The notes under the pieces are model-generated. The model worked only from the letters and a program-made list of their open reading frames with translations, searched no databases and was not told the DNA's origin. Below, piece after piece: positions 1 to 64,000 of a stretch of 64,000 nucleotides of DNA (positions are counted from its first letter, which is position 1; each line of letters starts with the position of its first letter). The translations under genes and the position numbers were made by a program. This DNA is from Paenibacillaceae bacterium (lineage in GTDB: Bacteria > Bacillota > Clostridia > Lachnospirales > Lachnospiraceae), in assembly GCA_015057705.1 (NCBI GenBank), contig SVDU01000025.1, positions 1 to 64,000 on the forward strand, in the 5' to 3' direction.

Positions 1-77
1 CTTGGCTGTGTCCTTCCCACTACTAAGGCGAACTAGGGACTTTCACCCATTAGAAACGTGTGCCGCAAGGCGCACAC
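1..77 (-). mobile_element. Group II intron, 5' end only (runs off the window)
   Basis: Read on the minus strand, the sequence from 77 starts GTGTGCG, matching the GUGYG 5' consensus of bacterial group II introns. A short hairpin follows (GTGTGC/GCACAC), then the typical domain I stretch GGGTGAAAGTCCC at about 39-51. The intron begins only 4 nt past a strong hairpin (82-118). Insertion just downstream of terminator hairpins is the known habit of group IIC introns. The rest, including any reverse transcriptase, is outside the window. Class assignment is inference from the insertion site. Confidence 0.65.
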
Positions 78-81
78 CGGC

Positions 82-118
82 AAAGAGGACTTAAATGAAA
101 TCCATTCAAGCCCTCTTT
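82..118. terminator. Terminator hairpin at the end of the feo operon
   Basis: A 16-bp stem (82-97 with 103-118, two G-U pairs in the minus-strand RNA) encloses a 5-nt loop. On the plus strand a T run follows at 119-123. On the minus strand it lies 12 nt past the last feo-operon ORF, and its downstream T tract appears to have been replaced by the group II intron. Confidence 0.75.
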
Positions 119-129
119 TTTTATTATCC

Positions 130-357
130 TTACGTAAACTTATAATGCACTTCACAGCCGTTAGAAATGCGGTTGCAGATATTTACCACCCGCTCCATGA
201 CAGCCGTAATTTTGCTGTTCTCCATCTCAATGTTCATCACTTTTAAGTCTTCTGAAATCTTTACTACTTTCACCCCATCGACCTTTGCAATTTCCCGCTC
301 AATTTTTCTGGCCTTTGGCCGGTCTGACAGGGCGTAAACGTGGTAACTCCTGTTCAC
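130..357 (-). CDS. Small HMA/ACT-like ferredoxin-fold protein, last gene of the feo operon
   Basis: A 75-residue protein with a GTG start, preceded by a good ribosome site (AGGAGG, 7 nt spacing). The pattern strand-helix-strand-strand-helix-strand fits a small ferredoxin-like fold (HMA or ACT type). No CxxC metal motif is present; the only cysteines are in NICNRISNGCEV near the C terminus. It lies 64 nt downstream of the feoB stop on the same strand, so it is probably co-transcribed with feoAB when feoB is intact. Function is not recognised; a role in iron uptake is inferred only from position. Confidence 0.6.
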   Translation of the reverse strand: MNRSYHVYALSDRPKARKIEREIAKVDGVKVVKISEDLKVMNIEMENSKITAVMERVVNICNRISNGCEVHYKFT

Positions 358-421
358 GCTTCTCCCTCCTTTCTATGAGTGTCTTACCCCTATTGTAGAC
401 AATCAGAGGGAACTTTAAACA

Positions 422-1150
422 TTACAGGAACGCCCTTGCTGCAGTGGTAAACAAAAAGCAGACAATAACTCCGGTTACCGTGGGAACAAGCCAGGACAAA
501 AGGGTCCATTTCATGCTCCCCGTCTCCTTCCTTATGGTCAGACAGGTTGTGGAACAGGGCCAGTGCATGAGGGAGAAAAGCAGGGTGCTGACGGCAGTCA
601 CCCAGGTCCAGCCATGGGCAATCAGCAGATCCCTTAATATGGATAAATCATTGATTTCCCGTATGCTGCCTTCAGAAAGATAAGCCATAATCATAATGGG
701 TACAACGATCTCATTGGCAGGAAAGCCAAGGATGAAAGCCAGGAGAATCACACCGTCAAGGCCGATTACTCTGGCAAAGGGATCTAAAAAACCGGAGCAG
801 CGGGTTAATAAGGTCATATCTCCCACTGTGATATTTGCCATCAGCCAGATTAACAGACCTGCGGGAGCAGCCACTACAGCCGCTCTTCCGAGAACAAAGA
901 GGGTCCGGTCAAATATGGAACGGACAATGACCTTTCCGATCTGGGGCCTGCGGTAAGGGGGCAGCTCTAAGGTAAAGGAAGAGGGAATCCCCTTTAATAT
1001 GGTTACTGATAGAATTTTGGATATTACAAGGGTCATGAAAATTCCAAGAAGAATAATACCTGACAGGATTCCGGCAGATAAAATAGTGGAAAATGATCCC
1101 GTCGCTCCTCCAATAAAAAACATGGTGATAATCGCAATCATGGTTGGAAA
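422..1150 (-). pseudogene. feoB: feoB segment 4 of 4: C-terminal permease part of interrupted FeoB
   Basis: About 241 codons encode the second Gate domain and C-terminal membrane helices of the ferrous iron transporter FeoB (starting F-P-T-M-I-A-I-I-T-M, ending AARAFL stop). The authentic reading frame enters at the TTTCC core (1146-1150); everything upstream in frame (MEQSCPLGGGA) is element C sequence. Joined through TTTCC to segment 3 (11903-12025), the FeoB sequence NGRF-PTMIAI is restored without loss. Taken alone, this ORF has no ribosome site of its own that I can see and would give a non-functional half protein. Confidence 0.93.
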
Positions 1151-1174
1151 TGCGCCACCACCCAAAGGGCAACT
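1146..1174 (-). other. Attachment site, left end of element C
   Basis: The junction between feoB segment 4 and element C. Shared core TTTCC (1146-1150, sense strand of feoB) is also at 11903-11907. The element-side arm (1151-1174, sense AGTTGCCCTTTG...) pairs as an imperfect inverted repeat with the arm at 11882-11905: 18 of 24 positions around a central TT. This is the expected form of a serine-integrase attP half. Confidence 0.8.
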
Positions 1175-1209
1175 TTGCTCCATACGACGAGTAAATGGCT
1201 GACAGTTCC

Positions 1210-2835
1210 TTACTCGCCGTCGACAAAAATATGAAGGTCTTTTCCGTCCCAGACAATTTTTTTAACCATCAATTTGATTAAGGTTCGTTTCTCTTCCATG
1301 GACAGAATGTCAAAATTGTCCTTGAAGCTGGATAATGCCGTAGACAGCATATTCACTTGAATTTCGCTGTCGCTAATGACATTATTATCCTTTTGCAGAC
1401 AGGCTTGTTCGCCTTTTAAAGAAGACAATTCATTGTCAAGTTCCGTAATTCTGGTGTTTATTCGTTCAATAAATGCAGTTCCTAAGTTCCCATGTGACAA
1501 TGTATTAATTAAGTTCTCAATCTCACTGTTGCATTTTTTGATTCTCTCATCAATATCTGCAATGGGATTTTTTTGAACTTGCCCCTGTAAATCACGTTTC
1601 AGCTTTTCCAGCAGCTTGTAGATACCAGAATTTTCATTGGTATACTGCATGAGATATTCGCAAACTAAATCATCCGCCTGCTGACCGTTGATATTCTGAC
1701 AGTCACATAACGCTAAACCTCCACGCAATTTATTGTTACAGATATAATCGTACAAATCACGGTTTCTGCTTTTGCCGCTCCGCTGCTTTGCAAACATACG
1801 GCTTTGGCATTTGCCACAGAAGATCAAACCAGACAGTAAGGAGTAGTCATTGTGCATGACCGCAGGTTTCTTTCCTGTGGGTATATTGTCTTTTAAGGTA
1901 TTTTGAATTTCTACCCATTTTTTACCAGGTATACGCCCCTTGTGCTTTCCAATAGAGACTATCCATTTATCTATGCCCTGCCGTGGAGCGTTCTTTTTCC
2001 TGTAATCACGTTTATTGTAGGCTAACAAAGCGTATTTACCGGAGCAATCAGACTTGTCAAAACAAACGTCTGCCTGAAGTTCTGTAAAATAGTTCCATGC
2101 ATCTTCATCAGCAATGCAATAAACCGGATTTTGTAAAATCTCTTTTATACCTGACAACGAGAATATTTTCCCGGTACGTGACACGATTCCCTGTTTGATT
2201 AAGTATTTGCTGACACCAGACACACTGCGAAGTTCCAAAAATTTGTCAAAAATACAGTCAACTGTTTTCAATTCTACCGGATCATCTTTTAATTTACATG
2301 AAGTTTTTACTTTACCATCAATAACGATTTCCTGTGTTTTTTCGGAGGTAAATCCTGTTGGGGTAGTTCCACCCAACCAGCGGCCAGTTCTTGCCAGCAT
2401 AATCATATTATCACGGACACGTTCCGCTATAGTTTCTCTTTCCAGTTGGGCGAAAACAGAAGCTATGTACATCATAGCTTTTCCCATAGGTTTTGACGTA
2501 TCAAATTCTTCTTTAATACAAATAAAAGAAATATTGTGATTATTCAAATTCTCAATCAATGAGGAAAAATCACTGACATTACGACTGACACGATCAAGAC
2601 GATAGCATACAACATATTCCGGTTTATTCGCCTTTATGTCACGGAGCATTTGCTGAAACTGTGGCCTGTCAGTGTTCTTTGCAGAGAAACCTTCATCTTC
2701 ATAGACGGTTATCACTGCCTGATCTGCATGAGGTAGCTTAGTCATAATATACTCTTTACACATTTCAATCTGATTTTCAACACTTTCTCCCTTGCCAGTG
2801 TAGATCGATTTACGGCTGTAAATAAAGATTCTCAA
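1210..2835 (-). CDS. Large serine recombinase of element C
   Basis: A 541-residue site-specific recombinase. The N-terminal resolvase catalytic domain (about 1-150) starts MRIFIYSRKS, with the nucleophile serine in YSRKS and arginines in YRLDRVSRN. A recombinase domain follows, then a zinc ribbon (CGKCQ about residue 337, with later CNNK and CDCQ) and a coiled-coil region to about 500. The architecture and length match the large serine integrases. Its stop lies 60 nt from the junction with feoB segment 4, so it is probably the integrase/excisionase for element C. Confidence 0.93.
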   Translation of the reverse strand: MRIFIYSRKSIYTGKGESVENQIEMCKEYIMTKLPHADQAVITVYEDEGFSAKNTDRPQFQQMLRDIKANKPEYVVCYRLDRVSRNVSDFSSLIENLNNHNISFICIKEEFDTSKPMGKAMMYIASVFAQLERETIAERVRDNMIMLARTGRWLGGTTPTGFTSEKTQEIVIDGKVKTSCKLKDDPVELKTVDCIFDKFLELRSVSGVSKYLIKQGIVSRTGKIFSLSGIKEILQNPVYCIADEDAWNYFTELQADVCFDKSDCSGKYALLAYNKRDYRKKNAPRQGIDKWIVSIGKHKGRIPGKKWVEIQNTLKDNIPTGKKPAVMHNDYSLLSGLIFCGKCQSRMFAKQRSGKSRNRDLYDYICNNKLRGGLALCDCQNINGQQADDLVCEYLMQYTNENSGIYKLLEKLKRDLQGQVQKNPIADIDERIKKCNSEIENLINTLSHGNLGTAFIERINTRITELDNELSSLKGEQACLQKDNNVISDSEIQVNMLSTALSSFKDNFDILSMEEKRTLIKLMVKKIVWDGKDLHIFVDGE

Positions 2836-2929
2836 AGTTATTCACCGTCCTTTTTCTGTATTATAGAGATAATCATCCAGAAAAGAGGAGGTTCTTTAAT
2901 CCTCCCCTTTTCATCCAAATAGCTTCATT

Positions 2930-3534
2930 CTATATATTCAACACTTTATAATTAATACTACATTTTTTCTTGTCATGTGCCAGACCAATACAGATAACCT
3001 CGCCCTTCAATCCCGTATAATATCGGTTCTTGATTATCTGCTGTAACGCCTCTTCTTTCAGCCGTTCTAAATCTTCTCCCTGCTTAAACTCAATAATTAC
3101 ATAAGCTTCCTTTACAAATTGCGTCAACTGTTGTATAGCAGTAGAATAAAGAGCATGAGAAGCCTGTGAATCTCTCAAAACTTCAATCATAGCATAAAAA
3201 TCTTTTGTTTCAAAAGAATCAGGGCTGGAATTAATCTGACAGGCATATTCCGTATTCATAATTGCTAAGCCATCAAAAATATTCCTGCTATCCGTCTCAA
3301 TGTCAAAAAATTCTTTGAGCATTGTTAAATTTAATGTCTTTCCGAATCTCCTGGGACGGGCAATCAGCGCCACTTCATTCTTCATCTCAATAAAATCCTT
3401 TATCATCAAGGTTTTATCCACGTAATAGGAATCATTTTCACGCAATGGAAATCATCAATTCCTATCGGTAAGATTCTTTTTACCCCCAAGCCTTCTATCC
3501 TTCCTAAAATATTTGCAGTACATCTTATCCTCAT
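2930..3534 (-). pseudogene. Broken AAA-ATPase / PD-(D/E)XK (DUF1703-type) gene
   Basis: The N-terminal part carries the family hallmarks YYVDKT, then IARPRRFGKTLNLTML (P-loop-like motif), and the C-terminal part carries the nuclease-like stretch YVIIEFKQGEDLERLKEEALQQI. Intact members are usually above 500 residues; here the two ends are fused in about 170, so a large internal piece is missing. The start at 3534 reads MRIRCTANILGRIEGLGVK and LPIGIDDF, then loses frame by one base just before LRENDSYYVDKT. Deletion plus frameshift make it non-functional. Such genes are frequent cargo in Clostridia genomes. Confidence 0.8.
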
Positions 3535-3635
3535 AATATCATATCCCTATCATTCTTACCAGTCCAGGTTCCGAGTATTATACCGAATCCGTTCATGGAA
3601 CTCACCACTTAATCACCATTAAGGTTCATTCACAT

Positions 3636-5375
3636 TCAATCATCTGCAGGAATTGTTATCGTAACCTGAGTTCCTACATTAATAATACTTTGAATTTCTA
3701 ATCCCCTCTGTTCTCCAAAATATAATTTCAAACGCTGATTAACATTTCTAACTCCTATGGATTCGTTAGATTCCTTCAGCAAAATGGATCTCACCTTCGC
3801 CTGTGTCATTCCCACACCATTATCAGAAACAGACAATATTAACATTTTATTTTTTATTCTTCCGCTTATATTGACCATGCCTCCTTTCGTTTTATTGTCA
3901 AGGCCGTGAATGATGGCGTTCTCAATCAAAGGTTGTAAGATAAGCTTAGGAAGCTTGTATGGGAACATCTCTTCCGGTATATCAACAGTGAATACAATTC
4001 TTTCTTCATAACGTTTTCTTTGAATCATAAGATAATTATTTATATTTTTAATCTCCTCCTCAACATTCGTAAAATCTGAGCCATTAATGGTATAATACAT
4101 CATATCACCTAATGACTTCGCCATCGCCCCCACTTCCGGCACACCCTTTTCTCTGGAAAGCCAGTTAATCGTATCCAAGGTATTATATAAAAAATGGGGA
4201 TTTATCTGCATGCGCAGAGATTTAAGTTCTGCTTCCTGTTTCAGCATGGTCTCCGTGTATACCTTATCAATCAGGTCATTGATATTATAAACCATCATAT
4301 TAAAATTCTGGGATAAAAGACCAATCTCATCACTTGATGTCACACTGCTGATTACATTTAAATCCCCATTTCCAAAATCCTGCATTGTCTTTAACAGCTT
4401 TTTAATGGGGTCGGAAAAAGACAGTGTGTATAAGATGCTCACTCCGGCGGATACAAGAATTGCAATTGCGAAAACTAATGCAAAATACTGTTTTAGTTCC
4501 ACAAATATATTCTGATAACTGATAACCGGAATCACTGCCATCAGATTCCAGGAGCGGTTGGATAGTGTATGGTTTGTAACATACTCCTCCTGATGATTCT
4601 GTACAATATCAAATATCCGGGCAGATTTCTGAGCGACTACCTTCTGATAAGTATCATTTAATCTGGTATTTAAGAGTTCAAGATTGTTTCCAGAAACAAT
4701 GATCCCGTCCTGATTCACAATAAAAATCTTCCCATCCTTTACAAAACCAAGGCCATTCAGCACTTCTGAAAATTTGCGTTCCGATACGTGAACCATCATA
4801 TACCCCAATGGTCTCATAGTCTTTATGCTGTTGATCTGGGCTGCTACTGTAATATAGCGTTCTGCAGAATTGACTCCCAGCCATACCGCGCTTCCTCCGG
4901 CATCATAAATTTTATTTTTCTGAATACGATTCACAGGGTAGTCCTTTATTGTTTTGGATATAATTTCAGGCACCCCGCTTTCCGGCACAAAAACGACTGA
5001 CTGAATATTATCATCAAACAGAATATATTTGTAGATGGTATTTCTCAGTTCTTCCCTGGCTAAATACCCCGCATACGAATTGTTTCTGTTTTTTGTCAGC
5101 TGGGATAAATAATTCTGCACATTTGGCTCTTTCTGAATATTAAAGATTAAGGTCTCTACATCTCCCATCAATAAATCCAGATTATATCCAGTTTGCACCA
5201 ACATATCGTTTATATATTGCTGCGTCTGGCTTTCCATTACTCTTCTTGAATAACTGTAATATTGAATAGTGAGGATGGTAATCACAGCAATACACAATCC
5301 CATGCAAGCCGCTGCAAGCTTTTGGCTGATTTTAAATTGAAATTTGCGCCGTCTTTTTTTCATATGTTTTTCCAC
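3636..5375 (-). CDS. YesM/LytS-type sensor histidine kinase
   Basis: A 579-residue membrane kinase. A transmembrane helix at about 20-40 is followed by an extracellular sensor region to about 295 and a second helix near 300-320. Next come a HAMP domain (SDPIKKLLKTMQDFGNGDL), the His_kinase motif LRMQINPHFLYNTLDTINW with the phospho-acceptor His, and an HATPase domain (ENAIIHGLDN, SDNGVGM). It overlaps the response-regulator gene by 16 nt, so the pair is co-translated. Kinases of this kind usually sense sugar status and control the adjacent CUT1 importer. Confidence 0.92.
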   Translation of the reverse strand: MEKHMKKRRRKFQFKISQKLAAACMGLCIAVITILTIQYYSYSRRVMESQTQQYINDMLVQTGYNLDLLMGDVETLIFNIQKEPNVQNYLSQLTKNRNNSYAGYLAREELRNTIYKYILFDDNIQSVVFVPESGVPEIISKTIKDYPVNRIQKNKIYDAGGSAVWLGVNSAERYITVAAQINSIKTMRPLGYMMVHVSERKFSEVLNGLGFVKDGKIFIVNQDGIIVSGNNLELLNTRLNDTYQKVVAQKSARIFDIVQNHQEEYVTNHTLSNRSWNLMAVIPVISYQNIFVELKQYFALVFAIAILVSAGVSILYTLSFSDPIKKLLKTMQDFGNGDLNVISSVTSSDEIGLLSQNFNMMVYNINDLIDKVYTETMLKQEAELKSLRMQINPHFLYNTLDTINWLSREKGVPEVGAMAKSLGDMMYYTINGSDFTNVEEEIKNINNYLMIQRKRYEERIVFTVDIPEEMFPYKLPKLILQPLIENAIIHGLDNKTKGGMVNISGRIKNKMLILSVSDNGVGMTQAKVRSILLKESNESIGVRNVNQRLKLYFGEQRGLEIQSIINVGTQVTITIPADD

Positions 5376-6166
5376 TTCTTTACCAGCAGTTTTCTGTATT
5401 CTCTAGGAGACTGTCCATAATATTTTTTGAAAACCTGGCTAAAATACCTTTGATCCGGTATCCCGATGAGGGAAGCGACCTCTGAAATATTAATATCCGG
5501 CCTTTTTAAGTACTCTGATGCCTTACTCATACGCTTATTGTTTAGGATCTCCAAAAATGTATATCCCGTTTCTTTTTTTATGATCCGGTTAATATAAATC
5601 GGATTGAAATGAAATTCCACCGATAAGTCCTGAAGCGATAATTCCGTACAATAATGTTTGTCAATAAACTCCAGTATCCGGCTCAGCTTTATTTTGCTGT
5701 CATTATAGACTGGTTTCTCCCGTTCAATTTCATTCTTAATTTCCAGTTCTTTAATCTTGCACTTCATTTCCACTATGCTGGCAGTTTGCAAATTACTTGC
5801 AGTGATCTCCTCTGCCGCACGCTTGCAGCATGCTAAAATTTCTGCTGGATCGGTTGGTTTTAAAAGATAATCAAAGGCACCCAGCATAAGTGCTTTTTTT
5901 GCAAAAGCAAATTCCCGGTATCCACTTAAAAATATTACTGCGCACTGAGGATTTAAATGCAAAAAAAGTTCCGTCATTTCGAGCCCATCCATATAAGGCA
6001 TTTTAATATCAGAAAGTATGATATCCGGTTTAAGCAACATCGCCAGTTCTATAGCTTCCTGCCCGTTTTGAGCACTCCCGCACACCTTTACACCAATAGA
6101 AGCCCAATCAAGATGCTCCAATCCCTGCCTTATATGTAATTCATCATCTGCAATTAAGATTTTCAT
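5360..6166 (-). CDS. YesN-type response regulator (REC + AraC HTH)
   Basis: A 268-residue regulator. The receiver domain (1-120) has the acidic pair DDE near the start, the phospho-acceptor Asp in PDIILSDIKMPYMDG, and the conserved Lys in LLKPTDP. After a short linker, a C-terminal AraC-type double helix-turn-helix (about 165-265) carries the signature INISEVASLIGIPDQRYFSQVFKK. Paired with the kinase just downstream (overlap of 16 nt) and following the importer genes, it most likely switches on the glycosidase-transporter operon of element C. Confidence 0.92.
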   Translation of the reverse strand: MKILIADDELHIRQGLEHLDWASIGVKVCGSAQNGQEAIELAMLLKPDIILSDIKMPYMDGLEMTELFLHLNPQCAVIFLSGYREFAFAKKALMLGAFDYLLKPTDPAEILACCKRAAEEITASNLQTASIVEMKCKIKELEIKNEIEREKPVYNDSKIKLSRILEFIDKHYCTELSLQDLSVEFHFNPIYINRIIKKETGYTFLEILNNKRMSKASEYLKRPDINISEVASLIGIPDQRYFSQVFKKYYGQSPREYRKLLVKKWKNI

Positions 6167-6258
6167 TCAATCACCCTTTGTATTCTTATGATTCCTATTT
6201 TAGCAGACCATGCAACCCTTAGCCAGTCAAATCATATAAAAAATCTGTTTTTTTACAC

Positions 6259-7089
6259 TTAACCTTTCACTGCTCCAGCGGTCATCCCATCCATAATTTT
6301 ATCATGTAGTATCATATATACGAACACTGTTGGTATAATTGTCAAAACTACTGCAGCCAGCATGCCTGTATAATCCACCGAATCCAAATCTGCAAACGAA
6401 GTCAATGCAACCGGTAAGGGCATTTTTTTTTCAGAAGACAAAAAAATCTGAGGAAAAAGAAGATCATTCCATATGTTGATAAAATCAATAACTGCAACCG
6501 TAACTATAGATGGTTTTGCAACAGGTGTTATAATTTTAAAATATGTGCCAATGGCAGTGCAGCCATCCATAACAGCGGCTTCTTCCAGTTCAGCAGGAAG
6601 CGTTGAAAAAAAACCTTCCAATATAAATACTGTAATCGGGAAAGCGAATACCACTTGGGCAATGATAACCGATGTATAGGAATCCAATAGTTTCATTCCG
6701 TTAAACATGGAGAATAATGGAACAATGGCTGCATATGCCGGAATGCTCAGACCTATAAGAAACAAACTTTTCACAAACAGGGAATACTTAAATCTCAGCC
6801 TTGCAATTCCATAGGACACCATAGAACCGAGCAAAACTGCAATAAAAACTGCAGCTACTGTAATGATTATAGAATTAACAAAGCTCTGCCCAATGCTTCC
6901 TTTTGTAATGGCTCTTATATAATTATCAAAATGATACGTAACTGGCAATCCCCACGGATTTGCAAACAAATCCTTGTTATCCTTAAAGGAATTTAGGAAC
7001 AGCCATACAATAGGGTATAGACAGCAAACTGCAAATACAGATAAGGAAATATATTTTATAACAGTACCAAGATCAGTTTTTTTTCTCAT
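6259..7089 (-). CDS. CUT1 sugar ABC transporter permease (MalG/UgpE-like)
   Basis: A 276-residue inner-membrane protein with about six hydrophobic helices. It has the permease EAA loop (ELEEAAVMDGCTAIGTYFKIITP, about 175-197), which docks on the ATPase. It sits 10 nt after the MalF-like partner. No ATPase gene is in the cluster; CUT1 systems commonly share a distant MsmK-type ATPase. Substrate is not readable from sequence; the neighbouring GH42 enzyme suggests a galactose-containing oligosaccharide. Confidence 0.92.
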   Translation of the reverse strand: MRKKTDLGTVIKYISLSVFAVCCLYPIVWLFLNSFKDNKDLFANPWGLPVTYHFDNYIRAITKGSIGQSFVNSIIITVAAVFIAVLLGSMVSYGIARLRFKYSLFVKSLFLIGLSIPAYAAIVPLFSMFNGMKLLDSYTSVIIAQVVFAFPITVFILEGFFSTLPAELEEAAVMDGCTAIGTYFKIITPVAKPSIVTVAVIDFINIWNDLLFPQIFLSSEKKMPLPVALTSFADLDSVDYTGMLAAVVLTIIPTVFVYMILHDKIMDGMTAGAVKG

Positions 7090-7099
7090 TGGATCCCCC

Positions 7100-7981
7100 T
7101 TAAAATTCTATTTTTTCTGTCTTAATTATGTGATTGACCAACCAGATAATGAACATACTCATCGCTAGCATGATTGCACCAATCGCGCTGGCATACCCAA
7201 ATTTTAGGGTACGGAATCCCTGGTAGTACATATAAGTTGCCATCACCTCGCTGGCGTGATTGGGTCCCCCCTTTGTCATAGACCAGATCAAGTCAAAATA
7301 TTTCAGAGAACCCGTAATGATCAAAATGATATCTATCTTTATTACATGCCTGATGAGAGGCAGAGTGATATGAAAAAACTGTTGTGAATTGGATGCACCG
7401 TCTATCCTTGCTGATTCAAAAAGACTCTGGGGAATTGCTTTCATTGCTGCCAGCTGAATTATCATATGATAGCCTACAAATTTCCACATAACTACTACGA
7501 TCAGTGCCAACATAACGGTCTTTTCCTCACTTAGCCATGCGTGTTTCCAGCCGCTCAAATGCAAAAAGTCAAGCAGGGAATTAACCAGCCCAAACTGGGA
7601 ATTGTACACCATATTGAAAAGCAGACCCACTCCTGCTCCGCAGATGACAGATGGCAGAAAAAAAACGGACTGAAAAAATTTAGACCCCCAGATCTTTTTA
7701 AATAATGCATTGCCAAAAAACAATGCCAGAGGAAGGTGGGCAATCAGCGATCCAACAACAAGCAGAAGATTGTTTTTAACCGCCTTTATAAAAAATTTGT
7801 CATTCATTAGATTTATATAATTCTTCAAACCAATAAATTTTTGCTTGTTCATTAGATCTGTCTGGTAAAAGCTCAGGAAGATGCTGTATATGATAGGTAT
7901 GAGTACAAACAAAATGTATAAGGTCAATGCGGGCAAAACAAAGATTGCAACTGTCTTTTTTTCTTCTAAAACTTTATTCAT
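7100..7981 (-). CDS. CUT1 sugar ABC transporter permease (MalF/UgpA-like)
   Basis: A 293-residue membrane protein with six predicted helices and an EAA-type loop (ESARIDGASNSQQFFHITLPLIRH, about 190-212). N-terminal FVLPALTLYILFVLIPIIYSIFLSFY is typical of UgpA/LacF permeases. It lies between the binding-protein gene (71 nt upstream) and the second permease (10 nt downstream). It forms the membrane channel with the 6259-7089 product. Confidence 0.92.
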   Translation of the reverse strand: MNKVLEEKKTVAIFVLPALTLYILFVLIPIIYSIFLSFYQTDLMNKQKFIGLKNYINLMNDKFFIKAVKNNLLLVVGSLIAHLPLALFFGNALFKKIWGSKFFQSVFFLPSVICGAGVGLLFNMVYNSQFGLVNSLLDFLHLSGWKHAWLSEEKTVMLALIVVVMWKFVGYHMIIQLAAMKAIPQSLFESARIDGASNSQQFFHITLPLIRHVIKIDIILIITGSLKYFDLIWSMTKGGPNHASEVMATYMYYQGFRTLKFGYASAIGAIMLAMSMFIIWLVNHIIKTEKIEF

Positions 7982-8052
7982 AAAGTATTAATCCCTTTCT
8001 TTTAAATAGAGGAACGCTGCAGATAAAACAGCCTTCCCCCTTCAATCAGTTC

Positions 8053-9375
8053 TTATCGCTCTGCATTATCATCTGCAAACTGCTGCAAATTCGCAAATTG
8101 TTCCTCCGGGCTTCCGCCTGCCATAATTGCAACGGCAATATTATTAAATTCCGTTCCTTCTCCGGTCGCAAAGATACGATCAAACCACGGAGTATATATC
8201 TTTACTTCCGGAAATACCTTCTGCATTCTCAACGCCATTGCATCTACATTATCCCTGTCCACTTTTACATTTGTGACCAGCACCTGGCCTAAATTGACCA
8301 ACTCCTGCTGATACCGGATTTCTGAAAGCTGCTTTACAAATGCACAGGCTGCCTCCACATGTTCCGCTTTGCTGCTTACGGCATACATCTGCCCCGTAGA
8401 ACCCACATTCACACCTATTGCCTGCTCCTCTTTTGCTGGTAAAACAAAGAAATCAATATCATTGTATAAAGGATTATCTTTATTGTTAAACATAGTAATT
8501 GCTGAAGTCAGATTCATTATCATACCTGCTTCACCGTTGTTAAATTTTTCAAATCCTTCATTGGGAGTCATACCCAGAAAACCTTCTGGCAAATAGCCCT
8601 TTTGAACCAGCTCTGTCAAACGCTCTCCTGCCTGTACGTAGCGCCCGTCCTTCCAATCCGTCTCTCCTGCACGAGTTTCCTCGTATAATTTTGATCCACC
8701 GATTCCATTTGCAATTTGTTGAAGCAATTGTCCCGCATACCATGCTTCCTGACATGGAACAATAAGTGCTGTTTTGCCATTGTTTTTCAGTGCCTCACAG
8801 ACGGCCAGGAACTCATCATAGGTCGTAGGCGCTTTAACACCAATCTCTTCAAACAGTTTTTTATTGTATGTCACAACTACGACCTGTCTTGTATTCGGCA
8901 CCGCATATATTTTCCCATCAAAAGTAACCGGACCAAATACGCTTTTGTCATTGAATCTTGAAGACCATTCCTCATCTGCACCTATGGCATCGCCTATTGA
9001 ATATATTTTGCCTCCTTCTACAAAAGGCTTTAAAAAACCAGCTTCAAACGTAAAGAAAATATCTGGCTGCGCGTTAGACGCCATTAATGTGGTAATTTTC
9101 GTCTTATACTGCTCATTGGAGTATGCTTCCTGTACTAGCTCTACATTATATTGGTTGGTTTTATTAAATTCATTAATTTCTGTCTCAATTAGTTTTGCAT
9201 AAGCCTCATTGTTTCCTCCTGTCAGACATGCAACTGACATAGTAATTTTTTTCTCACTTTTTGTTCCCGCTTCTCCGACAGCTTCCGTACCTCTTCCTGA
9301 AGCAGAATTGCCGCATCCTGCCAGTAGAGCTCCCATTAACATAGTTGCCGCCAACACTGTCATTTTCTTTTTCAT
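8053..9375 (-). CDS. Extracellular sugar-binding lipoprotein (family 1)
   Basis: A 440-residue protein with a lipoprotein signal: MKKKMTVLAATMLMGALLAGC, lipobox LAGC, Cys-21 as the lipidated residue. The mature part has the bacterial extracellular solute-binding protein 1 fold (e.g. QPDIFFTFEAGFLKPFVEGG, FNNGEAGMIMNLTSAI). Its start codon overlaps the stop of the GH42 gene by 4 nt (ATGA). It delivers substrate to the two permeases encoded downstream. Confidence 0.92.
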   Translation of the reverse strand: MKKKMTVLAATMLMGALLAGCGNSASGRGTEAVGEAGTKSEKKITMSVACLTGGNNEAYAKLIETEINEFNKTNQYNVELVQEAYSNEQYKTKITTLMASNAQPDIFFTFEAGFLKPFVEGGKIYSIGDAIGADEEWSSRFNDKSVFGPVTFDGKIYAVPNTRQVVVVTYNKKLFEEIGVKAPTTYDEFLAVCEALKNNGKTALIVPCQEAWYAGQLLQQIANGIGGSKLYEETRAGETDWKDGRYVQAGERLTELVQKGYLPEGFLGMTPNEGFEKFNNGEAGMIMNLTSAITMFNNKDNPLYNDIDFFVLPAKEEQAIGVNVGSTGQMYAVSSKAEHVEAACAFVKQLSEIRYQQELVNLGQVLVTNVKVDRDNVDAMALRMQKVFPEVKIYTPWFDRIFATGEGTEFNNIAVAIMAGGSPEEQFANLQQFADDNAER

Positions 9376-11411
9376 ATGATCTTCTCCTTTTTATTTAATA
9401 CCAGCACGTCATACGGCTGTATTTTTCTCTCCCCATATACTTCTTTTTCCGTAATAAGGTCAAAGTAATCAAGCTTGAACACCAACTTCTGCTCCTGTGC
9501 ACTATAATTCAAAATAAAAATATACTCTTTTCCTTCTTTTTCCCTGATCGCCAGTTCACAAGTCTGCGGGATGATAATACTTTCTTCACAGGGCGATACT
9601 ATTTTTAATTTTCGGATTAAGGTCCGTGCTGTATGAAGCCCAAATGCGGAACCTACATAAACAGCGGTTCCCTCACCATAGCGATTAAACGTAATAGCCG
9701 GTTGATCTTTATAATAATCATCGGTATATACAGCCTTGATATCACAGGTCTCAGTTACAGGTGTCAAGATGTCATGGAATAAATTCATTTCAATCATCTC
9801 GTCTCCCCACTTCCCGTATTGAATGGAATTTTCTGCAGTCAGCAGTGTGAAATCATGAATACAAATGCCAAATAAATCGTTCATAAAAACTGGCTCTGTT
9901 TCCATGGGACACTTGCCATAACAATCCTTAAAACCTGTCCTGGCACCCGCTATAATTATTCCGCCCTTACCGACGTACTCCTTCACCTTAGCGATTACAG
10001 GTTCTTTTACTATAGCCATGTGGGGAATGATCAGGTATGAATATTTCTGTATCTCCTCCTGCATCGTATCTTCATTGATAGTCAGATAATCAAATGGAAT
10101 ATGCTCCTCCTGCAAAGCCTGGAACCAGTTTGCCTGGGAGTAATGATACAGCGTACCCCACCATACGTCATATTCCCCATCCCATTCATTATCATAGTCA
10201 TACAAGACGGCTACCTTCGACTGGTACCGGCTACCTGCAATTTCTTTTAAGTTTTTCACTTCTGCCGTGACTCTTTTTACTTCCTCCAGCCGACGGTTGT
10301 CCAGATTATCATGTCCTAAAATACCATACCAATAGAGTTCTGTTCCAAATACAGCCGTTCTCCAACGGAAATAACTTATGAAATCAGCTCCATGTGCCAG
10401 CGACTGATATGTCCACAGACGAATTTGTCCTGGCTTTGGAGTCGGAGCCTTGTGGTGATTCACCCAGCCACCTGGGCCTGACTGTTGTTCCATAATTCCA
10501 AATATTTCTGAGCTGGCTCTCACCTTTGCTAGATTCATGCTCCACTTCCTGTCCTTTAGAGCATTTTGAGGATCCAGTAAGCCAAATGTAGGATAACTGT
10601 CATAAGTAAGCATGTCTAAGGATTCCGAAACCATCTTTTTATAATCAATGTGCTTAAATATTCCATTGGTAGTAATAAAAACATCCTCACTGACAAAACT
10701 TCTCAGGATATCAGCCTGCATTTTACAGAATCTACAGGCACTATCTGAGAAAAAGCGAATGGCATCCAGCCTAAGATGTGGGTTCGTCGTTTTCCTCGGT
10801 GTGTGTCTCGGAAGGTAGATTTCATCCCATTTGGAATATTCCTGATTCCAAAATACTGTACCCCATGCTTCATTTACCTTCTCTAATGTTTCATATTTGT
10901 TCTTAAGAAAAACCCGGAATGCTTTATGGTCTGGATCTGAATAAAATTCATCGGTTACACAGTTTAATTCATTGTCTACCTGCCAACCTATAATAGATTT
11001 ACGTTTTCCAAAATGTCTGGCAATCTGTTCCACAACCTGAAACGTTTTTTCCAGATAAACGGGGGAATTATAATTATACTGCCTTCTCATTCCGTGTTTA
11101 TGCTGCTTTCCATCATAATCCACACAAAGGACCTCAGGATACTTATTTGTCAGCCACGCAGGAGGTGTTGCGGTAGGAGTTGAAAAAATCACTTTTATTG
11201 GTGTTTTTTCGACCATATCCAGAAATTCATCAAAGAATGTAAATTCAAATACATTTTCACTTATTTCAATTTTGTTCCACGCAAATTCTGCAATGCGGAT
11301 CACCTTGATTCCGGTTTCCTGCATCCGTACCAAATCTTCTTCCCATAAATTCCTATCCCAGTGCTCTGGATAATAGCATGCGCCAATTACAATTTCATCT
11401 AAAGGCTTCAT
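9372..11411 (-). CDS. GH42 family beta-galactosidase-like enzyme
   Basis: A 679-residue glycoside hydrolase without signal peptide, so cytoplasmic. The GH42 start GACYYPEHWDRNLWEEDLVRM is clear, as are the acid/base Glu in IIGWQVDNELN (about 145-155) and the likely nucleophile Glu in FGIMEQQSGPGGW (about 305). A trimerisation Rossmann-like domain follows (YSYLIIPHMAIVKEP). It is the first gene of the element C sugar operon. Its product would cleave terminal beta-galactosides brought in by the neighbouring importer; exact substrate (galactan, arabinogalactan, lactose-like) is unknown. Confidence 0.9.
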   Translation of the reverse strand: MKPLDEIVIGACYYPEHWDRNLWEEDLVRMQETGIKVIRIAEFAWNKIEISENVFEFTFFDEFLDMVEKTPIKVIFSTPTATPPAWLTNKYPEVLCVDYDGKQHKHGMRRQYNYNSPVYLEKTFQVVEQIARHFGKRKSIIGWQVDNELNCVTDEFYSDPDHKAFRVFLKNKYETLEKVNEAWGTVFWNQEYSKWDEIYLPRHTPRKTTNPHLRLDAIRFFSDSACRFCKMQADILRSFVSEDVFITTNGIFKHIDYKKMVSESLDMLTYDSYPTFGLLDPQNALKDRKWSMNLAKVRASSEIFGIMEQQSGPGGWVNHHKAPTPKPGQIRLWTYQSLAHGADFISYFRWRTAVFGTELYWYGILGHDNLDNRRLEEVKRVTAEVKNLKEIAGSRYQSKVAVLYDYDNEWDGEYDVWWGTLYHYSQANWFQALQEEHIPFDYLTINEDTMQEEIQKYSYLIIPHMAIVKEPVIAKVKEYVGKGGIIIAGARTGFKDCYGKCPMETEPVFMNDLFGICIHDFTLLTAENSIQYGKWGDEMIEMNLFHDILTPVTETCDIKAVYTDDYYKDQPAITFNRYGEGTAVYVGSAFGLHTARTLIRKLKIVSPCEESIIIPQTCELAIREKEGKEYIFILNYSAQEQKLVFKLDYFDLITEKEVYGERKIQPYDVLVLNKKEKII

Positions 11412-11657
11412 TTTATCCCTCCCTGTTTAGATATTTTCATAATAATATCATTATAAACATAACCCCTCCTCAAAAAAACATAAATTACATACCAAAATGT
11501 TTAAAATCCAAACTTAATGTCACCATAGATAAATCACCCAAATATGTAGCATACAGATTTGCCTGATAAGATAAGAGCCTTTTCCCAGTGTGTCATAGGA
11601 CATACAGATATTTTCATAAATATAAGCTAGTTGATTTTGAGGGAGGGCAAAAAGTGA
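11412..11657. promoter_or_regulatory. Divergent control region in element C
   Basis: 246 bp between the GH42 operon (minus) and a small plus-strand ORF. It is very AT-rich. On the minus strand a ribosome site GGGAGGG precedes the GH42 ATG. A candidate promoter TTGGAT/TGTAAT with 16-bp spacing is weak, so I do not place it firmly. On the plus strand GAGGGAGGG at about 11640 serves the 69-residue ORF. No clear operator was seen. Confidence 0.4.
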
Positions 11658-11867
11658 ATGAAAAAAAATTGCATACAGAATATTATAATTCATGTTCCTG
11701 ATAATATGGATCATCACTCCCTCTCAAATAAAATAAATAAATTTCATGTTGATGTAATAGAACGCAGGTTAAACGATTCCAATTTATCGGCCAAAGAAAA
11801 AATAGCGGTTATTGACAGAATACTTGAAAGCTTAAAATCCAGGCAACATGAAGATACAATAAAATAA
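11658..11867 (+). CDS. Small ORF at the right edge of element C, unknown
   Basis: A 69-residue protein preceded by GAGGGAGGG. It is hydrophilic, with two probable helices; the second, [20 protein letters not shown], is amphipathic. I do not recognise the family. It ends 36 nt from the core shared with feoB segment 3, on the side opposite to the recombinase. Small proteins encoded near serine-integrase ends sometimes act as recombination directionality factors; that role here is only a guess. Confidence 0.5.
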
Positions 11868-11881
11868 GTATTTTACAATTT

Positions 11882-11907
11882 TGTTTCCCTTTGTATGGTT
11901 GCGGAAA
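11882..11907 (-). other. Attachment site, right end of element C
   Basis: The junction of feoB segment 3 with element C. Core TTTCC on the feoB strand is at 11903-11907. The element-side arm reads TCCGCAACCATACAAAGGG (sense, 11905 downward), the partner of the arm at 1151-1174. The circle junction would read CCCTTTG...CAAAGGG around a central TT. Confidence 0.8.
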
Positions 11908-12025
11908 ACGCCCATTGCAGGGAACAAAGTTGTTGGTGATCATAGCAATAAGCCGCTCTCTTGGAGAATCAATAATCCGGCAGCCTACAATTCCCGCTGC
12001 ATTGCAGCCAAAGCCCATGCACATG
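11903..12025 (-). pseudogene. feoB: feoB segment 3 of 4: 41-codon internal piece of FeoB
   Basis: A short stretch reading [20 protein letters not shown] then [20 protein letters not shown]. It is the FeoB region between the first Gate domain and the next membrane helices, including the conserved GFGC motif. It is stranded between element C (left) and element B (right). Beyond 11903 the frame runs on into element sequence (QPYKGKQ...), and above 12025 into element B. It fits exactly between segments 2 and 4. Confidence 0.93.
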
Positions 12026-12048
12026 ACAGCGGCAATCTATGCTTTTTT
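12020..12048 (-). other. Attachment site, left end of element B
   Basis: Core CATGTG (feoB strand, 12020-12025) is shared with 18971-18976. The element-side arm reads, on the plus strand, TGACAG (12024-12029), 4 nt, then AATCTATGCTTTTTT (12034-12048). This is the exact mirror of the arm at the other end. The arm overlaps the last codons and the stop of the recombinase gene (KKA stop is encoded by AAAAAAGCATAG). Confidence 0.88.
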
Positions 12049-13656
12049 ACTGTCTGGTGACTCAGACCGGTAAAATATCCTGATTGTTATAATCTCATTG
12101 TCCTTCTGATCCGGATCTTTCCTTGACTGAAAGATTTCGATCCGGTCAATAAACTGGTGCAGCAAATCGGAAGCCGGAATTTTTTTTACCTTTAACTGGT
12201 TTAATAAACGATCCACAGCCTCCACTGGCTCCTCCACGTTTTTCCACACAGATGCTGTAATTTCTTTTATGGCATTCGCTTCTGCCCCAATCTCCTTTAA
12301 CTCCTGTTCATAAGAAGTGAGCAGCTTACAGAAACGCTCTTCTTCCACCACTTTATTGACTCGATCCTCGTAAAGCTTTCCAATAATTCGCTCAATCTGC
12401 CTCTCCCTCTTTTTTAAAGATGCAGCCGCCCGTTTTTCTTCTGGATTGCCTCTGTTTCTTCCATAGAACTCTAACTGACCCGCAACCTCTTTTCTCTCTT
12501 CTTCTGACAGTGTAATGAGAGCCTCAAGCTCCTGGGATACAATCTGGCAGAACAGGTCATAGTTCATGTAGTGGTTGGTGCATACAGTTTTCCCATACTG
12601 CTTATATCCGCCGCATACCAGCTTTCTGTCCTCCTTATGACTGCCCCCGGTTGTGGTCATCACTCTTTTGCAGTCCCCGCAGTACACCAGTCCGGAAAAT
12701 GCATTGGAGAATTGAGCTGATTCTGATCTTTTCCGTGGGACACTCCGCCTTTCTGCCTGCTCAAACAAATCTCTGGATACAATGGCGTTATGCTTGTTTT
12801 CTACCACGATCCATTCCTCTTTGGGTATCCTTAAGGTCATCTGACTTTTAAATGACAGCTTGGAGGTCTTGCCCTGCACCATATCCCCCGTATAAACCCG
12901 GTTGGAAAGAATTTTGCAGATGATGCTGGAAGTCCAGCCTTTTTCTCCCCCAACAGTCTTAAGGTCTGCCTCCTGCCGTTTAAAACGACGGTAACTGGCC
13001 GGAGTTTTAATACACCTCTCATTCAGCAGCTTTGCAATCTTTAATGGGGGTTCTCCCCTGGAAGCCCGCTCAAAGATGTCCCGCACCACAGGTGCCGTCA
13101 GGGGATCAATTAAAAGATGGTTTTTATCCCCAGGATCCTTTCGGTATCCGTAAGGAGCATAATTTCCGATATATGCCCCGTCTTCCATCTTGGTTCTCAA
13201 TGCGCTTCGAATCTTTTTTGATGTATCTCTGGCATACATTTCATTGACGATATTCTGAAAGGGAGCCAGGTCATTTCCCCGATTGTTTGAATCATAGCCG
13301 TCATTTACTGCAATATAACGAACCCCTTTGGCTGGAAAATAAATCTCTGTGTACTGACCAGTAAGTATGTAATCCCTTCCAAGCCTGGAAAGGTCTCTGG
13401 TGATTACAAGATTCACCCGCTCAGCCTCTATATCTGCAAGCAGGCGCTTCCAGGCCGGTCGGTCATACGTAGTCCCGCTGTAGCCATCATCTGTGTATTC
13501 TTTGTATACCGAAAAGCCATTCCGGTCTGCATAGGTGCGCAACATACTCCGCTGGGTATTAATACTTGCGCTCTCCCCGTTCCCGTCGTCTTTGGAAAGT
13601 CGCATATACAAAGCAGCTTTATACTGCCGTTCCCCTCTTTCTTTCTCCCTACTCAC
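12037..13656 (-). CDS. Large serine recombinase of element B (TnpX/TndX-like)
   Basis: A 539-residue recombinase. The resolvase domain (about 12-160) has the nucleophile Ser in ALYMRLSKDDG and arginines in ITRDLSRLGRDY. A recombinase domain follows (LLNERCIKTPASYRR), then a zinc ribbon (YCGDCKRVM ... VCGGYKQYGKTVCTNHY) and a C-terminal DUF4368-like helical part. The order and motifs resemble TnpX/TndX of the Tn4451 and Tn5397 type. The stop codon lies inside the attP arm, 12 nt from the shared core. It overlaps the upstream small ORF by 8 nt. Confidence 0.93.
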   Translation of the reverse strand: MSREKERGERQYKAALYMRLSKDDGNGESASINTQRSMLRTYADRNGFSVYKEYTDDGYSGTTYDRPAWKRLLADIEAERVNLVITRDLSRLGRDYILTGQYTEIYFPAKGVRYIAVNDGYDSNNRGNDLAPFQNIVNEMYARDTSKKIRSALRTKMEDGAYIGNYAPYGYRKDPGDKNHLLIDPLTAPVVRDIFERASRGEPPLKIAKLLNERCIKTPASYRRFKRQEADLKTVGGEKGWTSSIICKILSNRVYTGDMVQGKTSKLSFKSQMTLRIPKEEWIVVENKHNAIVSRDLFEQAERRSVPRKRSESAQFSNAFSGLVYCGDCKRVMTTTGGSHKEDRKLVCGGYKQYGKTVCTNHYMNYDLFCQIVSQELEALITLSEEERKEVAGQLEFYGRNRGNPEEKRAAASLKKRERQIERIIGKLYEDRVNKVVEEERFCKLLTSYEQELKEIGAEANAIKEITASVWKNVEEPVEAVDRLLNQLKVKKIPASDLLHQFIDRIEIFQSRKDPDQKDNEIITIRIFYRSESPDSKKA

Positions 13657-13801
13657 GTCCTCCAGCCTCCAGCCGTTTCTTTAACAGACTAAGAACCAAT
13701 TCCTTTACGGATGCCTCTCCTTTATAACAGCGCTCTATCAAAACCGCGGTCTGCTTTTCTCCCCATTTTTTTTCATAGGTGCTCTCTTGGGACAAATCCA
13801 T
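13649..13801 (-). CDS. 50-residue ORF translationally coupled to the element B recombinase
   Basis: The start at 13801 is chosen because AGGAGG stands 8 nt before it (sense AGGAGGTGGGCATCATG). A longer frame to 13852 lacks a ribosome site. The product (MDLSQESTYEKKWGEKQTAV...) is charged and helical. Its end overlaps the recombinase start by 8 nt, which implies coupled translation. Family not recognised. It may modulate the recombinase, but nothing in the sequence proves this. Confidence 0.6.
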   Translation of the reverse strand: MDLSQESTYEKKWGEKQTAVLIERCYKGEASVKELVLSLLKKRLEAGGRE

Positions 13802-14016
13802 GATGCCCACCTCCTGAAAAATCTTATTCATAAAGGTTTGTACCATATACATGTGTGAATTCCAATGGTAGAAAAACTGCTGTTTGCATTTAGAGGTGTA
13901 TATTTCAGCTTTTATAAAAGGTTGATTTTTTCAATACTTTTATGCTTTTTGCTTTAAACCTTCCTAAACTTACGCATTTACTTTATGCACTTTTTACTTT
14001 TTCGACAAAATGTAAC

Positions 14017-14045
14017 TTGCACTCTTATATATTAAAAGCTATAAT
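14017..14045 (+). promoter_or_regulatory. Promoter of the element B chemoreceptor gene
   Basis: TTGCAC (14017-14022) and TATAAT (14040-14045) are separated by 17 bp: a strong vegetative sigma-A type promoter. Transcription would start near 14052, about 70 nt before the chosen ATG. Confidence 0.7.
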
Positions 14046-14123
14046 CAGGCTATATACCAGTTGAAGAATCAGCTATTGTTTCTGTATCATCTATGGCTGA
14101 AAAAAAGATTAGGGGAGCTTACT

Positions 14124-15866
14124 ATGCGACATTTTTTTCCATCAGCATTATCTTATCGAAAAAACATCAGGATAAAAATCATTGTATTTTTTCTGATTAT
14201 GGTACTTTCTATTACAATGACACTTGCATACATCTTATACCAGCAAAGCTACAAAGCCGTTACCAGTAAAGCCTCCGAGACAGCTTACCAGACAGTCTCC
14301 CAGTCCAGTAAGTACATTGATGCAGAAAAATTTATAACACTGACGTCTCCAGAGGATGAAAACACCGATTATTATAAAAAAGAACGGGACAATTTAATAA
14401 AAATCAGGGAGATCACCGGAGCAAAGCATATCTTTACTCTTAGAAAAACTTCTGACGGAAAATTTATGTATGTGGTTGATGGTTCACCTGACGAAGATCT
14501 TTCTCATATCGGAGATACAGAAGAATCCGCACTTTGCTACGAGCAGTCATGGAGCGGAATCCCCTATACCGACCAGAAACTTAACTTTGTAGAAGGCTGG
14601 GGAATCTACATAAGCTCCTATTATCCCATTAAGGACAGTCAGGGTACGGTTGTTGGAATCATGGGTGCGGACTTTGATGCAGAATCTATTTATAATGAGA
14701 TGGAGCATTTCAAAAAGGTCTGCTTACTGATTCTAGTGATATTTACAGGAATTATTACCTTTGCAGGGCTTCTTTTTTCAGATAAAATAACCCGTTCCAT
14801 CAAACGATCCTCTGATTTTGCTAAAGAACTGGCTGAGTTCAATTTAGTAAACAGTATTTCAAAAAAAGAATTACGGAAAAAGGATGAATTTGGACTTTTA
14901 GCAAATTCACTGGAAAATATCAGAGATAACTTTCAAGCCCTGATTGGTAAGATAAACTCTTCCTCCAGTCAGGTTGCTCTTACCTCTAATCAGCTGACTT
15001 CCGCTTCCACTCATTCAGCCAGAGCGGCCGAAGAGGTATCTCACACCATTCATGAAATAGCTGCCAGAGCAGAAGACCAGATGGAAAGCACGATGGAAGG
15101 AGCTTTAAAAACAACCCAATTAGGAAATATTATTGATAATAACCTTTCATTGGCAAATCATATAAACAGTGCCATAACAGTTGTTACAGAGTCTATTAAT
15201 GACGGTCTTAAGGAAATGGATAACCTTTCTGAAATAACAGCGGAGAGCAACAGTGCCAACGAGAAAATATACGATTTAGTGACCAAAACCAATGAGAGCT
15301 CCAATCAGATCAGCGCGGCAAGCAGCCTGATCTCCTCCATTGCCCTCCAGACCAGGCTTCTGGCTCTCAATGCATCTGTAGAAGCCGCCCGTGCGGGCCA
15401 GGCTGGTAAAGGCTTTTCAGTTGTTGCCAATGAGATAAAGAAACTGGCTGCCTTATCTGCCGATTCTTCAAAAAATATAGAAGAAATTGTTTCAGATCTG
15501 CAAATAAACGCTGCTAATGCTGTGGATATCATGGAACGAATTAAAAATATTACCACGGAACAAACCCATCGGGTTGAAAACAGCAGAGCCACTTATGAGG
15601 CCATTAATCAGGCCATGGAAAAGTCTAAAAATGCCTCACTGCAGTTGAATGATACTGGAAAAGAAATGTATGATATGAAAAACACCATACTGGCCCTACT
15701 TGAAAATCTGACTTATATTGCAAAGCAAAATTCACAGGCTGCCGGAGACGTGAATAAATCTATGGAGGAGGAAGCTGGCGGGCTGGAAGAGATTGCTGCC
15801 TCCAGCGATCTCTTATCCCAACTTGCAAAAGACTTACATGACATGATTTTAGAGTTTAAGATATAG
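14124..15866 (+). CDS. Methyl-accepting chemotaxis protein
   Basis: 580 residues from ATG 14124, chosen because AGGGGAG lies 6 nt upstream; an in-frame ATG at 14061 lacks such a site. A transmembrane helix (about 15-38) is followed by a periplasmic-type sensor domain to about 210, a second helix (LLILVIFTGIITFAGLLF), a HAMP region and a signalling domain. The tip has RLLALNASVEAARAGQAGKGF, the conserved hairpin that contacts CheA/CheW. It is cargo of element B, oriented opposite to the recombinase. The ligand cannot be told. Confidence 0.93.
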   Translation: MRHFFPSALSYRKNIRIKIIVFFLIMVLSITMTLAYILYQQSYKAVTSKASETAYQTVSQSSKYIDAEKFITLTSPEDENTDYYKKERDNLIKIREITGAKHIFTLRKTSDGKFMYVVDGSPDEDLSHIGDTEESALCYEQSWSGIPYTDQKLNFVEGWGIYISSYYPIKDSQGTVVGIMGADFDAESIYNEMEHFKKVCLLILVIFTGIITFAGLLFSDKITRSIKRSSDFAKELAEFNLVNSISKKELRKKDEFGLLANSLENIRDNFQALIGKINSSSSQVALTSNQLTSASTHSARAAEEVSHTIHEIAARAEDQMESTMEGALKTTQLGNIIDNNLSLANHINSAITVVTESINDGLKEMDNLSEITAESNSANEKIYDLVTKTNESSNQISAASSLISSIALQTRLLALNASVEAARAGQAGKGFSVVANEIKKLAALSADSSKNIEEIVSDLQINAANAVDIMERIKNITTEQTHRVENSRATYEAINQAMEKSKNASLQLNDTGKEMYDMKNTILALLENLTYIAKQNSQAAGDVNKSMEEEAGGLEEIAASSDLLSQLAKDLHDMILEFKI

Positions 15867-15894
15867 TCAAAGTACACCGCCATTAACGCAAAAA

Positions 15895-15946
15895 AAAGAA
15901 ACAGGACAGGAAAATCAAGAAATGATCTTTCCCGTTCTGTTTCTTT
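15895..15946. terminator. Bidirectional terminator between the MCP and VanW genes
   Basis: An imperfect inverted repeat between AAAGAAACAGGACAGGAAA (15895-15913) and TTTCCCGTTCTGTTTCTTT (15928-15946) sits between two convergent genes, with A/T tracts on both sides. Confidence 0.8.
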
Positions 15947-15951
15947 CTGTC

Positions 15952-17463
15952 TTACTGATTCTCCGCTTCTGCCACACCAGGTCCCACATTCACAGCCTCA
16001 TGGGTCTCACCCGGTTCTTCTGCCGGAGCTGTTGTGGTGCTTTCCGGCTGTGCATGAGTTTCCTCTATGGTCTCTTCGTGCTTTAAGGTAGTATTTCTCT
16101 GAATTACCTGTGGTTTGCCTTTATAACTGCTGTTATGAAGCGGCTCTTCCTTTATTACAGTGTCGCCCTTCTTTAATACACGGTAGCTTTTAAAATATCC
16201 TCCGATGGTTCCTTTATCCACTACCTTTTCTGTTCCAAAAGGCAGCGCTGTGTTTTCCTCATAGGTAACCGGAAGGGGATCGGAATCCTTCACCTTTTCT
16301 GAACGAATGGTAACCTTTACACCATCCTCAAGAACCGGGATTCCTACGATAGATAGTTTTAAAGTAGTTCCGTCTAAAGATGCTCTCAATACGACAGAAG
16401 AACTTCCGGTATTGATAAATTTTAAATCCGGTCCGGCATAGCCGTCAAAGCTGACCATGGCATCCTGTCCCTTTTCCACGTAGGAGGGGGCAAAGCTGTG
16501 GGAATTACGTTCCGTGGTTTTAAACCCGCTTTCTATAATCGCATGGTACAGTGTGGTGGAAACCTGACATACACCGCCCCCTGGCTCTTCAATTAAAACG
16601 CCGTTTCTGTATGCGCCTGCAGGCTGATATCCCTTTTCACTGGTACGGTTACCGGTGGTATTATTAAAGGAAAATTCCTCACCAGGCTTTAAGACCACGC
16701 CATTGATGGCATTTACTGCAAGGCTGATATTCTGATTCCTGTTTTTATTGGTGGTGGTTTTGGTAGTAAAGGTACCGATTACCTTATACTGTTCCTTTGC
16801 CTGAGCCTGGGTCCTTACGGGTGCCTTAAGGGTAAACTCTGCCGGGATCTCTGCCTGAAAATTTTCTTTCTTAGCAGCATCCAGAAGCTGATTTACTAAC
16901 TTCTCCTGGTCCAGTACTCTGCCATTTAGCTCTTTTGTATAACTGTAAGCCCCTGTTTTCTGGTCAAATGATTCTACTTCTGAATTGACTCCGTCTTTGT
17001 TCCAGCGCTTAGCAAGGGCTTCTGCCTTCTTTTTAAATGCTTCCTTCATGGAATCGTAATCCAGCTGATAATCCTGTGGCTGATCTGCCGGAGTTTCACT
17101 CAGCTGCTTCATAATGTTCTCCAGCTGACTGTTTACTACATCATCTATTACAACTGCATCTGTTCCGTCTGTAACTGTCATTCCCCACTGATAACGCTCT
17201 TCAATGGTGTCTTTTGCCTCTTTTACAGTCAATCCGGAGAGATTGGTATTTCCAATTCTGGCTGATACCAGCGCTTTCTCCGGAACTAATTCTTTTTCTT
17301 TGGTTTCTGTGATCACCTGGCTGCTGCCAGAATCTTTGGTTTTTTTGCTGTTACCAAAGCTATATAAAATACCAATCGTTGACAGGGCAGCTATTAGCAA
17401 TGATCCATAAATAATTCTCCGATTTCTTCTTACACGTTTTCTTCTGGCCCTGTTTTTATCCAT
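15952..17463 (-). CDS. VanW-domain exported protein (YoaR-like)
   Basis: 503 residues. An Arg/Lys-rich cytoplasmic tail precedes one transmembrane helix (about 18-35). Then come a peptidoglycan-binding-4-like region (LTVKEAKDTIEERYQWG) and a VanW domain (about 225-360: ISLAVNAINGVVLKPGEEFS, EEPGGGVCQVSTTLYHAII). A G5-like segment and a low-complexity Glu/Thr/Pro tail follow. It is probably surface-anchored and acts at the cell wall; the biochemical role of VanW is not established. It is 4 nt downstream of the ccdA fusion gene, so the two are one operon. Confidence 0.88.
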   Translation of the reverse strand: MDKNRARRKRVRRNRRIIYGSLLIAALSTIGILYSFGNSKKTKDSGSSQVITETKEKELVPEKALVSARIGNTNLSGLTVKEAKDTIEERYQWGMTVTDGTDAVVIDDVVNSQLENIMKQLSETPADQPQDYQLDYDSMKEAFKKKAEALAKRWNKDGVNSEVESFDQKTGAYSYTKELNGRVLDQEKLVNQLLDAAKKENFQAEIPAEFTLKAPVRTQAQAKEQYKVIGTFTTKTTTNKNRNQNISLAVNAINGVVLKPGEEFSFNNTTGNRTSEKGYQPAGAYRNGVLIEEPGGGVCQVSTTLYHAIIESGFKTTERNSHSFAPSYVEKGQDAMVSFDGYAGPDLKFINTGSSSVVLRASLDGTTLKLSIVGIPVLEDGVKVTIRSEKVKDSDPLPVTYEENTALPFGTEKVVDKGTIGGYFKSYRVLKKGDTVIKEEPLHNSSYKGKPQVIQRNTTLKHEETIEETHAQPESTTTAPAEEPGETHEAVNVGPGVAEAENQ

Positions 17464-17467
17464 ATTA

Positions 17468-18799
17468 TTAGTCTCTTACTCCTTTCCTTGTCTGATCGAT
17501 AATGCTCTTCATCGTGTCCTCTGATAACTGTCCGCTTGCATATCCAAATACATTGCCATCCCGGTCAATCATAAAGGTGGTTGGATAGGAGTATATCCCA
17601 TACGCATCGAATAATTCTGCTTTGGTATCCATGAGCACCGGATAGGTATATCCATTATCTTTTAAGAACGTTTTGATTCCCTCTTCATCCTTTTCATTCC
17701 CATAACCAGGAGCTGCTACTCCAAGAACAATCAGCGCGTCATCGCCCTCTGTGCTGTAGGTCTCATATATCTTCTGTATATCCGGCATTTCTGCTCTGCA
17801 GGGCGGACACCAGGTCGCCCAGAAATTTAAAAAGATGGTTTTCCCTTTATAATCCGATAAAGAATGTGTCTTGCCAAACTGATCTGTTAAAGTAAAATCA
17901 ATGGCTGGAAGAATCTGGTCTTCTCCATTCTGAGTTTCCTCTGTCTGAGACTGGGATTCAGCCGTCGTTTCCGCTGTGGCGGATTCTTTTGCCGTTTCAG
18001 ACACTGTTTCCCTGGTTGATGGTTCTGTCTCCTTTGCCGGTTTTGTTGACTCTTTTGTAAATGGAGACTTTACAGAAGACAGATAACCGGTCACGGAATT
18101 CATTTTTCCCGTAAACATCAAAAGACCCATAAGTACCATCAGCGCTCCGCCAACTTTAACCGCATTTTTAGCAACATTCCTGTGTGTCTTAAAAAATTCA
18201 AGAACAGATGTGGTAAAAAACCCTACTGCCAGAAATGGCAGAATAAATCCCAGGGTATAGACTCCAATCAACATAAATCCCAGTGTCTTGGTGGAAGCAG
18301 ATGCTGCCATGATCAGCACACTGGCCAGAGCAGGTCCTACACAGGGTGTCCAGGCGAAGCTGAAAGTAAATCCCATGAGAAGGGCTGTAAACGGAGACAT
18401 GGCTAGTTTGTCAAACGAAACGGAAAGCCTGCGCTCCTTCCCCAGAAAAGAAGAATTTCCCAGGAATCCAAGCTGATATAATCCGAACATGAACACAAGA
18501 ATGCCGCCCAGTCTGGCAAACAGAAGCTGATTGGATTTAAAGAAGCCTCCAAGTGCTGAGACACCAATTCCCAGAAGAAAGAAAGTAAAACTGATTCCAA
18601 TCACGAAACAAACGGTATGTAACATAACCTTGCTTCGCTTATAATAGATTCTTCCATCCTCACCTGTTACTCCGGTTCCCCCTGACAGATATCCAATATA
18701 GAGAGGAATTAAAGGCAGCACACAGGGTGAAAAAAAACTTACAATTCCCTGTAAAAATACGGTTAAAACCGGAACACTCATGTCAATCGAAAATCCCAA
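17468..18799 (-). CDS. CcdA-TlpA fusion: membrane thiol transporter with thioredoxin domain
   Basis: 443 residues. The first 230 form a CcdA/DsbD-like membrane domain with about six helices and two redox cysteines in SFFSPCVLPLIPLY and SFAWTPCVGPA. A Ser/Thr/Glu-rich linker (about 245-290) leads to a TlpA/ResA-type thioredoxin domain with the active site WATWCPPCRAE (about 330). The membrane part would pass electrons from cytoplasmic thioredoxin to the outside domain, which reduces exported disulfides or peroxides. It is the first gene of the element B operon, with a strong promoter upstream. Confidence 0.92.
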   Translation of the reverse strand: MGFSIDMSVPVLTVFLQGIVSFFSPCVLPLIPLYIGYLSGGTGVTGEDGRIYYKRSKVMLHTVCFVIGISFTFFLLGIGVSALGGFFKSNQLLFARLGGILVFMFGLYQLGFLGNSSFLGKERRLSVSFDKLAMSPFTALLMGFTFSFAWTPCVGPALASVLIMAASASTKTLGFMLIGVYTLGFILPFLAVGFFTTSVLEFFKTHRNVAKNAVKVGGALMVLMGLLMFTGKMNSVTGYLSSVKSPFTKESTKPAKETEPSTRETVSETAKESATAETTAESQSQTEETQNGEDQILPAIDFTLTDQFGKTHSLSDYKGKTIFLNFWATWCPPCRAEMPDIQKIYETYSTEGDDALIVLGVAAPGYGNEKDEEGIKTFLKDNGYTYPVLMDTKAELFDAYGIYSYPTTFMIDRDGNVFGYASGQLSEDTMKSIIDQTRKGVRD

Positions 18800-18892
18800 A
18801 TGATTACCTCCTGTAAGTGATACTTTTACCGCCTGTTTATGGCAGTTAACCTCGTGTTTCTGTACTATTTTTAATTACAGTTTATATTTGTA

Positions 18893-18921
18893 ACTATAAC
18901 ATTCAACATAAAAAGTGTCAA
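18893..18921 (-). promoter_or_regulatory. Promoter of the ccdA-vanW operon
   Basis: On the minus strand TTGACA (18921-18916) and TATAGT (18898-18893) are separated by 17 bp, a near-consensus promoter inside element B only about 50 nt from its end. The cargo is thus expressed independently of feo. Confidence 0.78.
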
Positions 18922-18947
18922 GATAGTAATCCAGGATTTAACAGTGA

Positions 18948-18976
18948 AAAAAAGCATAGATTTCTTCTGTCACATG
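18948..18976 (-). other. Attachment site, right end of element B
   Basis: Plus-strand arm AAAAAAGCATAGATT (18948-18962), 4 nt, CTGTCA (18967-18972), then the central CA. The feoB-strand core CATGTG is 18971-18976. It mirrors the arm at 12024-12048 base for base in both blocks, with the same 4-nt spacing. Confidence 0.88.
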
Positions 18977-20122
18977 GTCAGCGCCTGCTTTCCGCAGGCT
19001 GAACATCGTTTAAAGCAACGGTCTAAGTTAAAAGCTACTCTGGGAAGATAACCAAAATCTTCCAACAGAGTAAAGAGCGGGAAGAAAATGGCCATAGGCG
19101 GCAGCATAACCGATATTACCCATGCCAGCACCCGGTATACACCATGAATGAAAAGCCCGGACAGAATTACCGGAACTCCCGCTGCATCTGCGGCAATGGA
19201 CAAGCGGTCTTCGATACCAAATAACAGATTACTTAATAGCTGGGATGGATAATTGGCACCTGTGATAGTCAGCCAGAAAATCCCCAGTAGAACCAGGAAC
19301 ATAATAGGAAATCCAGTTGCTTTACTGGTAAAAAGGTGGTCCAGTTTCCGGTCTTTCCCGTTATAGGTTTTATTTTCAAATACCACGACTCCCTTACACA
19401 GCTCCTCTGCTTTTCGGATAAATACAGCTGCCATATCATCACTGACCTGTTCCTGGCTGATCCCCTGTTCCTTCCATTCTCTCCAGATTTCAGTAAGACA
19501 GGCCTTTACAGCCTCCGAATCAGCCAGAGGCTTTAAATATCTGTTTACCGCTCCCATCAGGTTTTCATTGGCATCCAAAAGCCTTGCACAAAGCCACCGG
19601 ACCTTAACTGCTCCATCTGATACTTCCTCCACAGCAGGAGCAAGCCTTTTTATGGCCTCTTCAATATATTGGGGATAATATATGAGCACAGGTCTCTCAT
19701 AATTAGTCTCCTTTTCTTTGATGCACCGCTTTAACCCCTGATAAATCTGGTTCAGTCCCTTTTTGCTTCTTGCTGTTGTTCCTGCTACAGGGGCGTGGAG
19801 CCGTTCCTCCAAAAGATCCAGATTTAGAACAATCCGTTTCTTCTTTGCCTCATCCATCAGGTTCACACAGACTACCACACGGTCTGCTGCCTCCATGATC
19901 TGGAGTACCAGGTTTAAATTCCTCTCCAGACAGGTGGCGTCACAAACAGTTACTACTGCATCGGGATTTTCAAAGCAGATGAAATCCCGTGCCACCTCCT
20001 CTTCTGTAGAGTGTGCCATAAGGGAATAGCAGCCTGGAATATCCACCATAACATACCCCTGATCCCCATCCCGGCACCATCCCTGGGCATTGGCAACCGT
20101 TTTGCCGGGCCAGTTTCCGGTG
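18971..20122 (-). pseudogene. feoB: feoB segment 2 of 4: GTPase and first permease half of FeoB
   Basis: About 384 codons. It enters at the CACCGGA core (20116-20122), reading TGNWPGKTVANAQGW; an in-frame TAA just upstream is element DNA. It holds the G2 Thr region, G3 (VDIPGCYSL), G4 (VCVNLMDEAKK), the helical regulatory domain, and the first membrane helices and Gate domain, ending in CFKRCSACGKQALTM. It lacks the P-loop, which is in segment 1. After the CATGTG core the frame hits TGA in element B. It is non-functional alone but perfectly in frame with its neighbours after excision. Confidence 0.95.
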
Positions 20123-20137
20123 GGTTGATGCAGTTAG
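20116..20137 (-). other. Attachment site, left end of element A
   Basis: The core CACCGGA on the feoB strand (20116-20122) is shared with 22555-22561. The element-side arm CTAACTGCAT (sense, 20137-20128) pairs 9 of 10 with ATGCAATTAG at the other end, each 6 nt from a central AC. Confidence 0.82.
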
Positions 20138-20319
20138 CCGAAAAATGAAAAAAAGCCATTTTAACTCTGTCAGATCAAAATCCGGAAGTCGGAAAACGGG
20201 TTTGTGATGGAAGTTTGTTCAAACTGTGAAATATTTGTGAATTTTTTCTTAATTTTAACTGATTTCTATTTTTTTAATACAACTTAATTTTTTTTAAGAA
20301 ATAAATAACAAATTTGCCA

Positions 20320-20348
20320 TTGATTTTATTCAATTTCGGTGCTACACT
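20320..20348 (+). promoter_or_regulatory. Promoter of the element A lipoprotein gene
   Basis: TTGATT (20320-20325) and TACACT (20343-20348) with a 17-bp spacer, about 75 nt before the start codon. The rest of the 20138-20427 stretch is AT-rich with no ORF. Confidence 0.6.
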
Positions 20349-20427
20349 GAGTTCTGACTTCAGGGACATAGGACAACCGGAAGCCATACAACCATAATAC
20401 CTATGCAGTCTCAAGGAGGATATAATT

Positions 20428-20787
20428 ATGAGGTTAACAACAAAGAAACTGGTACTGACAGGTGTTGCAGTATTATCAATGGCAGCTATCTCCGCATGTG
20501 GAAATACCAAAACTTCTGAAACAACTGCCGCTACAAAAGCAGAAGTAACCACCGAAGCAACTACAAAACCAGCAGAAACTAAAAAAGATGTAAAAGAAAG
20601 CAGTTCCTTAGCAGAAACCAAAAAAGACGAGACTAAGAAAGAAGAAACCAAGAAGGACGAAATCAAGAAAGATGAAACCACTGCTGCAGAGTCCAAGACT
20701 GGCGACAGCAAAGTAAAGACAGAGTCCCCAGCAGCTGCAAAAGACAGTAAGTCAGCAGGAACAGAAACAAAGAAAGCTTCTAATTAG
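20428..20787 (+). CDS. Lys/Glu/Thr-rich repeat lipoprotein
   Basis: 119 residues. A lipoprotein signal peptide ends in a lipobox (AAISAC, Cys-24). The whole mature part is low complexity: Thr/Ala/Glu/Lys with tandem KKDETKKEETKKDE-like repeats, unlikely to fold as a globular domain. It has a strong ribosome site (AAGGAGG, 9 nt spacing) and a terminator right after. It looks like a surface-tethered charged linker or decoy. No family is recognised. Confidence 0.8.
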   Translation: MRLTTKKLVLTGVAVLSMAAISACGNTKTSETTAATKAEVTTEATTKPAETKKDVKESSSLAETKKDETKKEETKKDEIKKDETTAAESKTGDSKVKTESPAAAKDSKSAGTETKKASN

Positions 20788-20813
20788 TTAGTAAGATTCC
20801 TACATAGCATTTC

Positions 20814-20848
20814 AAAAGGCAGATCCGTTAATCCGATCTGCCTTTTTA
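20814..20848 (+). terminator. Terminator after the element A lipoprotein gene
   Basis: Stem AAAAGGCAGATC (20814-20825) pairs with GATCTGCCTTTT (20835-20846), followed by T/A-rich sequence. It also lies just after the convergent 49-residue ORF, so it may serve both. Confidence 0.85.
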
Positions 20849-20855
20849 TATAGAA

Positions 20856-21005
20856 TCATTCCGTTGATCCATTTTCTTTTTCTTCTTTTTTACGAAGATT
20901 TTTCAGTGTAATTTCCACCCCCTCTTTTTCCCCTATAATTCTGGCCAGCGCTTCAAATGCCCTGACCGGATCTGCCTGATTTACTGTGGTGATAGTATCT
21001 GCCAC
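20856..21005 (-). CDS. 49-residue ORF in element A, unknown
   Basis: A GTG start with a strong site (AGGAGG, 8 nt spacing). The product begins VADTITTVNQADPVRAFEAL and ends in a Lys/Glu-rich tail. It is helical and charged and is divergent from the recombinase gene. No family is recognised. The coding signal (ribosome site, codon pattern, tight placement before a terminator) supports it as real. It could regulate the recombinase or its direction; that is speculation. Confidence 0.6.
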   Translation of the reverse strand: MADTITTVNQADPVRAFEALARIIGEKEGVEITLKNLRKKEEKENGSTE

Positions 21006-21133
21006 TACTACCACCTCCTTTCTGGTTAATTCTATGTTCCGCTGTTTGTCCTTCTTACCTTATTTAAAGCAATCACAGAAAACGGGTTTTAATTTTATAT
21101 CGGAGGGAGTAGATTATACCAGGAGATGATAGA

Positions 21134-22531
21134 ATGAAACGTGCTGAGGAATCAGAGAAACTGCTGCGTGTAGCTGTCTACATCCGTGTGTCTTCCGATG
21201 AACAGGCGGAACGCGGCGATTCCATAAGAGATCAAAAAGAGCGGGGCATTAAATACATCGAAGAACATAAAAATATGATTCTGCAGGATATTTATCTGGA
21301 CGACGGCGTTTCCGGGCAGAAAATTGACCGGGACGACTTTACCCGTTTAATGAATCATGTAAAGGAAGGGCTTGTGGATCTGATTATATTTACCAAGCTG
21401 GACCGGTGGTTTCGCAGCCTGCGCCACTATCTCAATACCCAGGCCGTCCTGGAAAAATATCATGCAGCATGGACCGCCATTGACCAGCCCTTTTTTGACA
21501 CTTCCACTCCCTACGGCCGGGCATTTGTGGCTCAATCCATGACCTGGGCCGAACTTGAGGCACAAAACGGCGGTCTTCGTGTGGCTGACGTCTTTCGTAC
21601 AAAGGTCATCCACGGGGAAGTCATATCAGGCAAAGTCCCACACGGATACCGGATCGCGAATAAGCATCTGGTTCTGTCAGAGGAAGCCCCTGCCATTCAG
21701 GACACGATTTTTTATTTCTTAAAACATCAATCCATGAATCAGGCTGTAAAGTATTTAAAAGAGACACACGGAATCATTATGTCTGTACAAAACTTTAAAC
21801 AGTCAATCCTTCGCAATGAAAAAATCACCGGACGTTACAGAAGCAATGAGACTTACTGTCCCCGTCTGATTTCCGATGAAGCCTTCCATCAGATTCAGCG
21901 CATCCTGGATCATAACAGTAATATAAAATCCGGACAGAAATACCCCTACATTTTTACCGGCCTTCTGATGTGCGCCGAATGCGGTCAAAAAATGGGCGGC
22001 TGCCATATCAATACAGTTTCAAAGCGGAAGGACAAAGCAGTACTCCGATATAAATACCCAGCCTACGAATGCAAGCGGCACCGGTCTGTGAGGAAGTGTG
22101 ACAACGGGGGAGCAATCAGGGAAGTCCGCATTGAGGAATATCTTCTGAAAAATGTAAAAGAACAATTCGGATCTTATCTGGCAGACTTTGAAGCAAAAAG
22201 CAAAAAAACAGTTGATAACCGTCAGAAAAAAAATCAGCTTCAAAAGAAAATTGACCGGTTAAAGGATTTGTATTTAAATGAAGCAATTACACTGGAAGAA
22301 TATAAAAATAACAGGGAAGAATTAGAGATTCAGCTGAATAAACTTTCTGATATAAAAAAGCCAGCTGAAAATCCGGAGACTTTAATAGACCTGATTAATA
22401 AAGACTTTGAAAGCATGTATCAGCGCCTTGATAACCAGCAAAAGCGCCTGTTCTGGCGGTCAGTCATCAAAGAAATACGCCTGAGTAAGCGCTCCGGCTG
22501 TCACCGGGAATACACCATTATTTTTTTATAA
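21134..22531 (+). CDS. Large serine recombinase of element A
   Basis: A 465-residue recombinase preceded by an AGGAG site. The resolvase domain (about 11-150) has nucleophile Ser in AVYIRVSSDEQ and arginines in KLDRWFRSLRHY. A recombinase domain follows (GKVPHGYRIANKHL), then a zinc ribbon (LMCAECGQKMGGC ... YECKRHRSVRKC) and a coiled coil (about 340-430). The stop is 24 nt from the core at 22555. It is distinct in sequence from the recombinases of elements B and C, in keeping with the different core dinucleotide. Confidence 0.94.
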   Translation: MKRAEESEKLLRVAVYIRVSSDEQAERGDSIRDQKERGIKYIEEHKNMILQDIYLDDGVSGQKIDRDDFTRLMNHVKEGLVDLIIFTKLDRWFRSLRHYLNTQAVLEKYHAAWTAIDQPFFDTSTPYGRAFVAQSMTWAELEAQNGGLRVADVFRTKVIHGEVISGKVPHGYRIANKHLVLSEEAPAIQDTIFYFLKHQSMNQAVKYLKETHGIIMSVQNFKQSILRNEKITGRYRSNETYCPRLISDEAFHQIQRILDHNSNIKSGQKYPYIFTGLLMCAECGQKMGGCHINTVSKRKDKAVLRYKYPAYECKRHRSVRKCDNGGAIREVRIEEYLLKNVKEQFGSYLADFEAKSKKTVDNRQKKNQLQKKIDRLKDLYLNEAITLEEYKNNREELEIQLNKLSDIKKPAENPETLIDLINKDFESMYQRLDNQQKRLFWRSVIKEIRLSKRSGCHREYTIIFL

Positions 22532-22542
22532 TTGTTTTGCCC

Positions 22543-22561
22543 CTAATTGCATGATCCGGTG
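22543..22561 (-). other. Attachment site, right end of element A
   Basis: Core CACCGGA on the feoB strand at 22561-22555, then the element-side arm TCATGCAATTAG. The arm ATGCAATTAG is the mirror (9 of 10) of that at 20128-20137. Confidence 0.82.
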
Positions 22562-22716
22562 TGCTGATTCATCCCAGTCAGCTGATTAAATACCGTGCTT
22601 TTCCCCACATTGGGGTTTCCGGCCAGCGCTATCACCAGATCTTCTGGCTCCTTTTTTTTAATTTCCAGTCCGCAGTCTACCGATTTGATTCCCATGGATT
22701 CTCTGCTTAGTCCCAT
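22555..22716 (-). pseudogene. feoB: feoB segment 1 of 4: FeoB start and P-loop
   Basis: 54 codons from ATG 22716, overlapping the feoA stop by 10 nt. It encodes the FeoB N terminus with the G1 motif [19 protein letters not shown] and ends ...MNQHTG at the CACCGGA core. As it stands the frame continues three codons into element A and stops (22543), giving a 57-residue peptide. Joined to segment 2, the classic FeoB sequence HTG-NWPGKTV is restored. Confidence 0.95.
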
Positions 22717-23021
22717 ATGTCTTCCTCCGCAGTGACACAGGCCGCCGCAATCCCCTCTCCATAACTGGTTTCAAAGGACTCCTGGTCATGATTCTGTATC
22801 AAAACCCTGACGGAATCTTCATTTCTCAGGGCGATTACAGCACCTCTGATTAAAAATGCAGTTGGATCCCCAAGAGGACTTTTACCCACACACTCCACTA
22901 CAGTGCCCTCAATCAGTCCCATATCCTGTAGTCTGCGTCTCATATCATCACAAACGGTCAGTCTGGATATAATTCCTTTCTGACCTCTTTTTAAGTCATT
23001 TAAGCAAAAGCGTCCCGACAT
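22707..23021 (-). CDS. feoA: FeoA, ferrous iron transport accessory protein
   Basis: An SH3-like FeoA protein of 104 residues from ATG 23021, preferred because GGAGG lies 8 nt before it; an upstream ATG (23048) would add METFSEVKE with a weak site. Motifs: [34 protein letters not shown] and [13 protein letters not shown]. It has a C-terminal extension ending in EEDIWD. FeoA helps FeoB-driven Fe2+ uptake at the membrane. The gene overlaps feoB and is divergent from a DtxR-type regulator. Confidence 0.93.
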
Positions 23022-23114
23022 CTCCTTAACCTCCGAAAAAGTTTCCATATCCTAACATATGCATCTGATAAATAACAGGTTCCTGTCTCACTCATTCCAC
23101 TGTCTCCCTGGTAA

Positions 23115-23138
23115 TTCATAGAAACAGCCGTCTATGAA
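23115..23138. promoter_or_regulatory. Candidate metal-regulator operator between feoA and dtxR-like gene
   Basis: A perfect 8-bp inverted repeat TTCATAGA-8 nt-TCTATGAA (23115-23138) lies midway between two divergent genes. The nonamer AACAGCCGT occurs twice in the same orientation (23123-23131, 23150-23158). Placement suggests binding by the adjacent DtxR/MntR-type repressor; the sequence is not a textbook DtxR box. Confidence 0.5.
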
Positions 23139-23177
23139 TAGATATAACTAACAGCCGTATACAAGGAGGAACTGACT

Positions 23178-23597
23178 ATGCCTCAGAACGATAATTTTTA
23201 TACATTAAAGGGTTACTCTCTTTTGGAGCATACAAAAATCACATCCTCGATGGAAGATTACCTGGAGATGATATACCGGTTATCTCAGGAGAACCACCCT
23301 GTACGCATTAAGGAACTTGCCGATTGTCTTCATGTCAAGCCCTCCTCTGCTTCTAAAATGACTGGTAACTTAAGGAAACAGGGGCTGGTTGGCTTTGAAA
23401 AATACGGGACTGTATCTCTGACCAGTGACGGAAAGGAGTTAGGGGAATACCTCCTGTTCCGGCACCAGATTCTTACCCGTTTTTTTTGTTATGTCAATCA
23501 GAAATCCGATGATCTGGAGCAGGTGGAAAAAGTTGAGCATTTCATTGATCCGGAAACAGTGTATAATATTCAAAAATGGTTGGATAAATTTGCATAG
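23178..23597 (+). CDS. DtxR/MntR-family metal-dependent regulator
   Basis: 139 residues, AAGGAGG site upstream. An N-terminal winged helix (about 20-85: MEDYLEMIYRLSQENHPVRI, LHVKPSSASKMTGNLRKQGL) precedes the family dimerisation/metal domain (RHQILTRFF, EQVEKVEHFIDPETV). It is short, without the SH3 tail of full DtxR, as in MntR. Divergent from feoA, it probably represses feo when Fe2+ or Mn2+ is plentiful. Confidence 0.9.
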   Translation: MPQNDNFYTLKGYSLLEHTKITSSMEDYLEMIYRLSQENHPVRIKELADCLHVKPSSASKMTGNLRKQGLVGFEKYGTVSLTSDGKELGEYLLFRHQILTRFFCYVNQKSDDLEQVEKVEHFIDPETVYNIQKWLDKFA

Positions 23598-23603
23598 ATA
23601 TGC

Positions 23604-23632
23604 TTGTGTGATTTGGTATTTCGTCGTATACT
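23604..23632 (+). promoter_or_regulatory. Promoter of the isocitrate dehydrogenase gene
   Basis: TTGTGT (23604-23609) and TATACT (23627-23632), 17-bp spacing, in the 72-bp gap before icd. Confidence 0.6.
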
Positions 23633-23669
23633 ATAGCATAACACGAACATTTCTAAGGAGGAGAAACAC

Positions 23670-24866
23670 ATGGATAAGATTAAGATGACAACCCCCATAG
23701 TCGAAATGGATGGCGACGAGATGACCCGTATTCTCTGGCAGATGATTAAGGACAACCTTCTGCTGCCCTATATTGACTTAAAGACAGAATATTATGACCT
23801 GGGACTGGAGTACCGGGATCAGACAGATGATAAAGTGACCACTGATTCAGCTCTGGCCACAAAGAAATATAAAGTAGCCGTTAAATGTGCCACTATTACG
23901 CCAAATGCTGCCCGTGTAAAAGAATATAACCTAAAAGAGATGTGGAAAAGCCCCAACGGCACCATCCGTGCAATTCTCGACGGAACCGTATTCCGGGCGC
24001 CTATTGTTGTTAAAGGAATCGAACCATGTGTTGTAAACTGGAAAAAGCCCATTACCATTGCCAGACATGCTTACGGTGATGTTTACAAAGGATCTGAAAT
24101 GAAGATCCCCGGTGCCGGCAAAGTAGAACTTGTTTATACTGCCGCTGACGGAACAGAGGTACGGGAACTGGTTCATAACTTTGAGAGTGCCGGAATTGTC
24201 CAGGGTATGCATAATATTAACAATTCCATTGAAAGCTTTGCAAGAAGCTGCTTTAATTATGCACTGGATACAAAGCAGGATTTATGGTTTGCAACCAAGG
24301 ATACCATCTCCAAAAAGTATGACCATACCTTTAAGGACATTTTCCAGGATATCTTTGATGCTGAGTATGAAAACCGCTTTAAGGAAGCTGGCATTGAATA
24401 TTTCTATACCTTAATCGATGATGCGGTAGCAAGAGTAATGAAGTCGGAAGGCGGTTATATCTGGGCCTGCAAGAATTACGATGGAGACGTTATGAGTGAC
24501 ATGGTTTCCTCTGCATTTGGATCTCTTGCCATGATGACCTCAGTACTGGTTTCTCCTGACGGTGACTTTGAGTATGAAGCAGCTCACGGAACTGTACAGA
24601 GACATTATTATCAGCACTTAAAGGGTGGGGAAACTTCTACCAACTCCGTTGCTACCATCTTCGCCTGGACAGGAGCTTTAAGAAAGCGGGGAGAACTTGA
24701 TGGCAATCAGGAACTGATTGCATTTGCCGATAAGTTAGAGCAGGCAACTATCGATACCATCGAAGCTGGAGAGATGACAAAAGATCTTGCGCTTATCACA
24801 ACAATAAAAAACCCAACTGTTTTAAACAGTGAGAATTTTATAAAAGCGATTGCAACACGACTTTAA
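23670..24866 (+). CDS. icd: NADP-dependent isocitrate dehydrogenase (eukaryote-like type)
   Basis: 398 residues, AAGGAGG site. It oxidises isocitrate to 2-oxoglutarate and CO2 with NADP, supplying glutamate synthesis. The sequence matches the homodimeric IDH1-like class: [45 protein letters not shown], and the C-terminal [10 protein letters not shown] and [12 protein letters not shown]. The aconitase and citrate synthase genes are not here. It is monocistronic, with its own promoter and a downstream hairpin. Confidence 0.95.
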
Positions 24867-24955
24867 ATTTCTGTCTTTACACATCATTTATTGAATGATA
24901 TAAAAAGTATATAAAAAGGAACAACCGCCCACAAGGTGGTTGGCCATTAATCAGA

Positions 24956-25000
24956 TAGAAAATCCACCCGAGACCGTCCAAGTACAAGGGTGGTTTTTCT
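24956..25000 (+). terminator. Terminator region after icd
   Basis: Stem AAATCCACCC (24959-24968) pairs with GGGTGGTTTTT (24988-24998), ending in a T run. A smaller hairpin AACCGCC/GGTGGTT lies just upstream (24924-24940). The remaining 140 bp to the next gene is AT-rich promoter DNA. Confidence 0.65.
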
Positions 25001-25087
25001 TATGTATTGCTACTTACAAAACGTAAAATAACATAATCTTATGATGATCACAACTCATATTAAAAACGACATTTTTTTCAAAATCTC

Positions 25088-25116
25088 TGTTCAACCCATT
25101 ATCAAAATGATATAAT
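25088..25116 (+). promoter_or_regulatory. Promoter of the LysR-type gene
   Basis: A consensus TATAAT at 25111-25116 with a weak TGTTCA 17 bp upstream (25088-25093). No LysR T-N11-A box was sought in detail. Confidence 0.5.
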
Positions 25117-25160
25117 GAAAGTTATCATATGAAGCACTGGTAATGGAAGGACCTATAAAC

Positions 25161-26039
25161 ATGAATCTACGACATCTAACAATCTTTAAAACAGTATGTG
25201 AGGAAGGAAGCATTACAGGAGCGGCAAAAGCCTTGTCCATGACTCAGCCCGCTATCTCTCATGCCATCAATGAACTGGAAGAATCCGTTGGCTCCCCCCT
25301 GTTTGACCGAGTATCCCGAAGAGTAATGATCAATGAAAACGGTAAATTTTATTTATCCAAAGTGATTCCTCTTCTGGAGTTATACCAGGATCTGGAGAAC
25401 TATTCTGGTTCCCTGCACTTACAGGCACCCCTGCGGGTGGGCTCCTGTGTGACTCTGGCCAGTTACTTGCTTCCAAACGCTGTTTCCCGTTTCGCTCTGA
25501 CAAATCCTGACATACAGCTGAAGGTTACCGTGGACAACTCCGTGGAAATCATCAGCAAACTGTTAAAGAATGAGCTGGATCTGGCTCTGGTAGAAGGTGT
25601 CGTATCCGACGAGCAGCTGGAGAAAATCCCATTCTCCTCCTATCCTATGGCCGTAATCTGTTCTCCAAACCATCCCTTTGCAAACCGGGCTGCACAGCCG
25701 GTATCTTTAGACAGGCTGATTGAAGAACCTCTTTTATTACGAGAGACCGGATGCACTATCAGAGATACCTTTGACTGCGCGCTGGCACTGAATAACTTAT
25801 CTGCAGAACCGTTGTGGACCAGTACCAATTCCGACGTTATTTTACAGGCAGCCAGAGAAAATATTGGGATTGGTGTTGTACCAAGAATTTTTGCCGATGA
25901 ATCCATTAAAAAGGGTGAGGTTTTTGAGATTGAGGTAAAAGATATGGAGATCAGCTGTATGAACCATGTTGTGTTCCATAAAGATAAATTTCAGACAGAG
26001 TCCTTTCAGGCTTTTATTAATCTGGTCTTATTTGACTGA
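25161..26039 (+). CDS. LysR-family transcriptional regulator
   Basis: 292 residues from ATG 25161 (GGAAGGA, 9 nt upstream); an ATG at 25143 has no site. The N-terminal HTH is MNLRHLTIFKTVCEEGSITG then AAKALSMTQPAISHAINELE, followed by the periplasmic-binding-like effector domain (VGSCVTLASYLLPNAVSRF, ELDLALVEGVV). The effector and target are unknown. It is a single gene between icd and the aminotransferase operon, closed by a shared terminator. Confidence 0.92.
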   Translation: MNLRHLTIFKTVCEEGSITGAAKALSMTQPAISHAINELEESVGSPLFDRVSRRVMINENGKFYLSKVIPLLELYQDLENYSGSLHLQAPLRVGSCVTLASYLLPNAVSRFALTNPDIQLKVTVDNSVEIISKLLKNELDLALVEGVVSDEQLEKIPFSSYPMAVICSPNHPFANRAAQPVSLDRLIEEPLLLRETGCTIRDTFDCALALNNLSAEPLWTSTNSDVILQAARENIGIGVVPRIFADESIKKGEVFEIEVKDMEISCMNHVVFHKDKFQTESFQAFINLVLFD

Positions 26040-26053
26040 TATATAAACGAAAA

Positions 26054-26098
26054 ATCGCCGCACATCATCTCCCATAAGAGGCAGATTTGTGCGGCGAT
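26054..26098. terminator. Bidirectional terminator between lysR-type gene and aminotransferase operon
   Basis: A perfect 11-bp stem ATCGCCGCACA (26054-26064) with TGTGCGGCGAT (26088-26098). On the minus strand a TTTTT run follows, fitting the end of the gat operon. Confidence 0.85.
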
Positions 26099-26104
26099 AT
26101 CTAT

Positions 26105-27394
26105 TTATGCTTTTTCAGACAGAATGTGGTCAATGCTTACAATCTTAACACAGAGTGCAAATAATTCCATGGCCTGCTTTAAATCCGGTAAAGTCGGATA
26201 AGACGGTGCAATACGTATATTGTTGTCATGAGGATCCTTTCCATATGGATAGGTAGCTCCTGCACCAGTCATGACCAGACCTGCCTTTTTGCATTTTGCA
26301 ACAATGGTTTTGGCACAGCCATCTAACGAATCAAAGGATATAAAATATCCGCCTTTTGGACTGGTCCATTCGCCAACTTCAAGACCGCCCAACTCTTTTT
26401 CCAGAGTTTCAATTACAGCTTCAAATTTAGGTCTCATGATATCTGCATGCTTTCTCATATGCTCTACCATTCCATGAATGTCCCCAAAGAAACGTACATG
26501 ACGAAGCTGGTTCACTTTATCATGACCAATGGTCTGGATCTTTAACTGCTTCATGATGTCCGTTAAGTTGTTCTCGCTGGCTGCAATCGCTGCGATACCG
26601 GAACCTGGGAAGCTTACCTTTGAAGTAGACGCAAATTTATAAACCATATCCGGATTTCCGGCTCTCTTGCATTCTGCCAGAATCTCAATTAAATGATCCT
26701 GCTCGTTATCGTATAAATGGTGAATGGTATAAGCATTATCCCAGTAAATACGGAAGTCGCTTGCTGCCGGTTTTAAACGGGCAAAACGGCGTACGGTTTC
26801 ATCGGAGTAAGAAATCCCCTGAGGATTGGAGTACTTGGGCACACACCAGATACCCTTGATGGAATCATCTGCTGCCACCAGCTGCTCTACCAGATCCATG
26901 TCCGGACCGGTTGGAGTCATAGGAACGTTTATCATCTCAATTCCAAAGTATTCCGTTATGGAGAAATGCCTGTCATATCCGGGTACAGGACAAAGGAATT
27001 TCACTTTATCCAGCTTGCACCAAGGAGTGCTGCCCATAACACCGTGGGTCATGGAACGGGAAACGGTATCATACATTACATTTAAGCTGGAATTGCCATA
27101 AATAATAATGTGATCCGGTGCAACCTCCATCATATCGGCAAGAAGTTCCTTTGCCTCCTTGATTCCATCAAGCACACCATAATTTCTGCAGTCTGTACCG
27201 TCATCACAGGTTAAATCATCACTGCTGCTTAACACATCCATCATTCCCATGGAGATATCCAGCTGCTCGGCACTAGGCTTTCCTCTGGACATATCAAGCT
27301 TTAAGTCTCTGCCCTGAAACTCCTTATACTGTGCAGAAAGTTCCTTTCTAAGCTCCTGTAACTCTTCCTTTGTCATCTCAACATACGGCTTCAT
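26105..27394 (-). CDS. PLP aspartate aminotransferase-like enzyme (PF12897 type)
   Basis: 429 residues from ATG 27394, chosen for the AGGAGG site 9 nt upstream; a start at 27412 would add MRRKKS. A fold-type I aminotransferase with LDMSRGKPSAEQLD, DCRNYGVLDGIKEAKELLA and the PLP lysine in FASTSKVSFPGSGIAAIA. It matches the aspartate aminotransferase group related to the Corynebacterium enzyme. It is the last gene of the aspS-gatCAB operon and may supply or recycle aspartate/glutamate. Confidence 0.88.
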   Translation of the reverse strand: MKPYVEMTKEELQELRKELSAQYKEFQGRDLKLDMSRGKPSAEQLDISMGMMDVLSSSDDLTCDDGTDCRNYGVLDGIKEAKELLADMMEVAPDHIIIYGNSSLNVMYDTVSRSMTHGVMGSTPWCKLDKVKFLCPVPGYDRHFSITEYFGIEMINVPMTPTGPDMDLVEQLVAADDSIKGIWCVPKYSNPQGISYSDETVRRFARLKPAASDFRIYWDNAYTIHHLYDNEQDHLIEILAECKRAGNPDMVYKFASTSKVSFPGSGIAAIAASENNLTDIMKQLKIQTIGHDKVNQLRHVRFFGDIHGMVEHMRKHADIMRPKFEAVIETLEKELGGLEVGEWTSPKGGYFISFDSLDGCAKTIVAKCKKAGLVMTGAGATYPYGKDPHDNNIRIAPSYPTLPDLKQAMELFALCVKIVSIDHILSEKA

Positions 27395-27422
27395 AGATTT
27401 CTTCCTCCTCATAAAGATTCCT

Positions 27423-28856
27423 CTAACCTAACAGTTCCTTAAGAATTCGGTTGACCGCTCCCGGATCAGCCTTTCCTTTCATGGAACGCATGGTCTGACC
27501 AACCAGAAAGCCCATGGCTTTCTCTTTTCCGTTCCGGTAATCCTCAACTGACTGGGGATTTGCAGCAAGAATCGCCTCAATGGCGGACTTAAGGGCACCT
27601 TCATCGCTTACGACTTTCAGACCCTTTTCCTCTACATACCGCTCCGGATCGATATCATTTAAGAAAACCTGCTCAAACACTTCCTTGGCAACCGTGCGGT
27701 TAATGGTTCCATTATCCACTAAAACAATCAGTTTTGCAAGATTTTCCGCAGAAAATGTCATATTTTCCATTTCCATCTCATGCTCTTTTAACAGTCTCAT
27801 GCCCTCTACCATCAGCCAGTTTGCGGCTTCTTTTGGCTTCTGACAGATCGCTGTAACCTGTTCAAATATATCAGCCATGTGCTTGGATCCGGTAATAATA
27901 TCCGCATCGTATTCAGAAAGACTATATTCCTCCTGGTATCTTGCCATCTTCTCGGTCCGCAGTTCCGGTTGCTTCTCTTTAATGCTCTGAATCCACTCAT
28001 CGCTTATGAAAATGGGCGGCAGATCAGGATCCGGGAAATAACGGTAATCCTTCGCATCCTCTTTGGAACGCATGGCATGAGAAGACTCCTTGTTGTCATC
28101 CCAGCGTCTTGTTTCCTGAACCACTGCTTTTCCGTCCTCAATCAGCTCGATCTGGCGCTTTCTCTCCCCTTCAATGGCACGGGCAATGGCTTTAAAGGAG
28201 TTTAAATTTTTCATCTCTGTTCTGGTTCCGAACTGGGAAGCGCCTGCTTCTCTTACCGATAAGTTTACATCAGCTCTCATGGAACCTTCCTGCAGTTTAC
28301 AGTCTGAGGCGCCTAAATACTGAATGATTAAACGCAGCTTCTCCAAGTAAGCGATAACCTCATCTGCACTTCTCATATCCGGCTCGGAAACAATCTCAAT
28401 TAACGGAACTCCGCTTCGGTTAAAATCAACCAAAGAACAGTCTTCCCATTCATCATGAATCAGTTTTCCTGCATCCTCTTCCATATGGATCTCATGAATC
28501 CCTATCTTTTTCTTTCCTGCTGCTGTATCAATCTCCACATATCCGTCGTGGCAGATGGGAAGATAAAGCTGGGAGATCTGATAGTTCTGGGGATTGTCAG
28601 GATAAAAATAATTTTTACGGTCAAATTTACAATTCTGGTTGATCTGGCAGTTTGCTGCAAGGCCTACTGCAAGAGCGTATTCCACTACCTGTTTGTTAAG
28701 AACGGGAAGAGATCCCGGCATTCCGGTACAGACCGGACAGGTATGGGTGTTGGGCGCTCCGCCGAATTCTGTGGAACAGGAGCAGAAGATTTTTGTTTTT
28801 GTAGCAAGCTCAACATGAACTTCCAGACCAATCACTGTTTCGTACTGTTTGCTCAT
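27423..28856 (-). CDS. gatB: Asp-tRNA(Asn)/Glu-tRNA(Gln) amidotransferase subunit B
   Basis: 477 residues, full length for GatB. Start YETVIGLEVHVELATKTKIF, zinc-type cysteines (FCSCSTEF, THTCPVCTGMPGSLPVLNK), RKNYFYPDNPQNYQISQ, and the C-terminal tRNA-binding YqeY-like domain ending MKGKADPGAVNRILKELL. It phosphorylates mischarged Asp- or Glu-tRNA and receives ammonia from GatA. It directly follows gatA. Confidence 0.97.
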   Translation of the reverse strand: MSKQYETVIGLEVHVELATKTKIFCSCSTEFGGAPNTHTCPVCTGMPGSLPVLNKQVVEYALAVGLAANCQINQNCKFDRKNYFYPDNPQNYQISQLYLPICHDGYVEIDTAAGKKKIGIHEIHMEEDAGKLIHDEWEDCSLVDFNRSGVPLIEIVSEPDMRSADEVIAYLEKLRLIIQYLGASDCKLQEGSMRADVNLSVREAGASQFGTRTEMKNLNSFKAIARAIEGERKRQIELIEDGKAVVQETRRWDDNKESSHAMRSKEDAKDYRYFPDPDLPPIFISDEWIQSIKEKQPELRTEKMARYQEEYSLSEYDADIITGSKHMADIFEQVTAICQKPKEAANWLMVEGMRLLKEHEMEMENMTFSAENLAKLIVLVDNGTINRTVAKEVFEQVFLNDIDPERYVEEKGLKVVSDEGALKSAIEAILAANPQSVEDYRNGKEKAMGFLVGQTMRSMKGKADPGAVNRILKELLG

Positions 28857-30353
28857 TTACTTCTCCTCCTTTTCTTTCATTGCCTTTGCCGCCAGAGAAG
28901 GCATCTCGTAGGTTCTGCTTTGCTCCACTGCAAAACCGGCCCTTAAAATATTTTTTTCCTGGAAACAGTCTGCAATCAGCTGTACGCCGATGGGAAGTCC
29001 CTTCTTATCTGTTCCAAACGGAACGGAGAGACCGGGAAGTCCGGCTAAATTTACAGAGATTGTATAGATATCTCCCAGGTACATCTTTAAAGGATCGCTT
29101 AAGCTATCATTCAGTCTTGGTGCTGTTGTCGGTGCCGCAGGTCCTAAAATCACATCATATTTGGAAAATGCATCATCAAAGGCTTTCTTAATGAGCGCTT
29201 TTGTCTTTAATGCCTTCAAATAATATGCATCATAATAACCGGAACTGAGTACGAAAGAGCCCAGCATAATACGACGCTTTACTTCCGGTCCGAAGCCCTC
29301 AGAACGGCTTTTTTTATACATACCATGAAGTCCTGTATATTCCTTCGCCCGGTATCCGTATTTTACACCGTCAAAACGGGACAGATTGGAGCTGGCTTCT
29401 GCAGAAGCTATGACATAATATGCCGGAATGGCGTACTCCACCATACCCAGATCAAAGGTCTCCACAATGGCACCCTTTTCTTCCAGTACCTTAGCAGCCT
29501 TTAAAACTGCCTCTTTTACTTCCGGATCCAGGCCTTCTCCCATATAATCTGCAGGAATTCCCACCTTTAAGCCTTTAACCTCACCGGTTAAATACCTGGT
29601 AAACTCATAATCCTCCCGTTGTACGGAAGTACTATCCATTTCATCATGAGATGCCAGAACTTCAAGAATAGCTGCACAGTCAGTTACATCCTTAGCTACC
29701 GGTCCAATCTGATCTAAGGATGAACCGTAAGCAATGAGGCCATAGCGGGAAATTGTACCGTAGGTCGGCTTTAATCCCGTAACTCCGCAAAAGGAAGCTG
29801 GCTGTCTGATGGAACCGCCTGTATCAGAACCCAGAGCGAAAAAGCACTCTGCTGCTGCCACTGCCGCACAGGAACCACCGGAAGAACCACCGGGAACATG
29901 CTCTGGATTCCAGGGATTTCTGGTAACGCCAAATGCAGACGTTTCCGTTGTACTTCCCATTGCAAACTCATCCATGTTGGTCTTTCCGATGATCACAGCT
30001 CCCGCCTGTTTTAAATTCTCCACTGCCTTGGCATTGTAGGTAGGAATAAAATCAGATAAGATCTTAGAACTGCAGGTAGTTTTCAGTCCTTCCATGCAGA
30101 TGTTATCCTTAACCGCTGCAGGAACACCGGCAAGAGAACCCGTCAGTTCTCCTGATTCGATGCGCTTTTGGATCTCCTCTGCCTGCTTTAAGGCACCTTC
30201 TTCATCAATGGTTACGTAGCTGTTAACCTCCGGTTCCATGGCCTTAATCTGGCCTAGAACGGCTTTTACAGCCTCAGGGGAGGTAACCTCTCCCTCTTTT
30301 ATCTTTTTCCCCAGCTGTACCGCTGTGAGGGACAATATTTCGCTTGCTGTCAT
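28857..30353 (-). CDS. gatA: Asp-tRNA(Asn)/Glu-tRNA(Gln) amidotransferase subunit A
   Basis: 498 residues, amidase-signature family. The catalytic Lys is in AGVPAAVKDNICMEG (about 80); the Ser pair is in PGGSSGGSCAAVAA and LGSDTGGSIRQPASFCG. It hydrolyses glutamine and channels ammonia to GatB. The stop meets the gatB start. Confidence 0.97.
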   Translation of the reverse strand: MTASEILSLTAVQLGKKIKEGEVTSPEAVKAVLGQIKAMEPEVNSYVTIDEEGALKQAEEIQKRIESGELTGSLAGVPAAVKDNICMEGLKTTCSSKILSDFIPTYNAKAVENLKQAGAVIIGKTNMDEFAMGSTTETSAFGVTRNPWNPEHVPGGSSGGSCAAVAAAECFFALGSDTGGSIRQPASFCGVTGLKPTYGTISRYGLIAYGSSLDQIGPVAKDVTDCAAILEVLASHDEMDSTSVQREDYEFTRYLTGEVKGLKVGIPADYMGEGLDPEVKEAVLKAAKVLEEKGAIVETFDLGMVEYAIPAYYVIASAEASSNLSRFDGVKYGYRAKEYTGLHGMYKKSRSEGFGPEVKRRIMLGSFVLSSGYYDAYYLKALKTKALIKKAFDDAFSKYDVILGPAAPTTAPRLNDSLSDPLKMYLGDIYTISVNLAGLPGLSVPFGTDKKGLPIGVQLIADCFQEKNILRAGFAVEQSRTYEMPSLAAKAMKEKEEK

Positions 30354-30364
30354 TTTAATTCCCC

Positions 30365-30658
30365 CTATTCCACTGTCTTCGGCACTTTGAATGCTCCATC
30401 TTTGCTTTCCGGTGCATTCTTTAGAATCTGGTCTCTGTCGTCTCCGTTTATCACCACATCTTCCCGGAAAACATTGTAAACCGGAAATACATGTGACATG
30501 GGTTTCACCCCATCTGTATCAAGCTCATTTAATTTATCAATATAATCAAGCATACGGCCCATATCCTTTTTAGCCGCTTCCTTTTCTGCATCATCAAGCT
30601 CCAGCTTGGCAAGAATGCCTACATACTCGATTGTTTCATCATCAATCATGTGCGCCAT
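30365..30658 (-). CDS. gatC: Amidotransferase subunit C
   Basis: 97 residues, belt subunit that stabilises GatA on GatB. Typical motifs: [39 protein letters not shown] and [17 protein letters not shown]. Placed between aspS and gatA with short gaps, confirming a gatCAB operon. Confidence 0.95.
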
Positions 30659-30683
30659 TTCTTTTTGTCTCCTTTCAGCCTAA

Positions 30684-32015
30684 TTATGGTTCCAGCCTGG
30701 TAACATCTCTTGGGAACAGTGTGGTCTCTCTGACGTTTGACTCGTCAAGAAGACGCATGGTCAGACGTTCCAGACCAATTCCCAGTCCGCCGTGAGGAGG
30801 CATACCATACTTAAATATCATTAAATAGGAAGAGATGTCCTCCGGATTCATTCCTCTGGCCTCCATCTTTTTTATGATGGTATCATAATCATGGATTCTC
30901 TGTCCTCCAGTTGTGATCTCAAGTCCCTTAAAGAGCAAGTCAAAGCTTAAGGTGAATTTAGAATCTGCCGGATCATCCATGGCATAGAACGGACGCTTTT
31001 TGGAAGGATAATGAGTGACAAATACGAAATCACTGCCATACTCTTCTTTAAAGTAACGGCCAATTAAAACTTCCTCCTCCGGTTCTAAATCATAGGGGTT
31101 TCTAATCTTTCTGTTATATTTTTCAGAAACCAGCTCTTTGGCTTTATCGAAACGAACCTGGGGAATGTTGGTTACATCAGGAAGGTCGATCTTTAACATG
31201 GCAAGTTCCTGTGCATATTCCTCACAAAGAAGCTCGAAGACATACTGAAGCATGGCTGTTTCCATTTCCATGATCTCCTCAAAGCTGTCGATGTATCCCA
31301 TTTCAAAATCCATGCTGGTATATTCATTTAAATGTCTGGTTGTATTGTGTTTCTCTGCGCGGAAAACGGGTGCAACTTCAAATACCCGGTCATATACGCC
31401 AACCATAGTCTGTTTGTAGAACTGCGGGCTCTGACCCAGTTCTGCTTTTTTATTAAAATAATCCAGTTTAAATACGTTTGATCCGCCTTCTGCGCCCCGG
31501 GCTACAATCTTAGGTGTACGGATTTCGGTAAAATTCTGGGAATGAAGAAAATCCCGGAAGCCTCTTACAATCCCTTCCTGAATACGGAATTTTGCTCGCT
31601 CCATGGGGTTTCGCAAGGTAATGGGACGAAGACCCAGCTTTGTTTCCAAAGAGGTTTTTAACTTCCATTTGCTGATGGCGATAGGAAGCACTTCTGCCGG
31701 CTGTGACAACACGGTTATTTCCTGAAGCCTGATTTCAAATCCATGAGGTGCCCGCTCCTCGCCGCTTACCACACCGGTAACACGAATTGCAGACTCTTCT
31801 TTTAACCGGCTTAAATCAAAGGCTGTTTTTCCATCTTCAAACACGCACTGTACCAGACCTTCCGCTTTTCTCAAAATAATAAAAGCCACATCACCCATGT
31901 CACGAATGGTATGGACACTTCCCTCCATTCGGACTGTCTTTCCTGCATAATCACCAGATATAATTTCCTGGATTCCCACTGTTTCTTTCTGTTTTACACC
32001 ACTGATAAATTCCAT
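30684..32015 (-). CDS. aspS: Aspartyl-tRNA synthetase, archaeal-type (probably non-discriminating)
   Basis: 443 residues, lacking the GAD insertion of the usual bacterial AspRS (about 590). An OB-fold anticodon domain (MEGSVHTIRDMGDVAFIILR) precedes the class II core (FRAEKHNTTRHLNEYTSMDF, motif 3 GGLGIGLERLTMRLL). In an operon with gatCAB, it most likely charges both tRNA-Asp and tRNA-Asn with Asp, which GatCAB then converts to Asn-tRNA. Non-discrimination is inferred from class and context. Confidence 0.9.
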   Translation of the reverse strand: MEFISGVKQKETVGIQEIISGDYAGKTVRMEGSVHTIRDMGDVAFIILRKAEGLVQCVFEDGKTAFDLSRLKEESAIRVTGVVSGEERAPHGFEIRLQEITVLSQPAEVLPIAISKWKLKTSLETKLGLRPITLRNPMERAKFRIQEGIVRGFRDFLHSQNFTEIRTPKIVARGAEGGSNVFKLDYFNKKAELGQSPQFYKQTMVGVYDRVFEVAPVFRAEKHNTTRHLNEYTSMDFEMGYIDSFEEIMEMETAMLQYVFELLCEEYAQELAMLKIDLPDVTNIPQVRFDKAKELVSEKYNRKIRNPYDLEPEEEVLIGRYFKEEYGSDFVFVTHYPSKKRPFYAMDDPADSKFTLSFDLLFKGLEITTGGQRIHDYDTIIKKMEARGMNPEDISSYLMIFKYGMPPHGGLGIGLERLTMRLLDESNVRETTLFPRDVTRLEP

Positions 32016-32077
32016 GATTGATTTCTCCTTACCTGAATGTAATTGCTTTGATTCCGGAGAAATATTTTATGACAATA

Positions 32078-32385
32078 AAATATCCCGTCCCGGAATACAG
32101 TTACATATTCCGGGACGGGACCTATGGCAATAGACTCCCGCGGTACCACCCGCATTGAGATAAAGATATCTCCACTCAAACATTTAACGCATGTATACGG
32201 ATAAACCTACTCATGTCACCGGTACAATCAAGTCTGTACCAGCCGCTTCGATCTATCGGCTCCGGAGTGTTCCCATAGCCAAGTCTCTCGTGAAAGCGCT
32301 CTCAGTCGGTGACGCAATCTTCCTGTCCGGATCCATAGGCCAGAGTCTCCTTCTCTGCCTTTTTAGTATTTATTTCATTCTGTAG
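32078..32385 (-). promoter_or_regulatory. T-box riboswitch of the aspS-gatCAB operon
   Basis: On the minus strand, stem I sequences (about 32385-32220) carry a GACTGAGAGCG bulge region. Later comes the hallmark antiterminator T-box GCGGGTGGTACCGCGGGAG (about 32153-32135). It ends in a strong terminator: TCCCGTCCCGGAATA... paired with ...TATTCCGGGACGGGA, then a T-rich tail (32120-32078). A GGAACAC segment near 32251 offers AAC (Asn) as specifier; this is not proven. Confidence 0.9.
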
Positions 32386-32450
32386 CTTCATCATACCCTG
32401 TTTTCAAATTTTTTAAACAGTTCAACACTTCACTACAATGAATTTCACTT

Positions 32451-32479
32451 ATAATATCACAATCTTTTTCCCGATGCAA
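32451..32479 (-). promoter_or_regulatory. Promoter of the aspS-gatCAB T-box leader
   Basis: Minus strand TTGCAT (32479-32474) and TATTAT (32456-32451) with 17 bp between, about 65 nt upstream of the T-box stem I. Confidence 0.55.
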
Positions 32480-32493
32480 TGTTTTTTTATAAT

Positions 32494-33921
32494 TTATTTC
32501 CCGGCCATGGCTGTGATGTTTTTTCTCTTTAACCTGAAAAATGTTAAAACCGCTCCCATCATACAGATGGCAGATGCAGTAATATAAACCATATTCATGC
32601 CATATAAAAAGGCATCACTTCTCCCCGGGATATAGTCTGTTATCCGGTATCCCAGCCTGCTGCTCATTATACCATACAAAAGTGTGGTAGCAAGAGCAAT
32701 TCCGCATACCATACCCATATTTCTCACAAGAGCATTGATGCTTCCAGCCACTCCAAGCTTATCACGGGATACAGTTGACATGATAAGGGAATTATTGGGA
32801 GACTGAAACAGTCCCATTCCAACAGACATAATTCCAATCATGCTGACCATGGTAATTACGGCTGAATTCTCATTTAAAAAGGACATGGAAAACAAACCGA
32901 TGCAGGTGAAAACAAGTCCGATAAAGGTAAGTATTTCAGAGCCTATTTTATCGGAAAGATGACCGCTTACAGGTGCTGCAACCATTAAAATCAGGGGATA
33001 AGCCATCATGATAAGACCCGCCTTTTGAGGTGAAAACTCCATAACGTCCTGTAAATAAAAAGGAAGTATGATATTGTTGCAGAACATGGCAACAAAACTG
33101 ATAAAACCACAGAATATACTTAAGGAAAACAGACCATTTTTAAAAATATCCAGCTGGATCATGGGATCTTTCGTTTTTTTCTCTACAACCAGAAATATTG
33201 CAAAACAGACTGCTGCCAGGAAGAATCCTGTTAAAATAAGGGGATGTCCGAAACCAAGATTCAGTCCCTCGCTCAGTGCGCCAAATAAAGAAACAATAGT
33301 CACAATAAACAGAAGCGCACCATAGAAATCCAGCCTGCCATTGGTCTTTGTCTTCGTTTTTGGAAGCAGACAAAAGGCTCCTATTACTGCAATGATACCG
33401 ATGGGAACGTTAATGGTAAAGATATATTCCCAGCTTAACACTCCTACAATCATTCCTCCCAGTCCGGGTCCTACCAGAGAACCCAGTGCAACTGCCGTCC
33501 CAAGGAGTCCCAGTGCCTTTCCCCTTTCCTGAACAGGAAAGACTTCCGTTACAATTCCCTGGTTATTTGCCATGGTTCCCGCCGCACCGATCGCCTGAAT
33601 GGCTCTGGCCATAATTAAAAACCAGTAGGAATGGGACAAACCGCAAAGGAGTGAGCCAATGGTAAAAACAATAACACCAAGGGTAAACATGGTTGTCTTG
33701 CCAAACATATCTCCCAGTTTTCCAAAAATAAGAACGGTACCCGATATTACGATCAGATAGCTTGTGGCAACGAACTGGATGCTGGCTGTGGTTACGCTCA
33801 GAGAATCTGCCATACGGGGCAGTGCCACATTAACGATACTGCTGTCTAACGTTGACATGAAAGTCGATAATACAACAATAATTAGTACCGACCATTTATT
33901 ACGTTTCCTTACTTCTTCCAT
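32494..33921 (-). CDS. MFS drug efflux transporter, DHA2/EmrB-like (14 helices)
   Basis: 475 residues, strongly hydrophobic with about 14 helices. Motifs of the DHA2 family: LSTFMSTLDSSIVNVALPRM in helix 1 (motif D1) and GKLGDMFGKTTMF (motif A). It probably exports lipophilic drugs with proton antiport. It lies 13 nt after a MarR regulator gene, so it is repressed by that regulator. Confidence 0.92.
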   Translation of the reverse strand: MEEVRKRNKWSVLIIVVLSTFMSTLDSSIVNVALPRMADSLSVTTASIQFVATSYLIVISGTVLIFGKLGDMFGKTTMFTLGVIVFTIGSLLCGLSHSYWFLIMARAIQAIGAAGTMANNQGIVTEVFPVQERGKALGLLGTAVALGSLVGPGLGGMIVGVLSWEYIFTINVPIGIIAVIGAFCLLPKTKTKTNGRLDFYGALLFIVTIVSLFGALSEGLNLGFGHPLILTGFFLAAVCFAIFLVVEKKTKDPMIQLDIFKNGLFSLSIFCGFISFVAMFCNNIILPFYLQDVMEFSPQKAGLIMMAYPLILMVAAPVSGHLSDKIGSEILTFIGLVFTCIGLFSMSFLNENSAVITMVSMIGIMSVGMGLFQSPNNSLIMSTVSRDKLGVAGSINALVRNMGMVCGIALATTLLYGIMSSRLGYRITDYIPGRSDAFLYGMNMVYITASAICMMGAVLTFFRLKRKNITAMAGK

Positions 33922-33934
33922 TTTAATTCCTTTC

Positions 33935-34369
33935 TTATGTGTTCAATTCAAGCGCTTTATTTAGAATTTTATCCAGGGAAGACAACGTGATTTCCTTTTC
34001 CTCTGCAGTTAAATCACCGGTAATAAGTTCTATTAATTTATCTATCTCCTCTCTGATCCGGGGAAGAATGAGCCTTGCTTTATCTGTCAGATATAATTTA
34101 TATGCCCTGCTGTCCAACTGATCTTCTATTTTCACTACATAGCCAACCTCTGTCAGCCTGCTGATGGTTCTGGCAGACATTGCTTTATCATGTCCAATCA
34201 GTTCACTGATCCGGCTCTGACATAATCCTTCATTTTGCTCCATTATAAATAAATAGCGAAACGAACCGCTGCTTAAATCATATTGTTTTAGTACTTTGTC
34301 TAAATAACTCTGTGTATTTCTATATATTTTACTGTTGAGCATCATTAAATTCATAGGTTCATTTCCCAT
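33935..34369 (-). CDS. MarR-family regulator of the MFS pump
   Basis: 144 residues with a winged helix (about 55-100: LCQSRISELIGHDKAMSARTI, wing QLDSRAYKLYLTDKAR). First gene of a two-gene operon with the efflux pump. A palindrome overlapping its promoter is the likely autoregulatory operator; ligand binding would release repression. Confidence 0.92.
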   Translation of the reverse strand: MGNEPMNLMMLNSKIYRNTQSYLDKVLKQYDLSSGSFRYLFIMEQNEGLCQSRISELIGHDKAMSARTISRLTEVGYVVKIEDQLDSRAYKLYLTDKARLILPRIREEIDKLIELITGDLTAEEKEITLSSLDKILNKALELNT

Positions 34370-34399
34370 TTTATTACCACCTTTTTTATTCAGTTTCTT

Positions 34400-34431
34400 A
34401 CTGTATCAGGATTTAGTTGATTAGTCAACTA
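34400..34431 (-). promoter_or_regulatory. marR-MFS promoter with overlapping palindromic operator
   Basis: Minus strand TTGACT (34428-34423), 17 bp, TACAGT (34405-34400). The perfect inverted repeat TAGTTGA-TTAG-TCAACTA (34414-34431) covers the -35 box, an arrangement that suits repression by the encoded MarR protein. Confidence 0.75.
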
Positions 34432-34442
34432 TTATCAATAAA

Positions 34443-34473
34443 AAAAGACCGATATCTCTGATACTGGTCTTTT
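34443..34473. terminator. Terminator hairpin upstream of marR
   Basis: AAAAGACC (34443-34450) pairs with GGTCTTTT (34466-34473). On the minus strand the T run is longer (seven). No minus-strand gene lies immediately before it, so the source transcript is unclear. Confidence 0.5.
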
Positions 34474-34609
34474 CTCGGATTCTTTCTATGTATGACAAGA
34501 ATTATATTAAATCTGGTTCATTAATCCTCTTCGCTCTACTTCTGGTTTCAAAACCAGAAAGAATATACCATAAATATCAAGTTTTGTAAAGACTTGATGT
34601 GATTTAATC

Positions 34610-34638
34610 TTGACATTAGTTCCCCCATACGATAGAAT
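34610..34638 (+). promoter_or_regulatory. Promoter of the mntP riboswitch leader
   Basis: Consensus TTGACA (34610-34615), 17 bp, TAGAAT (34633-34638). Its predicted start falls at about 34645, at the foot of the aptamer P1 stem. The 34474-34609 stretch before it holds no gene. Confidence 0.75.
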
Positions 34639-34737
34639 TAGCAAAAGATGAGGGAGTAGTCAGCATCTGCCCGGGTCAGGTAAGATGCCTGCAAAGTCAA
34701 CATACTGACAGTTTTTTCTGTCTGGCTTTGCTAATTT
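34636..34737 (+). promoter_or_regulatory. yybP-ykoY manganese riboswitch
   Basis: Conserved aptamer blocks are present: GGGAGTAG (34652-34659), the CCCGGGTCAGG region and AAAGTCAACATACTG (34693-34707). A closing P1 stem (TTAGCAAA with TTTGCTAA) frames it. These match the Mn2+-sensing yybP-ykoY class. A terminator follows, and the regulated gene is the Mn exporter mntP, so Mn2+ should turn expression on. Confidence 0.92.
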
Positions 34738-34757
34738 GTTTTGATACAAAAAGACGA

Positions 34758-34804
34758 GACTTATCTGTGTGTTCATTTCTGTACACGCAGATAAGCCTTT
34801 TTTA
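34758..34804 (+). terminator. Expression-platform terminator of the Mn riboswitch
   Basis: The stem from GACTTATCTGTGTG (34758-34771) with TACACGCAGATAAGCC (34782-34797) plus a T6 tract lies between aptamer and mntP. It would be the OFF structure at low Mn2+. Confidence 0.85.
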
Positions 34805-34860
34805 TTATATTCTCCCTCTTACACATATAATTAGATACCATATACAGGGGGAAAAATCAC

Positions 34861-35424
34861 ATGTCATTATTGGAGTTATTTATCATTGCATTAGGTCTGT
34901 CCATGGATGCGTTTGCCGTTTCAATATGCAAAGGTCTTTGCATGCCTAAGATGAACTGGAAAAATGCAGTTATTGCCGGCTTATATTTTGGTGGTTTCCA
35001 GGCAGGAATGCCGGTTATAGGTTATCTGCTTGGCTCTCAGTTTAAGGAAGCCATTACCTCCTATGACCACTGGATTGCCTTCGTCCTTCTGGGAATTATC
35101 GGCATCAATATGATCAAAGAATCCTTTAGCAAAGAAGAGGTGGAATGTGCAGACTGCTCCCTGGATCCTAAAAACATGTTAATGCTTGCCATTGCCACCA
35201 GTATAGACGCATTGGCAGTCGGTGTGACCTTTGCCTTTTTAAAGGTTCAGATCATTCCGGCCGTTTCTTTTATCGGAGCAACCACATTTACTCTCTCTGT
35301 TGCCGGTATAAAAGTTGGCAATGTTTTCGGTACGCGCTTTAAATCAAAAGCCGAATTTTCCGGGGGAGTCATCCTGATACTGATGGGTTTTAAAATTCTG
35401 TTCCAGCATCTCTATGGTATGTAA
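34861..35424 (+). CDS. mntP: Manganese exporter MntP
   Basis: 187 residues, six helices. Two related halves have the Asp-containing motifs [16 protein letters not shown] and [16 protein letters not shown], typical of MntP/YebN. It pumps Mn2+ out of the cell. Controlled by the riboswitch just upstream (GGGGG-type ribosome site). Confidence 0.95.
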
Positions 35425-35437
35425 GCAGGACACAATA

Positions 35438-36247
35438 TCAAATCATAATCTGGCTGCCGCCAGGCACTTTCACAATTGTCTTATCTACACTGATCCAGAC
35501 ATCCATTGCTGATGGATTATATACGAGGTCTGCGTCAATGGTATATTTTAGTGCAGCTGCCGCATTCATATAATCTACAATGTGAATATTTGTTGCATAC
35601 CAGGTATCCTCCCGCTGCCCGGTCATACGGCAGAATTCTTCCATAAGCTCCCAGTTGTCATCCCGTGGGAATTCATAGCTGTGTCCCCAGACATACATTA
35701 AATAAAGGTATTGGGTTTTATTAAGCTCAATGAACCGTCTTCCATTTTCCAACAGGTTATGGTTGTGATGGCAGGTGGCTTTCCATTTCAGAAAATTTTC
35801 AGGCATGGAAAAGTCATCGGTGCTGCCCACCACTCTGCAGTATTCAATCCCAAGACTGGGCAGCATGTTTACAATTTCTTCCGTATAGGAACCGTTGGGA
35901 TAAGACATTCCACGAACTGGATAACCAGCTGCCCGTTCTAATCCCCGCCTGTCCTCCAATACCTGAAGTGCCGTTAAAGGCAAAGGACATCTTGCTATAG
36001 TTGGGTGGAGCACGGTGTGGCAGGAAATTTCGTGACCCTTGTATACTTCTTTCCAATCTTCCGGTTTCAGCCTTTCCTCCTGATCTGCAAGTCCTGAGTT
36101 TATATGAAATGTACCCTTTATTCCATATTGGTTAAACAGCTGGGTCAGCCTTCTGTCTTCCAGCCTTCCGTCATCATAGCTCATGGTGAGCGCCTTATGC
36201 TTTCCTTCCGGATAGCAGATATAGATATTCTTCATACTTTCCATCAT
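35438..36247 (-). CDS. Polysaccharide deacetylase (NodB-like, CE4-type)
   Basis: 269 residues, no signal peptide. The metal/catalytic motif is ALTMSYDDGRLED and the second metal motif SCHTVLHPT has both His; MSYPNGSYTEEIV follows. It could remove acetyl groups from imported pectin fragments. Last gene of the rhamnogalacturonan cluster; its start overlaps the GH105 stop. CE4 substrate cannot be predicted. Confidence 0.85.
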   Translation of the reverse strand: MMESMKNIYICYPEGKHKALTMSYDDGRLEDRRLTQLFNQYGIKGTFHINSGLADQEERLKPEDWKEVYKGHEISCHTVLHPTIARCPLPLTALQVLEDRRGLERAAGYPVRGMSYPNGSYTEEIVNMLPSLGIEYCRVVGSTDDFSMPENFLKWKATCHHNHNLLENGRRFIELNKTQYLYLMYVWGHSYEFPRDDNWELMEEFCRMTGQREDTWYATNIHIVDYMNAAAALKYTIDADLVYNPSAMDVWISVDKTIVKVPGGSQIMI

Positions 36248-37296
36248 TATAATGCTCCGTCTCCTGCAATTTTGTCATAATCTAGTACGGCACAAAAGAA
36301 TGCCAGTGCCATTCCCTGTCCCCAGCCCTGAATCCATTTTTTTGATATATTCCGGTAGCCTTCCCGGTCCTTCATTACGGCCGTACCTCCGGATACATCC
36401 GTAACCCTTCCATCTGCTGCCACATGGGAGAGAACGCCTTCAATAGAGCGTTCCACATATTTGATATGAAGAGGATTCCTCTTTAATGCCATGGCTGCAG
36501 CAATTCCCGCAGAAGCAGATACTTCCTCATAGGATTCCTCATCATTTAAAATGGTTCTCCATAGCCCATTCTCCGTCTGCAGTCCCTTTAACGCAGACAG
36601 CTGTTCATTAATACTTCCAACAATTTCTAAATACTGGGGATACAGATAGCATTGAGGAAGAATCAATCCCACCTTACTCATGGTGTAGGCTGCCCAGCAG
36701 TTTGCTCTTCCCCAGTAAAAGCCAGACATATGATCCTTGGTAATATTGTTGTAGCCATGATACCAAAGTCCGGTTTCTTCGTCCTGAAGATACTGAATAT
36801 GCCAGTAATACTGATTTAAGGCATCCTTTATCATGGCCTCATCGCCTGTTATAACACCCACTCTGAGGAGAAAGAAGGCAGCCATAAATAAAGTATCCGC
36901 CCAGCATTGTTCTGGAAAATCATTATCTGCAGATACGGTATGCTGAAGGACGTGATCTCCGAATCGAAGTGCTTCTTCCGTTAAATAACGGATCTTTAAC
37001 CGGATTACATCCATATATTTTTCTTCTCCAGTGGCTTCATAAAGGGTAATAAGGCAGTGGCCCATGGCACAGGTATTTACTGTCAGCACCGGAAGTCCAA
37101 GTTCCATCAGCTCATCTACCCGCTCCTTTAAAAAGCTCAGATACGCTTCATTCTTTGTTACTTCATAGGCTTCTGCCAGCCCGTAATATGCCACTCCGCA
37201 GGGCCAGTCCCAGGACATATCCATTCTCTTTGTCCGTTCCAGAATAAGGTTCATGGCATCTGTAATTCTTGTTTCATCATAATGTAACTTCCCCAT
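36247..37296 (-). CDS. GH105 unsaturated rhamnogalacturonyl hydrolase (YteR/YesR-like)
   Basis: 349 residues from ATG 37296; its GGAGG site is inside the end of the upstream gene. An (alpha/alpha)6 barrel with MDMSWDWPCGVAYYGLAEAY near the N terminus, WADTLFMAAFFLLRVG (catalytic Asp) and MSGFYWGRANCWAAYTMSKV. It releases the unsaturated galacturonic acid from disaccharides made by the lyases encoded upstream. Cytoplasmic. Confidence 0.92.
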   Translation of the reverse strand: MGKLHYDETRITDAMNLILERTKRMDMSWDWPCGVAYYGLAEAYEVTKNEAYLSFLKERVDELMELGLPVLTVNTCAMGHCLITLYEATGEEKYMDVIRLKIRYLTEEALRFGDHVLQHTVSADNDFPEQCWADTLFMAAFFLLRVGVITGDEAMIKDALNQYYWHIQYLQDEETGLWYHGYNNITKDHMSGFYWGRANCWAAYTMSKVGLILPQCYLYPQYLEIVGSINEQLSALKGLQTENGLWRTILNDEESYEEVSASAGIAAAMALKRNPLHIKYVERSIEGVLSHVAADGRVTDVSGGTAVMKDREGYRNISKKWIQGWGQGMALAFFCAVLDYDKIAGDGAL

Positions 37297-37299
37297 CAC

Positions 37300-40200
37300 T
37301 TATACCTCCGTTTTTCCATCTATTATAAATCTTTTTCCTTCATTTGCCAATAATTGCCCAAAGATACCGGCACCCATTTCCGATAAATGAATCAGATCTT
37401 CCGTGTAGCATTTCACTGCCGTCTTTTCTCCTGCTTTCCACAGAAACTCCTCACATAAGCCATATAAATCCACAAACAAAACCGTTCTTGTTTCTGCAAA
37501 TCTTCTCATCTCATCCCTATAAGCTGGAAGGAGACGGGCAATCTCTTCTTTTTCATCTTTCCTGTCCGGATCAAAGGGGCAGAGACAGACAGGGGAGATA
37601 ATAACAGGGTAACCGCCGTTCTCAAGTGCCGCTTCCACATAGAGTTCCAGATATTTTGAAAGCCGCGCAAGTGGAACATACCGGTCTTCTTTTGAAGCAG
37701 CGGCATCATTGTGTCCAAATTGGATGAAGAGATAGTCCCCTGGCATCATTCGTCTTTTTATATCTTCCAGTCTTCCTTCTTCTAAAAATGTTTTTAAAGA
37801 TCTTCCTGCCATTGCGCAGTTATCCACTACAAGTCTCCTGCTCTCATATCTTGTTTCCTGGGGAAATGAACCCGCTGTGCAGCGCCTGATCTGATAGGAG
37901 CTGCCATGATCCAGGCAGGAAAGCAGTTTTTCACCTATTCCGGTCTGCTTTTTCTCTTCCTCCCAATAGCTTTGTGTAATGGAGTCACCTGCCAGAAAAA
38001 CAACAGGCTTTCGTTGCATAAAAGGAAGTACACGACGAAAATCCATATCAGTTCCATAATAAAATTTAGGATAGCATGGCTGGTTATAGCAGTTGTTCTG
38101 CCATGCCACTCCACAGCGGTACTGGGTGTCGTGCATGAGTGTAAACAGTTTATGTCTGGTTACTTCCGTGTTGGTATAAATCCGTATGGCAGAACTGTCT
38201 TTTGTTCTCATAAGAATTTCTTCCCTGAAATCTCCAAAAATATCCGCCACAAGGCATGGGTTCCCCTTGGTCCCATTGTTTGTTGCCGTATCCTCCGGAC
38301 AAAGCATTGTGCCATGAACCCAGTCATTTACCGCACCTTTGGGATGCTGGCTTAAATAATCCGACCCGTCTGTAATCTGAGTGGATAAATCCCCTGCCCA
38401 CCGGATGGACATATTGGTTCCAAGAGTCTCATTTTTCATCCTTACACCATGACAATCATAGGTTCCCTCCCCGTTTACCCAGCACTGGAGTCCTCTTACT
38501 CCCTCCAGCACATCTCCAATCATACATCTGCCCAGATCTTCTTCGGCATATTTTCCAAAAATAATCTGCCCATTTTCTCCATCCCTCAGTGCATAGCCGT
38601 ATGGGGCATTCTCTGCTCCTTCAAATACTGCAAATATTTCATATCCAGGGCGATCCGGATCAATGTCTGCCACATGCATGGCATCTCCATGCCCCAGTTT
38701 TGCTTTTCTCCCGTCAGGGAGAAGTCCTGTCAGGCTGTACAAAAGAGTCCCGTCATGATCGATACAGGCAGCTCCGTAGATGATTTCCATGCATCCGTCC
38801 CCATCTACGTCCGCAACAGAGAGAGAATGATTTCCCTGTCCTGCCATTTTCCCATAAACGGGATCTGTTCCCCATTTCTCATGTGGATTGTCACAGAATG
38901 GATTTTTCATGGGAACAAACCCGCTGTCTGCCACCCATTCCTTAAGAAAGCTGTTCTCAAAAAATGAATAAGCAGCGATTGCCGCCCGGGTATAATACCC
39001 GCGGCAGGCAATGAAATAAGGCCTTTTTCCATCCAGATAAGCCACTCCTGCTAAAAAACGGTCTACCCGGTTGCATGGTTCGATCCGGGGCATGGCATAA
39101 TCACCCCAGCGCAGACCGTCATCCACCCGTTCAAATGGAAATACGATAGTATCCAGCTCCTTTCCGTCACCGGTAAACATGGTTAAATATTCGGGGCCGT
39201 GAAAAATAAAGCCTTCCCATTCTCTCAATCTGTTTTTCGGACTCCTTGCAGGTGCATACACATCAAGGAAGTAATCGACTGCCTCTTTTTGCTGGACCTC
39301 ATTTAAGGGATAACTAAAGCGGGACGGGATATGAAAGCATTCCTCTAAAGTATCCGGCCATTGTCCCGCCTTTACCTCCGGCTGTTCCTGCCATCCGGCA
39401 AACAAACGGCAAAGGTGTGCCTCATAATCCTCAGATCCTGACACATAAGAATCACTATGGCTGTACCCTCTGCTACAGTCCTCCTGTGGCATGGTAATAT
39501 AGAATTCTTCCACAATCTCTCCGCCTGCTCCATATCTGGTCATGCGGGTTCCCGGAGCCGTCTTTACAGCCATTTCTGCCTTTCCGTCTCCATTAAAATC
39601 GTAGCAGATAAACTGGGTATAATGGGCACCAGCCCGGATATTGGGTCCCATGTCAAGCCGCCATAAAAGGGTTCCGTCTAACTGATAGCAATCCAGAATA
39701 CAGTTTCCCGTATATCCGGAAATGGATACGTCATGGGAATTAGATGGGTCCCATTTGACTATGTATTCGTATTCTCCATCACCGTTAACATCTGCCACAG
39801 ACATGTCATTGGCAGAATAAGTGAACTCTTCTTTTGATGGTGTCACTCCCCCAGCTGGCTTTTTAACCGGGATATCCAGATAATCATGCTCCCATACCCT
39901 TACTAGCCCGCAGGGTTCTGATTCCACCCCATTGATGACTGGTGCCACACAATAGACTGACGATTCCGTTCCCTGGCTATCCAGATAGTTGGTGCTGTCT
40001 GTCACAACCAAAAGACTGACTCCATCCCGGTAAATTATAAAATCCACACCTGTAAGACCATCTCCTCCGTCTGATACTCCAGTCACTTCATTCAGAAAAA
40101 GGCGCCAGCTTAAGAAGATTCCATTTTTCACCTTAACTGCAATCAGACCTCTTGAAAGCTTCTCCAGCTGTTCATCCTGATGAAAATGAACGGGAGAAAC

Positions 40201-40446
40201 AAAGGACTCTTTTTCCAGCACACAGCCATCTTCTGATTTGTGACAGATAAGAATATGGTGGGGAATGAAAGTAGCCTTTTTCAAAGTAAACACATTTTCA
40301 TCCGTCTCATGAATCTCCGTCATCAAACGATAGCAGTTTTCACTGGTTTCCCGATCGGACCAGTAAATGCAGGTAGTTTTGGCCTTATTGACCGTATCCC
40401 AGGTAATGGTAAACTCCTGTGAATTAATAGATATCAGCTGTATCAT
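37300..40446 (-). CDS. PL11 rhamnogalacturonan lyase fused to CE12-like GDSL acetylesterase
   Basis: 1,048 residues without signal peptide. Residues about 100-790 form a PL11 (YesW/YesX) eight-bladed propeller with calcium motifs SVADVNGDGEYEYIVKWDPS, CYDFNGDGKAEMAVKTAPG and ADVDGDGCMEIIYGAA. Residues about 800-1045 form an SGNH esterase: VFLAGDSITQSYW (Ser), FIQFGHNDAA (Asn), DLIHLSEMG (Asp-His), as in rhamnogalacturonan acetylesterase. One polypeptide would both cut and deacetylate rhamnogalacturonan I. Confidence 0.9.
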   Translation of the reverse strand: MIQLISINSQEFTITWDTVNKAKTTCIYWSDRETSENCYRLMTEIHETDENVFTLKKATFIPHHILICHKSEDGCVLEKESFVSPVHFHQDEQLEKLSRGLIAVKVKNGIFLSWRLFLNEVTGVSDGGDGLTGVDFIIYRDGVSLLVVTDSTNYLDSQGTESSVYCVAPVINGVESEPCGLVRVWEHDYLDIPVKKPAGGVTPSKEEFTYSANDMSVADVNGDGEYEYIVKWDPSNSHDVSISGYTGNCILDCYQLDGTLLWRLDMGPNIRAGAHYTQFICYDFNGDGKAEMAVKTAPGTRMTRYGAGGEIVEEFYITMPQEDCSRGYSHSDSYVSGSEDYEAHLCRLFAGWQEQPEVKAGQWPDTLEECFHIPSRFSYPLNEVQQKEAVDYFLDVYAPARSPKNRLREWEGFIFHGPEYLTMFTGDGKELDTIVFPFERVDDGLRWGDYAMPRIEPCNRVDRFLAGVAYLDGKRPYFIACRGYYTRAAIAAYSFFENSFLKEWVADSGFVPMKNPFCDNPHEKWGTDPVYGKMAGQGNHSLSVADVDGDGCMEIIYGAACIDHDGTLLYSLTGLLPDGRKAKLGHGDAMHVADIDPDRPGYEIFAVFEGAENAPYGYALRDGENGQIIFGKYAEEDLGRCMIGDVLEGVRGLQCWVNGEGTYDCHGVRMKNETLGTNMSIRWAGDLSTQITDGSDYLSQHPKGAVNDWVHGTMLCPEDTATNNGTKGNPCLVADIFGDFREEILMRTKDSSAIRIYTNTEVTRHKLFTLMHDTQYRCGVAWQNNCYNQPCYPKFYYGTDMDFRRVLPFMQRKPVVFLAGDSITQSYWEEEKKQTGIGEKLLSCLDHGSSYQIRRCTAGSFPQETRYESRRLVVDNCAMAGRSLKTFLEEGRLEDIKRRMMPGDYLFIQFGHNDAAASKEDRYVPLARLSKYLELYVEAALENGGYPVIISPVCLCPFDPDRKDEKEEIARLLPAYRDEMRRFAETRTVLFVDLYGLCEEFLWKAGEKTAVKCYTEDLIHLSEMGAGIFGQLLANEGKRFIIDGKTEV

Positions 40447-40464
40447 AATATTTCCTCCCTCCGT

Positions 40465-43092
40465 CTAGGCTTTCCGAAAGCTTTCAAAAGGCATTCCAGA
40501 TATCAGGGTGTTGGCTTCCTCTAAACTATCAGGCAGCTGATCTCCGATAAATTCCAGAGTACAAATCACATTTAAGCACCACTGGGCTGCAAAATTCGTT
40601 GAAATCCAGGGAATCTCCCTAAGCTCTTCCTGGTTTGCACAGTTTTTTAACACAGTGGTTTGGAAACCGCTGTGATTCTCTTCACAAAGAAGAGCATGAA
40701 GAAGATGGCTCCAGGTAGTTTTTGCAAGCATTTCATCGTTATAATACCAGGCTCCATAGGCTCCCATGGCTGCTGCCATAAAAGGAAGGGAAAACTCCCG
40801 GTCACCAATAATCCCCCCGGATTTATCCAGCTGCTTTTCTCTTGGAAGATAATAGAACCTGCCGTACTCCGCCAGCATTTCTTTCCAGATGGGATCGGAA
40901 AGAAGATCCGCCATCTCCTGCCAGATCTGAGGCGCTCCCATACAGATCTGCAGGTGTGTTCCGCCTGCTGCCCGCTCTCCAATGTACCTTAAATGAACGG
41001 TCTCAGGGTCAAATTCAAAGTCCGGTCCTGATACCAGTCGGAGTGGAGCCATTTTTATATCCTCAATTCCCGTACGGATCTTATCCAGGTAACGGTTATC
41101 CTCAAACCGCTCCCACTGGGTCAGCCAGTTTGCACAAAGAGAAGACCAGTCAGGTCCGCTTCTGGCATGGCTTTTAAAGACCATTTCAGAGGAATCATAA
41201 AAATCTGCCAGTGGATCTTTTGTAAGGAACGTTTTTTCATTGTCCTTTAGTTCCTCAAAGATATCCTCCAGCCGGTGATCTCCCGTCATATAGTAATAAT
41301 ACCGGTGATGAGCTGCCATGGCAATCCGTGCTTCCTTGCAGGGACAGCCCCAGTGGCGTACATTATGGCGGGAGCCCAGCCCCTTATATTTTCCCATATG
41401 ATAGACATCAACCTCGGAAGCATGTCTGGTAAGCTTCTCCGCCAGGGAAAATGTTTCTGCTCTTCCGGATCGTAAAAAGGAAAGCCAGAGCCAGAGTGTG
41501 GGAACCAGTTCTGTATTATCCCAGGCGTAACCGCCCATATCATACCTCCACTGGTGGCGCTCCTTATCGTAGGTATGCATAAAATCCCCATAATTAAAAA
41601 GCCCGTACCAGCCTCTCTGATCCACTTCTTTTTCATAAAAAACAGCGGCCCTCTCCAGCTGGTCTTCCAGCCAGATTTCCATTTCGCTTTCCCGTTTGGG
41701 CATGGACCAGTATCCAAATGCACGGTGCTCATGATAAAATTCCGGAGTTCCAACGTACTGGGGGGGATGATTTACCTCGCTTGAAAATTTCAAAAGTTCT
41801 TCCTCACTGGGAATGACATCATCAAAGAACGCTACCGAATATTCGCTGGTAGACGCAATTCCAAAGGGGTCCGCTCCCTTATAATCATATCCCTCATAAT
41901 ATACCTGGTTATATCCCCGGCTGGCATAATGTCTGAAATCCATTGCCTCGGCTGATGGACTGTAAAGCCACACTGTGGCTTTTGCCTCTTCACCTGTCAG
42001 ACTGCGAAACGTATATCCGGACGGATAGGTCTGCCAGAAATCACGGATAGCAAATCCCACACTTCCGTTTTCTCCTCCCAAAGCAGCAGCCCCTCCCGCT
42101 CTTCTTCCATGAAGACAGTCTAAGTAACACACACCTTCCTCTTTCACTTTCTTCTTCACCCGGAAATGACTGGGACTGTCCTGGCAGAAATCATATTCAT
42201 CCCAAAACGGCATATCTTCCATGACTTTTTCCACAATTTCTCTGTCATTTCCCTGAAGAATCAACTGTTTTCCAGCCATCTGGCTGGTATAAACTGCTTC
42301 CGGCACCCTGGGTCTCCAGGTTAAAAGCTCTGCCAGTGCCTCATGAACAGTCCCAAAATCTCCTTCAAACCTTACATGCCGGTTATACATACTTCCTGTT
42401 ACCGGAATGGTAAATTCCAGTCCGATTCCTTTTAAAAAGTCTCTGTTTTCATCCCCGTCATAAAGAAACGTATGGGTGAAGCAAAGGCGTTTACTGCCCA
42501 TACCTACATGAAGCCGGATAATAAAGGGAAGCTTTCTGTCCCCGTCTTTTGAAATATGGACTCCTGTATATTTAATAACAGCCTGAAGCGGTCCCTCCTC
42601 CTCCAGAGAGACTTCCTCCACAAAACCCTGGTACTGTTTTTGCAGTTTCCCCATCATTTCATCTTTAGTAAACGGTTCTTCCAGTAAAAGTACCGGGGTT
42701 GCAGATGATACCCGGGTTTCTCCACGGACTGTCAGGTCCTTAAATAAAAAAGCGCCTTTATAAGGAACACAAAAAGACAAAGCCTCTGTTTTTATTAACA
42801 CCCCCTCTGTCCCCTTGCTAATGATCAGGCTACGGGATAACTTCTGTGTATTCTCATCAGCAGTCAGAACCTGGATTTCATCGGTAAGCTGGTCTGCACA
42901 TGCAGAATGCGCCGTCCACTTGACTGAGCCGTCAGGCCAGTAAGCCGTAATTCTGGACTGCATGGCAACCTGCGTCCCATACTGATCTTCCAACACATAG
43001 GACTGATTTTTTCCGCATTCTCCCTGATTCCACATGCAGCCCCAGGTGGTATACCCCCGTTTCCGCCTGTCTTTTAAATTATGCAGCTTCAT
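40465..43092 (-). CDS. PL26/YetA-type exo-rhamnogalacturonan lyase-like protein
   Basis: 875 residues from ATG 43092, chosen for GGAGG 5 nt upstream; the frame extends to 43131 with no site. N-terminal RIFT-barrel region (TTWGCMWNQGECGKNQSYVL, YWPDGSVKWTAHSA), then a toroid part (GWYGLFNYGDFMHTY, WDNTELVPTLWLWLSFLRSG). This matches PcRGLX/YetA proteins, some of which are exo-lyases on rhamnogalacturonan. No signal peptide, so it probably acts on imported oligomers. Confidence 0.85.
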   Translation of the reverse strand: MKLHNLKDRRKRGYTTWGCMWNQGECGKNQSYVLEDQYGTQVAMQSRITAYWPDGSVKWTAHSACADQLTDEIQVLTADENTQKLSRSLIISKGTEGVLIKTEALSFCVPYKGAFLFKDLTVRGETRVSSATPVLLLEEPFTKDEMMGKLQKQYQGFVEEVSLEEEGPLQAVIKYTGVHISKDGDRKLPFIIRLHVGMGSKRLCFTHTFLYDGDENRDFLKGIGLEFTIPVTGSMYNRHVRFEGDFGTVHEALAELLTWRPRVPEAVYTSQMAGKQLILQGNDREIVEKVMEDMPFWDEYDFCQDSPSHFRVKKKVKEEGVCYLDCLHGRRAGGAAALGGENGSVGFAIRDFWQTYPSGYTFRSLTGEEAKATVWLYSPSAEAMDFRHYASRGYNQVYYEGYDYKGADPFGIASTSEYSVAFFDDVIPSEEELLKFSSEVNHPPQYVGTPEFYHEHRAFGYWSMPKRESEMEIWLEDQLERAAVFYEKEVDQRGWYGLFNYGDFMHTYDKERHQWRYDMGGYAWDNTELVPTLWLWLSFLRSGRAETFSLAEKLTRHASEVDVYHMGKYKGLGSRHNVRHWGCPCKEARIAMAAHHRYYYYMTGDHRLEDIFEELKDNEKTFLTKDPLADFYDSSEMVFKSHARSGPDWSSLCANWLTQWERFEDNRYLDKIRTGIEDIKMAPLRLVSGPDFEFDPETVHLRYIGERAAGGTHLQICMGAPQIWQEMADLLSDPIWKEMLAEYGRFYYLPREKQLDKSGGIIGDREFSLPFMAAAMGAYGAWYYNDEMLAKTTWSHLLHALLCEENHSGFQTTVLKNCANQEELREIPWISTNFAAQWCLNVICTLEFIGDQLPDSLEEANTLISGMPFESFRKA

Positions 43093-43135
43093 ATAATCCT
43101 CCGTCTGCGCAATACTGCGCTTTTTCATCAAAAGA

Positions 43136-43169
43136 GGCGGTACGGCTCCTGCAAGGAATCCGCACCGCC
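43136..43169 (-). terminator. Attenuating hairpin between binding-protein and lyase genes
   Basis: Minus strand GGCGGTGCGG (43169-43160) pairs with CCGTACCGCC (43145-43136), then TCTTTT. It lies right after the solute-binding-protein stop. It may stabilise that mRNA end or cut read-through into the enzyme genes. Confidence 0.7.
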
Positions 43170-43179
43170 CAGGCCAAAC

Positions 43180-44757
43180 CTATTTCCCGGTATCCTGCTG
43201 ATACAGCTGATTGATTTCTTCGATCAATCTGTCACCGCCTCTGTCCAACCACTGCTTGGCAGCTGCGTCAAGACCCGCTTCATCTATCTGGCCACAGATA
43301 TACTGGGTTCTTGCATCATCAATAATCTGTTCTATATCCGTGCCTACTTCTGCATTGACACCGGAATTAGCAAGATAACCAAGTGCCGGATTAAAGACTG
43401 CAACCTTTTTATTTTCTGCATAAGCCTTATCCTGGGCAATGGTTGGTTCTGTCTTTTCCAGTACCGGTTCAGTGGAAGCAAGATTTGGAATATAGCAGAT
43501 GGTCTGATTTAAACCAGTATGAGGAGTCTGCTGAACTTCCAGATCATTTCTCACCGCTACTTTGCCATCCTTTAAATCATAAGTAATACCTTCAAGACCG
43601 TAATCAGCCAGTACAAGCATTTCATTGTCACACATCTTATCCAGGAAATGCAGGCAGTTTTTCACATCTTCTTCTGTTTTTGCGCCTGCTTTGGTGATGA
43701 GATAATAACCGTTAAAGCCGCTGGTAGCCAGTGTTTTTCCGTTAATCGGCCCTACCATGGTCATGGTGGCTGTCTTAGACGGATCTGTTACTGATTTTAT
43801 ATCATTCTGAATGTAGTAGTTCCAGATTCTTTTTGCACTGTCCATAACATCTACGAATGCACCAGCTTCTCCCTTTTTAAGAGCATCACCAAATGTACCA
43901 GAATCCACAGTTGCCCAGTCTTTCCGGATCAGACCATCATCATATATTTTCTTGACCCAGGTTAAGGCTTCTTTGTATTCTTTGGTCTGATGAACAGGAA
44001 TCAGCTTTCCCTCCTGCGCCACCCACTCATTGCCGGTTCCAAACCAGGACTGCATAATATCGATTGGTCCTACATATTTGGTCATTTCCAGACCATATGT
44101 ATCATCTTTTCCATTGCCATCAGGATCTTCATAGGTGAATTTATAAAGCATGTTATAGACATCCTCCACTGTTTTAGGAGCCTGTGTAATGCCCACTGCT
44201 TCTGCCCAGTCGGTACGGTAAGAAAATCCAAATCTGCCGATTTCCCTGGCACGATAAAGTCCGATGACTTTTCCGTCCACTGTCATGGATTTTAATACCT
44301 GGGGATCCGCCTTTGATAAATTGGGATAGCTTGCACTGTCCTTAATAAATTCGCTTAAATCCCAGAACGCACCTTTCTTTGCTGCATCAACCACGTTAGC
44401 TGATAAATCTCCTTTTCCAGTAATAATCATAGGCATATTATCTTTGTCCATGAGTACCAGACCCAGCTTTTCATTATAAGTGTCGTTTGCCTCCCAACGG
44501 AAATCCACATTGGTATTGGTATAATCTTCAAATTTTTTAATCACTTCATCGGAATGATCATTTTTCAGCTCGGTTCCATAAAACTGGGTAACCATCATGG
44601 AAATAGATGCTTTTCCCTCTCCCGCCTGCGTCGTTCCTGATTCTTTTGACTCCCCTGCCGTCTGACTGTTTGTTTTGGAACTGCAACCTGCCATGGACAA
44701 CGCCATTGTACCGGCAAGGGTCACTGCCATTGCCTTTTTCCATACCTGTTTCATCAT
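43180..44757 (-). CDS. Oligosaccharide-binding lipoprotein (LplA/YtcQ-like)
   Basis: 525 residues. Signal peptide MMKQVWKKAMAVTLAGTMAL then lipobox MAGC (Cys-24 or so). A large solute-binding domain of family 1 (NVDFRWEANDTYNEKLGLVL, GDALKKGEAGAFVDVMDSAK). The size (over 500) and neighbours match the LplA/YtcQ group that binds rhamnogalacturonan oligomers. Confidence 0.9.
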   Translation of the reverse strand: MMKQVWKKAMAVTLAGTMALSMAGCSSKTNSQTAGESKESGTTQAGEGKASISMMVTQFYGTELKNDHSDEVIKKFEDYTNTNVDFRWEANDTYNEKLGLVLMDKDNMPMIITGKGDLSANVVDAAKKGAFWDLSEFIKDSASYPNLSKADPQVLKSMTVDGKVIGLYRAREIGRFGFSYRTDWAEAVGITQAPKTVEDVYNMLYKFTYEDPDGNGKDDTYGLEMTKYVGPIDIMQSWFGTGNEWVAQEGKLIPVHQTKEYKEALTWVKKIYDDGLIRKDWATVDSGTFGDALKKGEAGAFVDVMDSAKRIWNYYIQNDIKSVTDPSKTATMTMVGPINGKTLATSGFNGYYLITKAGAKTEEDVKNCLHFLDKMCDNEMLVLADYGLEGITYDLKDGKVAVRNDLEVQQTPHTGLNQTICYIPNLASTEPVLEKTEPTIAQDKAYAENKKVAVFNPALGYLANSGVNAEVGTDIEQIIDDARTQYICGQIDEAGLDAAAKQWLDRGGDRLIEEINQLYQQDTGK

Positions 44758-44782
44758 AACACTTCTCCTTTTAAACTTTTAT

Positions 44783-45685
44783 TTATCCTTTTACAGAGCC
44801 AACCATAACGCCCTGTGTAAAGTACTTTTGAACAAATGGGTAAATACATAAAATGGGAATGGTGGCAACTACGGTTGTTGCCATCTTCACCGCTTTCTGA
44901 GGCGGCATTCCAAAAGCTCCCCAATCGAAGCTGCTCTCATTGGCCACCTTGGAAGTGAGGAATATAATCCTCCTTAACACAATCTGAATTACTTCCTTTG
45001 AGCTGTCTGAAATATACATCATTGCATTGAAATAAGAGTTCCAGTGAGTAACTGCATAAAACAGGGCAACACTGGCAAGAACTGGTTTGGATAAAGGAAG
45101 AATGATTTTAACAAATATCTCCCCATCATTGCAGCCATCCATTCTGGCCGCCTCCTCAAGCTCCGATGGTAATCCCTGAAAGTAGTTTTTAATAATAAGC
45201 ATATTAAAGGGATTAATTGCTCCCGGCAGCCACAGCGCCCAATAAGAATTTTTTAAATGAAGAACATTTGCCACCAGCATATAAGTTGGCACCATTCCTC
45301 CGGTAAAAAGCATAGTGATGATAACCATGTTGGTAAAGAACCTTCTTCCCTTAAAATAAGGTCTGGATAATGGATACGCAAGGGTAGCCGATAACGTCAT
45401 ATTAATGATTACTCCCACGGTTGTTACAAAAACAGAATTTATAATCCCCTTCACTGCATCGCCGGTTTTAAATATATACTGGTAAGCATTTAAGGAAAGG
45501 GTGTGAGGGAATACGAAAAATGCCCGTTCTGTCAGTTCCCGTTCTGTAGCAAAAGATCCTGCCACAATGTATACGAAGGGCAGCAGGGTAGCCAGTGCAA
45601 ATCCCCCTACCAGTATGTAAATGATCACCTGAACCAGCTGGTCTCCCGGACTTCGTTTTATTTTGATTGTTTTTGTGTTTGCCAT
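44783..45685 (-). CDS. ABC transporter permease YtcP/LplC-like
   Basis: 300 residues, six helices, EAA loop ELEEAARMDGCNDGEIFVKII (about 190). Pairs with the next-upstream permease. CUT1 importer for pectic oligosaccharides, ATPase not encoded here. Confidence 0.92.
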   Translation of the reverse strand: MANTKTIKIKRSPGDQLVQVIIYILVGGFALATLLPFVYIVAGSFATERELTERAFFVFPHTLSLNAYQYIFKTGDAVKGIINSVFVTTVGVIINMTLSATLAYPLSRPYFKGRRFFTNMVIITMLFTGGMVPTYMLVANVLHLKNSYWALWLPGAINPFNMLIIKNYFQGLPSELEEAARMDGCNDGEIFVKIILPLSKPVLASVALFYAVTHWNSYFNAMMYISDSSKEVIQIVLRRIIFLTSKVANESSFDWGAFGMPPQKAVKMATTVVATIPILCIYPFVQKYFTQGVMVGSVKG

Positions 45686-45700
45686 CTTATGACCTCCCCA

Positions 45701-46669
45701 TTAATAGAATCCTGATTCCCCAAACAGCTTTGCAAGCTTATTTGCTCCAAGTACCATGATCATACAGACAATGGATTTAAACATACCTGCTGCCGTTGCC
45801 ATGGAATAGTTGCCATTTACAACACCTTTTGTGTAGATGTAAGTATCAAATACATCGGATACGGCACGGTTCATGGAATTCTGCATCAGGAAAATCTGTT
45901 CGTAGCCGGTATTTAAAATAGTTCCCACCTTTAAGATCAGCATAATAACAATGGTGGATCGAATGGCTGGAAGGGTAATGTGCCACATTTTCTGCCACCG
46001 GTTTGCGCCGTCCACTTCAGCCGCTTCATAAAGCTGAACATCAACGCCGGATAAAGCAGCCAGAAATATAATTGTTCCGTATCCGGTTTCCTTCCACATA
46101 TTCTGACCAACGATCATGGAGACAAAAAGCTTTGGATTGGACATGATATCCGGAGCATGACTTTTTCCAAATATTCCTATGAGCCAGTGGTACACCAGAC
46201 CGTCGGTTGTGCTGAACAGCTGGGCAGTTAAAGCCGCCACAATCACCATGGAAATAAAATGGGGTATGTATACCATTGTCTGAGCCGCTTTTTTAAATGC
46301 CATATTCTTGATTTCATTTAATAATAGGGCAAGAAGAATGGGCGCTGGGAAATAAAAAATCAGGCTGGCTATGGAAATAGAAAGTGTATTGGTTAATATA
46401 CGAATAAAATCCGGCCCGGTAAAAAATTTCCTAAAAACTGCCAATCCAACAAACGGACTGTGAAAAAATGCCCCCAGCATGGTGTCTCCGTTATAAGGGC
46501 TGAAATCCTGGAATGCCATGATAAGTCCACCCATAGGCAGATAATGAAAAACCAAGAGATAGATTACTCCCGGAATAATCATTAGATACAGCCACTTATG
46601 AGAGCGGTATGCCTGCTTTAGGGATCCACCCCTTTTTTGCGGAACGAAACGTTCTGCTTTCTGACTCAT
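45701..46669 (-). CDS. ABC transporter permease LplB/YteP-like
   Basis: 322 residues, six helices; MIIPGVIYLLVFHYLPMGGLIMAFQDFSPY is the LplB signature. EAA loop YEAAEVDGANRWQKMWHITLP. Ribosome site GGAGGAGAGACA upstream. First gene of the transporter block, 16 nt before the ytcP-like gene. Confidence 0.92.
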   Translation of the reverse strand: MSQKAERFVPQKRGGSLKQAYRSHKWLYLMIIPGVIYLLVFHYLPMGGLIMAFQDFSPYNGDTMLGAFFHSPFVGLAVFRKFFTGPDFIRILTNTLSISIASLIFYFPAPILLALLLNEIKNMAFKKAAQTMVYIPHFISMVIVAALTAQLFSTTDGLVYHWLIGIFGKSHAPDIMSNPKLFVSMIVGQNMWKETGYGTIIFLAALSGVDVQLYEAAEVDGANRWQKMWHITLPAIRSTIVIMLILKVGTILNTGYEQIFLMQNSMNRAVSDVFDTYIYTKGVVNGNYSMATAAGMFKSIVCMIMVLGANKLAKLFGESGFY

Positions 46670-46789
46670 TGTCTCTCCTCCTCAATATTACGGGGATTGT
46701 CTTATGAAATTTGCTCCCCTGTTGTGAGGCTATCCTACACCAGGTATCTGCTTTTGTAAATAATCAGAATCAAACCTGATTTTTATCAC

Positions 46790-46834
46790 AAAAAAGCCCT
46801 GGATCCCCTTATTATATAAGGAGTTTCCAAGGCT
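46790..46834 (-). terminator. Terminator after the AraC-type regulator gene
   Basis: Minus strand AGCCTTGGAAACTCCTTA pairs with TAAGGGGATCCAGGGCT with small bulges, followed by T6. It separates regulator from transporter transcription. The 46670-46789 part holds the lplB-like ribosome site and presumably its promoter. Confidence 0.8.
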
Positions 46835-46874
46835 TGGCCTTTAGAATTATCATTTTGTTTCCATCTGATTTTTC

Positions 46875-49094
46875 CTATTCCCGATGTTCTTTGCGAAAAG
46901 CCAGAGGGGTAATTCCTACCTGGGTTTTAAAAAAACGAATAAAATTCTGTACGTTATTATAATTTAATCTGGCTGAAATTTCAGCTATGGGATCCTGGGT
47001 GGTTAAAAGCATATATTTCGCTATCTTAAGTTTTTCTTCATTGACCATGTCCGTAAATGACATTCCCTTTTCCCGCTTTAACACCCGGCTGATATAATTG
47101 GGATGATAACTTAAGGCGTCTGCGCACTCATTCAGGGTAATATTGCCACTGCTGGTTTTAATCATGGCTGTCACCTGTTTTGCGATATCGCAGGAATTTA
47201 ATTGCCGGTAATTGTTAAGTGCCTCCATCACCGGATTCAGTATTTCCGTAAACAAATAGGTGAAAAGTTCCTTTTTACCGTAAATTCTTGATGCCTTGGT
47301 TAGGACATCGTACTGCTCGCTGTCAAAAATATCAGTAAGGGGCATGGAGACCTTTGCCGGTATATCAAGGATGGCTGTCAACAGCCGGGTGACATAATAA
47401 GTTCGTTCCATGCCGGAAGCCCCTTTGATTTCAAGCCTTTCCAGGATCAGATCAAGCAGACGCCTGGCTTCTTCCTCATTGCAGCTTTCCACAGCATGAA
47501 TCAACTCATCCTCCACAATTCTGTCATAAACATTCCCAGCCGGATCCATAAGGGAATAATCATCATAAAGAACCAGGGAGGGACCATTTTCATTCCGGTC
47601 ATGATTTTTGCTGTGAAGTGCTTCCGAGCATTCGTCATACGCTCTTCTTGCATGGGTCAGTTTATGGAAGGTCCGGCTGATTCCAAAGGCTGTGGGATAT
47701 CCGTATGCCTCCATGATATAATCCTTCATCTGCTTATAGACCAGCGCAGTCTTATGATCCTCTTCTATATCATCGTTTTCTCCAATCATAAATAACAGTG
47801 TGTGCTCATAGATTACCGGTGCTACAAAGAATGCTTCCTTTACTTCCTGAGGAAGGCCAAGCAGGATCTTTCTGTTCAGTTCATCCTGCTCCTCCTGGGT
47901 TAAATTCTTTTCTCTTTCATCAAACTTACAGGAAACACCGATCATACGGTAGGAATGAAATGCCTCCATGCCATATTTCTTCATGGTATCCTGTATTCTG
48001 TCCATATTCAGCTCGCCCTTTACAAGGTTTGACACAAACAGCTCCCTGATCTGCACATTCTGATCATCCACAAATCTCTGGAGCTTCAAAAGAGGTTCCG
48101 AAAAAACAGAAGCAGCAAAGCGTAAAAGAACCAGGATTACCCCAAACGCAGCGATAACTGCCACAGAAGCAAACACAAATACAATACCGCCCCGTTTCAT
48201 TTTCTCCGTATCCATTCCAGTTATGTAAACAAGACCATTGCTGCCGGAACGGCTGACACGATAACGGTATTTTTTCCCTTTCAGAGATGAAAAAAATCCT
48301 CCGTTTGTCTTCTCACTCTTCCCCGATTTCATAAAAGCAGCTGTAAAATCAGGATTGGTTTCCATCAAGACCTTTCCCTGACTTAACACAGTCACATCAT
48401 AACCCATTTTTTGATATGGCTCAGTCAGAGTTCCAAGCTGCTTCATATTCAGCTGAACCGTAAGCAGGTAGACCAGTCCGGTACTGGCGTACTCTTCCTT
48501 TACAATGAGCAGTTCTCCTGATGTATCAATAAATCCGGATTCCTTCGCCCCTTCCTGATAGGGACCTGATACATCGGTCCGGTTCAGCCAGTAAAGAGAT
48601 AAAGGAACTTCTTTCTGATCCTGTAAAAACAGGTCTGTCTCTCCCCTGTTTTTTAAATCTTCATAGTTATACATTCCAAACTTGCTGAGAACCCATCCTT
48701 CTTTTACATTAATAAAATTATAAAAACCGATGTATTTTGATAAAAAGTAATTGCCCTGAAGCATGTTCTGGGCCTGCCTCACTTCTTTGTACTGGGAATA
48801 GGGAACATCCTTTTGATTGACCAGCCATTTGATAGAGGTGCTGCTTGTACTGTCCAGATAATATTCCCTGACGGAAGAAAAAAGGTTCTCATACTCATTA
48901 GCCACACTATTGCAGTAAGATTCCAGCGCCTGTCTGCTTTTTTCTGTCTCTCCATTTACATAGATGAAGTAAGAAACCAGTCCCATAACAATAAGTGGTA
49001 CCGTTACCAGCAGAAGAAACTGGGTAAACAGGCGCTTTTCATATTTTCCGTCTTTTATGGCAAACAGTTTTTTGTTCTTTAAATCAGTTAACAT
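46875..49094 (-). CDS. Membrane-anchored AraC-family regulator (YesS-like)
   Basis: 739 residues. A helix at about 25-47, an extracytoplasmic sensor to about 300, a second helix (GIVFVFASVAVIAAFGVILV) and a cytoplasmic part lead to a C-terminal AraC HTH (ITLNECADALSYHPNYISRV, IAEISARLNYNNVQNFIRFF). This is the layout of YesS-type one-component regulators of pectin operons. It overlaps the YesU-like gene by 7 nt and is upstream of the importer genes it probably controls. Confidence 0.92.
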   Translation of the reverse strand: MLTDLKNKKLFAIKDGKYEKRLFTQFLLLVTVPLIVMGLVSYFIYVNGETEKSRQALESYCNSVANEYENLFSSVREYYLDSTSSTSIKWLVNQKDVPYSQYKEVRQAQNMLQGNYFLSKYIGFYNFINVKEGWVLSKFGMYNYEDLKNRGETDLFLQDQKEVPLSLYWLNRTDVSGPYQEGAKESGFIDTSGELLIVKEEYASTGLVYLLTVQLNMKQLGTLTEPYQKMGYDVTVLSQGKVLMETNPDFTAAFMKSGKSEKTNGGFFSSLKGKKYRYRVSRSGSNGLVYITGMDTEKMKRGGIVFVFASVAVIAAFGVILVLLRFAASVFSEPLLKLQRFVDDQNVQIRELFVSNLVKGELNMDRIQDTMKKYGMEAFHSYRMIGVSCKFDEREKNLTQEEQDELNRKILLGLPQEVKEAFFVAPVIYEHTLLFMIGENDDIEEDHKTALVYKQMKDYIMEAYGYPTAFGISRTFHKLTHARRAYDECSEALHSKNHDRNENGPSLVLYDDYSLMDPAGNVYDRIVEDELIHAVESCNEEEARRLLDLILERLEIKGASGMERTYYVTRLLTAILDIPAKVSMPLTDIFDSEQYDVLTKASRIYGKKELFTYLFTEILNPVMEALNNYRQLNSCDIAKQVTAMIKTSSGNITLNECADALSYHPNYISRVLKREKGMSFTDMVNEEKLKIAKYMLLTTQDPIAEISARLNYNNVQNFIRFFKTQVGITPLAFRKEHRE

Positions 49095-49786
49095 AATTCG
49101 AATACTTTCAGATTTCTGTAATCAGCAGTCAGCGGAGCCAGCTGACGGAATCCAATTTTTCCGCCTTTTAACGGCTTCCCAAACAATTCCAGCTCATCAT
49201 TATATTCAAACACAGTCATATCATTAATGGAAAATCGAATATCTCCATGATATTTGCGTATGGATATCCGGTAAAAATCCAGTGCATCCGCTGCACCAGG
49301 CAAAGGATCCGCCCCCTGTGCAACCAGGTGAAAGCCATGGCTTTTTCTTAAATTGCAGGTATGAAACGCTCTCTCATCCGGCTCTTTCCTGCGGAAATAA
49401 GATACGTGGAATGCATCGATATCACCGCTGTGATACTGGGGGTACTCACCCGTTCGTTCTGCCAGGGAGGAATCAAATAAATCTTCCCCGTTCCGCCCTT
49501 TAGCAGCAAAAAATAAAATGCAAAGCCCCTGATCCGTAACCGGCTTAAATTCCCATGTAATTTTAACATTTTCCGGAAATTCTTTGGGACACCACAAAAC
49601 GTAATTGGCTTTTTGTCCCAGCTCCTCATCAAGACTGTTTTTTAAACGCATACTGCCTTCTTCAAAACTTATTGATGCCTTTCCTTCTACCACGAAGCCT
49701 TCGATATCTTCCGGTCTGGTAAGGGGATTGTCGTAAATTAACCTTTCTTCAATCAGTTGAACGTAACCCGTCGTTTCTTTCTTCAT
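49088..49786 (-). CDS. YesU-like DUF1961 protein
   Basis: 232 residues, no signal. Matches YesU (DUF1961) by FRRKEPDERAFHTCNLRKSH, DFYRISIRKYHGDIRFSIN and KGGKIGFRQLAPLTADYRNL, a concanavalin-like beta-sandwich. In B. subtilis yesU sits in the rhamnogalacturonan operon, as here. Activity unknown. Confidence 0.88.
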   Translation of the reverse strand: MKKETTGYVQLIEERLIYDNPLTRPEDIEGFVVEGKASISFEEGSMRLKNSLDEELGQKANYVLWCPKEFPENVKITWEFKPVTDQGLCILFFAAKGRNGEDLFDSSLAERTGEYPQYHSGDIDAFHVSYFRRKEPDERAFHTCNLRKSHGFHLVAQGADPLPGAADALDFYRISIRKYHGDIRFSINDMTVFEYNDELELFGKPLKGGKIGFRQLAPLTADYRNLKVFELC

Positions 49787-49979
49787 GCGATTCCCTCCAT
49801 AAGCACCTTTCTCATGATACTAACCAGTTTATTATACAACCGCTTTCTATTATTCTCAACTCGTTTTCCCCGGCTGTATCTAAAATTTACACACCAAAGA
49901 TGTGATTCTCTTCTTTCCATATCTGGTCGAATATGGTAAACTGTGATACAGAGTTTTGTACGAAAGGAGAATCGCATGC

Positions 49980-51311
49980 ATGCAGGTTCAGTACACCAAA
50001 AATATTAATAACGAGAGCATTCTAAGCATCATTCGCCGTTTTTGCAATTACATAGATCCACGGCTTACAGAGCATGGTTCCCATGTATCTTACATTGTTT
50101 TCCAGATGCTTAGAGAAACTGGCCGTTTTACAAAAGAAGAACTGAGAAACATCTGCTTTGTGGCCCAGCTTCATGATGTGGGAGCCTACAAGACAGAAGA
50201 GATCTCCCGAATGCTTCAGTTTGAAACAAAAGATGTCTGGGACCATTCTTTTTATGGATATCTTTTTATCCGTTACTTCTCGCCCTTAAAGGATTTCGCT
50301 CCCGCAGTACTCCTGCACCATCTCAACTGGGATTTTTTGGAAAAACAAAGCAGCCTGGATTCTTTAATGAAGGATTTGGGACAGCTGATCCATATAGCAG
50401 ACCGGATCGATGTATTAATGTCTCTGCAAAATTGTTCCTGGGAGGAGACACTTTCCCTACTGAAAAAAGACCAGGGAACCGTTTATGCCTCCCATATTAT
50501 AGAACTGGTGGAAAAACTGGATTTTAAAAACTCCATTGAGGAAGAATGGAAAGCGGACAGTCAGTTCAATCAGTTTCTTACCGGAATCCCACTGTCAGGA
50601 GAGGCGATTACGGATTATTTAAAAATGCTGGTTTTTATTATTGATTTCAGAAGCCACCATACCGTCACCCACACCATCACTACCACAAGCATCAGCTACG
50701 AACTGGGAAAACTTCTTTCCTATCCGGAAGACCGTTTAAATGTAATTCTCTGCGGCGCTCTGCTTCACGATCTGGGGAAAATAGCAGTCCCGGTAGAGAT
50801 TCTTGAGTACCCGGGTAAACTAAGCCGACAGGCAATGAATATCATGCGGACTCATGTAGGTTACACGAAAGAGATCTTTGGCGGAAGCATCGACGAAGCA
50901 GTGGAACGGATTGCTCTGCGCCACCATGAGAAGTTAAACGGTACCGGCTATCCCGATGGTCTCTATGCAAAGGATTTATCAAAAGAGGAACGCCTGGTTG
51001 CCATCGCAGATATTATCAGTGCACTTACGGGAACAAGAAGTTATAAGGACTCCTATCCATTGAAAAAAATAACAACCATCCTGGAAAGTATGAAAAACGA
51101 CCAGCTTGTGGATCCGGATATTGTAACGATTGCAGTCACCAATCTGGACTCCATACTTGAAACAACAGCCGTCCGCTGCAGGCCTATCCTTCGTATCTAT
51201 GAAAAGCTGAAAAATGAATATCAGTATCTGCTGGGTCTTACCACTGATGACGAAAAACTAAATTTCGCACTTTCTATAAAAAAGCAGGAAAAGGCTGCGT
51301 TGTGGCCATAA
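49980..51311 (+). CDS. HD-GYP-type phosphohydrolase-like protein with two HD regions
   Basis: 443 residues from ATG 49980 (AAAGGAG upstream). The N-terminal HD module has CFVAQLHDVGAYKTEE and a VLLHHLNWDF helix. The C-terminal HD-GYP module has ALLHDLGKIAVPVEILEYPG, LRHHEKLNGTGYPDGL and ADIISALTGTRSYKDSYP. HD-GYP domains hydrolyse cyclic di-GMP; here the GYP is intact (NGTGYPDG). It is divergent from the rhamnogalacturonan cluster. Confidence 0.88.
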   Translation: MQVQYTKNINNESILSIIRRFCNYIDPRLTEHGSHVSYIVFQMLRETGRFTKEELRNICFVAQLHDVGAYKTEEISRMLQFETKDVWDHSFYGYLFIRYFSPLKDFAPAVLLHHLNWDFLEKQSSLDSLMKDLGQLIHIADRIDVLMSLQNCSWEETLSLLKKDQGTVYASHIIELVEKLDFKNSIEEEWKADSQFNQFLTGIPLSGEAITDYLKMLVFIIDFRSHHTVTHTITTTSISYELGKLLSYPEDRLNVILCGALLHDLGKIAVPVEILEYPGKLSRQAMNIMRTHVGYTKEIFGGSIDEAVERIALRHHEKLNGTGYPDGLYAKDLSKEERLVAIADIISALTGTRSYKDSYPLKKITTILESMKNDQLVDPDIVTIAVTNLDSILETTAVRCRPILRIYEKLKNEYQYLLGLTTDDEKLNFALSIKKQEKAALWP

Positions 51312-51349
51312 AAAGGGCTGTATCCATTTTCATATGGATACAGCCCTTT
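51312..51349. terminator. Bidirectional terminator between HD-GYP gene and tyrS
   Basis: A 13-bp stem GGGCTGTATCCAT (51315-51327) with ATGGATACAGCCC (51334-51346), flanked by A and T runs, between convergent genes. Confidence 0.9.
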
Positions 51350-51367
51350 CTCTATACTAAAAAATTG

Positions 51368-52588
51368 TTATTTAGCAATCACTTTCACAAACTTCTTCTT
51401 TCCCCGACGAACAACAGCTCCGTCAGCCAGCTGTTCTCTGGTATAGGAAGCTTTTATGTCATTCACCGTTTCTCCCTCTACGGTAACTCCGCCCTGTTCC
51501 ACATTCCGTCTTGCTTCTGAACGGGAGGGTGCAAGTCCGGATTTCTGGAGTATGGTCAAAATATCAACACTACCGTCTGTAAAATCAGCTTCATCAAGCT
51601 CACATAATGGCATATTTTCTGCATTTCCGCCTGTAAACAGCTCTCTTGCACTCTTTTTCGCTTTCTCTGCCTCTTCTTCCCCGTGTACCAGCTTGGTCAG
51701 CTCGTAAGCCAGAATTTCTTTTGCCTCGTTTAACTGGCTGCCTTCCCAGCTATCCATCTCATCGATCTGACTTAAAGGAAGGAAGGTAAGCATACGCAGA
51801 CATTTTAAAACATCAGCATCGGCAATATTTCTCCAGTACTGGAAGAAATCAAATGGAGAAGTCTTTTCCGGATCAAGCCACACAGCACCAGACTGGGTCT
51901 TTCCCATCTTTTTGCCTTCTGAGTTTAGCAGCAGGGTGATGGTCATTGCATGGGCATCCTTGCCAAGCTTTCTGCGGATCAGTTCGGTTCCTCCAAGCAT
52001 GTTGCTCCACTGATCATCACCACCAAACTGCATATTGCAGCCATGGCGCTGGAACAACTCGTAGAAATCGTAGCTCTGCATGATCATATAGTTAAATTCC
52101 AGGAAGCTTAATCCTTTTTCCATACGCTGTTTGTAGCATTCTGCACTGAGCATACGGTTTACTGAGAAATGAGGACCGATTTCCCGCAGGAATTCAACGT
52201 AGTTTAAGTCCATCAGCCAGTCCGCGTTGTTTACCATCATTGCTTTTCCTTCGGAAAAGTCAATAAAACGGCTCATCTGAGTTTTAAAGCATTCACAGTT
52301 ATGGGCAATGGTTTCCACTGTCATCATCTGACGCATATCGCTTCTTCCGGAAGGATCACCAACCATAGCGGTTCCTCCGCCGATTAAGGCGATTGGTTTA
52401 TTCCCTGCCTCCTGCAGACGTTTCATTAAACACAGAGCCATAAAATGTCCCACATGGAGACTGTCTGCTGTTGGGTCAAATCCAATATAAAATACTGCCT
52501 TTCCTTCATTGACCATTTTGCTGATCTCTTCTTCGTTGGTCACCTGGGCAATCAGCCCTCTGGCTTTCAGTTCTTCGTAGATTGTCAT
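51368..52588 (-). CDS. tyrS: Tyrosyl-tRNA synthetase
   Basis: 406 residues. Class I HIGH-type motif [11 protein letters not shown] (about 42) and KMSKS variant [13 protein letters not shown] (about 230). A C-terminal S4 RNA-binding domain follows ([20 protein letters not shown]). It charges tRNA-Tyr. It is under a T-box leader. Confidence 0.97.
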
Positions 52589-52599
52589 TCCAATTCTCC

Positions 52600-52880
52600 T
52601 TTACAAAAAAAATAAACCCCGTCCTGTTAAAAGGACGAGGTTAAAATCTCGCGTTACCACCTTTTTTCATAAACAGCTCACGCTGCTTATCTCTTCAAGT
52701 ACCGTCTGATACTCTAGCACAATAACGGGTGCAGGAATCCGTCGCCGCCTACCGGGCAATTATACCTTTGGGAGCGAAGCTCAAAGATGTATTCACAGTC
52801 CGTTTTCCACGCGCCTTTCATCAACCGGCTGCTTTCTGTCTGGTTTTACGTACTGTTACTTGTTCTTATCAATGCTTTTA
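52600..52880 (-). promoter_or_regulatory. T-box riboswitch of tyrS
   Basis: Minus strand leader with T-box AAAGGTGGTAACGCGAG (about 52667-52650), then a terminator: AACCTCGTCC paired with GGACGGGGTT, ending in an eight-T run (52643-52600). UAC triplets occur in candidate specifier regions (GAATACATC and GGTACTTGAAG); which one is read is not certain. Uncharged tRNA-Tyr would allow read-through. Confidence 0.92.
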
Positions 52881-52901
52881 TTTATATATGAAGTAGTTTT
52901 T

Positions 52902-52930
52902 AGTATATGAGGTTTCCTTTTATTTGTCAA
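52902..52930 (-). promoter_or_regulatory. Promoter of the tyrS leader
   Basis: Minus strand consensus TTGACA (52930-52925), 17 bp, TATACT (52907-52902). Start near 52895. Confidence 0.85.
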
Positions 52931-52971
52931 GATCCTTTTTATTTAAACAACTCCCGTAGAAAACGGCAAAT

Positions 52972-53736
52972 TTACGAAATAATATCGTGGATCTGGCTGA
53001 GTATCTTTTTTAAGCTGCCTGCTTCAACCTGTCCTGGTGCAGATTCTTTTCCAACTGCGGCAAAGGTCAGTGCGGATCCAAAAAATTCACCGGAAAACCG
53101 GCTGATCACACCCTCCTTTGACATAGACATGGTAATGACAGGGCGGTCTGAAATATAGTGGGACATCTCATAGGTTGCTGTCAGAAGTACCATAACATCT
53201 TCCACGTTATGGGGCATTACCGCAATTTTAGGAATGTCTGCGCCCAGTTCAATCATCAGCTTAACACGGCGAAACAATTCCTCTTTTTCCGGTGTTTTCT
53301 GAAAATCATGATTGGAAGCTATGACAAAAACCCCAAGCCTGTGTGCTTCTTCCACAAGGATCTTTGCAGCTTCTTCATCAAAAAACAATTCCACATCAAT
53401 GACATCCACATAACCGGAGCGGATCAGAGCCAGATTTAAATCAATATACTGATTTACATTGATTTCCTTTTCTCCCCCTTCTTTCGCAGTCCGAAAGGTT
53501 GCAAGAAGAGGAACCTCCTTCAGTGCTTTCCGGATACAGCCTGCCGCTTCCACAACTTTACTGATTTCATATGCCTCATCAAACCAGTCAATCCGCCATT
53601 CCGCTATATCAGCTCCGCCTGCCTCCAGGCTTTCGGCAAACGCTACCGCATCTTTTAGATTTATTTCAACAATAGGAACGCATACCTTGGGCATACCTTC
53701 GCCAATGACTACATCTCTTAATCTGACCGTCTTCAT
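52972..53736 (-). CDS. aroD: Type I 3-dehydroquinate dehydratase
   Basis: 254 residues. Converts 3-dehydroquinate to 3-dehydroshikimate in the shikimate pathway. Active-site His in VIASNHDFQKTP and Schiff-base Lys in GADIPKIAVMP; PVITMSMSKEGVISRFSGEF is the C-terminal signature. A lone gene, no other aro genes near. Confidence 0.95.
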   Translation of the reverse strand: MKTVRLRDVVIGEGMPKVCVPIVEINLKDAVAFAESLEAGGADIAEWRIDWFDEAYEISKVVEAAGCIRKALKEVPLLATFRTAKEGGEKEINVNQYIDLNLALIRSGYVDVIDVELFFDEEAAKILVEEAHRLGVFVIASNHDFQKTPEKEELFRRVKLMIELGADIPKIAVMPHNVEDVMVLLTATYEMSHYISDRPVITMSMSKEGVISRFSGEFFGSALTFAAVGKESAPGQVEAGSLKKILSQIHDIIS

Positions 53737-53865
53737 CCTGTCTTCCTTTCTTTATCCTACAGAATTCCCCTGAATTATTTTTTCTATTATAACGTTGAAC
53801 CGTAAATAGTTCAAATACATTTTCTTCTAAAAAATAAATCCGGTTGGGAAAAAGCATATAAACAA

Positions 53866-53888
53866 AGCGCCGGAATGTTTCCAGCGCT
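53866..53888 (-). terminator. Terminator after the flavoprotein reductase gene
   Basis: Minus strand AGCGCTGGAA pairs with TTCCGGCGCT (one G-U) around a 3-nt loop, then TTTGTTTAT, 27 nt past the stop. Confidence 0.7.
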
Positions 53889-53914
53889 ATATTTATTACT
53901 ATTATAATAAAGGT

Positions 53915-55759
53915 TTATTTAGCTTTTTCAAGAGCCGCCGTAACCGCTTCTTTGATTCCATTGGAAGAATTGGTTGCCCCCGATACTCCATCTACCGTAG
54001 TGCTCTGGGTTCTGATGATGGCAGCTGTGACTGTCTTCTCTGCTGCCTCATAAATTCCAGGAGTCTCATGATGATCTGTTAATTCTATGGAAGTCACACT
54101 TCCGTCTTTCACCACCACCTCTACTGTAATATCTCCGTTATTCCCTTTTCCGGTTCCTGTATAGGTACCGTCCTTATAATTTCCCTTCACTTCTGGCTGT
54201 ACTGCTTCCTCTTCGCCTGCAGCCTTCATGGTTTTCTCCGTAAACCCACCGTTTTTCATAACATAGTCATACGCAGCTTTTCCCGCCAGTCTTCCGAAAA
54301 CCACAATATCAGTCACTGCATTTCCTCCCAGACGGTTTGCTCCATGAACGCCTCCAACTACCTCTCCGGCTGCAAATAGTCCGGGGATTGCATTTCCGTC
54401 TTCTTTTAGAACCTGGGTAGCTGTATCAATCTTTACACCGCCCATGGTATGATGAACCGCTGGAGCGCACAGTCCGGCGTAATAAGGAGGCTTGCTTAAT
54501 GGAACTTCCATGCTTTCTCTACCAAATTCTGTATCCTTGCCACCTGTCTGATACGCTGCATACTGTTCCAGTGTAGCTTTCAGCTGATCCTTATCAACAC
54601 CGATTGCCTCTGCCAGCTCTTCTGGAGTGTCAGCCTGGGTAATGATTCCCTGACCGATATATTTTTCAATGGCAGATAAACTCTCCCTTACAGACTGGTC
54701 AAATACCATGAAGCAGGTTTTTCCTTCCTGATTTAAAATGGCCTCTGAAACCACATCTCTGGTCTCCAGCTCGTTGACAAAACGCTTTCCGGACCGGTTT
54801 ACTAAAATAGCTCCGTTTCCACGGACACCTTCTGTGTACATTGTGGTTGTATCCGGATTCACGGTAGGGTGAGTCTGGATCTGATCAATATCTACAAGTC
54901 CTGCCTTCAGCTCTTCCGCCATAACAATTCCGTCACCAGTGGCACCGGATTGATTGGTGGTGCAAAAACCGTCCAAATCTTTTCTGTATTTTACCACCAG
55001 TTCAGAATTGGCTCCAAAACCTCCAGATGCTAAAATTACAGCCTTACATGAAATGGTATAAGGCTCTCCACCCTTTGTTGCCGCCTGCACTCCCACCACG
55101 GCGCCCTCTTCGCTCAGTAAAATATGGACTGCTTCCGTCTCTAAAAATACAGGTACATCCAATTCTTTCAGCTTTGCATTAAGAGCATTTACAAGCATGG
55201 GGCCCACTGCCGATGTATCAGTCGGCCGGTGGATTCTCTTAACACTGGCTCCGCCGAACTGACCTACTACCGATAAATCTCCGCCTATTTCGTTGACCCA
55301 TGTTACTGCGTCCGCAGACTGCTCTGCCATCACCTGAACAAGCTTTGGATCATTTAAATTTTTTCCGCCCTTCATAGTGTCTTCCACAAACAGCTCAATG
55401 GAATCTTCAATTCCATCAGCCTTCTGATACGGTGTTTCAGCTGCATTTAAACCACCCGTGGCACGGACGGTATTACCTCCTGTAATAGGCATTTTTTCTA
55501 ATACAATCAGATTAGTAGCTCCTTTTTGTGTGGCTTCAACAGCCGCTGTCATACCAGCTCCCCCCGCTCCAATTATAACGATGTCTGCCTGCTTTTCGTT
55601 TTCTTTTGATTCAGGTACCAGCGTGCCTTCAGCTGCCGCTTCCTGAACATTCTTTTTCCCGGATTTATCCAGACTGGTATAAGCCGGACCGGATAATACA
55701 ATTACAGCTGCTGCCGCTGCTGCCATCGCAGCAATACCCACAAATATTCCTTTTTTCAT
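53915..55759 (-). CDS. Exported FAD-dependent reductase with FMN-binding domain (fumarate/urocanate reductase type)
   Basis: 614 residues. An N-terminal membrane/signal segment (AAMAAAAAAVIVLSG) precedes the FAD dinucleotide fold (IVIIGAGGAGMTAAVEATQ), a flavocytochrome c core (GGNTVRATGGLNAAET, APAVHHTMGGVKIDT, GANRLGGNAVTDIVVFG) and a C-terminal FMN_bind domain with the flavinylation motif DGVSGATNSS. Such enzymes reduce an external acceptor (fumarate, urocanate and similar) with electrons from a flavin relay. Acceptor unknown. Confidence 0.9.
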   Translation of the reverse strand: MKKGIFVGIAAMAAAAAAVIVLSGPAYTSLDKSGKKNVQEAAAEGTLVPESKENEKQADIVIIGAGGAGMTAAVEATQKGATNLIVLEKMPITGGNTVRATGGLNAAETPYQKADGIEDSIELFVEDTMKGGKNLNDPKLVQVMAEQSADAVTWVNEIGGDLSVVGQFGGASVKRIHRPTDTSAVGPMLVNALNAKLKELDVPVFLETEAVHILLSEEGAVVGVQAATKGGEPYTISCKAVILASGGFGANSELVVKYRKDLDGFCTTNQSGATGDGIVMAEELKAGLVDIDQIQTHPTVNPDTTTMYTEGVRGNGAILVNRSGKRFVNELETRDVVSEAILNQEGKTCFMVFDQSVRESLSAIEKYIGQGIITQADTPEELAEAIGVDKDQLKATLEQYAAYQTGGKDTEFGRESMEVPLSKPPYYAGLCAPAVHHTMGGVKIDTATQVLKEDGNAIPGLFAAGEVVGGVHGANRLGGNAVTDIVVFGRLAGKAAYDYVMKNGGFTEKTMKAAGEEEAVQPEVKGNYKDGTYTGTGKGNNGDITVEVVVKDGSVTSIELTDHHETPGIYEAAEKTVTAAIIRTQSTTVDGVSGATNSSNGIKEAVTAALEKAK

Positions 55760-55943
55760 ATCATTCTCCTCACTTTTTCGCTGTTAATAACAGTTTTTTA
55801 AGTTAATTAATTGCATGAAAACTTTGATAATAATTTATCATACATTGTTCACTTTAAAAAGTTTTGGAATGTAAAGAAGACCTTTTGTAAGTAAAAAAAG
55901 AGATTCTGCAAAGGCATGAAAGTTTCAATTGAAATAAAATTGT

Positions 55944-57188
55944 TTAATCAACCTGATGACTGCAATAAATGCGTACAGCAAGAAAAAGAAATAGGGGTAT
56001 TTCAATTAATGTTGCTGCCATTATAACATAAGGTGACCAAATGCTTATAGAACCAATGTGCAGATAATTAAAGTCTGACAACTGATAAAGTAAGCTATTC
56101 TGCATACCGATTCCTCCTGAAGGTAAAATAAAACCAAGCCAGGCAAATCCAGATGAAAACGTAAATATGGGGATAAGACACATAGCAATTGTAATCAAAA
56201 TAACAGAAGTAGAATCCTTGAATTTTGCTGACAAAAATAATGTAAAGCTAATCATTGCCAGCAGGGAGCCAAGTCCTCCTATAGCTAAAACAATTTGAAG
56301 CTGCCCCAAATTAAGCGCAGGCAGACTAATGACAGAAAATAACATCTGCATAGAGGTTTTCATACATTCTGGCCCAAATGCCAGATCGGAGATTAATAAA
56401 TGCAGTAAAATACAAATAAAAAATGTGATTGAAAAAACGGTCAATGCAGCAAATACCTTTACCATAGCCAGCCTGCTGCGTCCATGCCTGGTACAGCGCA
56501 AAATACTGTCTGATCCCGTTTGATATTCATTGGAAAAAGTAGGCGTAACCGCAGCTGTGCATAGAATGACTAACAGTAAAATATAAAGCATGATATAATC
56601 AAAGGCATCTCTTGAATACCCCGCATAAAACTGAAAAGGTGTTTTTACCTCAGCATATTTCTTTAAAGACTGCTTCTGCGCAATTGGATTATCCTTATGC
56701 TCCATCTGCATGACATCTTTCAAGTGCTGCTCTACTTGTTTATAATAATTGTTTGTCTTGTCCGGGTCGATATCCATCAGACTTGCTGCCTGACCCGTTC
56801 TCGGATTAGAAAACGCCTCAGGCAGTCTTCCTAAAAGCGACTCCACCGGAAAAACCTTTTCAATATAAAGATCTTTTGGAAAATCTCCGCTGTAAAGGCT
56901 GTTCTCTCCATATTGTGATACTGTATTCTGATAGATTATTAACGCCTCCTTTAGTTTTCCTGGGGTGACTTCTCCGTTATTGGTCTGGCGCAACGTTTTT
57001 TTATAGGAAATTGCAGACAGGCCATTTAATTCGGCTACTTTGTTGCCGTTTTGGTCATATTGATTGATATCTTCAAAAATGACTGGAAGCCAAGCCATTA
57101 CCACGGACAATAATAGTGCAACAACTAATATAATAATTACACGGCGTGACTTAAGCACGCGTTTGATTTCCAAACAATAAATACGCAT
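55944..57188 (-). CDS. ABC-2 type transporter permease
   Basis: 414 residues. An N-terminal helix (about 15-37), a long extracytoplasmic loop to about 205, then five or so helices (YILLLVILCTAAVTPTF, SITFFICILLHLLISDLAFG). It starts 3 nt after the ATPase reading frame. With the VanRS-like system upstream it resembles peptide-antibiotic export or resistance transporters. Confidence 0.85.
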   Translation of the reverse strand: MRIYCLEIKRVLKSRRVIIILVVALLLSVVMAWLPVIFEDINQYDQNGNKVAELNGLSAISYKKTLRQTNNGEVTPGKLKEALIIYQNTVSQYGENSLYSGDFPKDLYIEKVFPVESLLGRLPEAFSNPRTGQAASLMDIDPDKTNNYYKQVEQHLKDVMQMEHKDNPIAQKQSLKKYAEVKTPFQFYAGYSRDAFDYIMLYILLLVILCTAAVTPTFSNEYQTGSDSILRCTRHGRSRLAMVKVFAALTVFSITFFICILLHLLISDLAFGPECMKTSMQMLFSVISLPALNLGQLQIVLAIGGLGSLLAMISFTLFLSAKFKDSTSVILITIAMCLIPIFTFSSGFAWLGFILPSGGIGMQNSLLYQLSDFNYLHIGSISIWSPYVIMAATLIEIPLFLFLAVRIYCSHQVD

Positions 57189-57191
57189 CGA

Positions 57192-58078
57192 TTATATCCC
57201 CCTTTCACTGATTTCTTCTTGCGGAAATAACCATAAATATAAATCCTCCAAACGGGGAGATGCCAATACGGAGTTACTGGTTTTTCCTTCATCTGATAAA
57301 TAACGGATTGATACCTGGTTGCTGCCTTCACTTCGCTGGTTAATGATGCGCAGCTGCATTTCATACATGGTGATCTTCTCGGCAGGCACAACACAAGTCC
57401 AGACCTTCCCCTGCACCTGCTTTACCAATTCGTCTGTTGTACCCACATTAACAATTTTACCTGCCTTCATAATTGCATTCTTTGTAGAAATATACTCAAT
57501 ATCAGATACGATATGGGTTGAAATTAAAACAATTCTTCCGTGGGAAAATTCGGAAACAAGGTTTCTAAAGCGAACCCGTTCGCCAGGATCAAGGCCTGCT
57601 GTTGGTTCGTCCATAATTAGAATTTTAGGATCATTGAGCATCGCCTGTGCAATTCCCACCCGCCGTTTCATTCCACCGGACAACTTTATGATTTTTTTAT
57701 TTTTTACATCCGTCAGGGTCAGTGTGTGCAGCAGATTGTCAATTTTTTTCTTGTTTCCCTTACAGGTACATCCTTTAGGGCAGCCACATACTCCAGATAA
57801 TTCTTTACTGTAAAATCCTGAAAAAATCCAAAATCCTGAGGTAAGAATCCAAATAAATCTCTATATTCTTCCCCCATTGAATGAATATCCCTGCCATCAT
57901 AAAGAATTTTTCCGCTGGTTGGATTCAAAATATCTACAATCATCCGCATCAGCGTGGTCTTCCCTGCTCCATTGGCTCCAAGCAGCCCCCATACTCCTGG
58001 CGTAAGACTTAAGCTAACATCATCTACTGCCATTTTATCTTTAAAATGCTTACTCAGATTTGATATTGTCAGTTCCAT
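57192..58078 (-). pseudogene. ABC transporter ATPase split by a -1 frameshift at an A7 run
   Basis: The first frame (58078 to 57719) starts MELTISNLSKHFKD (AGGAG site 7 nt upstream) and has the Walker A GLLGANGAGKTTLMR and Q-loop GFLPQDFGFFQDF. The second frame (to 57192) has the signature LSGGMKRRVGIAQ, Walker B PKILIMDEPTAGLDP and H-loop VLISTHIVSD. They meet at A7 (57743-57749, sense AGA AAA AAA TTG). One more A, or a -1 slip on A AAA AAA, gives a normal 295-residue ATPase. It may be a pseudogene, a sequencing error or programmed slippage. Confidence 0.85.
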
Positions 58079-58113
58079 GTCATTTCTCCTCACTTTTATT
58101 TAATAACAATGCA

Positions 58114-58155
58114 AAACGTCCTTGTTCTGTTTTATTTTACTGAACAAGGACGTTT
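58114..58155. terminator. Hairpin between sensor kinase and ABC genes
   Basis: A perfect 14-bp inverted repeat AAACGTCCTTGTTC (58114-58127) with GAACAAGGACGTTT (58142-58155). The T tract is short on the minus strand, so it may only attenuate read-through into the ABC genes. Confidence 0.75.
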
Positions 58156-58216
58156 GATACTTTAAGATGAAGAGGATAATTTCCTAAGATTATCCTAACA
58201 ACCCATTGATATTTTC

Positions 58217-59272
58217 CTAAAAATGAGCAGGTAATGATACGGTAAAGGTAACCATATTGTTTTCACTATCTGCGGAAATTTTTCCGCCATGTAAACGAAC
58301 AATTTCATCTGCAATAGATAAACCAAGCCCGGCACCACCAGTATCTGATTTACGGGCATCATCCAAACGGTTAAATTTTTCAAAAATTGTAGATAGCTGA
58401 TCAGGTGGAATTGTACTCCCATGATTAGTAAATGTAATAATGACTTTATCCTGCTGCTGTTCTGCCTTAATAAGAATTTCCGAATCAGGGCTGGAATATG
58501 CAGCCGCATTTTTGAGGATATTATTAAACACACGGGCCAATTTTTCAGAATCACCATAAACAGTCAGCATTTCGTCTGCCTGAAGTATGGCAAAATTACC
58601 TTTCGCCGATAAGACAGGATAAAATTCATCAATCAGTTGAACAAGCATATAATATAAATCCACATTTGTTTTCTCCAGCTTGATCTGATGGGTATTATAC
58701 CGTGCAATTTCAAAGAATTCGTTAATGAGTTTTTCCAGACGTATGGCTTTTTTCAATGTAATCCCAACATATTTTGATTTCTGTTCCATCGGCATGTCAG
58801 GCGCTTCATCGAGCAAGCTTAAATACCCGATTATTGAGGTAAGTGGTGTGCGAATATCATGGGCCAGGTACATAACTAATTCATTCTTTTTGTTTTCTGC
58901 CTCTTTTACAGCCTGTTGACTGATTAGGACGGCCATTTTAATTTGATTCATCTGCTTTTCCACATCTTTCAGCGGTTCGGATAATTCAATGGCACTGTCA
59001 TTTAATTGATAGACGGTTTTAGTGGCATTGACAACTTCCTCAAAATATAACCATGGTTTTTTCCAGTAATGACAGAAAAAACAGCAAAAGCCAACTACCA
59101 GATACAGAAAATAGAAAATTTCAATTCTAAGTTGCAGCCATAGAAAAAAAGAATTGGTTACTCTGCTGAATCCATAATCTAATAGTACCGTCAAAATATA
59201 GCCAGCCAACGTATACAGAATTAAGTTAACGAAAAGCTTGACACGTAATTTCTTTTCAATATTATTCTTCAT
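58217..59272 (-). CDS. VanS-like sensor histidine kinase
   Basis: 351 residues. Two N-terminal helices (about 13-33 and 43-67) with a very short loop between, so sensing is probably intramembrane. HisKA motif NELVMYLAHDIRTPLTSIIG (His about 141), N box RVFNNILKNAAAYS, G boxes DTGGAGLGLSIADEIV. Partner of the response regulator 20 nt upstream. Confidence 0.92.
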   Translation of the reverse strand: MKNNIEKKLRVKLFVNLILYTLAGYILTVLLDYGFSRVTNSFFLWLQLRIEIFYFLYLVVGFCCFFCHYWKKPWLYFEEVVNATKTVYQLNDSAIELSEPLKDVEKQMNQIKMAVLISQQAVKEAENKKNELVMYLAHDIRTPLTSIIGYLSLLDEAPDMPMEQKSKYVGITLKKAIRLEKLINEFFEIARYNTHQIKLEKTNVDLYYMLVQLIDEFYPVLSAKGNFAILQADEMLTVYGDSEKLARVFNNILKNAAAYSSPDSEILIKAEQQQDKVIITFTNHGSTIPPDQLSTIFEKFNRLDDARKSDTGGAGLGLSIADEIVRLHGGKISADSENNMVTFTVSLPAHF

Positions 59273-59292
59273 TGCTATACCTCAATTGGAAT

Positions 59293-59988
59293 TTATATTT
59301 TATACCCTACTCCCCATATCGTTTTAATGTATTTGGGTTCCTCTGCGGTGTCATCCATCTTTTCCCTCAAATGCCGGATATGAACGGTAATCGTGTTATT
59401 GCTTTTGCTGTAATACTCATCATGCCATATCTCATGAAACAGCTTTTCTGAGCTTACAACCGTTCCCTTTTTCTGGAGTAAAATACAGAGTATAGAAAAT
59501 TCCGTTGGTGTAAGTGAAATAGGTTTTTCATTTATGAGACATTCGTGTGTTTTCGTATTAATTTCCAGATCTGAATAACACAAGATTGGCGTTGTATCCA
59601 GTTCCTCTTTCCCGGGATTGTACTTTTTGTAACGGCGCAGCTGCGCTTTCACTCTGGCGATTAATTCCAGAGGGCGAAATGGTTTTGTCACATAGTCATC
59701 GGCTCCTAATGTTAAGCCTGTTATTTTATCTGTTTCCTCGTCTTTCGCGGTCAGCATAATAACGGGAAAAGTATAATGTTCGCGAATTTTCCGGCAAAGC
59801 TCAAATCCGTTTATATCCGGCATCATTATATCTAAAATAGCAAGGTCAAGCTTTGTACTTTCTATGCAGGCAAGCGCTTCCTTTGCTGAATAATACTTAC
59901 ATACGGTATAGTTCTCGTTTTGCAGATAGACTTCTATTAAGTCTGCAATTTCCTGTTCGTCATCTACTACAAGAATGATATCATTCAT
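59293..59988 (-). CDS. VanR/OmpR-family response regulator
   Basis: 231 residues. Receiver domain with DDE (about 10), phospho-Asp in LDLAILDIMMPDINGFE, Lys in DDYVTKPFRP. A winged-helix trans_reg_C domain follows (PISLTPTEFSILCILLQ, NTITVHIRHLREKM). Controls most likely the ABC transporter downstream. Confidence 0.93.
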   Translation of the reverse strand: MNDIILVVDDEQEIADLIEVYLQNENYTVCKYYSAKEALACIESTKLDLAILDIMMPDINGFELCRKIREHYTFPVIMLTAKDEETDKITGLTLGADDYVTKPFRPLELIARVKAQLRRYKKYNPGKEELDTTPILCYSDLEINTKTHECLINEKPISLTPTEFSILCILLQKKGTVVSSEKLFHEIWHDEYYSKSNNTITVHIRHLREKMDDTAEEPKYIKTIWGVGYKI

Positions 59989-60117
59989 AACTTCCTCCTT
60001 TCAGGCATATTAAGGTATTTTATTATTGTATCAGAAATTGCTTCTCTATTTGTAAATTCTTGCATGAGGAATTACTAAGATTTTCATAAGATTCTGACTT
60101 TGAGGTTCTGCTTTTTT

Positions 60118-60249
60118 CATAATCTTCAGCATCTGTCTTGGCGTTGCTGTATTTTTCCGAACCGGGAAATACTCTACGTATTGACTTAGCAGAGGCACCG
60201 AATCATTATCTGGGATTATGTAGTCGATATTTAGTGGCAGTTTCAGTTA
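60118..60249 (-). pseudogene. Remnant of an IS1182-family transposase N terminus
   Basis: A decayed frame reads LKLPLNIDYIIPDNDSVPLL then SQYVEYFPVRKN and TATPRQMLKIM. The start resembles the 'IPxDDxVRLL' opening of IS1182-type transposases, and TPRQMLKIM the block some 25 residues further on, so a piece in between is lost. Frame continues to a stop at 60046 without known homology. No inverted repeats were found. Confidence 0.45.
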
Positions 60250-60258
60250 CATGACAAA

Positions 60259-60292
60259 GGAGCTGCGCACTAATTACTTAGTGCGAAGCCCC
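60259..60292 (-). terminator. Hairpin after the isomerase/dehydrogenase cluster
   Basis: GGAGCTGCGCACTAA (60259-60273) pairs with TTAGTGCGAAGCCCC (60278-60292) with one mismatch. It lies 37 nt past the last gene of the cluster; only a short T run follows. Confidence 0.6.
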
Positions 60293-60328
60293 TTCTTCTC
60301 AACAGGACATAACTGTATCAATCCGTTA

Positions 60329-61192
60329 TTACAGTTCAAACCAATCCCTATAACCTAATTCAATCAGATGATCCCGGCTGATCCTAAGACTTTCAAAGGG
60401 GTCACGGTCATAAGTTTCATCCTGCTCAATTAAAAAATACTCGCTCCCTCCTTCAAATCCGGCTTCCACACACTCTTTTACAGGCAGACTTCCTTCTCCC
60501 AATTCTGCAAACTCAATGGTATCAGTAAATGCCTGCATAAAGGTTGTTTTGTCAAACGCACCCTCTGGAAGCCTCACTTCCCTGATCCGATAATCTTTCA
60601 GATGAATCAGCCGAATCCTGCCGGCATAATTTTTTATAAATTCTACCGGATTTTCTCCTCCACGCTGAATCCAGTGAATATCCAGTTCAAACCCCATATA
60701 CCGGGTATTGTCTTTAATTATATCCAGCAAATACTGTCCATCATATTTTATAAACTCGATATGATGGTTGTGATAATACAGATCTATCCCGTGCTCTTTC
60801 AGCTTTCCGGCATAGTCATCCGCTCTCTTTACAAAATCCAAAGCTTTATCACGGCTTCCCATACAATTGACAGGCAGCATGCCAATACGCAGCAAGTCAC
60901 AGTTTAATGCCTTGCAGTCTGCCACAATTTTATCAAAATCAGTAGTCAGATATTCTCCCGGCATACCAGGCATCATGGGTTCTAATGAAGCGCTGCAGGC
61001 AGCCACCTTAATGCCGTATTCCTCACATGCCTTCTTTATATCACTCACATTTTCAGGAGTCATAGGTATCTGGCTGATCTCCACACAGTGATACCCCATC
61101 TCAGCACAGGCTTTTAATGTCTCATATGCCCCTAATTCATCAACTTTATCCTTGATCGTACTCATTTGAATTCCAATTAACCCTTTTTTCAT
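60329..61192 (-). CDS. Sugar phosphate isomerase/epimerase family TIM-barrel protein
   Basis: 287 residues, AP endonuclease 2 / IolE-like barrel: GYHCVEISQIPMTPENVSDI, LYYHNHHIEFIKYDG, YMGFELDIHWIQRGGENP (metal ligands), RIRLIHLKDYRI and FLIEQDETYDRDPFESL. Probably isomerises or dehydrates a keto-sugar or inositol derivative made by the Gfo/Idh/MocA enzymes encoded upstream on the same strand. Exact substrate unknown. Confidence 0.88.
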   Translation of the reverse strand: MKKGLIGIQMSTIKDKVDELGAYETLKACAEMGYHCVEISQIPMTPENVSDIKKACEEYGIKVAACSASLEPMMPGMPGEYLTTDFDKIVADCKALNCDLLRIGMLPVNCMGSRDKALDFVKRADDYAGKLKEHGIDLYYHNHHIEFIKYDGQYLLDIIKDNTRYMGFELDIHWIQRGGENPVEFIKNYAGRIRLIHLKDYRIREVRLPEGAFDKTTFMQAFTDTIEFAELGEGSLPVKECVEAGFEGGSEYFLIEQDETYDRDPFESLRISRDHLIELGYRDWFEL

Positions 61193-61214
61193 TGCAAATA
61201 TTTCCTCTCATATT

Positions 61215-62225
61215 TTATTGTTTCTTTAACGAAGCAAACATGCCTGTACGCCCTGACTCCTGTATAGAATCAATCAGACGTATGCTCATCAGACCATCTT
61301 TGACATGCAGATAATCCTGATTGTCTTTTTCAATGGATTCATAGAATTTATTGATTAGTTTCCCATGGCTGGCTCCGTAATAGAATTTAGAGCCAAAAAA
61401 CTTTGCATCCTCTGCCAGCTGTTCCCTGCTGCCATCTGGATTAATACGATACAGAACATTTTCAATAATGGCAAACTCTGCCTGATCCAATTGAACCGAG
61501 ATCTGTACACTTTCGTTTTTATAATTTGCATTGGTTGCCATAAACAGACCATGGGCACCGTTTTCATAAAAGAGGTTTGCCATAACGGTATCTTCCACTT
61601 CTATTCCATAGTCCAAAAGCTGACTCACCGATGCTTTCACACCATCCACGGGACCTCCCAGGTAATACAGCAGATCCAGTGTATGGACGGACTGATTAAT
61701 CATACAGCCTCCACCGGCAGTATCCCATTTTCCCCGCCAGGGTTTACTTTCATAGTAATCTCTGGACCGGAACCATGGCACAACCCCTTTTGCAGCGCAA
61801 ACTCTGCCATATTTTCCGCTGTCAATGATTGTCTTCAAAGCTTCCACAGATTCATTGAAACGGTTCTGAAGGCAGATTCCCATGTGAATGTCCGGATGTG
61901 CTGATTCAAAATCAGCAAACACCTGGCCCTGTACCTGATTTAAAGCAACAGGCTTTTCACATAATACATGAACTCCCATCTCAGCTGAAGCAATAGAAAC
62001 CGGCACGTGAAGGTAATGAGGCAGGCAGATATGTACCACATCCGGCTTTTCCCTGGAAATCATATCCTGATAGCTGGTATAAAACGGCACTCCCTCCGGA
62101 GCCTGATCTCTTTTATTTTCCTCTATGTCACAGACTGCAGCCAGAGTAATTTCAGGATTGTTTTGAATACACATCATATGAATGGAAGAGATGTCTCCCA
62201 GACCGATGACAGCCGCTCTTTTCAT
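61215..62225 (-). CDS. Gfo/Idh/MocA-family oxidoreductase (first)
   Basis: 336 residues. Rossmann start RAAVIGLGDISSIHMMCIQ, catalytic motif HVLCEKPVALN (Lys), and the substrate-domain His in GGGCMINQSVHTLDLLYYLG. NAD(P)-dependent oxidation of a cyclic or open sugar is expected. 22 nt before the isomerase gene. Confidence 0.9.
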   Translation of the reverse strand: MKRAAVIGLGDISSIHMMCIQNNPEITLAAVCDIEENKRDQAPEGVPFYTSYQDMISREKPDVVHICLPHYLHVPVSIASAEMGVHVLCEKPVALNQVQGQVFADFESAHPDIHMGICLQNRFNESVEALKTIIDSGKYGRVCAAKGVVPWFRSRDYYESKPWRGKWDTAGGGCMINQSVHTLDLLYYLGGPVDGVKASVSQLLDYGIEVEDTVMANLFYENGAHGLFMATNANYKNESVQISVQLDQAEFAIIENVLYRINPDGSREQLAEDAKFFGSKFYYGASHGKLINKFYESIEKDNQDYLHVKDGLMSIRLIDSIQESGRTGMFASLKKQ

Positions 62226-62246
62226 ATATACTTCTCCTTATTGTGG

Positions 62247-63449
62247 TTATCTGGTTTTAAATTTCCCCTCTGCAGCAATTCTCTTATTTAATTCCCGCAG
62301 ATACAAATCCTCGTCAACAGGGTTTTCCACCTCAGTACCCAGCCAGGAAGAAAGCAGGGCTGCATTTGCCAGGTTTACTCCGTTGATGCCGTCGGAGCCG
62401 GGAGCCAGAAGCGGCACTCCCTCCAGAATGTGAAGTGCAAAATTTTCCATGACGGAAATATGCTGAACTCCCCAGCCATCGGTATTTTCAAAAGTTTCTT
62501 TCAGTATCATATCTCCTGCACCTGCTGAATTACCGCTTGTCAGCTTATGGACATCCATCATGCTCATGGTCGCATTCATTTCGCTCTCATCTTTTTTCAG
62601 GCGATATACGGTAGCAGTTTTACTGTCATCTACCACAATCTTACCCCCATCTAAATCTATTTCCAGCCGGTCTGTTCCAATGGGATCATGGGTGCAGGTA
62701 ATAAAGCTGCCGGTGGCGCCGTTGCTGTATTCTGTTACAATGGTAACGTCATTTTCCACAATAATATCCCGGTGGCTGCCGTAAAGACATTTTGCAATTA
62801 CCTTATCAGGCACTCCGCAGAGCCACTGCCATAAATCCAGCTGGTGAGGGGCCTGATTCACCAAAACGCCTCCGCCTTCTCCACCCCAGGTGGCGCGCCA
62901 GTCACTCTGCTTATAGTAACTGTCCGGACGCCACCAGGAATTGATAATCCAGCTTGAGCGGCGGATTTCCCCCAATTCTCCGGAAGAAACCAGTTCTTTC
63001 ACCTTCTGGTACAGTTTATTTGTCCTTTGGTTGAACATAATTCCAAACGCCACATCTTTATGGGCCGCAGCGCATTGGTTCATCTCACGGACTGCTTTTG
63101 CATAAACTCCTGCAGGCTTTTCCACCAGCACATTCATTCCATGCTCCAGGCAATAAATGGCAATTTCCGTATGAAGATAATGAGGAACGGTTGTAATTAC
63201 CGCATCTACATCTCCGGATTTTACCATGTCCTTCCAATCTTTATAAAAAGGAACTTCCGGATATTTTTCCCTGCACATCTCCTCTTTTGCCGGATCATTA
63301 TCACATAAGGCTCCCAGAGTACAGTGGGGAGGACACTCCACCGCTGGCATTCCTGCAAATCCTGCCTGTCCGCTTAAAAATCCTGCATATGCGCTGCCCT
63401 GCACACCTGCTCCGATCAGTCCATATCTTATTTTTTTTTCCATTTTCAT
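62247..63449 (-). CDS. Gfo/Idh/MocA-family oxidoreductase (second)
   Basis: 400 residues. YGLIGAGVQGSAYAGFLSG nucleotide fold, MNVLVEKPAGVYAKAV catalytic Lys, GGGVLVNQAPHQLDLWQWLC with the active-site His. Longer than the first paralogue by an N-terminal insert and extra C-terminal helix. Lies between the first dehydrogenase and an upstream TIM-barrel gene, forming a four-gene sugar catabolic set. Confidence 0.9.
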   Translation of the reverse strand: MKMEKKIRYGLIGAGVQGSAYAGFLSGQAGFAGMPAVECPPHCTLGALCDNDPAKEEMCREKYPEVPFYKDWKDMVKSGDVDAVITTVPHYLHTEIAIYCLEHGMNVLVEKPAGVYAKAVREMNQCAAAHKDVAFGIMFNQRTNKLYQKVKELVSSGELGEIRRSSWIINSWWRPDSYYKQSDWRATWGGEGGGVLVNQAPHQLDLWQWLCGVPDKVIAKCLYGSHRDIIVENDVTIVTEYSNGATGSFITCTHDPIGTDRLEIDLDGGKIVVDDSKTATVYRLKKDESEMNATMSMMDVHKLTSGNSAGAGDMILKETFENTDGWGVQHISVMENFALHILEGVPLLAPGSDGINGVNLANAALLSSWLGTEVENPVDEDLYLRELNKRIAAEGKFKTR

Positions 63450-63472
63450 TCTCCTTCCGTCACATTCGTGGG

Positions 63473-64000
63473 TTATATAATGGATTTTAAAATTTCCCGC
63501 AACGCATGATACTGCATTGCATAACCCTCTGCACCATTTTTTGCTTTATCTTCTTTTATAATTTTCTTTGCATCAACAAGTTCCAAATCGGACAGAGCGT
63601 CAAACACCACCAGATGAGGCTCCAAAGTCAAAAATCCTTCATAGCCTTCGCTCAGAAGAGCCCGCTCTAAGATCTCTCTGATCCGGCCCTCACCGGTACC
63701 GCACACCACATTTTCTTTATCTGATGCAACTGCATCTTTGATATGGATGTAGGCAACGTAATCCTTTATTAAATCCCAGCAGTCAACAGGATCTTCATTG
63801 CACTGCACATAGTTGGCAAAATCAAATGCACTGAGAAAACAGGGATCTGATAATGCCTCCATAAGGTTTTTGCACCTGATTCCGGTATCGCCATAAATAT
63901 CTTTTTCATTTTCATGGATCAGAATAATTCCATAGCTCTTTGCTATTTTTAAAAACCCTCTCATTCTGTCAATTACTTTATCCCTGTAATGATCCGGATC
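63473..64000 (-). CDS. Sugar phosphate isomerase/epimerase family protein (5' end outside window)
   Basis: The frame is open to the window edge (12 codons beyond the in-frame ATG at 63964: DPDHYRDKVIDR). The visible 175 residues are the C-terminal part of a TIM-barrel isomerase: YGIILIHENEKDIYGD, FLSAFDFANYVQC (metal ligand Asp), YVAYIHIKDAVA, EGFLTLEPHLV. First visible gene of the catabolic cluster. Confidence 0.85.
   Translation of the reverse strand, partial: DPDHYRDKVIDRMRGFLKIAKSYGIILIHENEKDIYGDTGIRCKNLMEALSDPCFLSAFDFANYVQCNEDPVDCWDLIKDYVAYIHIKDAVASDKENVVCGTGEGRIREILERALLSEGYEGFLTLEPHLVVFDALSDLELVDAKKIIKEDKAKNGAEGYAMQYHALREILKSII

Follow-up and report, generated by a model that had tools for sequence, protein, structure and literature searches.

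Organization of the split feoB gene

The window, i.e., the whole stretch of 64,000 nucleotides analyzed here, contains a feoB gene interrupted by three elements. The gene consists of four in-frame pieces (s1 to s4), all on the minus strand and separated by elements E1, E2, and E3, with a short core shared by the two sides of each element:

22555..22716, minus strand: feoB piece s1, from the start to ...NQHTG, including the G1 loop
18971..20122, minus strand: feoB piece s2
11903..12025, minus strand: feoB piece s3, 40 codons
422..1150, minus strand: feoB piece s4, running to the stop
22555..22561: E1 core CACCGGA, s1 side
20116..20122: E1 core CACCGGA, s2 side
18971..18976: E2 core CATGTG, s2 side
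12020..12025: E2 core CATGTG, s3 side
11903..11907: E3 core TTTCC, s3 side
1146..1150: E3 core TTTCC, s4 side
130..357, minus strand: genus-conserved small ORF following feoB, no family above cut-off

The piece lengths (162 + 1152 + 123 + 729) add up to 2166 nt, and subtraction of the shared cores (7 + 6 + 5) leaves 2148 nt, corresponding to 716 codons including the stop. The initial annotation had described one feoB in four in-frame pieces of this joined length, cut by three separate serine-recombinase elements with precise cores; the coordinates, strand, and length were reproduced, and the elements were borne out by Pfam domains and core positions. Specifically, each element encodes one large serine recombinase adjoining one junction, with Pfam matches to the Resolvase, Recombinase, and Zn-ribbon domains. 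When compared by eye, the att sites were composed of the short shared core and of arms that form imperfect inverted repeats within the ends of the element. For E2 in genome G000, also aligned by eye, the arm at one end reads ACAGAAGAAATCTATGC and its counterpart, taken from the opposite strand at the other end, reads ACAGCGGCAATCTATGC; the arms of E3 surround CAAAGGG (by eye).

An artefact of a single assembly, which the initial annotation had named as a possible refutation, was excluded. The same E2 junction was present in every genus genome in which s2 could be located (20 from a genus set of 25, counting the genome of the window) and is therefore neither chance nor an error of one assembly. 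An assembly error in one genome was rejected since the junctions are common to other species.

Elements and their cargo

The smallest element, E1, contains the following features:

20123..22554: element E1, seen in 13 of 25 genus genomes
21134..22531, plus strand: rec1, large serine recombinase of E1 (Pfam)
20428..20787, plus strand: lipoprotein-like 119-aa ORF, no Pfam family, in 11 genomes
20856..21005, minus strand: 49-aa ORF, candidate directionality factor of E1, in 12/12 E1 copies read in situ and in contig C37 of G001
21029..21053, minus strand: SpoIIID-like box and sigma-E-like -10 upstream of the 49-aa ORF, 17/18 consensus positions

The best NCBIfam match of rec1 was XisF, at 140 bits far below the cut-off of 375, and the gene appears broken in draft assembly G015. 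Element E2 is organized as follows:

12026..18970: element E2, at the same codon in 20/20 genus genomes with a locatable s2
17468..18799, minus strand: fusion of CcdA/DsbD-TM and ResA/StoA-like thioredoxin (Pfam, NCBIfam; below NCBIfam cut-offs)
15952..17463, minus strand: VanW-domain protein, scoring 55 bits with the resistance accessory model, whose cut-off is 365
14061..15866, plus strand: chemotaxis-receptor-like protein, variable E2 cargo
13649..13801, minus strand: 50-aa ORF preceding rec2, a candidate for the directionality factor of E2, no family
12037..13656, minus strand: rec2, large serine recombinase of E2 (Pfam)

In 3 further genus genomes, E2 was found on a separate contig. Its constant cargo is the CcdA/thioredoxin fusion (20/20), with a predicted sigma-A-type promoter in 20 genomes, and a relative of the 50-aa ORF lies somewhere in E2 in 20/20 genomes, the match being weak in G002 and G012. 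The rec2 gene of G016 forms two frames with a stop. In draft G024, both rec1 and rec2 look broken; dtxR and ccdA2 are broken likewise, so these breaks are perhaps read errors. The third element, E3, carries metabolic genes:

1151..11902: element E3, seen in 9 of 25 genus genomes, a circular contig in G001
11658..11867, plus strand: 69-aa ORF, candidate directionality factor of E3, in 8/8 E3 left ends and the G001 circle
11596..11622, plus strand: SpoIIID-like box and sigma-E-like -10 upstream of the 69-aa ORF
9372..11411, minus strand: GH42 beta-galactosidase, E3 cargo
8053..9375, minus strand: ABC solute-binding protein, E3 cargo
6259..7981, minus strand: two ABC permeases, E3 cargo
3636..6166, minus strand: two-component system (AraC-type regulator and histidine kinase), E3 cargo
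2930..3445, minus strand: AAA-ATPase-like fragment, E3 cargo
1210..2835, minus strand: rec3, large serine recombinase of E3 (Pfam)

The 69-aa ORF is retained although the cargo varies between E3 copies, and it had a sub-threshold Pfam match to Unstab_antitox (20.2 vs. 23.3 bits). The rec3 protein shares 41% identity with the recombinase encoded by the sigK element in the same genome.

The small ORFs may encode directionality factors. Upstream of two of the three, promoter-like motifs were recognized with a SpoIIID/sigma-E pattern that was assembled after the sequences had been viewed: 14–18 of 18 positions for E1 (11 genomes scored, of 12) and 14–16 for E3 in 8/8 genomes, with 16 in the G001 circle. 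The E2 ORF scored 13/18, a value reached by 14% of random windows. As a positive control, the pattern was applied to three sigK elements, where no small ORF reached the threshold of 14 of 18. In the recombinase promoters of the three elements, no sporulation promoter and no common promoter was recognized.

Selection on the pieces and age of the elements

No stop was found in 84 feoB pieces from 22 genus genomes; when feoB was simulated under neutrality at 10% change, about 7 stops arose, and only 1 of 300 runs had none. The dN/dS values (s1, 0.035–0.045; s2, 0.041–0.070; s3, 0–0.005; s4, 0.043–0.072) were similar to those of the comparison genes icd (0.036) and dtxR (0.037–0.068); the recombinase rows were dropped from this table, being spoiled by wrong best hits. 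The short s3 showed 97.5–100% amino acid identity within the genus and a dN of 0.000 among close species. Judged from these substitution patterns, the pieces are under purifying selection across the genus.

One explanation is that ordinary mobile elements sit in a dispensable feoB copy, the gene being dead and the elements persisting by chance. FeoB is redundant in the genus, large serine recombinases often insert into conserved genes, other recombinases interrupt the same feoB site in other genera, and s4 contains a stop in one copy from a sister genus (G070), all of which would suit a dead gene. Such a gene is already disfavored by the dN/dS estimates, and purifying selection on all four pieces, including a 40-codon piece useless alone, the lack of stops, and the conserved promoter described below make it very improbable. 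We likewise give hardly any credence to the pieces being kept in some other way, as split proteins that work alone or as DNA conserved only for att sites. The junction DNA is indeed conserved, and feoB forms two large parts where E2 is the sole element present; against this, s2 and s4 far exceed the length of an att site and are conserved as protein, not DNA, while E1, where present, separates the GTPase P-loop (s1) from the remainder of the G domain and s3 has only 40 codons.

Regarding the age of the insertions, recombinase distances tracked FeoB distances for rec2 (Mantel r 0.91, 18 genomes, 0/2000 permutations) and rec1 (r 0.94, 10 genomes, 0/2000 permutations), which points to vertical inheritance of E1 and E2. 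Recent independent insertion of these two elements was rejected by the Mantel tests, a rejection that does not cover E3. The rec3 proteins of G000 and G008 are 94% identical while FeoB is 81% identical, and those of G004 and G018 are 98% identical with FeoB at 78%; E3 therefore moves between species. This mobility, together with the match of all three recombinases to the phage integrase family phrog_95, could suggest active integrative elements or defective prophages in transit, their link to sporulation being coincidental. Vertical inheritance of E1 and E2 argues against transit, and no phage structural, lysis, or conjugation gene was found among the element proteins of the window (Pfam; PHROGs, 10 proteins), NCBIfam giving only insignificant conjugation names (E 0.03–0.07). 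The chance that the elements are merely passing through appears slight. Among viral contigs, relatives of rec2 were found at 20 loci (30–42%) and of rec3 at 2 loci (35 and 73%); the 73% locus (L190) additionally contains feoB s3 and a gene resembling rec2 and is thus probably chromosomal.

Evidence for excision

Several assemblies contain elements apart from feoB. In G001, the ends of contig C28 overlap by 95 bp, closing a 14,316-bp E3 circle whose attP reads exactly GGTGGCGCA-TTTCC-ACAACC, while contig C27 carries the integrated attR of E3. Contig C37 of the same genome is E1 exactly core to core, C192 of G016 is E2 exactly core to core, and C137 of G007 is E2 with 15 nt on each side, C6 and C82 of G007 ending at cores. 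A circle was found for E3 only, in one congener, E1 and E2 being represented by core-to-core contigs; the genome of the window itself gave no sign of excised forms. Correspondingly, the attP of E3 was present in 1 of 25 genus genomes and that of E2 in 0 of 25 and in no viral contig. The G001 circle could instead be a tandem copy that was collapsed, and the contig breaks at att cores could stem from a mixed population.

Excision of the elements is well supported, and its timing in sporulation is what we infer. The restoration of feoB by excision, as anticipated in the initial annotation, gains direct support from the E3 circle in one congener and evolutionary support from dN/dS. Given selection on the pieces and one element assembled as a circle, feoB is probably rejoined by DNA excision in sporulation, and the rejoined gene may be functional, to judge by its open frame and dN/dS.

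The feoA promoter and other FeoB genes

Upstream of the split gene, the following features were identified:

22710..23048, minus strand: feoA (Pfam FeoA, 1.1e-17), directly upstream of feoB
23053..23083, minus strand: predicted sigma-K-type feoAB promoter, GGAACC-N15-GCATATGTTA (AC-N17-CATANNNTA)

The true feoA start is probably a later ATG, the N-terminus being unconserved. The promoter was assigned to the sigma-K type against the sigma-K consensus; sigma-54 or plain sigma-A readings fitted more poorly by eye. The form AC-N17-CATATGTTA occurs in 19/19 genus genomes with readable DNA upstream of feoA and in the uncut sister genus G384. The pattern was found at 31 of 77 other clostridial loci and in 2.9% of 2905 random windows; scanned across the own genome, it gave 6 matches vs. 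6 in the reversed control and was thus uninformative. An iron-dependent repressor gene is divergent from feoA and adjoins it.

The initial annotation had also pointed to a search for a second feoB, and three uninterrupted copies (728, 711, and 670 aa) are present elsewhere in the genome. At least 2 other FeoB_C matches were found in 25/25 genus genomes, and at least 2 other FeoB in frames of at least 666 aa in 22/25; in G014 and G015 one frame is shorter, and in G024 the frames measure 271 and 373 aa. In Clostridioides difficile, the available text of PMC3789822 places feoAB in the sigma-K regulon, with a sigma-K promoter, and lists values of 0.05 for feoA and feoB in a column taken to be the sigK mutant.

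These data bear on the proposal, made in the initial annotation, of a reversible switch on Fe2+ uptake. Excision in vegetative cells, whether at a low constant rate or in response to stress or iron, could restore feoB as bet-hedging or as an iron-responsive switch. Excised forms were seen in assemblies of unspecified growth state, the repressor gene lies beside feoA, and the accessible part of PMC10747680 describes a yabG element of C. botulinum excised in part of the cells at every time point. Against such a switch, the conserved promoter is sigma-K-like, other FeoB genes occur in 25/25 genomes, and vegetative loss would be expected to leave element-free species, yet E2 is kept in 20/20 genomes with a locatable s2. 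We consider vegetative excision unlikely, and reversibility unsupported; the sigma-K-type feoA promoter, sigma-K control in C. difficile, and other FeoB proteins for growth together favor terminal, sporulation-linked excision.

Proposed mechanism

Our preferred reading, which we hold to be likely, is that skin-type elements excised in the mother cell restore a sporulation-type feoB. The feoAB operon would be a sigma-K mother-cell ferrous iron system in whose feoB three skin-like elements have landed. As long as the cell grows, they would stay in place, with feoB off and other FeoB proteins supplying the cell. In the mother cell, each serine recombinase would excise its own element within the core, probably assisted by a small directionality factor under sigma-E/SpoIIID control. 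The products would be circles and an exact 2148-nt feoB, transcribable from the sigma-K promoter. Since the mother cell dies, the spore line would retain the elements.

More speculatively, and with the odds somewhat against it, feoB may serve sporulating Clostridia as a docking gene in general. Being required solely in a mother cell that is bound to die, it could be entered by elements whose recombinases are unrelated, and these would remain for the life of a genus and pick up metabolic cargo. Where several are stacked, their individual excisions would work as a recombinational AND gate: late iron uptake would be held back until every directionality factor had done its work.

Comparison with known systems and significance

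Among the closest counterparts is skin in sigK of Bacillus subtilis and C. difficile, as far as the consulted descriptions go: a serine recombinase, a short core, a split gene of the mother cell, as feoB probably is, and a circle on excision. The 72-aa directionality factor of C. difficile skin is under sigma-E and SpoIIID, according to the available part of PMC5025042. In contrast to sigK, which encodes a sigma factor, feoB is an effector gene for iron transport and has three elements with three distant recombinases and metabolic cargo. The N half of a split sigK was seen in 24 of 25 genus genomes.

Intervening elements known from sporulation genes are SP-beta in spsM, gin in gerE, vfbin in spoVFB, vrin in spoVR, and yin in yabG; gin, like the feoB elements, is not a prophage, and, unlike feoB, these systems have one element per gene and do not target feoB in the accessible portions of the reports (PMC5595907, PMC4191935, PMC10747680). 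The elements of heterocystous cyanobacteria belong to another phylum and another development. Their classical targets are nitrogen-fixation genes. As proposed for the feoB elements, excision from nifD, fdxN, and hupL occurs during differentiation of a special cell; the sub-cut-off XisF match of rec1 is a further point of resemblance, and the available text of PMC4874684 gives several elements for 10 of 87 interrupted genes, with up to four in nifD of Rivularia. The initial claim that multiple interruption was undescribed holds only in part: it fails for cyanobacteria, while our literature search, within the source text available, found no multi-element gene in a spore-former and no interrupted feoB. 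The feoAB operon of C. difficile (CD1518-CD1517) is under sigma-K control, as predicted for the operon here, and the part of PMC3789822 at hand mentions no interruption.

What is new is the target gene, the stacking of three elements in a spore-former, their age, and their metabolic cargo; three new serine recombinases also become available together with their mapped att sites. If the proposed excision is true, developmental gene rearrangement would extend to iron transport, and a single bacterial sporulation gene would be seen to accommodate several stacked elements that last throughout a genus. Mobile DNA in useful genes would escape purging because the gene need work only in a doomed cell, and the reason late mother cells require a separate Fe2+ transporter would become testable.

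Organization of the Split feoB and Its Elements

The minus strand of the window carries feoA, feoB in four pieces (s1 to s4), and a small ORF. The pieces are separated by three elements (E1 to E3), arranged as follows:

22716-22555, minus strand: feoB piece s1
Between s1 and s2: E1, ~2.4 kb, flanking repeat CACCGGA; other ORFs, a lipoprotein-like ORF and a 49-aa ORF
20122-18971, minus strand: feoB piece s2
Between s2 and s3: E2, 6.9 kb, flanking repeat CATGTG; other ORFs, a CcdA-thioredoxin fusion (ccdA2), a VanW-domain protein, a chemoreceptor, and a 50-aa ORF
12025-11903, minus strand: feoB piece s3
Between s3 and s4: E3, 10.8 kb, flanking repeat TTTCC; other ORFs, a GH42 beta-galactosidase, an ABC transporter, a two-component system, an AAA-ATPase-like fragment, and a 69-aa ORF
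1150-422, minus strand: feoB piece s4

The single open frame of 2,148 nt described in the initial annotation was obtained when every core was counted once. One large serine recombinase per element (rec1, rec2, and rec3) adjoins a junction, and searches of the window's elements for phage structural or conjugation genes gave no significant match. In 20 genomes, the left end of E2 (window 18800-18976) has, before the CcdA-thioredoxin gene, a sigma-A-type promoter (TTGACA-N17-TATAGT in the window) and a conserved dyad, CTGTAA...GTACAG.

Distribution across the Genus

When the 25 genomes of the genus, the window's own (G000) among them, were searched with s2, 21 matched at 1e-100 or better; the sole match in G011 was an intact FeoB of 50% identity, and the remaining 20 of the 21 have the interrupted-type feoB. 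E2 cuts this gene at one codon, between ALTM and CMGFG, in 20 of 20 genomes. Its halves are split over two contigs in G014, and it lies on a separate contig in three further genomes (G001, G007, and G016), the G001 copy ending inside rec2; it was not found in G010 (67% complete) or G011. E1 is present in 13 genomes, namely in situ in 11 of the 20, by its right end in G002, and on a separate contig in G001, and is missing from eight, where s1 is contiguous with s2. E3 is present in nine: seven with both ends, plus G001, plus G002, where its left end was seen and s4 is on a different contig. Complete copies measure 4.8 to 20 kb (E2) and 11 to 31 kb (E3) with cargo that varies across genomes, yet the element ends, the recombinase, and the small ORF are constant, as is the CcdA fusion in E2. 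An intact feoB at the syntenic site of relatives, proposed earlier as a check, is present in the sister-genus genome G384, where a closely related uncut feoB has the same icd-dtxR-feoA order, which suggests that the uncut gene is the ancestral state.

Two irregular arrangements were also recorded. In G018 (C8:563000-590000; L126, L167), icd-dtxR-feoA-s1 and part of s2 are duplicated beside N runs, probably a scaffolding artefact. An IMG/VR contig of 4998 bp (L190) carries s3 (95%), a gene resembling rec2 (48%), and one resembling rec3 (73%) in the orientation opposite to the window's E3; though filed as viral, it is probably chromosomal.

Selection on the Pieces and Age of the Elements

Stops in the feoB pieces of relatives, which the initial annotation would count, alongside a lack of rejoined junctions and circles, as a sign of dead insertions, were absent from all 84 pieces in the genus (all four from 18 of the 20 genomes, four on two contigs from G014, three from G002, and five from G001 and G007 together). 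In a neutral simulation of the G000 feoB with 10% change, about seven stops were expected and 1 of 300 runs was stop-free. Mean dN/dS for s1, s2, s3, and s4 was 0.035, 0.041, 0.000, and 0.043 in six close species, and 0.045, 0.067, 0.005, and 0.072 to nine far species, the latter ratios being rough because dS was near or at saturation; the comparison genes gave 0.037-0.068 (dtxR) and 0.036 (icd). Recombinase rows were left out because they were spoiled by wrong best hits.

Distances of rec2 (Mantel r 0.914, 18 genomes), ccdA2 (r 0.931, 18 genomes), and rec1 (r 0.937, 10 genomes) track those of FeoB, each with 0 of 2000 permutations, whereas rec3 tracks them poorly (r 0.618, 7 genomes, 98 of 2000); in pairs such as G004 and G018, rec3 is 98% identical versus 78% for FeoB. 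By these distances, E1 and E2 are old residents and E3 is mobile between species, yet with the same landing codon. In a sister genus, a feoB with an E1-like right end (G070:C1:1225000-1256500; L174, L183) has a stop in s4, and no s1 was found in the 15 kb read upstream; it is a decayed copy.

Excised Forms in Assemblies

Contig C28 of G001 (14,411 bp) has the same 95 bases at both ends and, when closed, forms a 14,316-bp E3 circle whose right end meets its left end via TTTCC. This is the one E3 attP pattern (the element closed as a circle) in the 25 genomes, and it supplies, in a congener, the circular form that had been suggested as a check. It is possible that C28 instead reflects a tandem E3 copy. 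Contig C27 carries attR, an element-chromosome junction, and s4, so integrated and circular E3 are present in one assembly. The attR and attP of E3 in G001 read A-TTCCC and A-TTTCC; with the attL of the sister species G022 (A-TTTCC) used in place of the G001 attL, crossover would fall within ATT, i.e., at AT or TT, matching the 2-bp overlap expected of serine recombinases.

C37 of G001 is E1 from core to core with CACACGGGC at each end, C192 of G016 (5,036 bp) spans E2 from one core to the other, C137 of G007 is E2 with 15 nt on either side, and C6 and C82 of G007 terminate at cores. We take contig ends at cores to be points where joined and unjoined forms diverge, because a core of 6 to 9 bp is too short to break assembly as a repeat; a mixed population is another possible source of the apparent excised forms. 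Contigs of G007 also stop at the sigK junction, one having a single base that fits rejoined sigK. The rec2 of G016 lies in two frames with a stop, and E2 attP was found in none of the 25 genus genomes.

Candidate Directionality Factors and the Link to Sporulation

In C. difficile, according to PMC5025042, excision of the skin element is determined by a 72-aa directionality factor that sigma-E and SpoIIID control, and its recombinase is made constitutively. Each feoB element, whatever its cargo, keeps a small ORF of comparable length: the 49-aa ORF of E1 in 12 of 12 in situ, a relative of the ~50-aa ORF of E2 in 20 of 20 (the relatives of G002 and G012 are weak, and that of G017 is distant from rec2), and the 69-aa ORF of E3 in 8 of 8. 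Upstream, a SpoIIID-like box with a sigma-E-like -10 scores 14-18 of 18 in E1 (11 genomes scored) and 14-16 of 18 in E3 (8 of 8), against 4.4% of 3000 random 90-nt windows reaching 14 and 0.27% reaching 16, the combination of consensus strings having been picked after the sequences were seen. All 19 sites found for E2 score 13, a value that 14% of random windows reach, and three sigK elements have no such site at 14. The 69-aa ORF also matched an antitoxin family, below threshold. These ORFs and motifs are only candidates for directionality factors and their control. A second SpoIIID/sigma-E-like site (window 20360-20400; 17 of 18) lies ahead of the lipoprotein-like ORF of E1.

All 19 genus genomes read have GGAACC-N15-GCATATGTTAGGATATGG upstream of feoA (with a GTAACC variant in G009 and G022), as does the uncut G384. 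The motif fits the sigma-K consensus, AC-N16/17-CATANNNTA. Among other Clostridia, a sigma-K-type site was found at 31 of 77 loci with 600 nt upstream available, versus 2.9% of 2905 random windows; tightening the pattern, a step taken once hits had been seen, gave 13 of 77 versus 0 of 2905. According to PMC3789822, C. difficile sigma-E and sigma-K motifs are like those of B. subtilis, and feoA-feoB (CD1518-CD1517) has a sigma-K promoter and a value of 0.05, apparently in the sigK-mutant column.

A split sigK was also found, among the matches listed, with an N-terminal piece ending near residue 115 in at least 24 of 25 genomes and a C-terminal piece in at least 22 of 25; it was assigned as sigK because the two halves jointly reach ~280 bits in G000, above the 250 bits of a full-length sigma gene. 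The recombinase of its element is 41% identical to rec3. With this split sigK and its rec3-like recombinase, the genus therefore probably already uses recombination in sporulation. The skin-like element splitting sigK in G000 (C17:4712-13190; L230) has apparent hydrogenase-like and glycosidase-like ORFs, named by eye.

feoB as an Insertion Hotspot outside the Genus

Among 80 named loci of other Clostridia, one not assessable, seven (L023, L028, L034, L047, L064, L074, and L077) have feoB cut either at the E2 site itself or no more than a few bases away. A recombinase 22-27% identical to the window's lies directly behind the cut in four of the seven. Within the DNA covered, s3 and s4 were found downstream of the cut in L077, whereas no far side was found downstream in the other six. 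Three further family genomes, chosen for short frames (G334, G266, and G078), have the E2-site cut with the far side present. Distant recombinases thus share one conserved feoB motif, around ATGTGCATGG. The locus in L047, a Eubacteriales MAG, resembles a flipped gene more than a split one: the C-terminal half of feoB is inverted and sits ~7.7 kb upstream of the cut, with s3 and s4 at -7685 to -8524 counted from the s2 end.

Comparison with Known Systems

The feoB elements would work in the same way as skin, SP-beta, gin, vfbin, vrin, and yin, and they have the anatomy of such elements. Stacked elements are known from cyanobacteria, where 10 of 87 interrupted genes carry several and one gene carries up to four (PMC4874684); stacking is therefore not new to biology. 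No report of feoB as an element target was found in the open-access literature searched, nor one of element stacking in a spore-former. The split feoB is real, genus-wide, and under selection, and an excised circle was assembled in one congener. In this genus, feoB is a composite gene, probably linked to sporulation, that is broken up by as many as three intervening elements bearing metabolic cargo.
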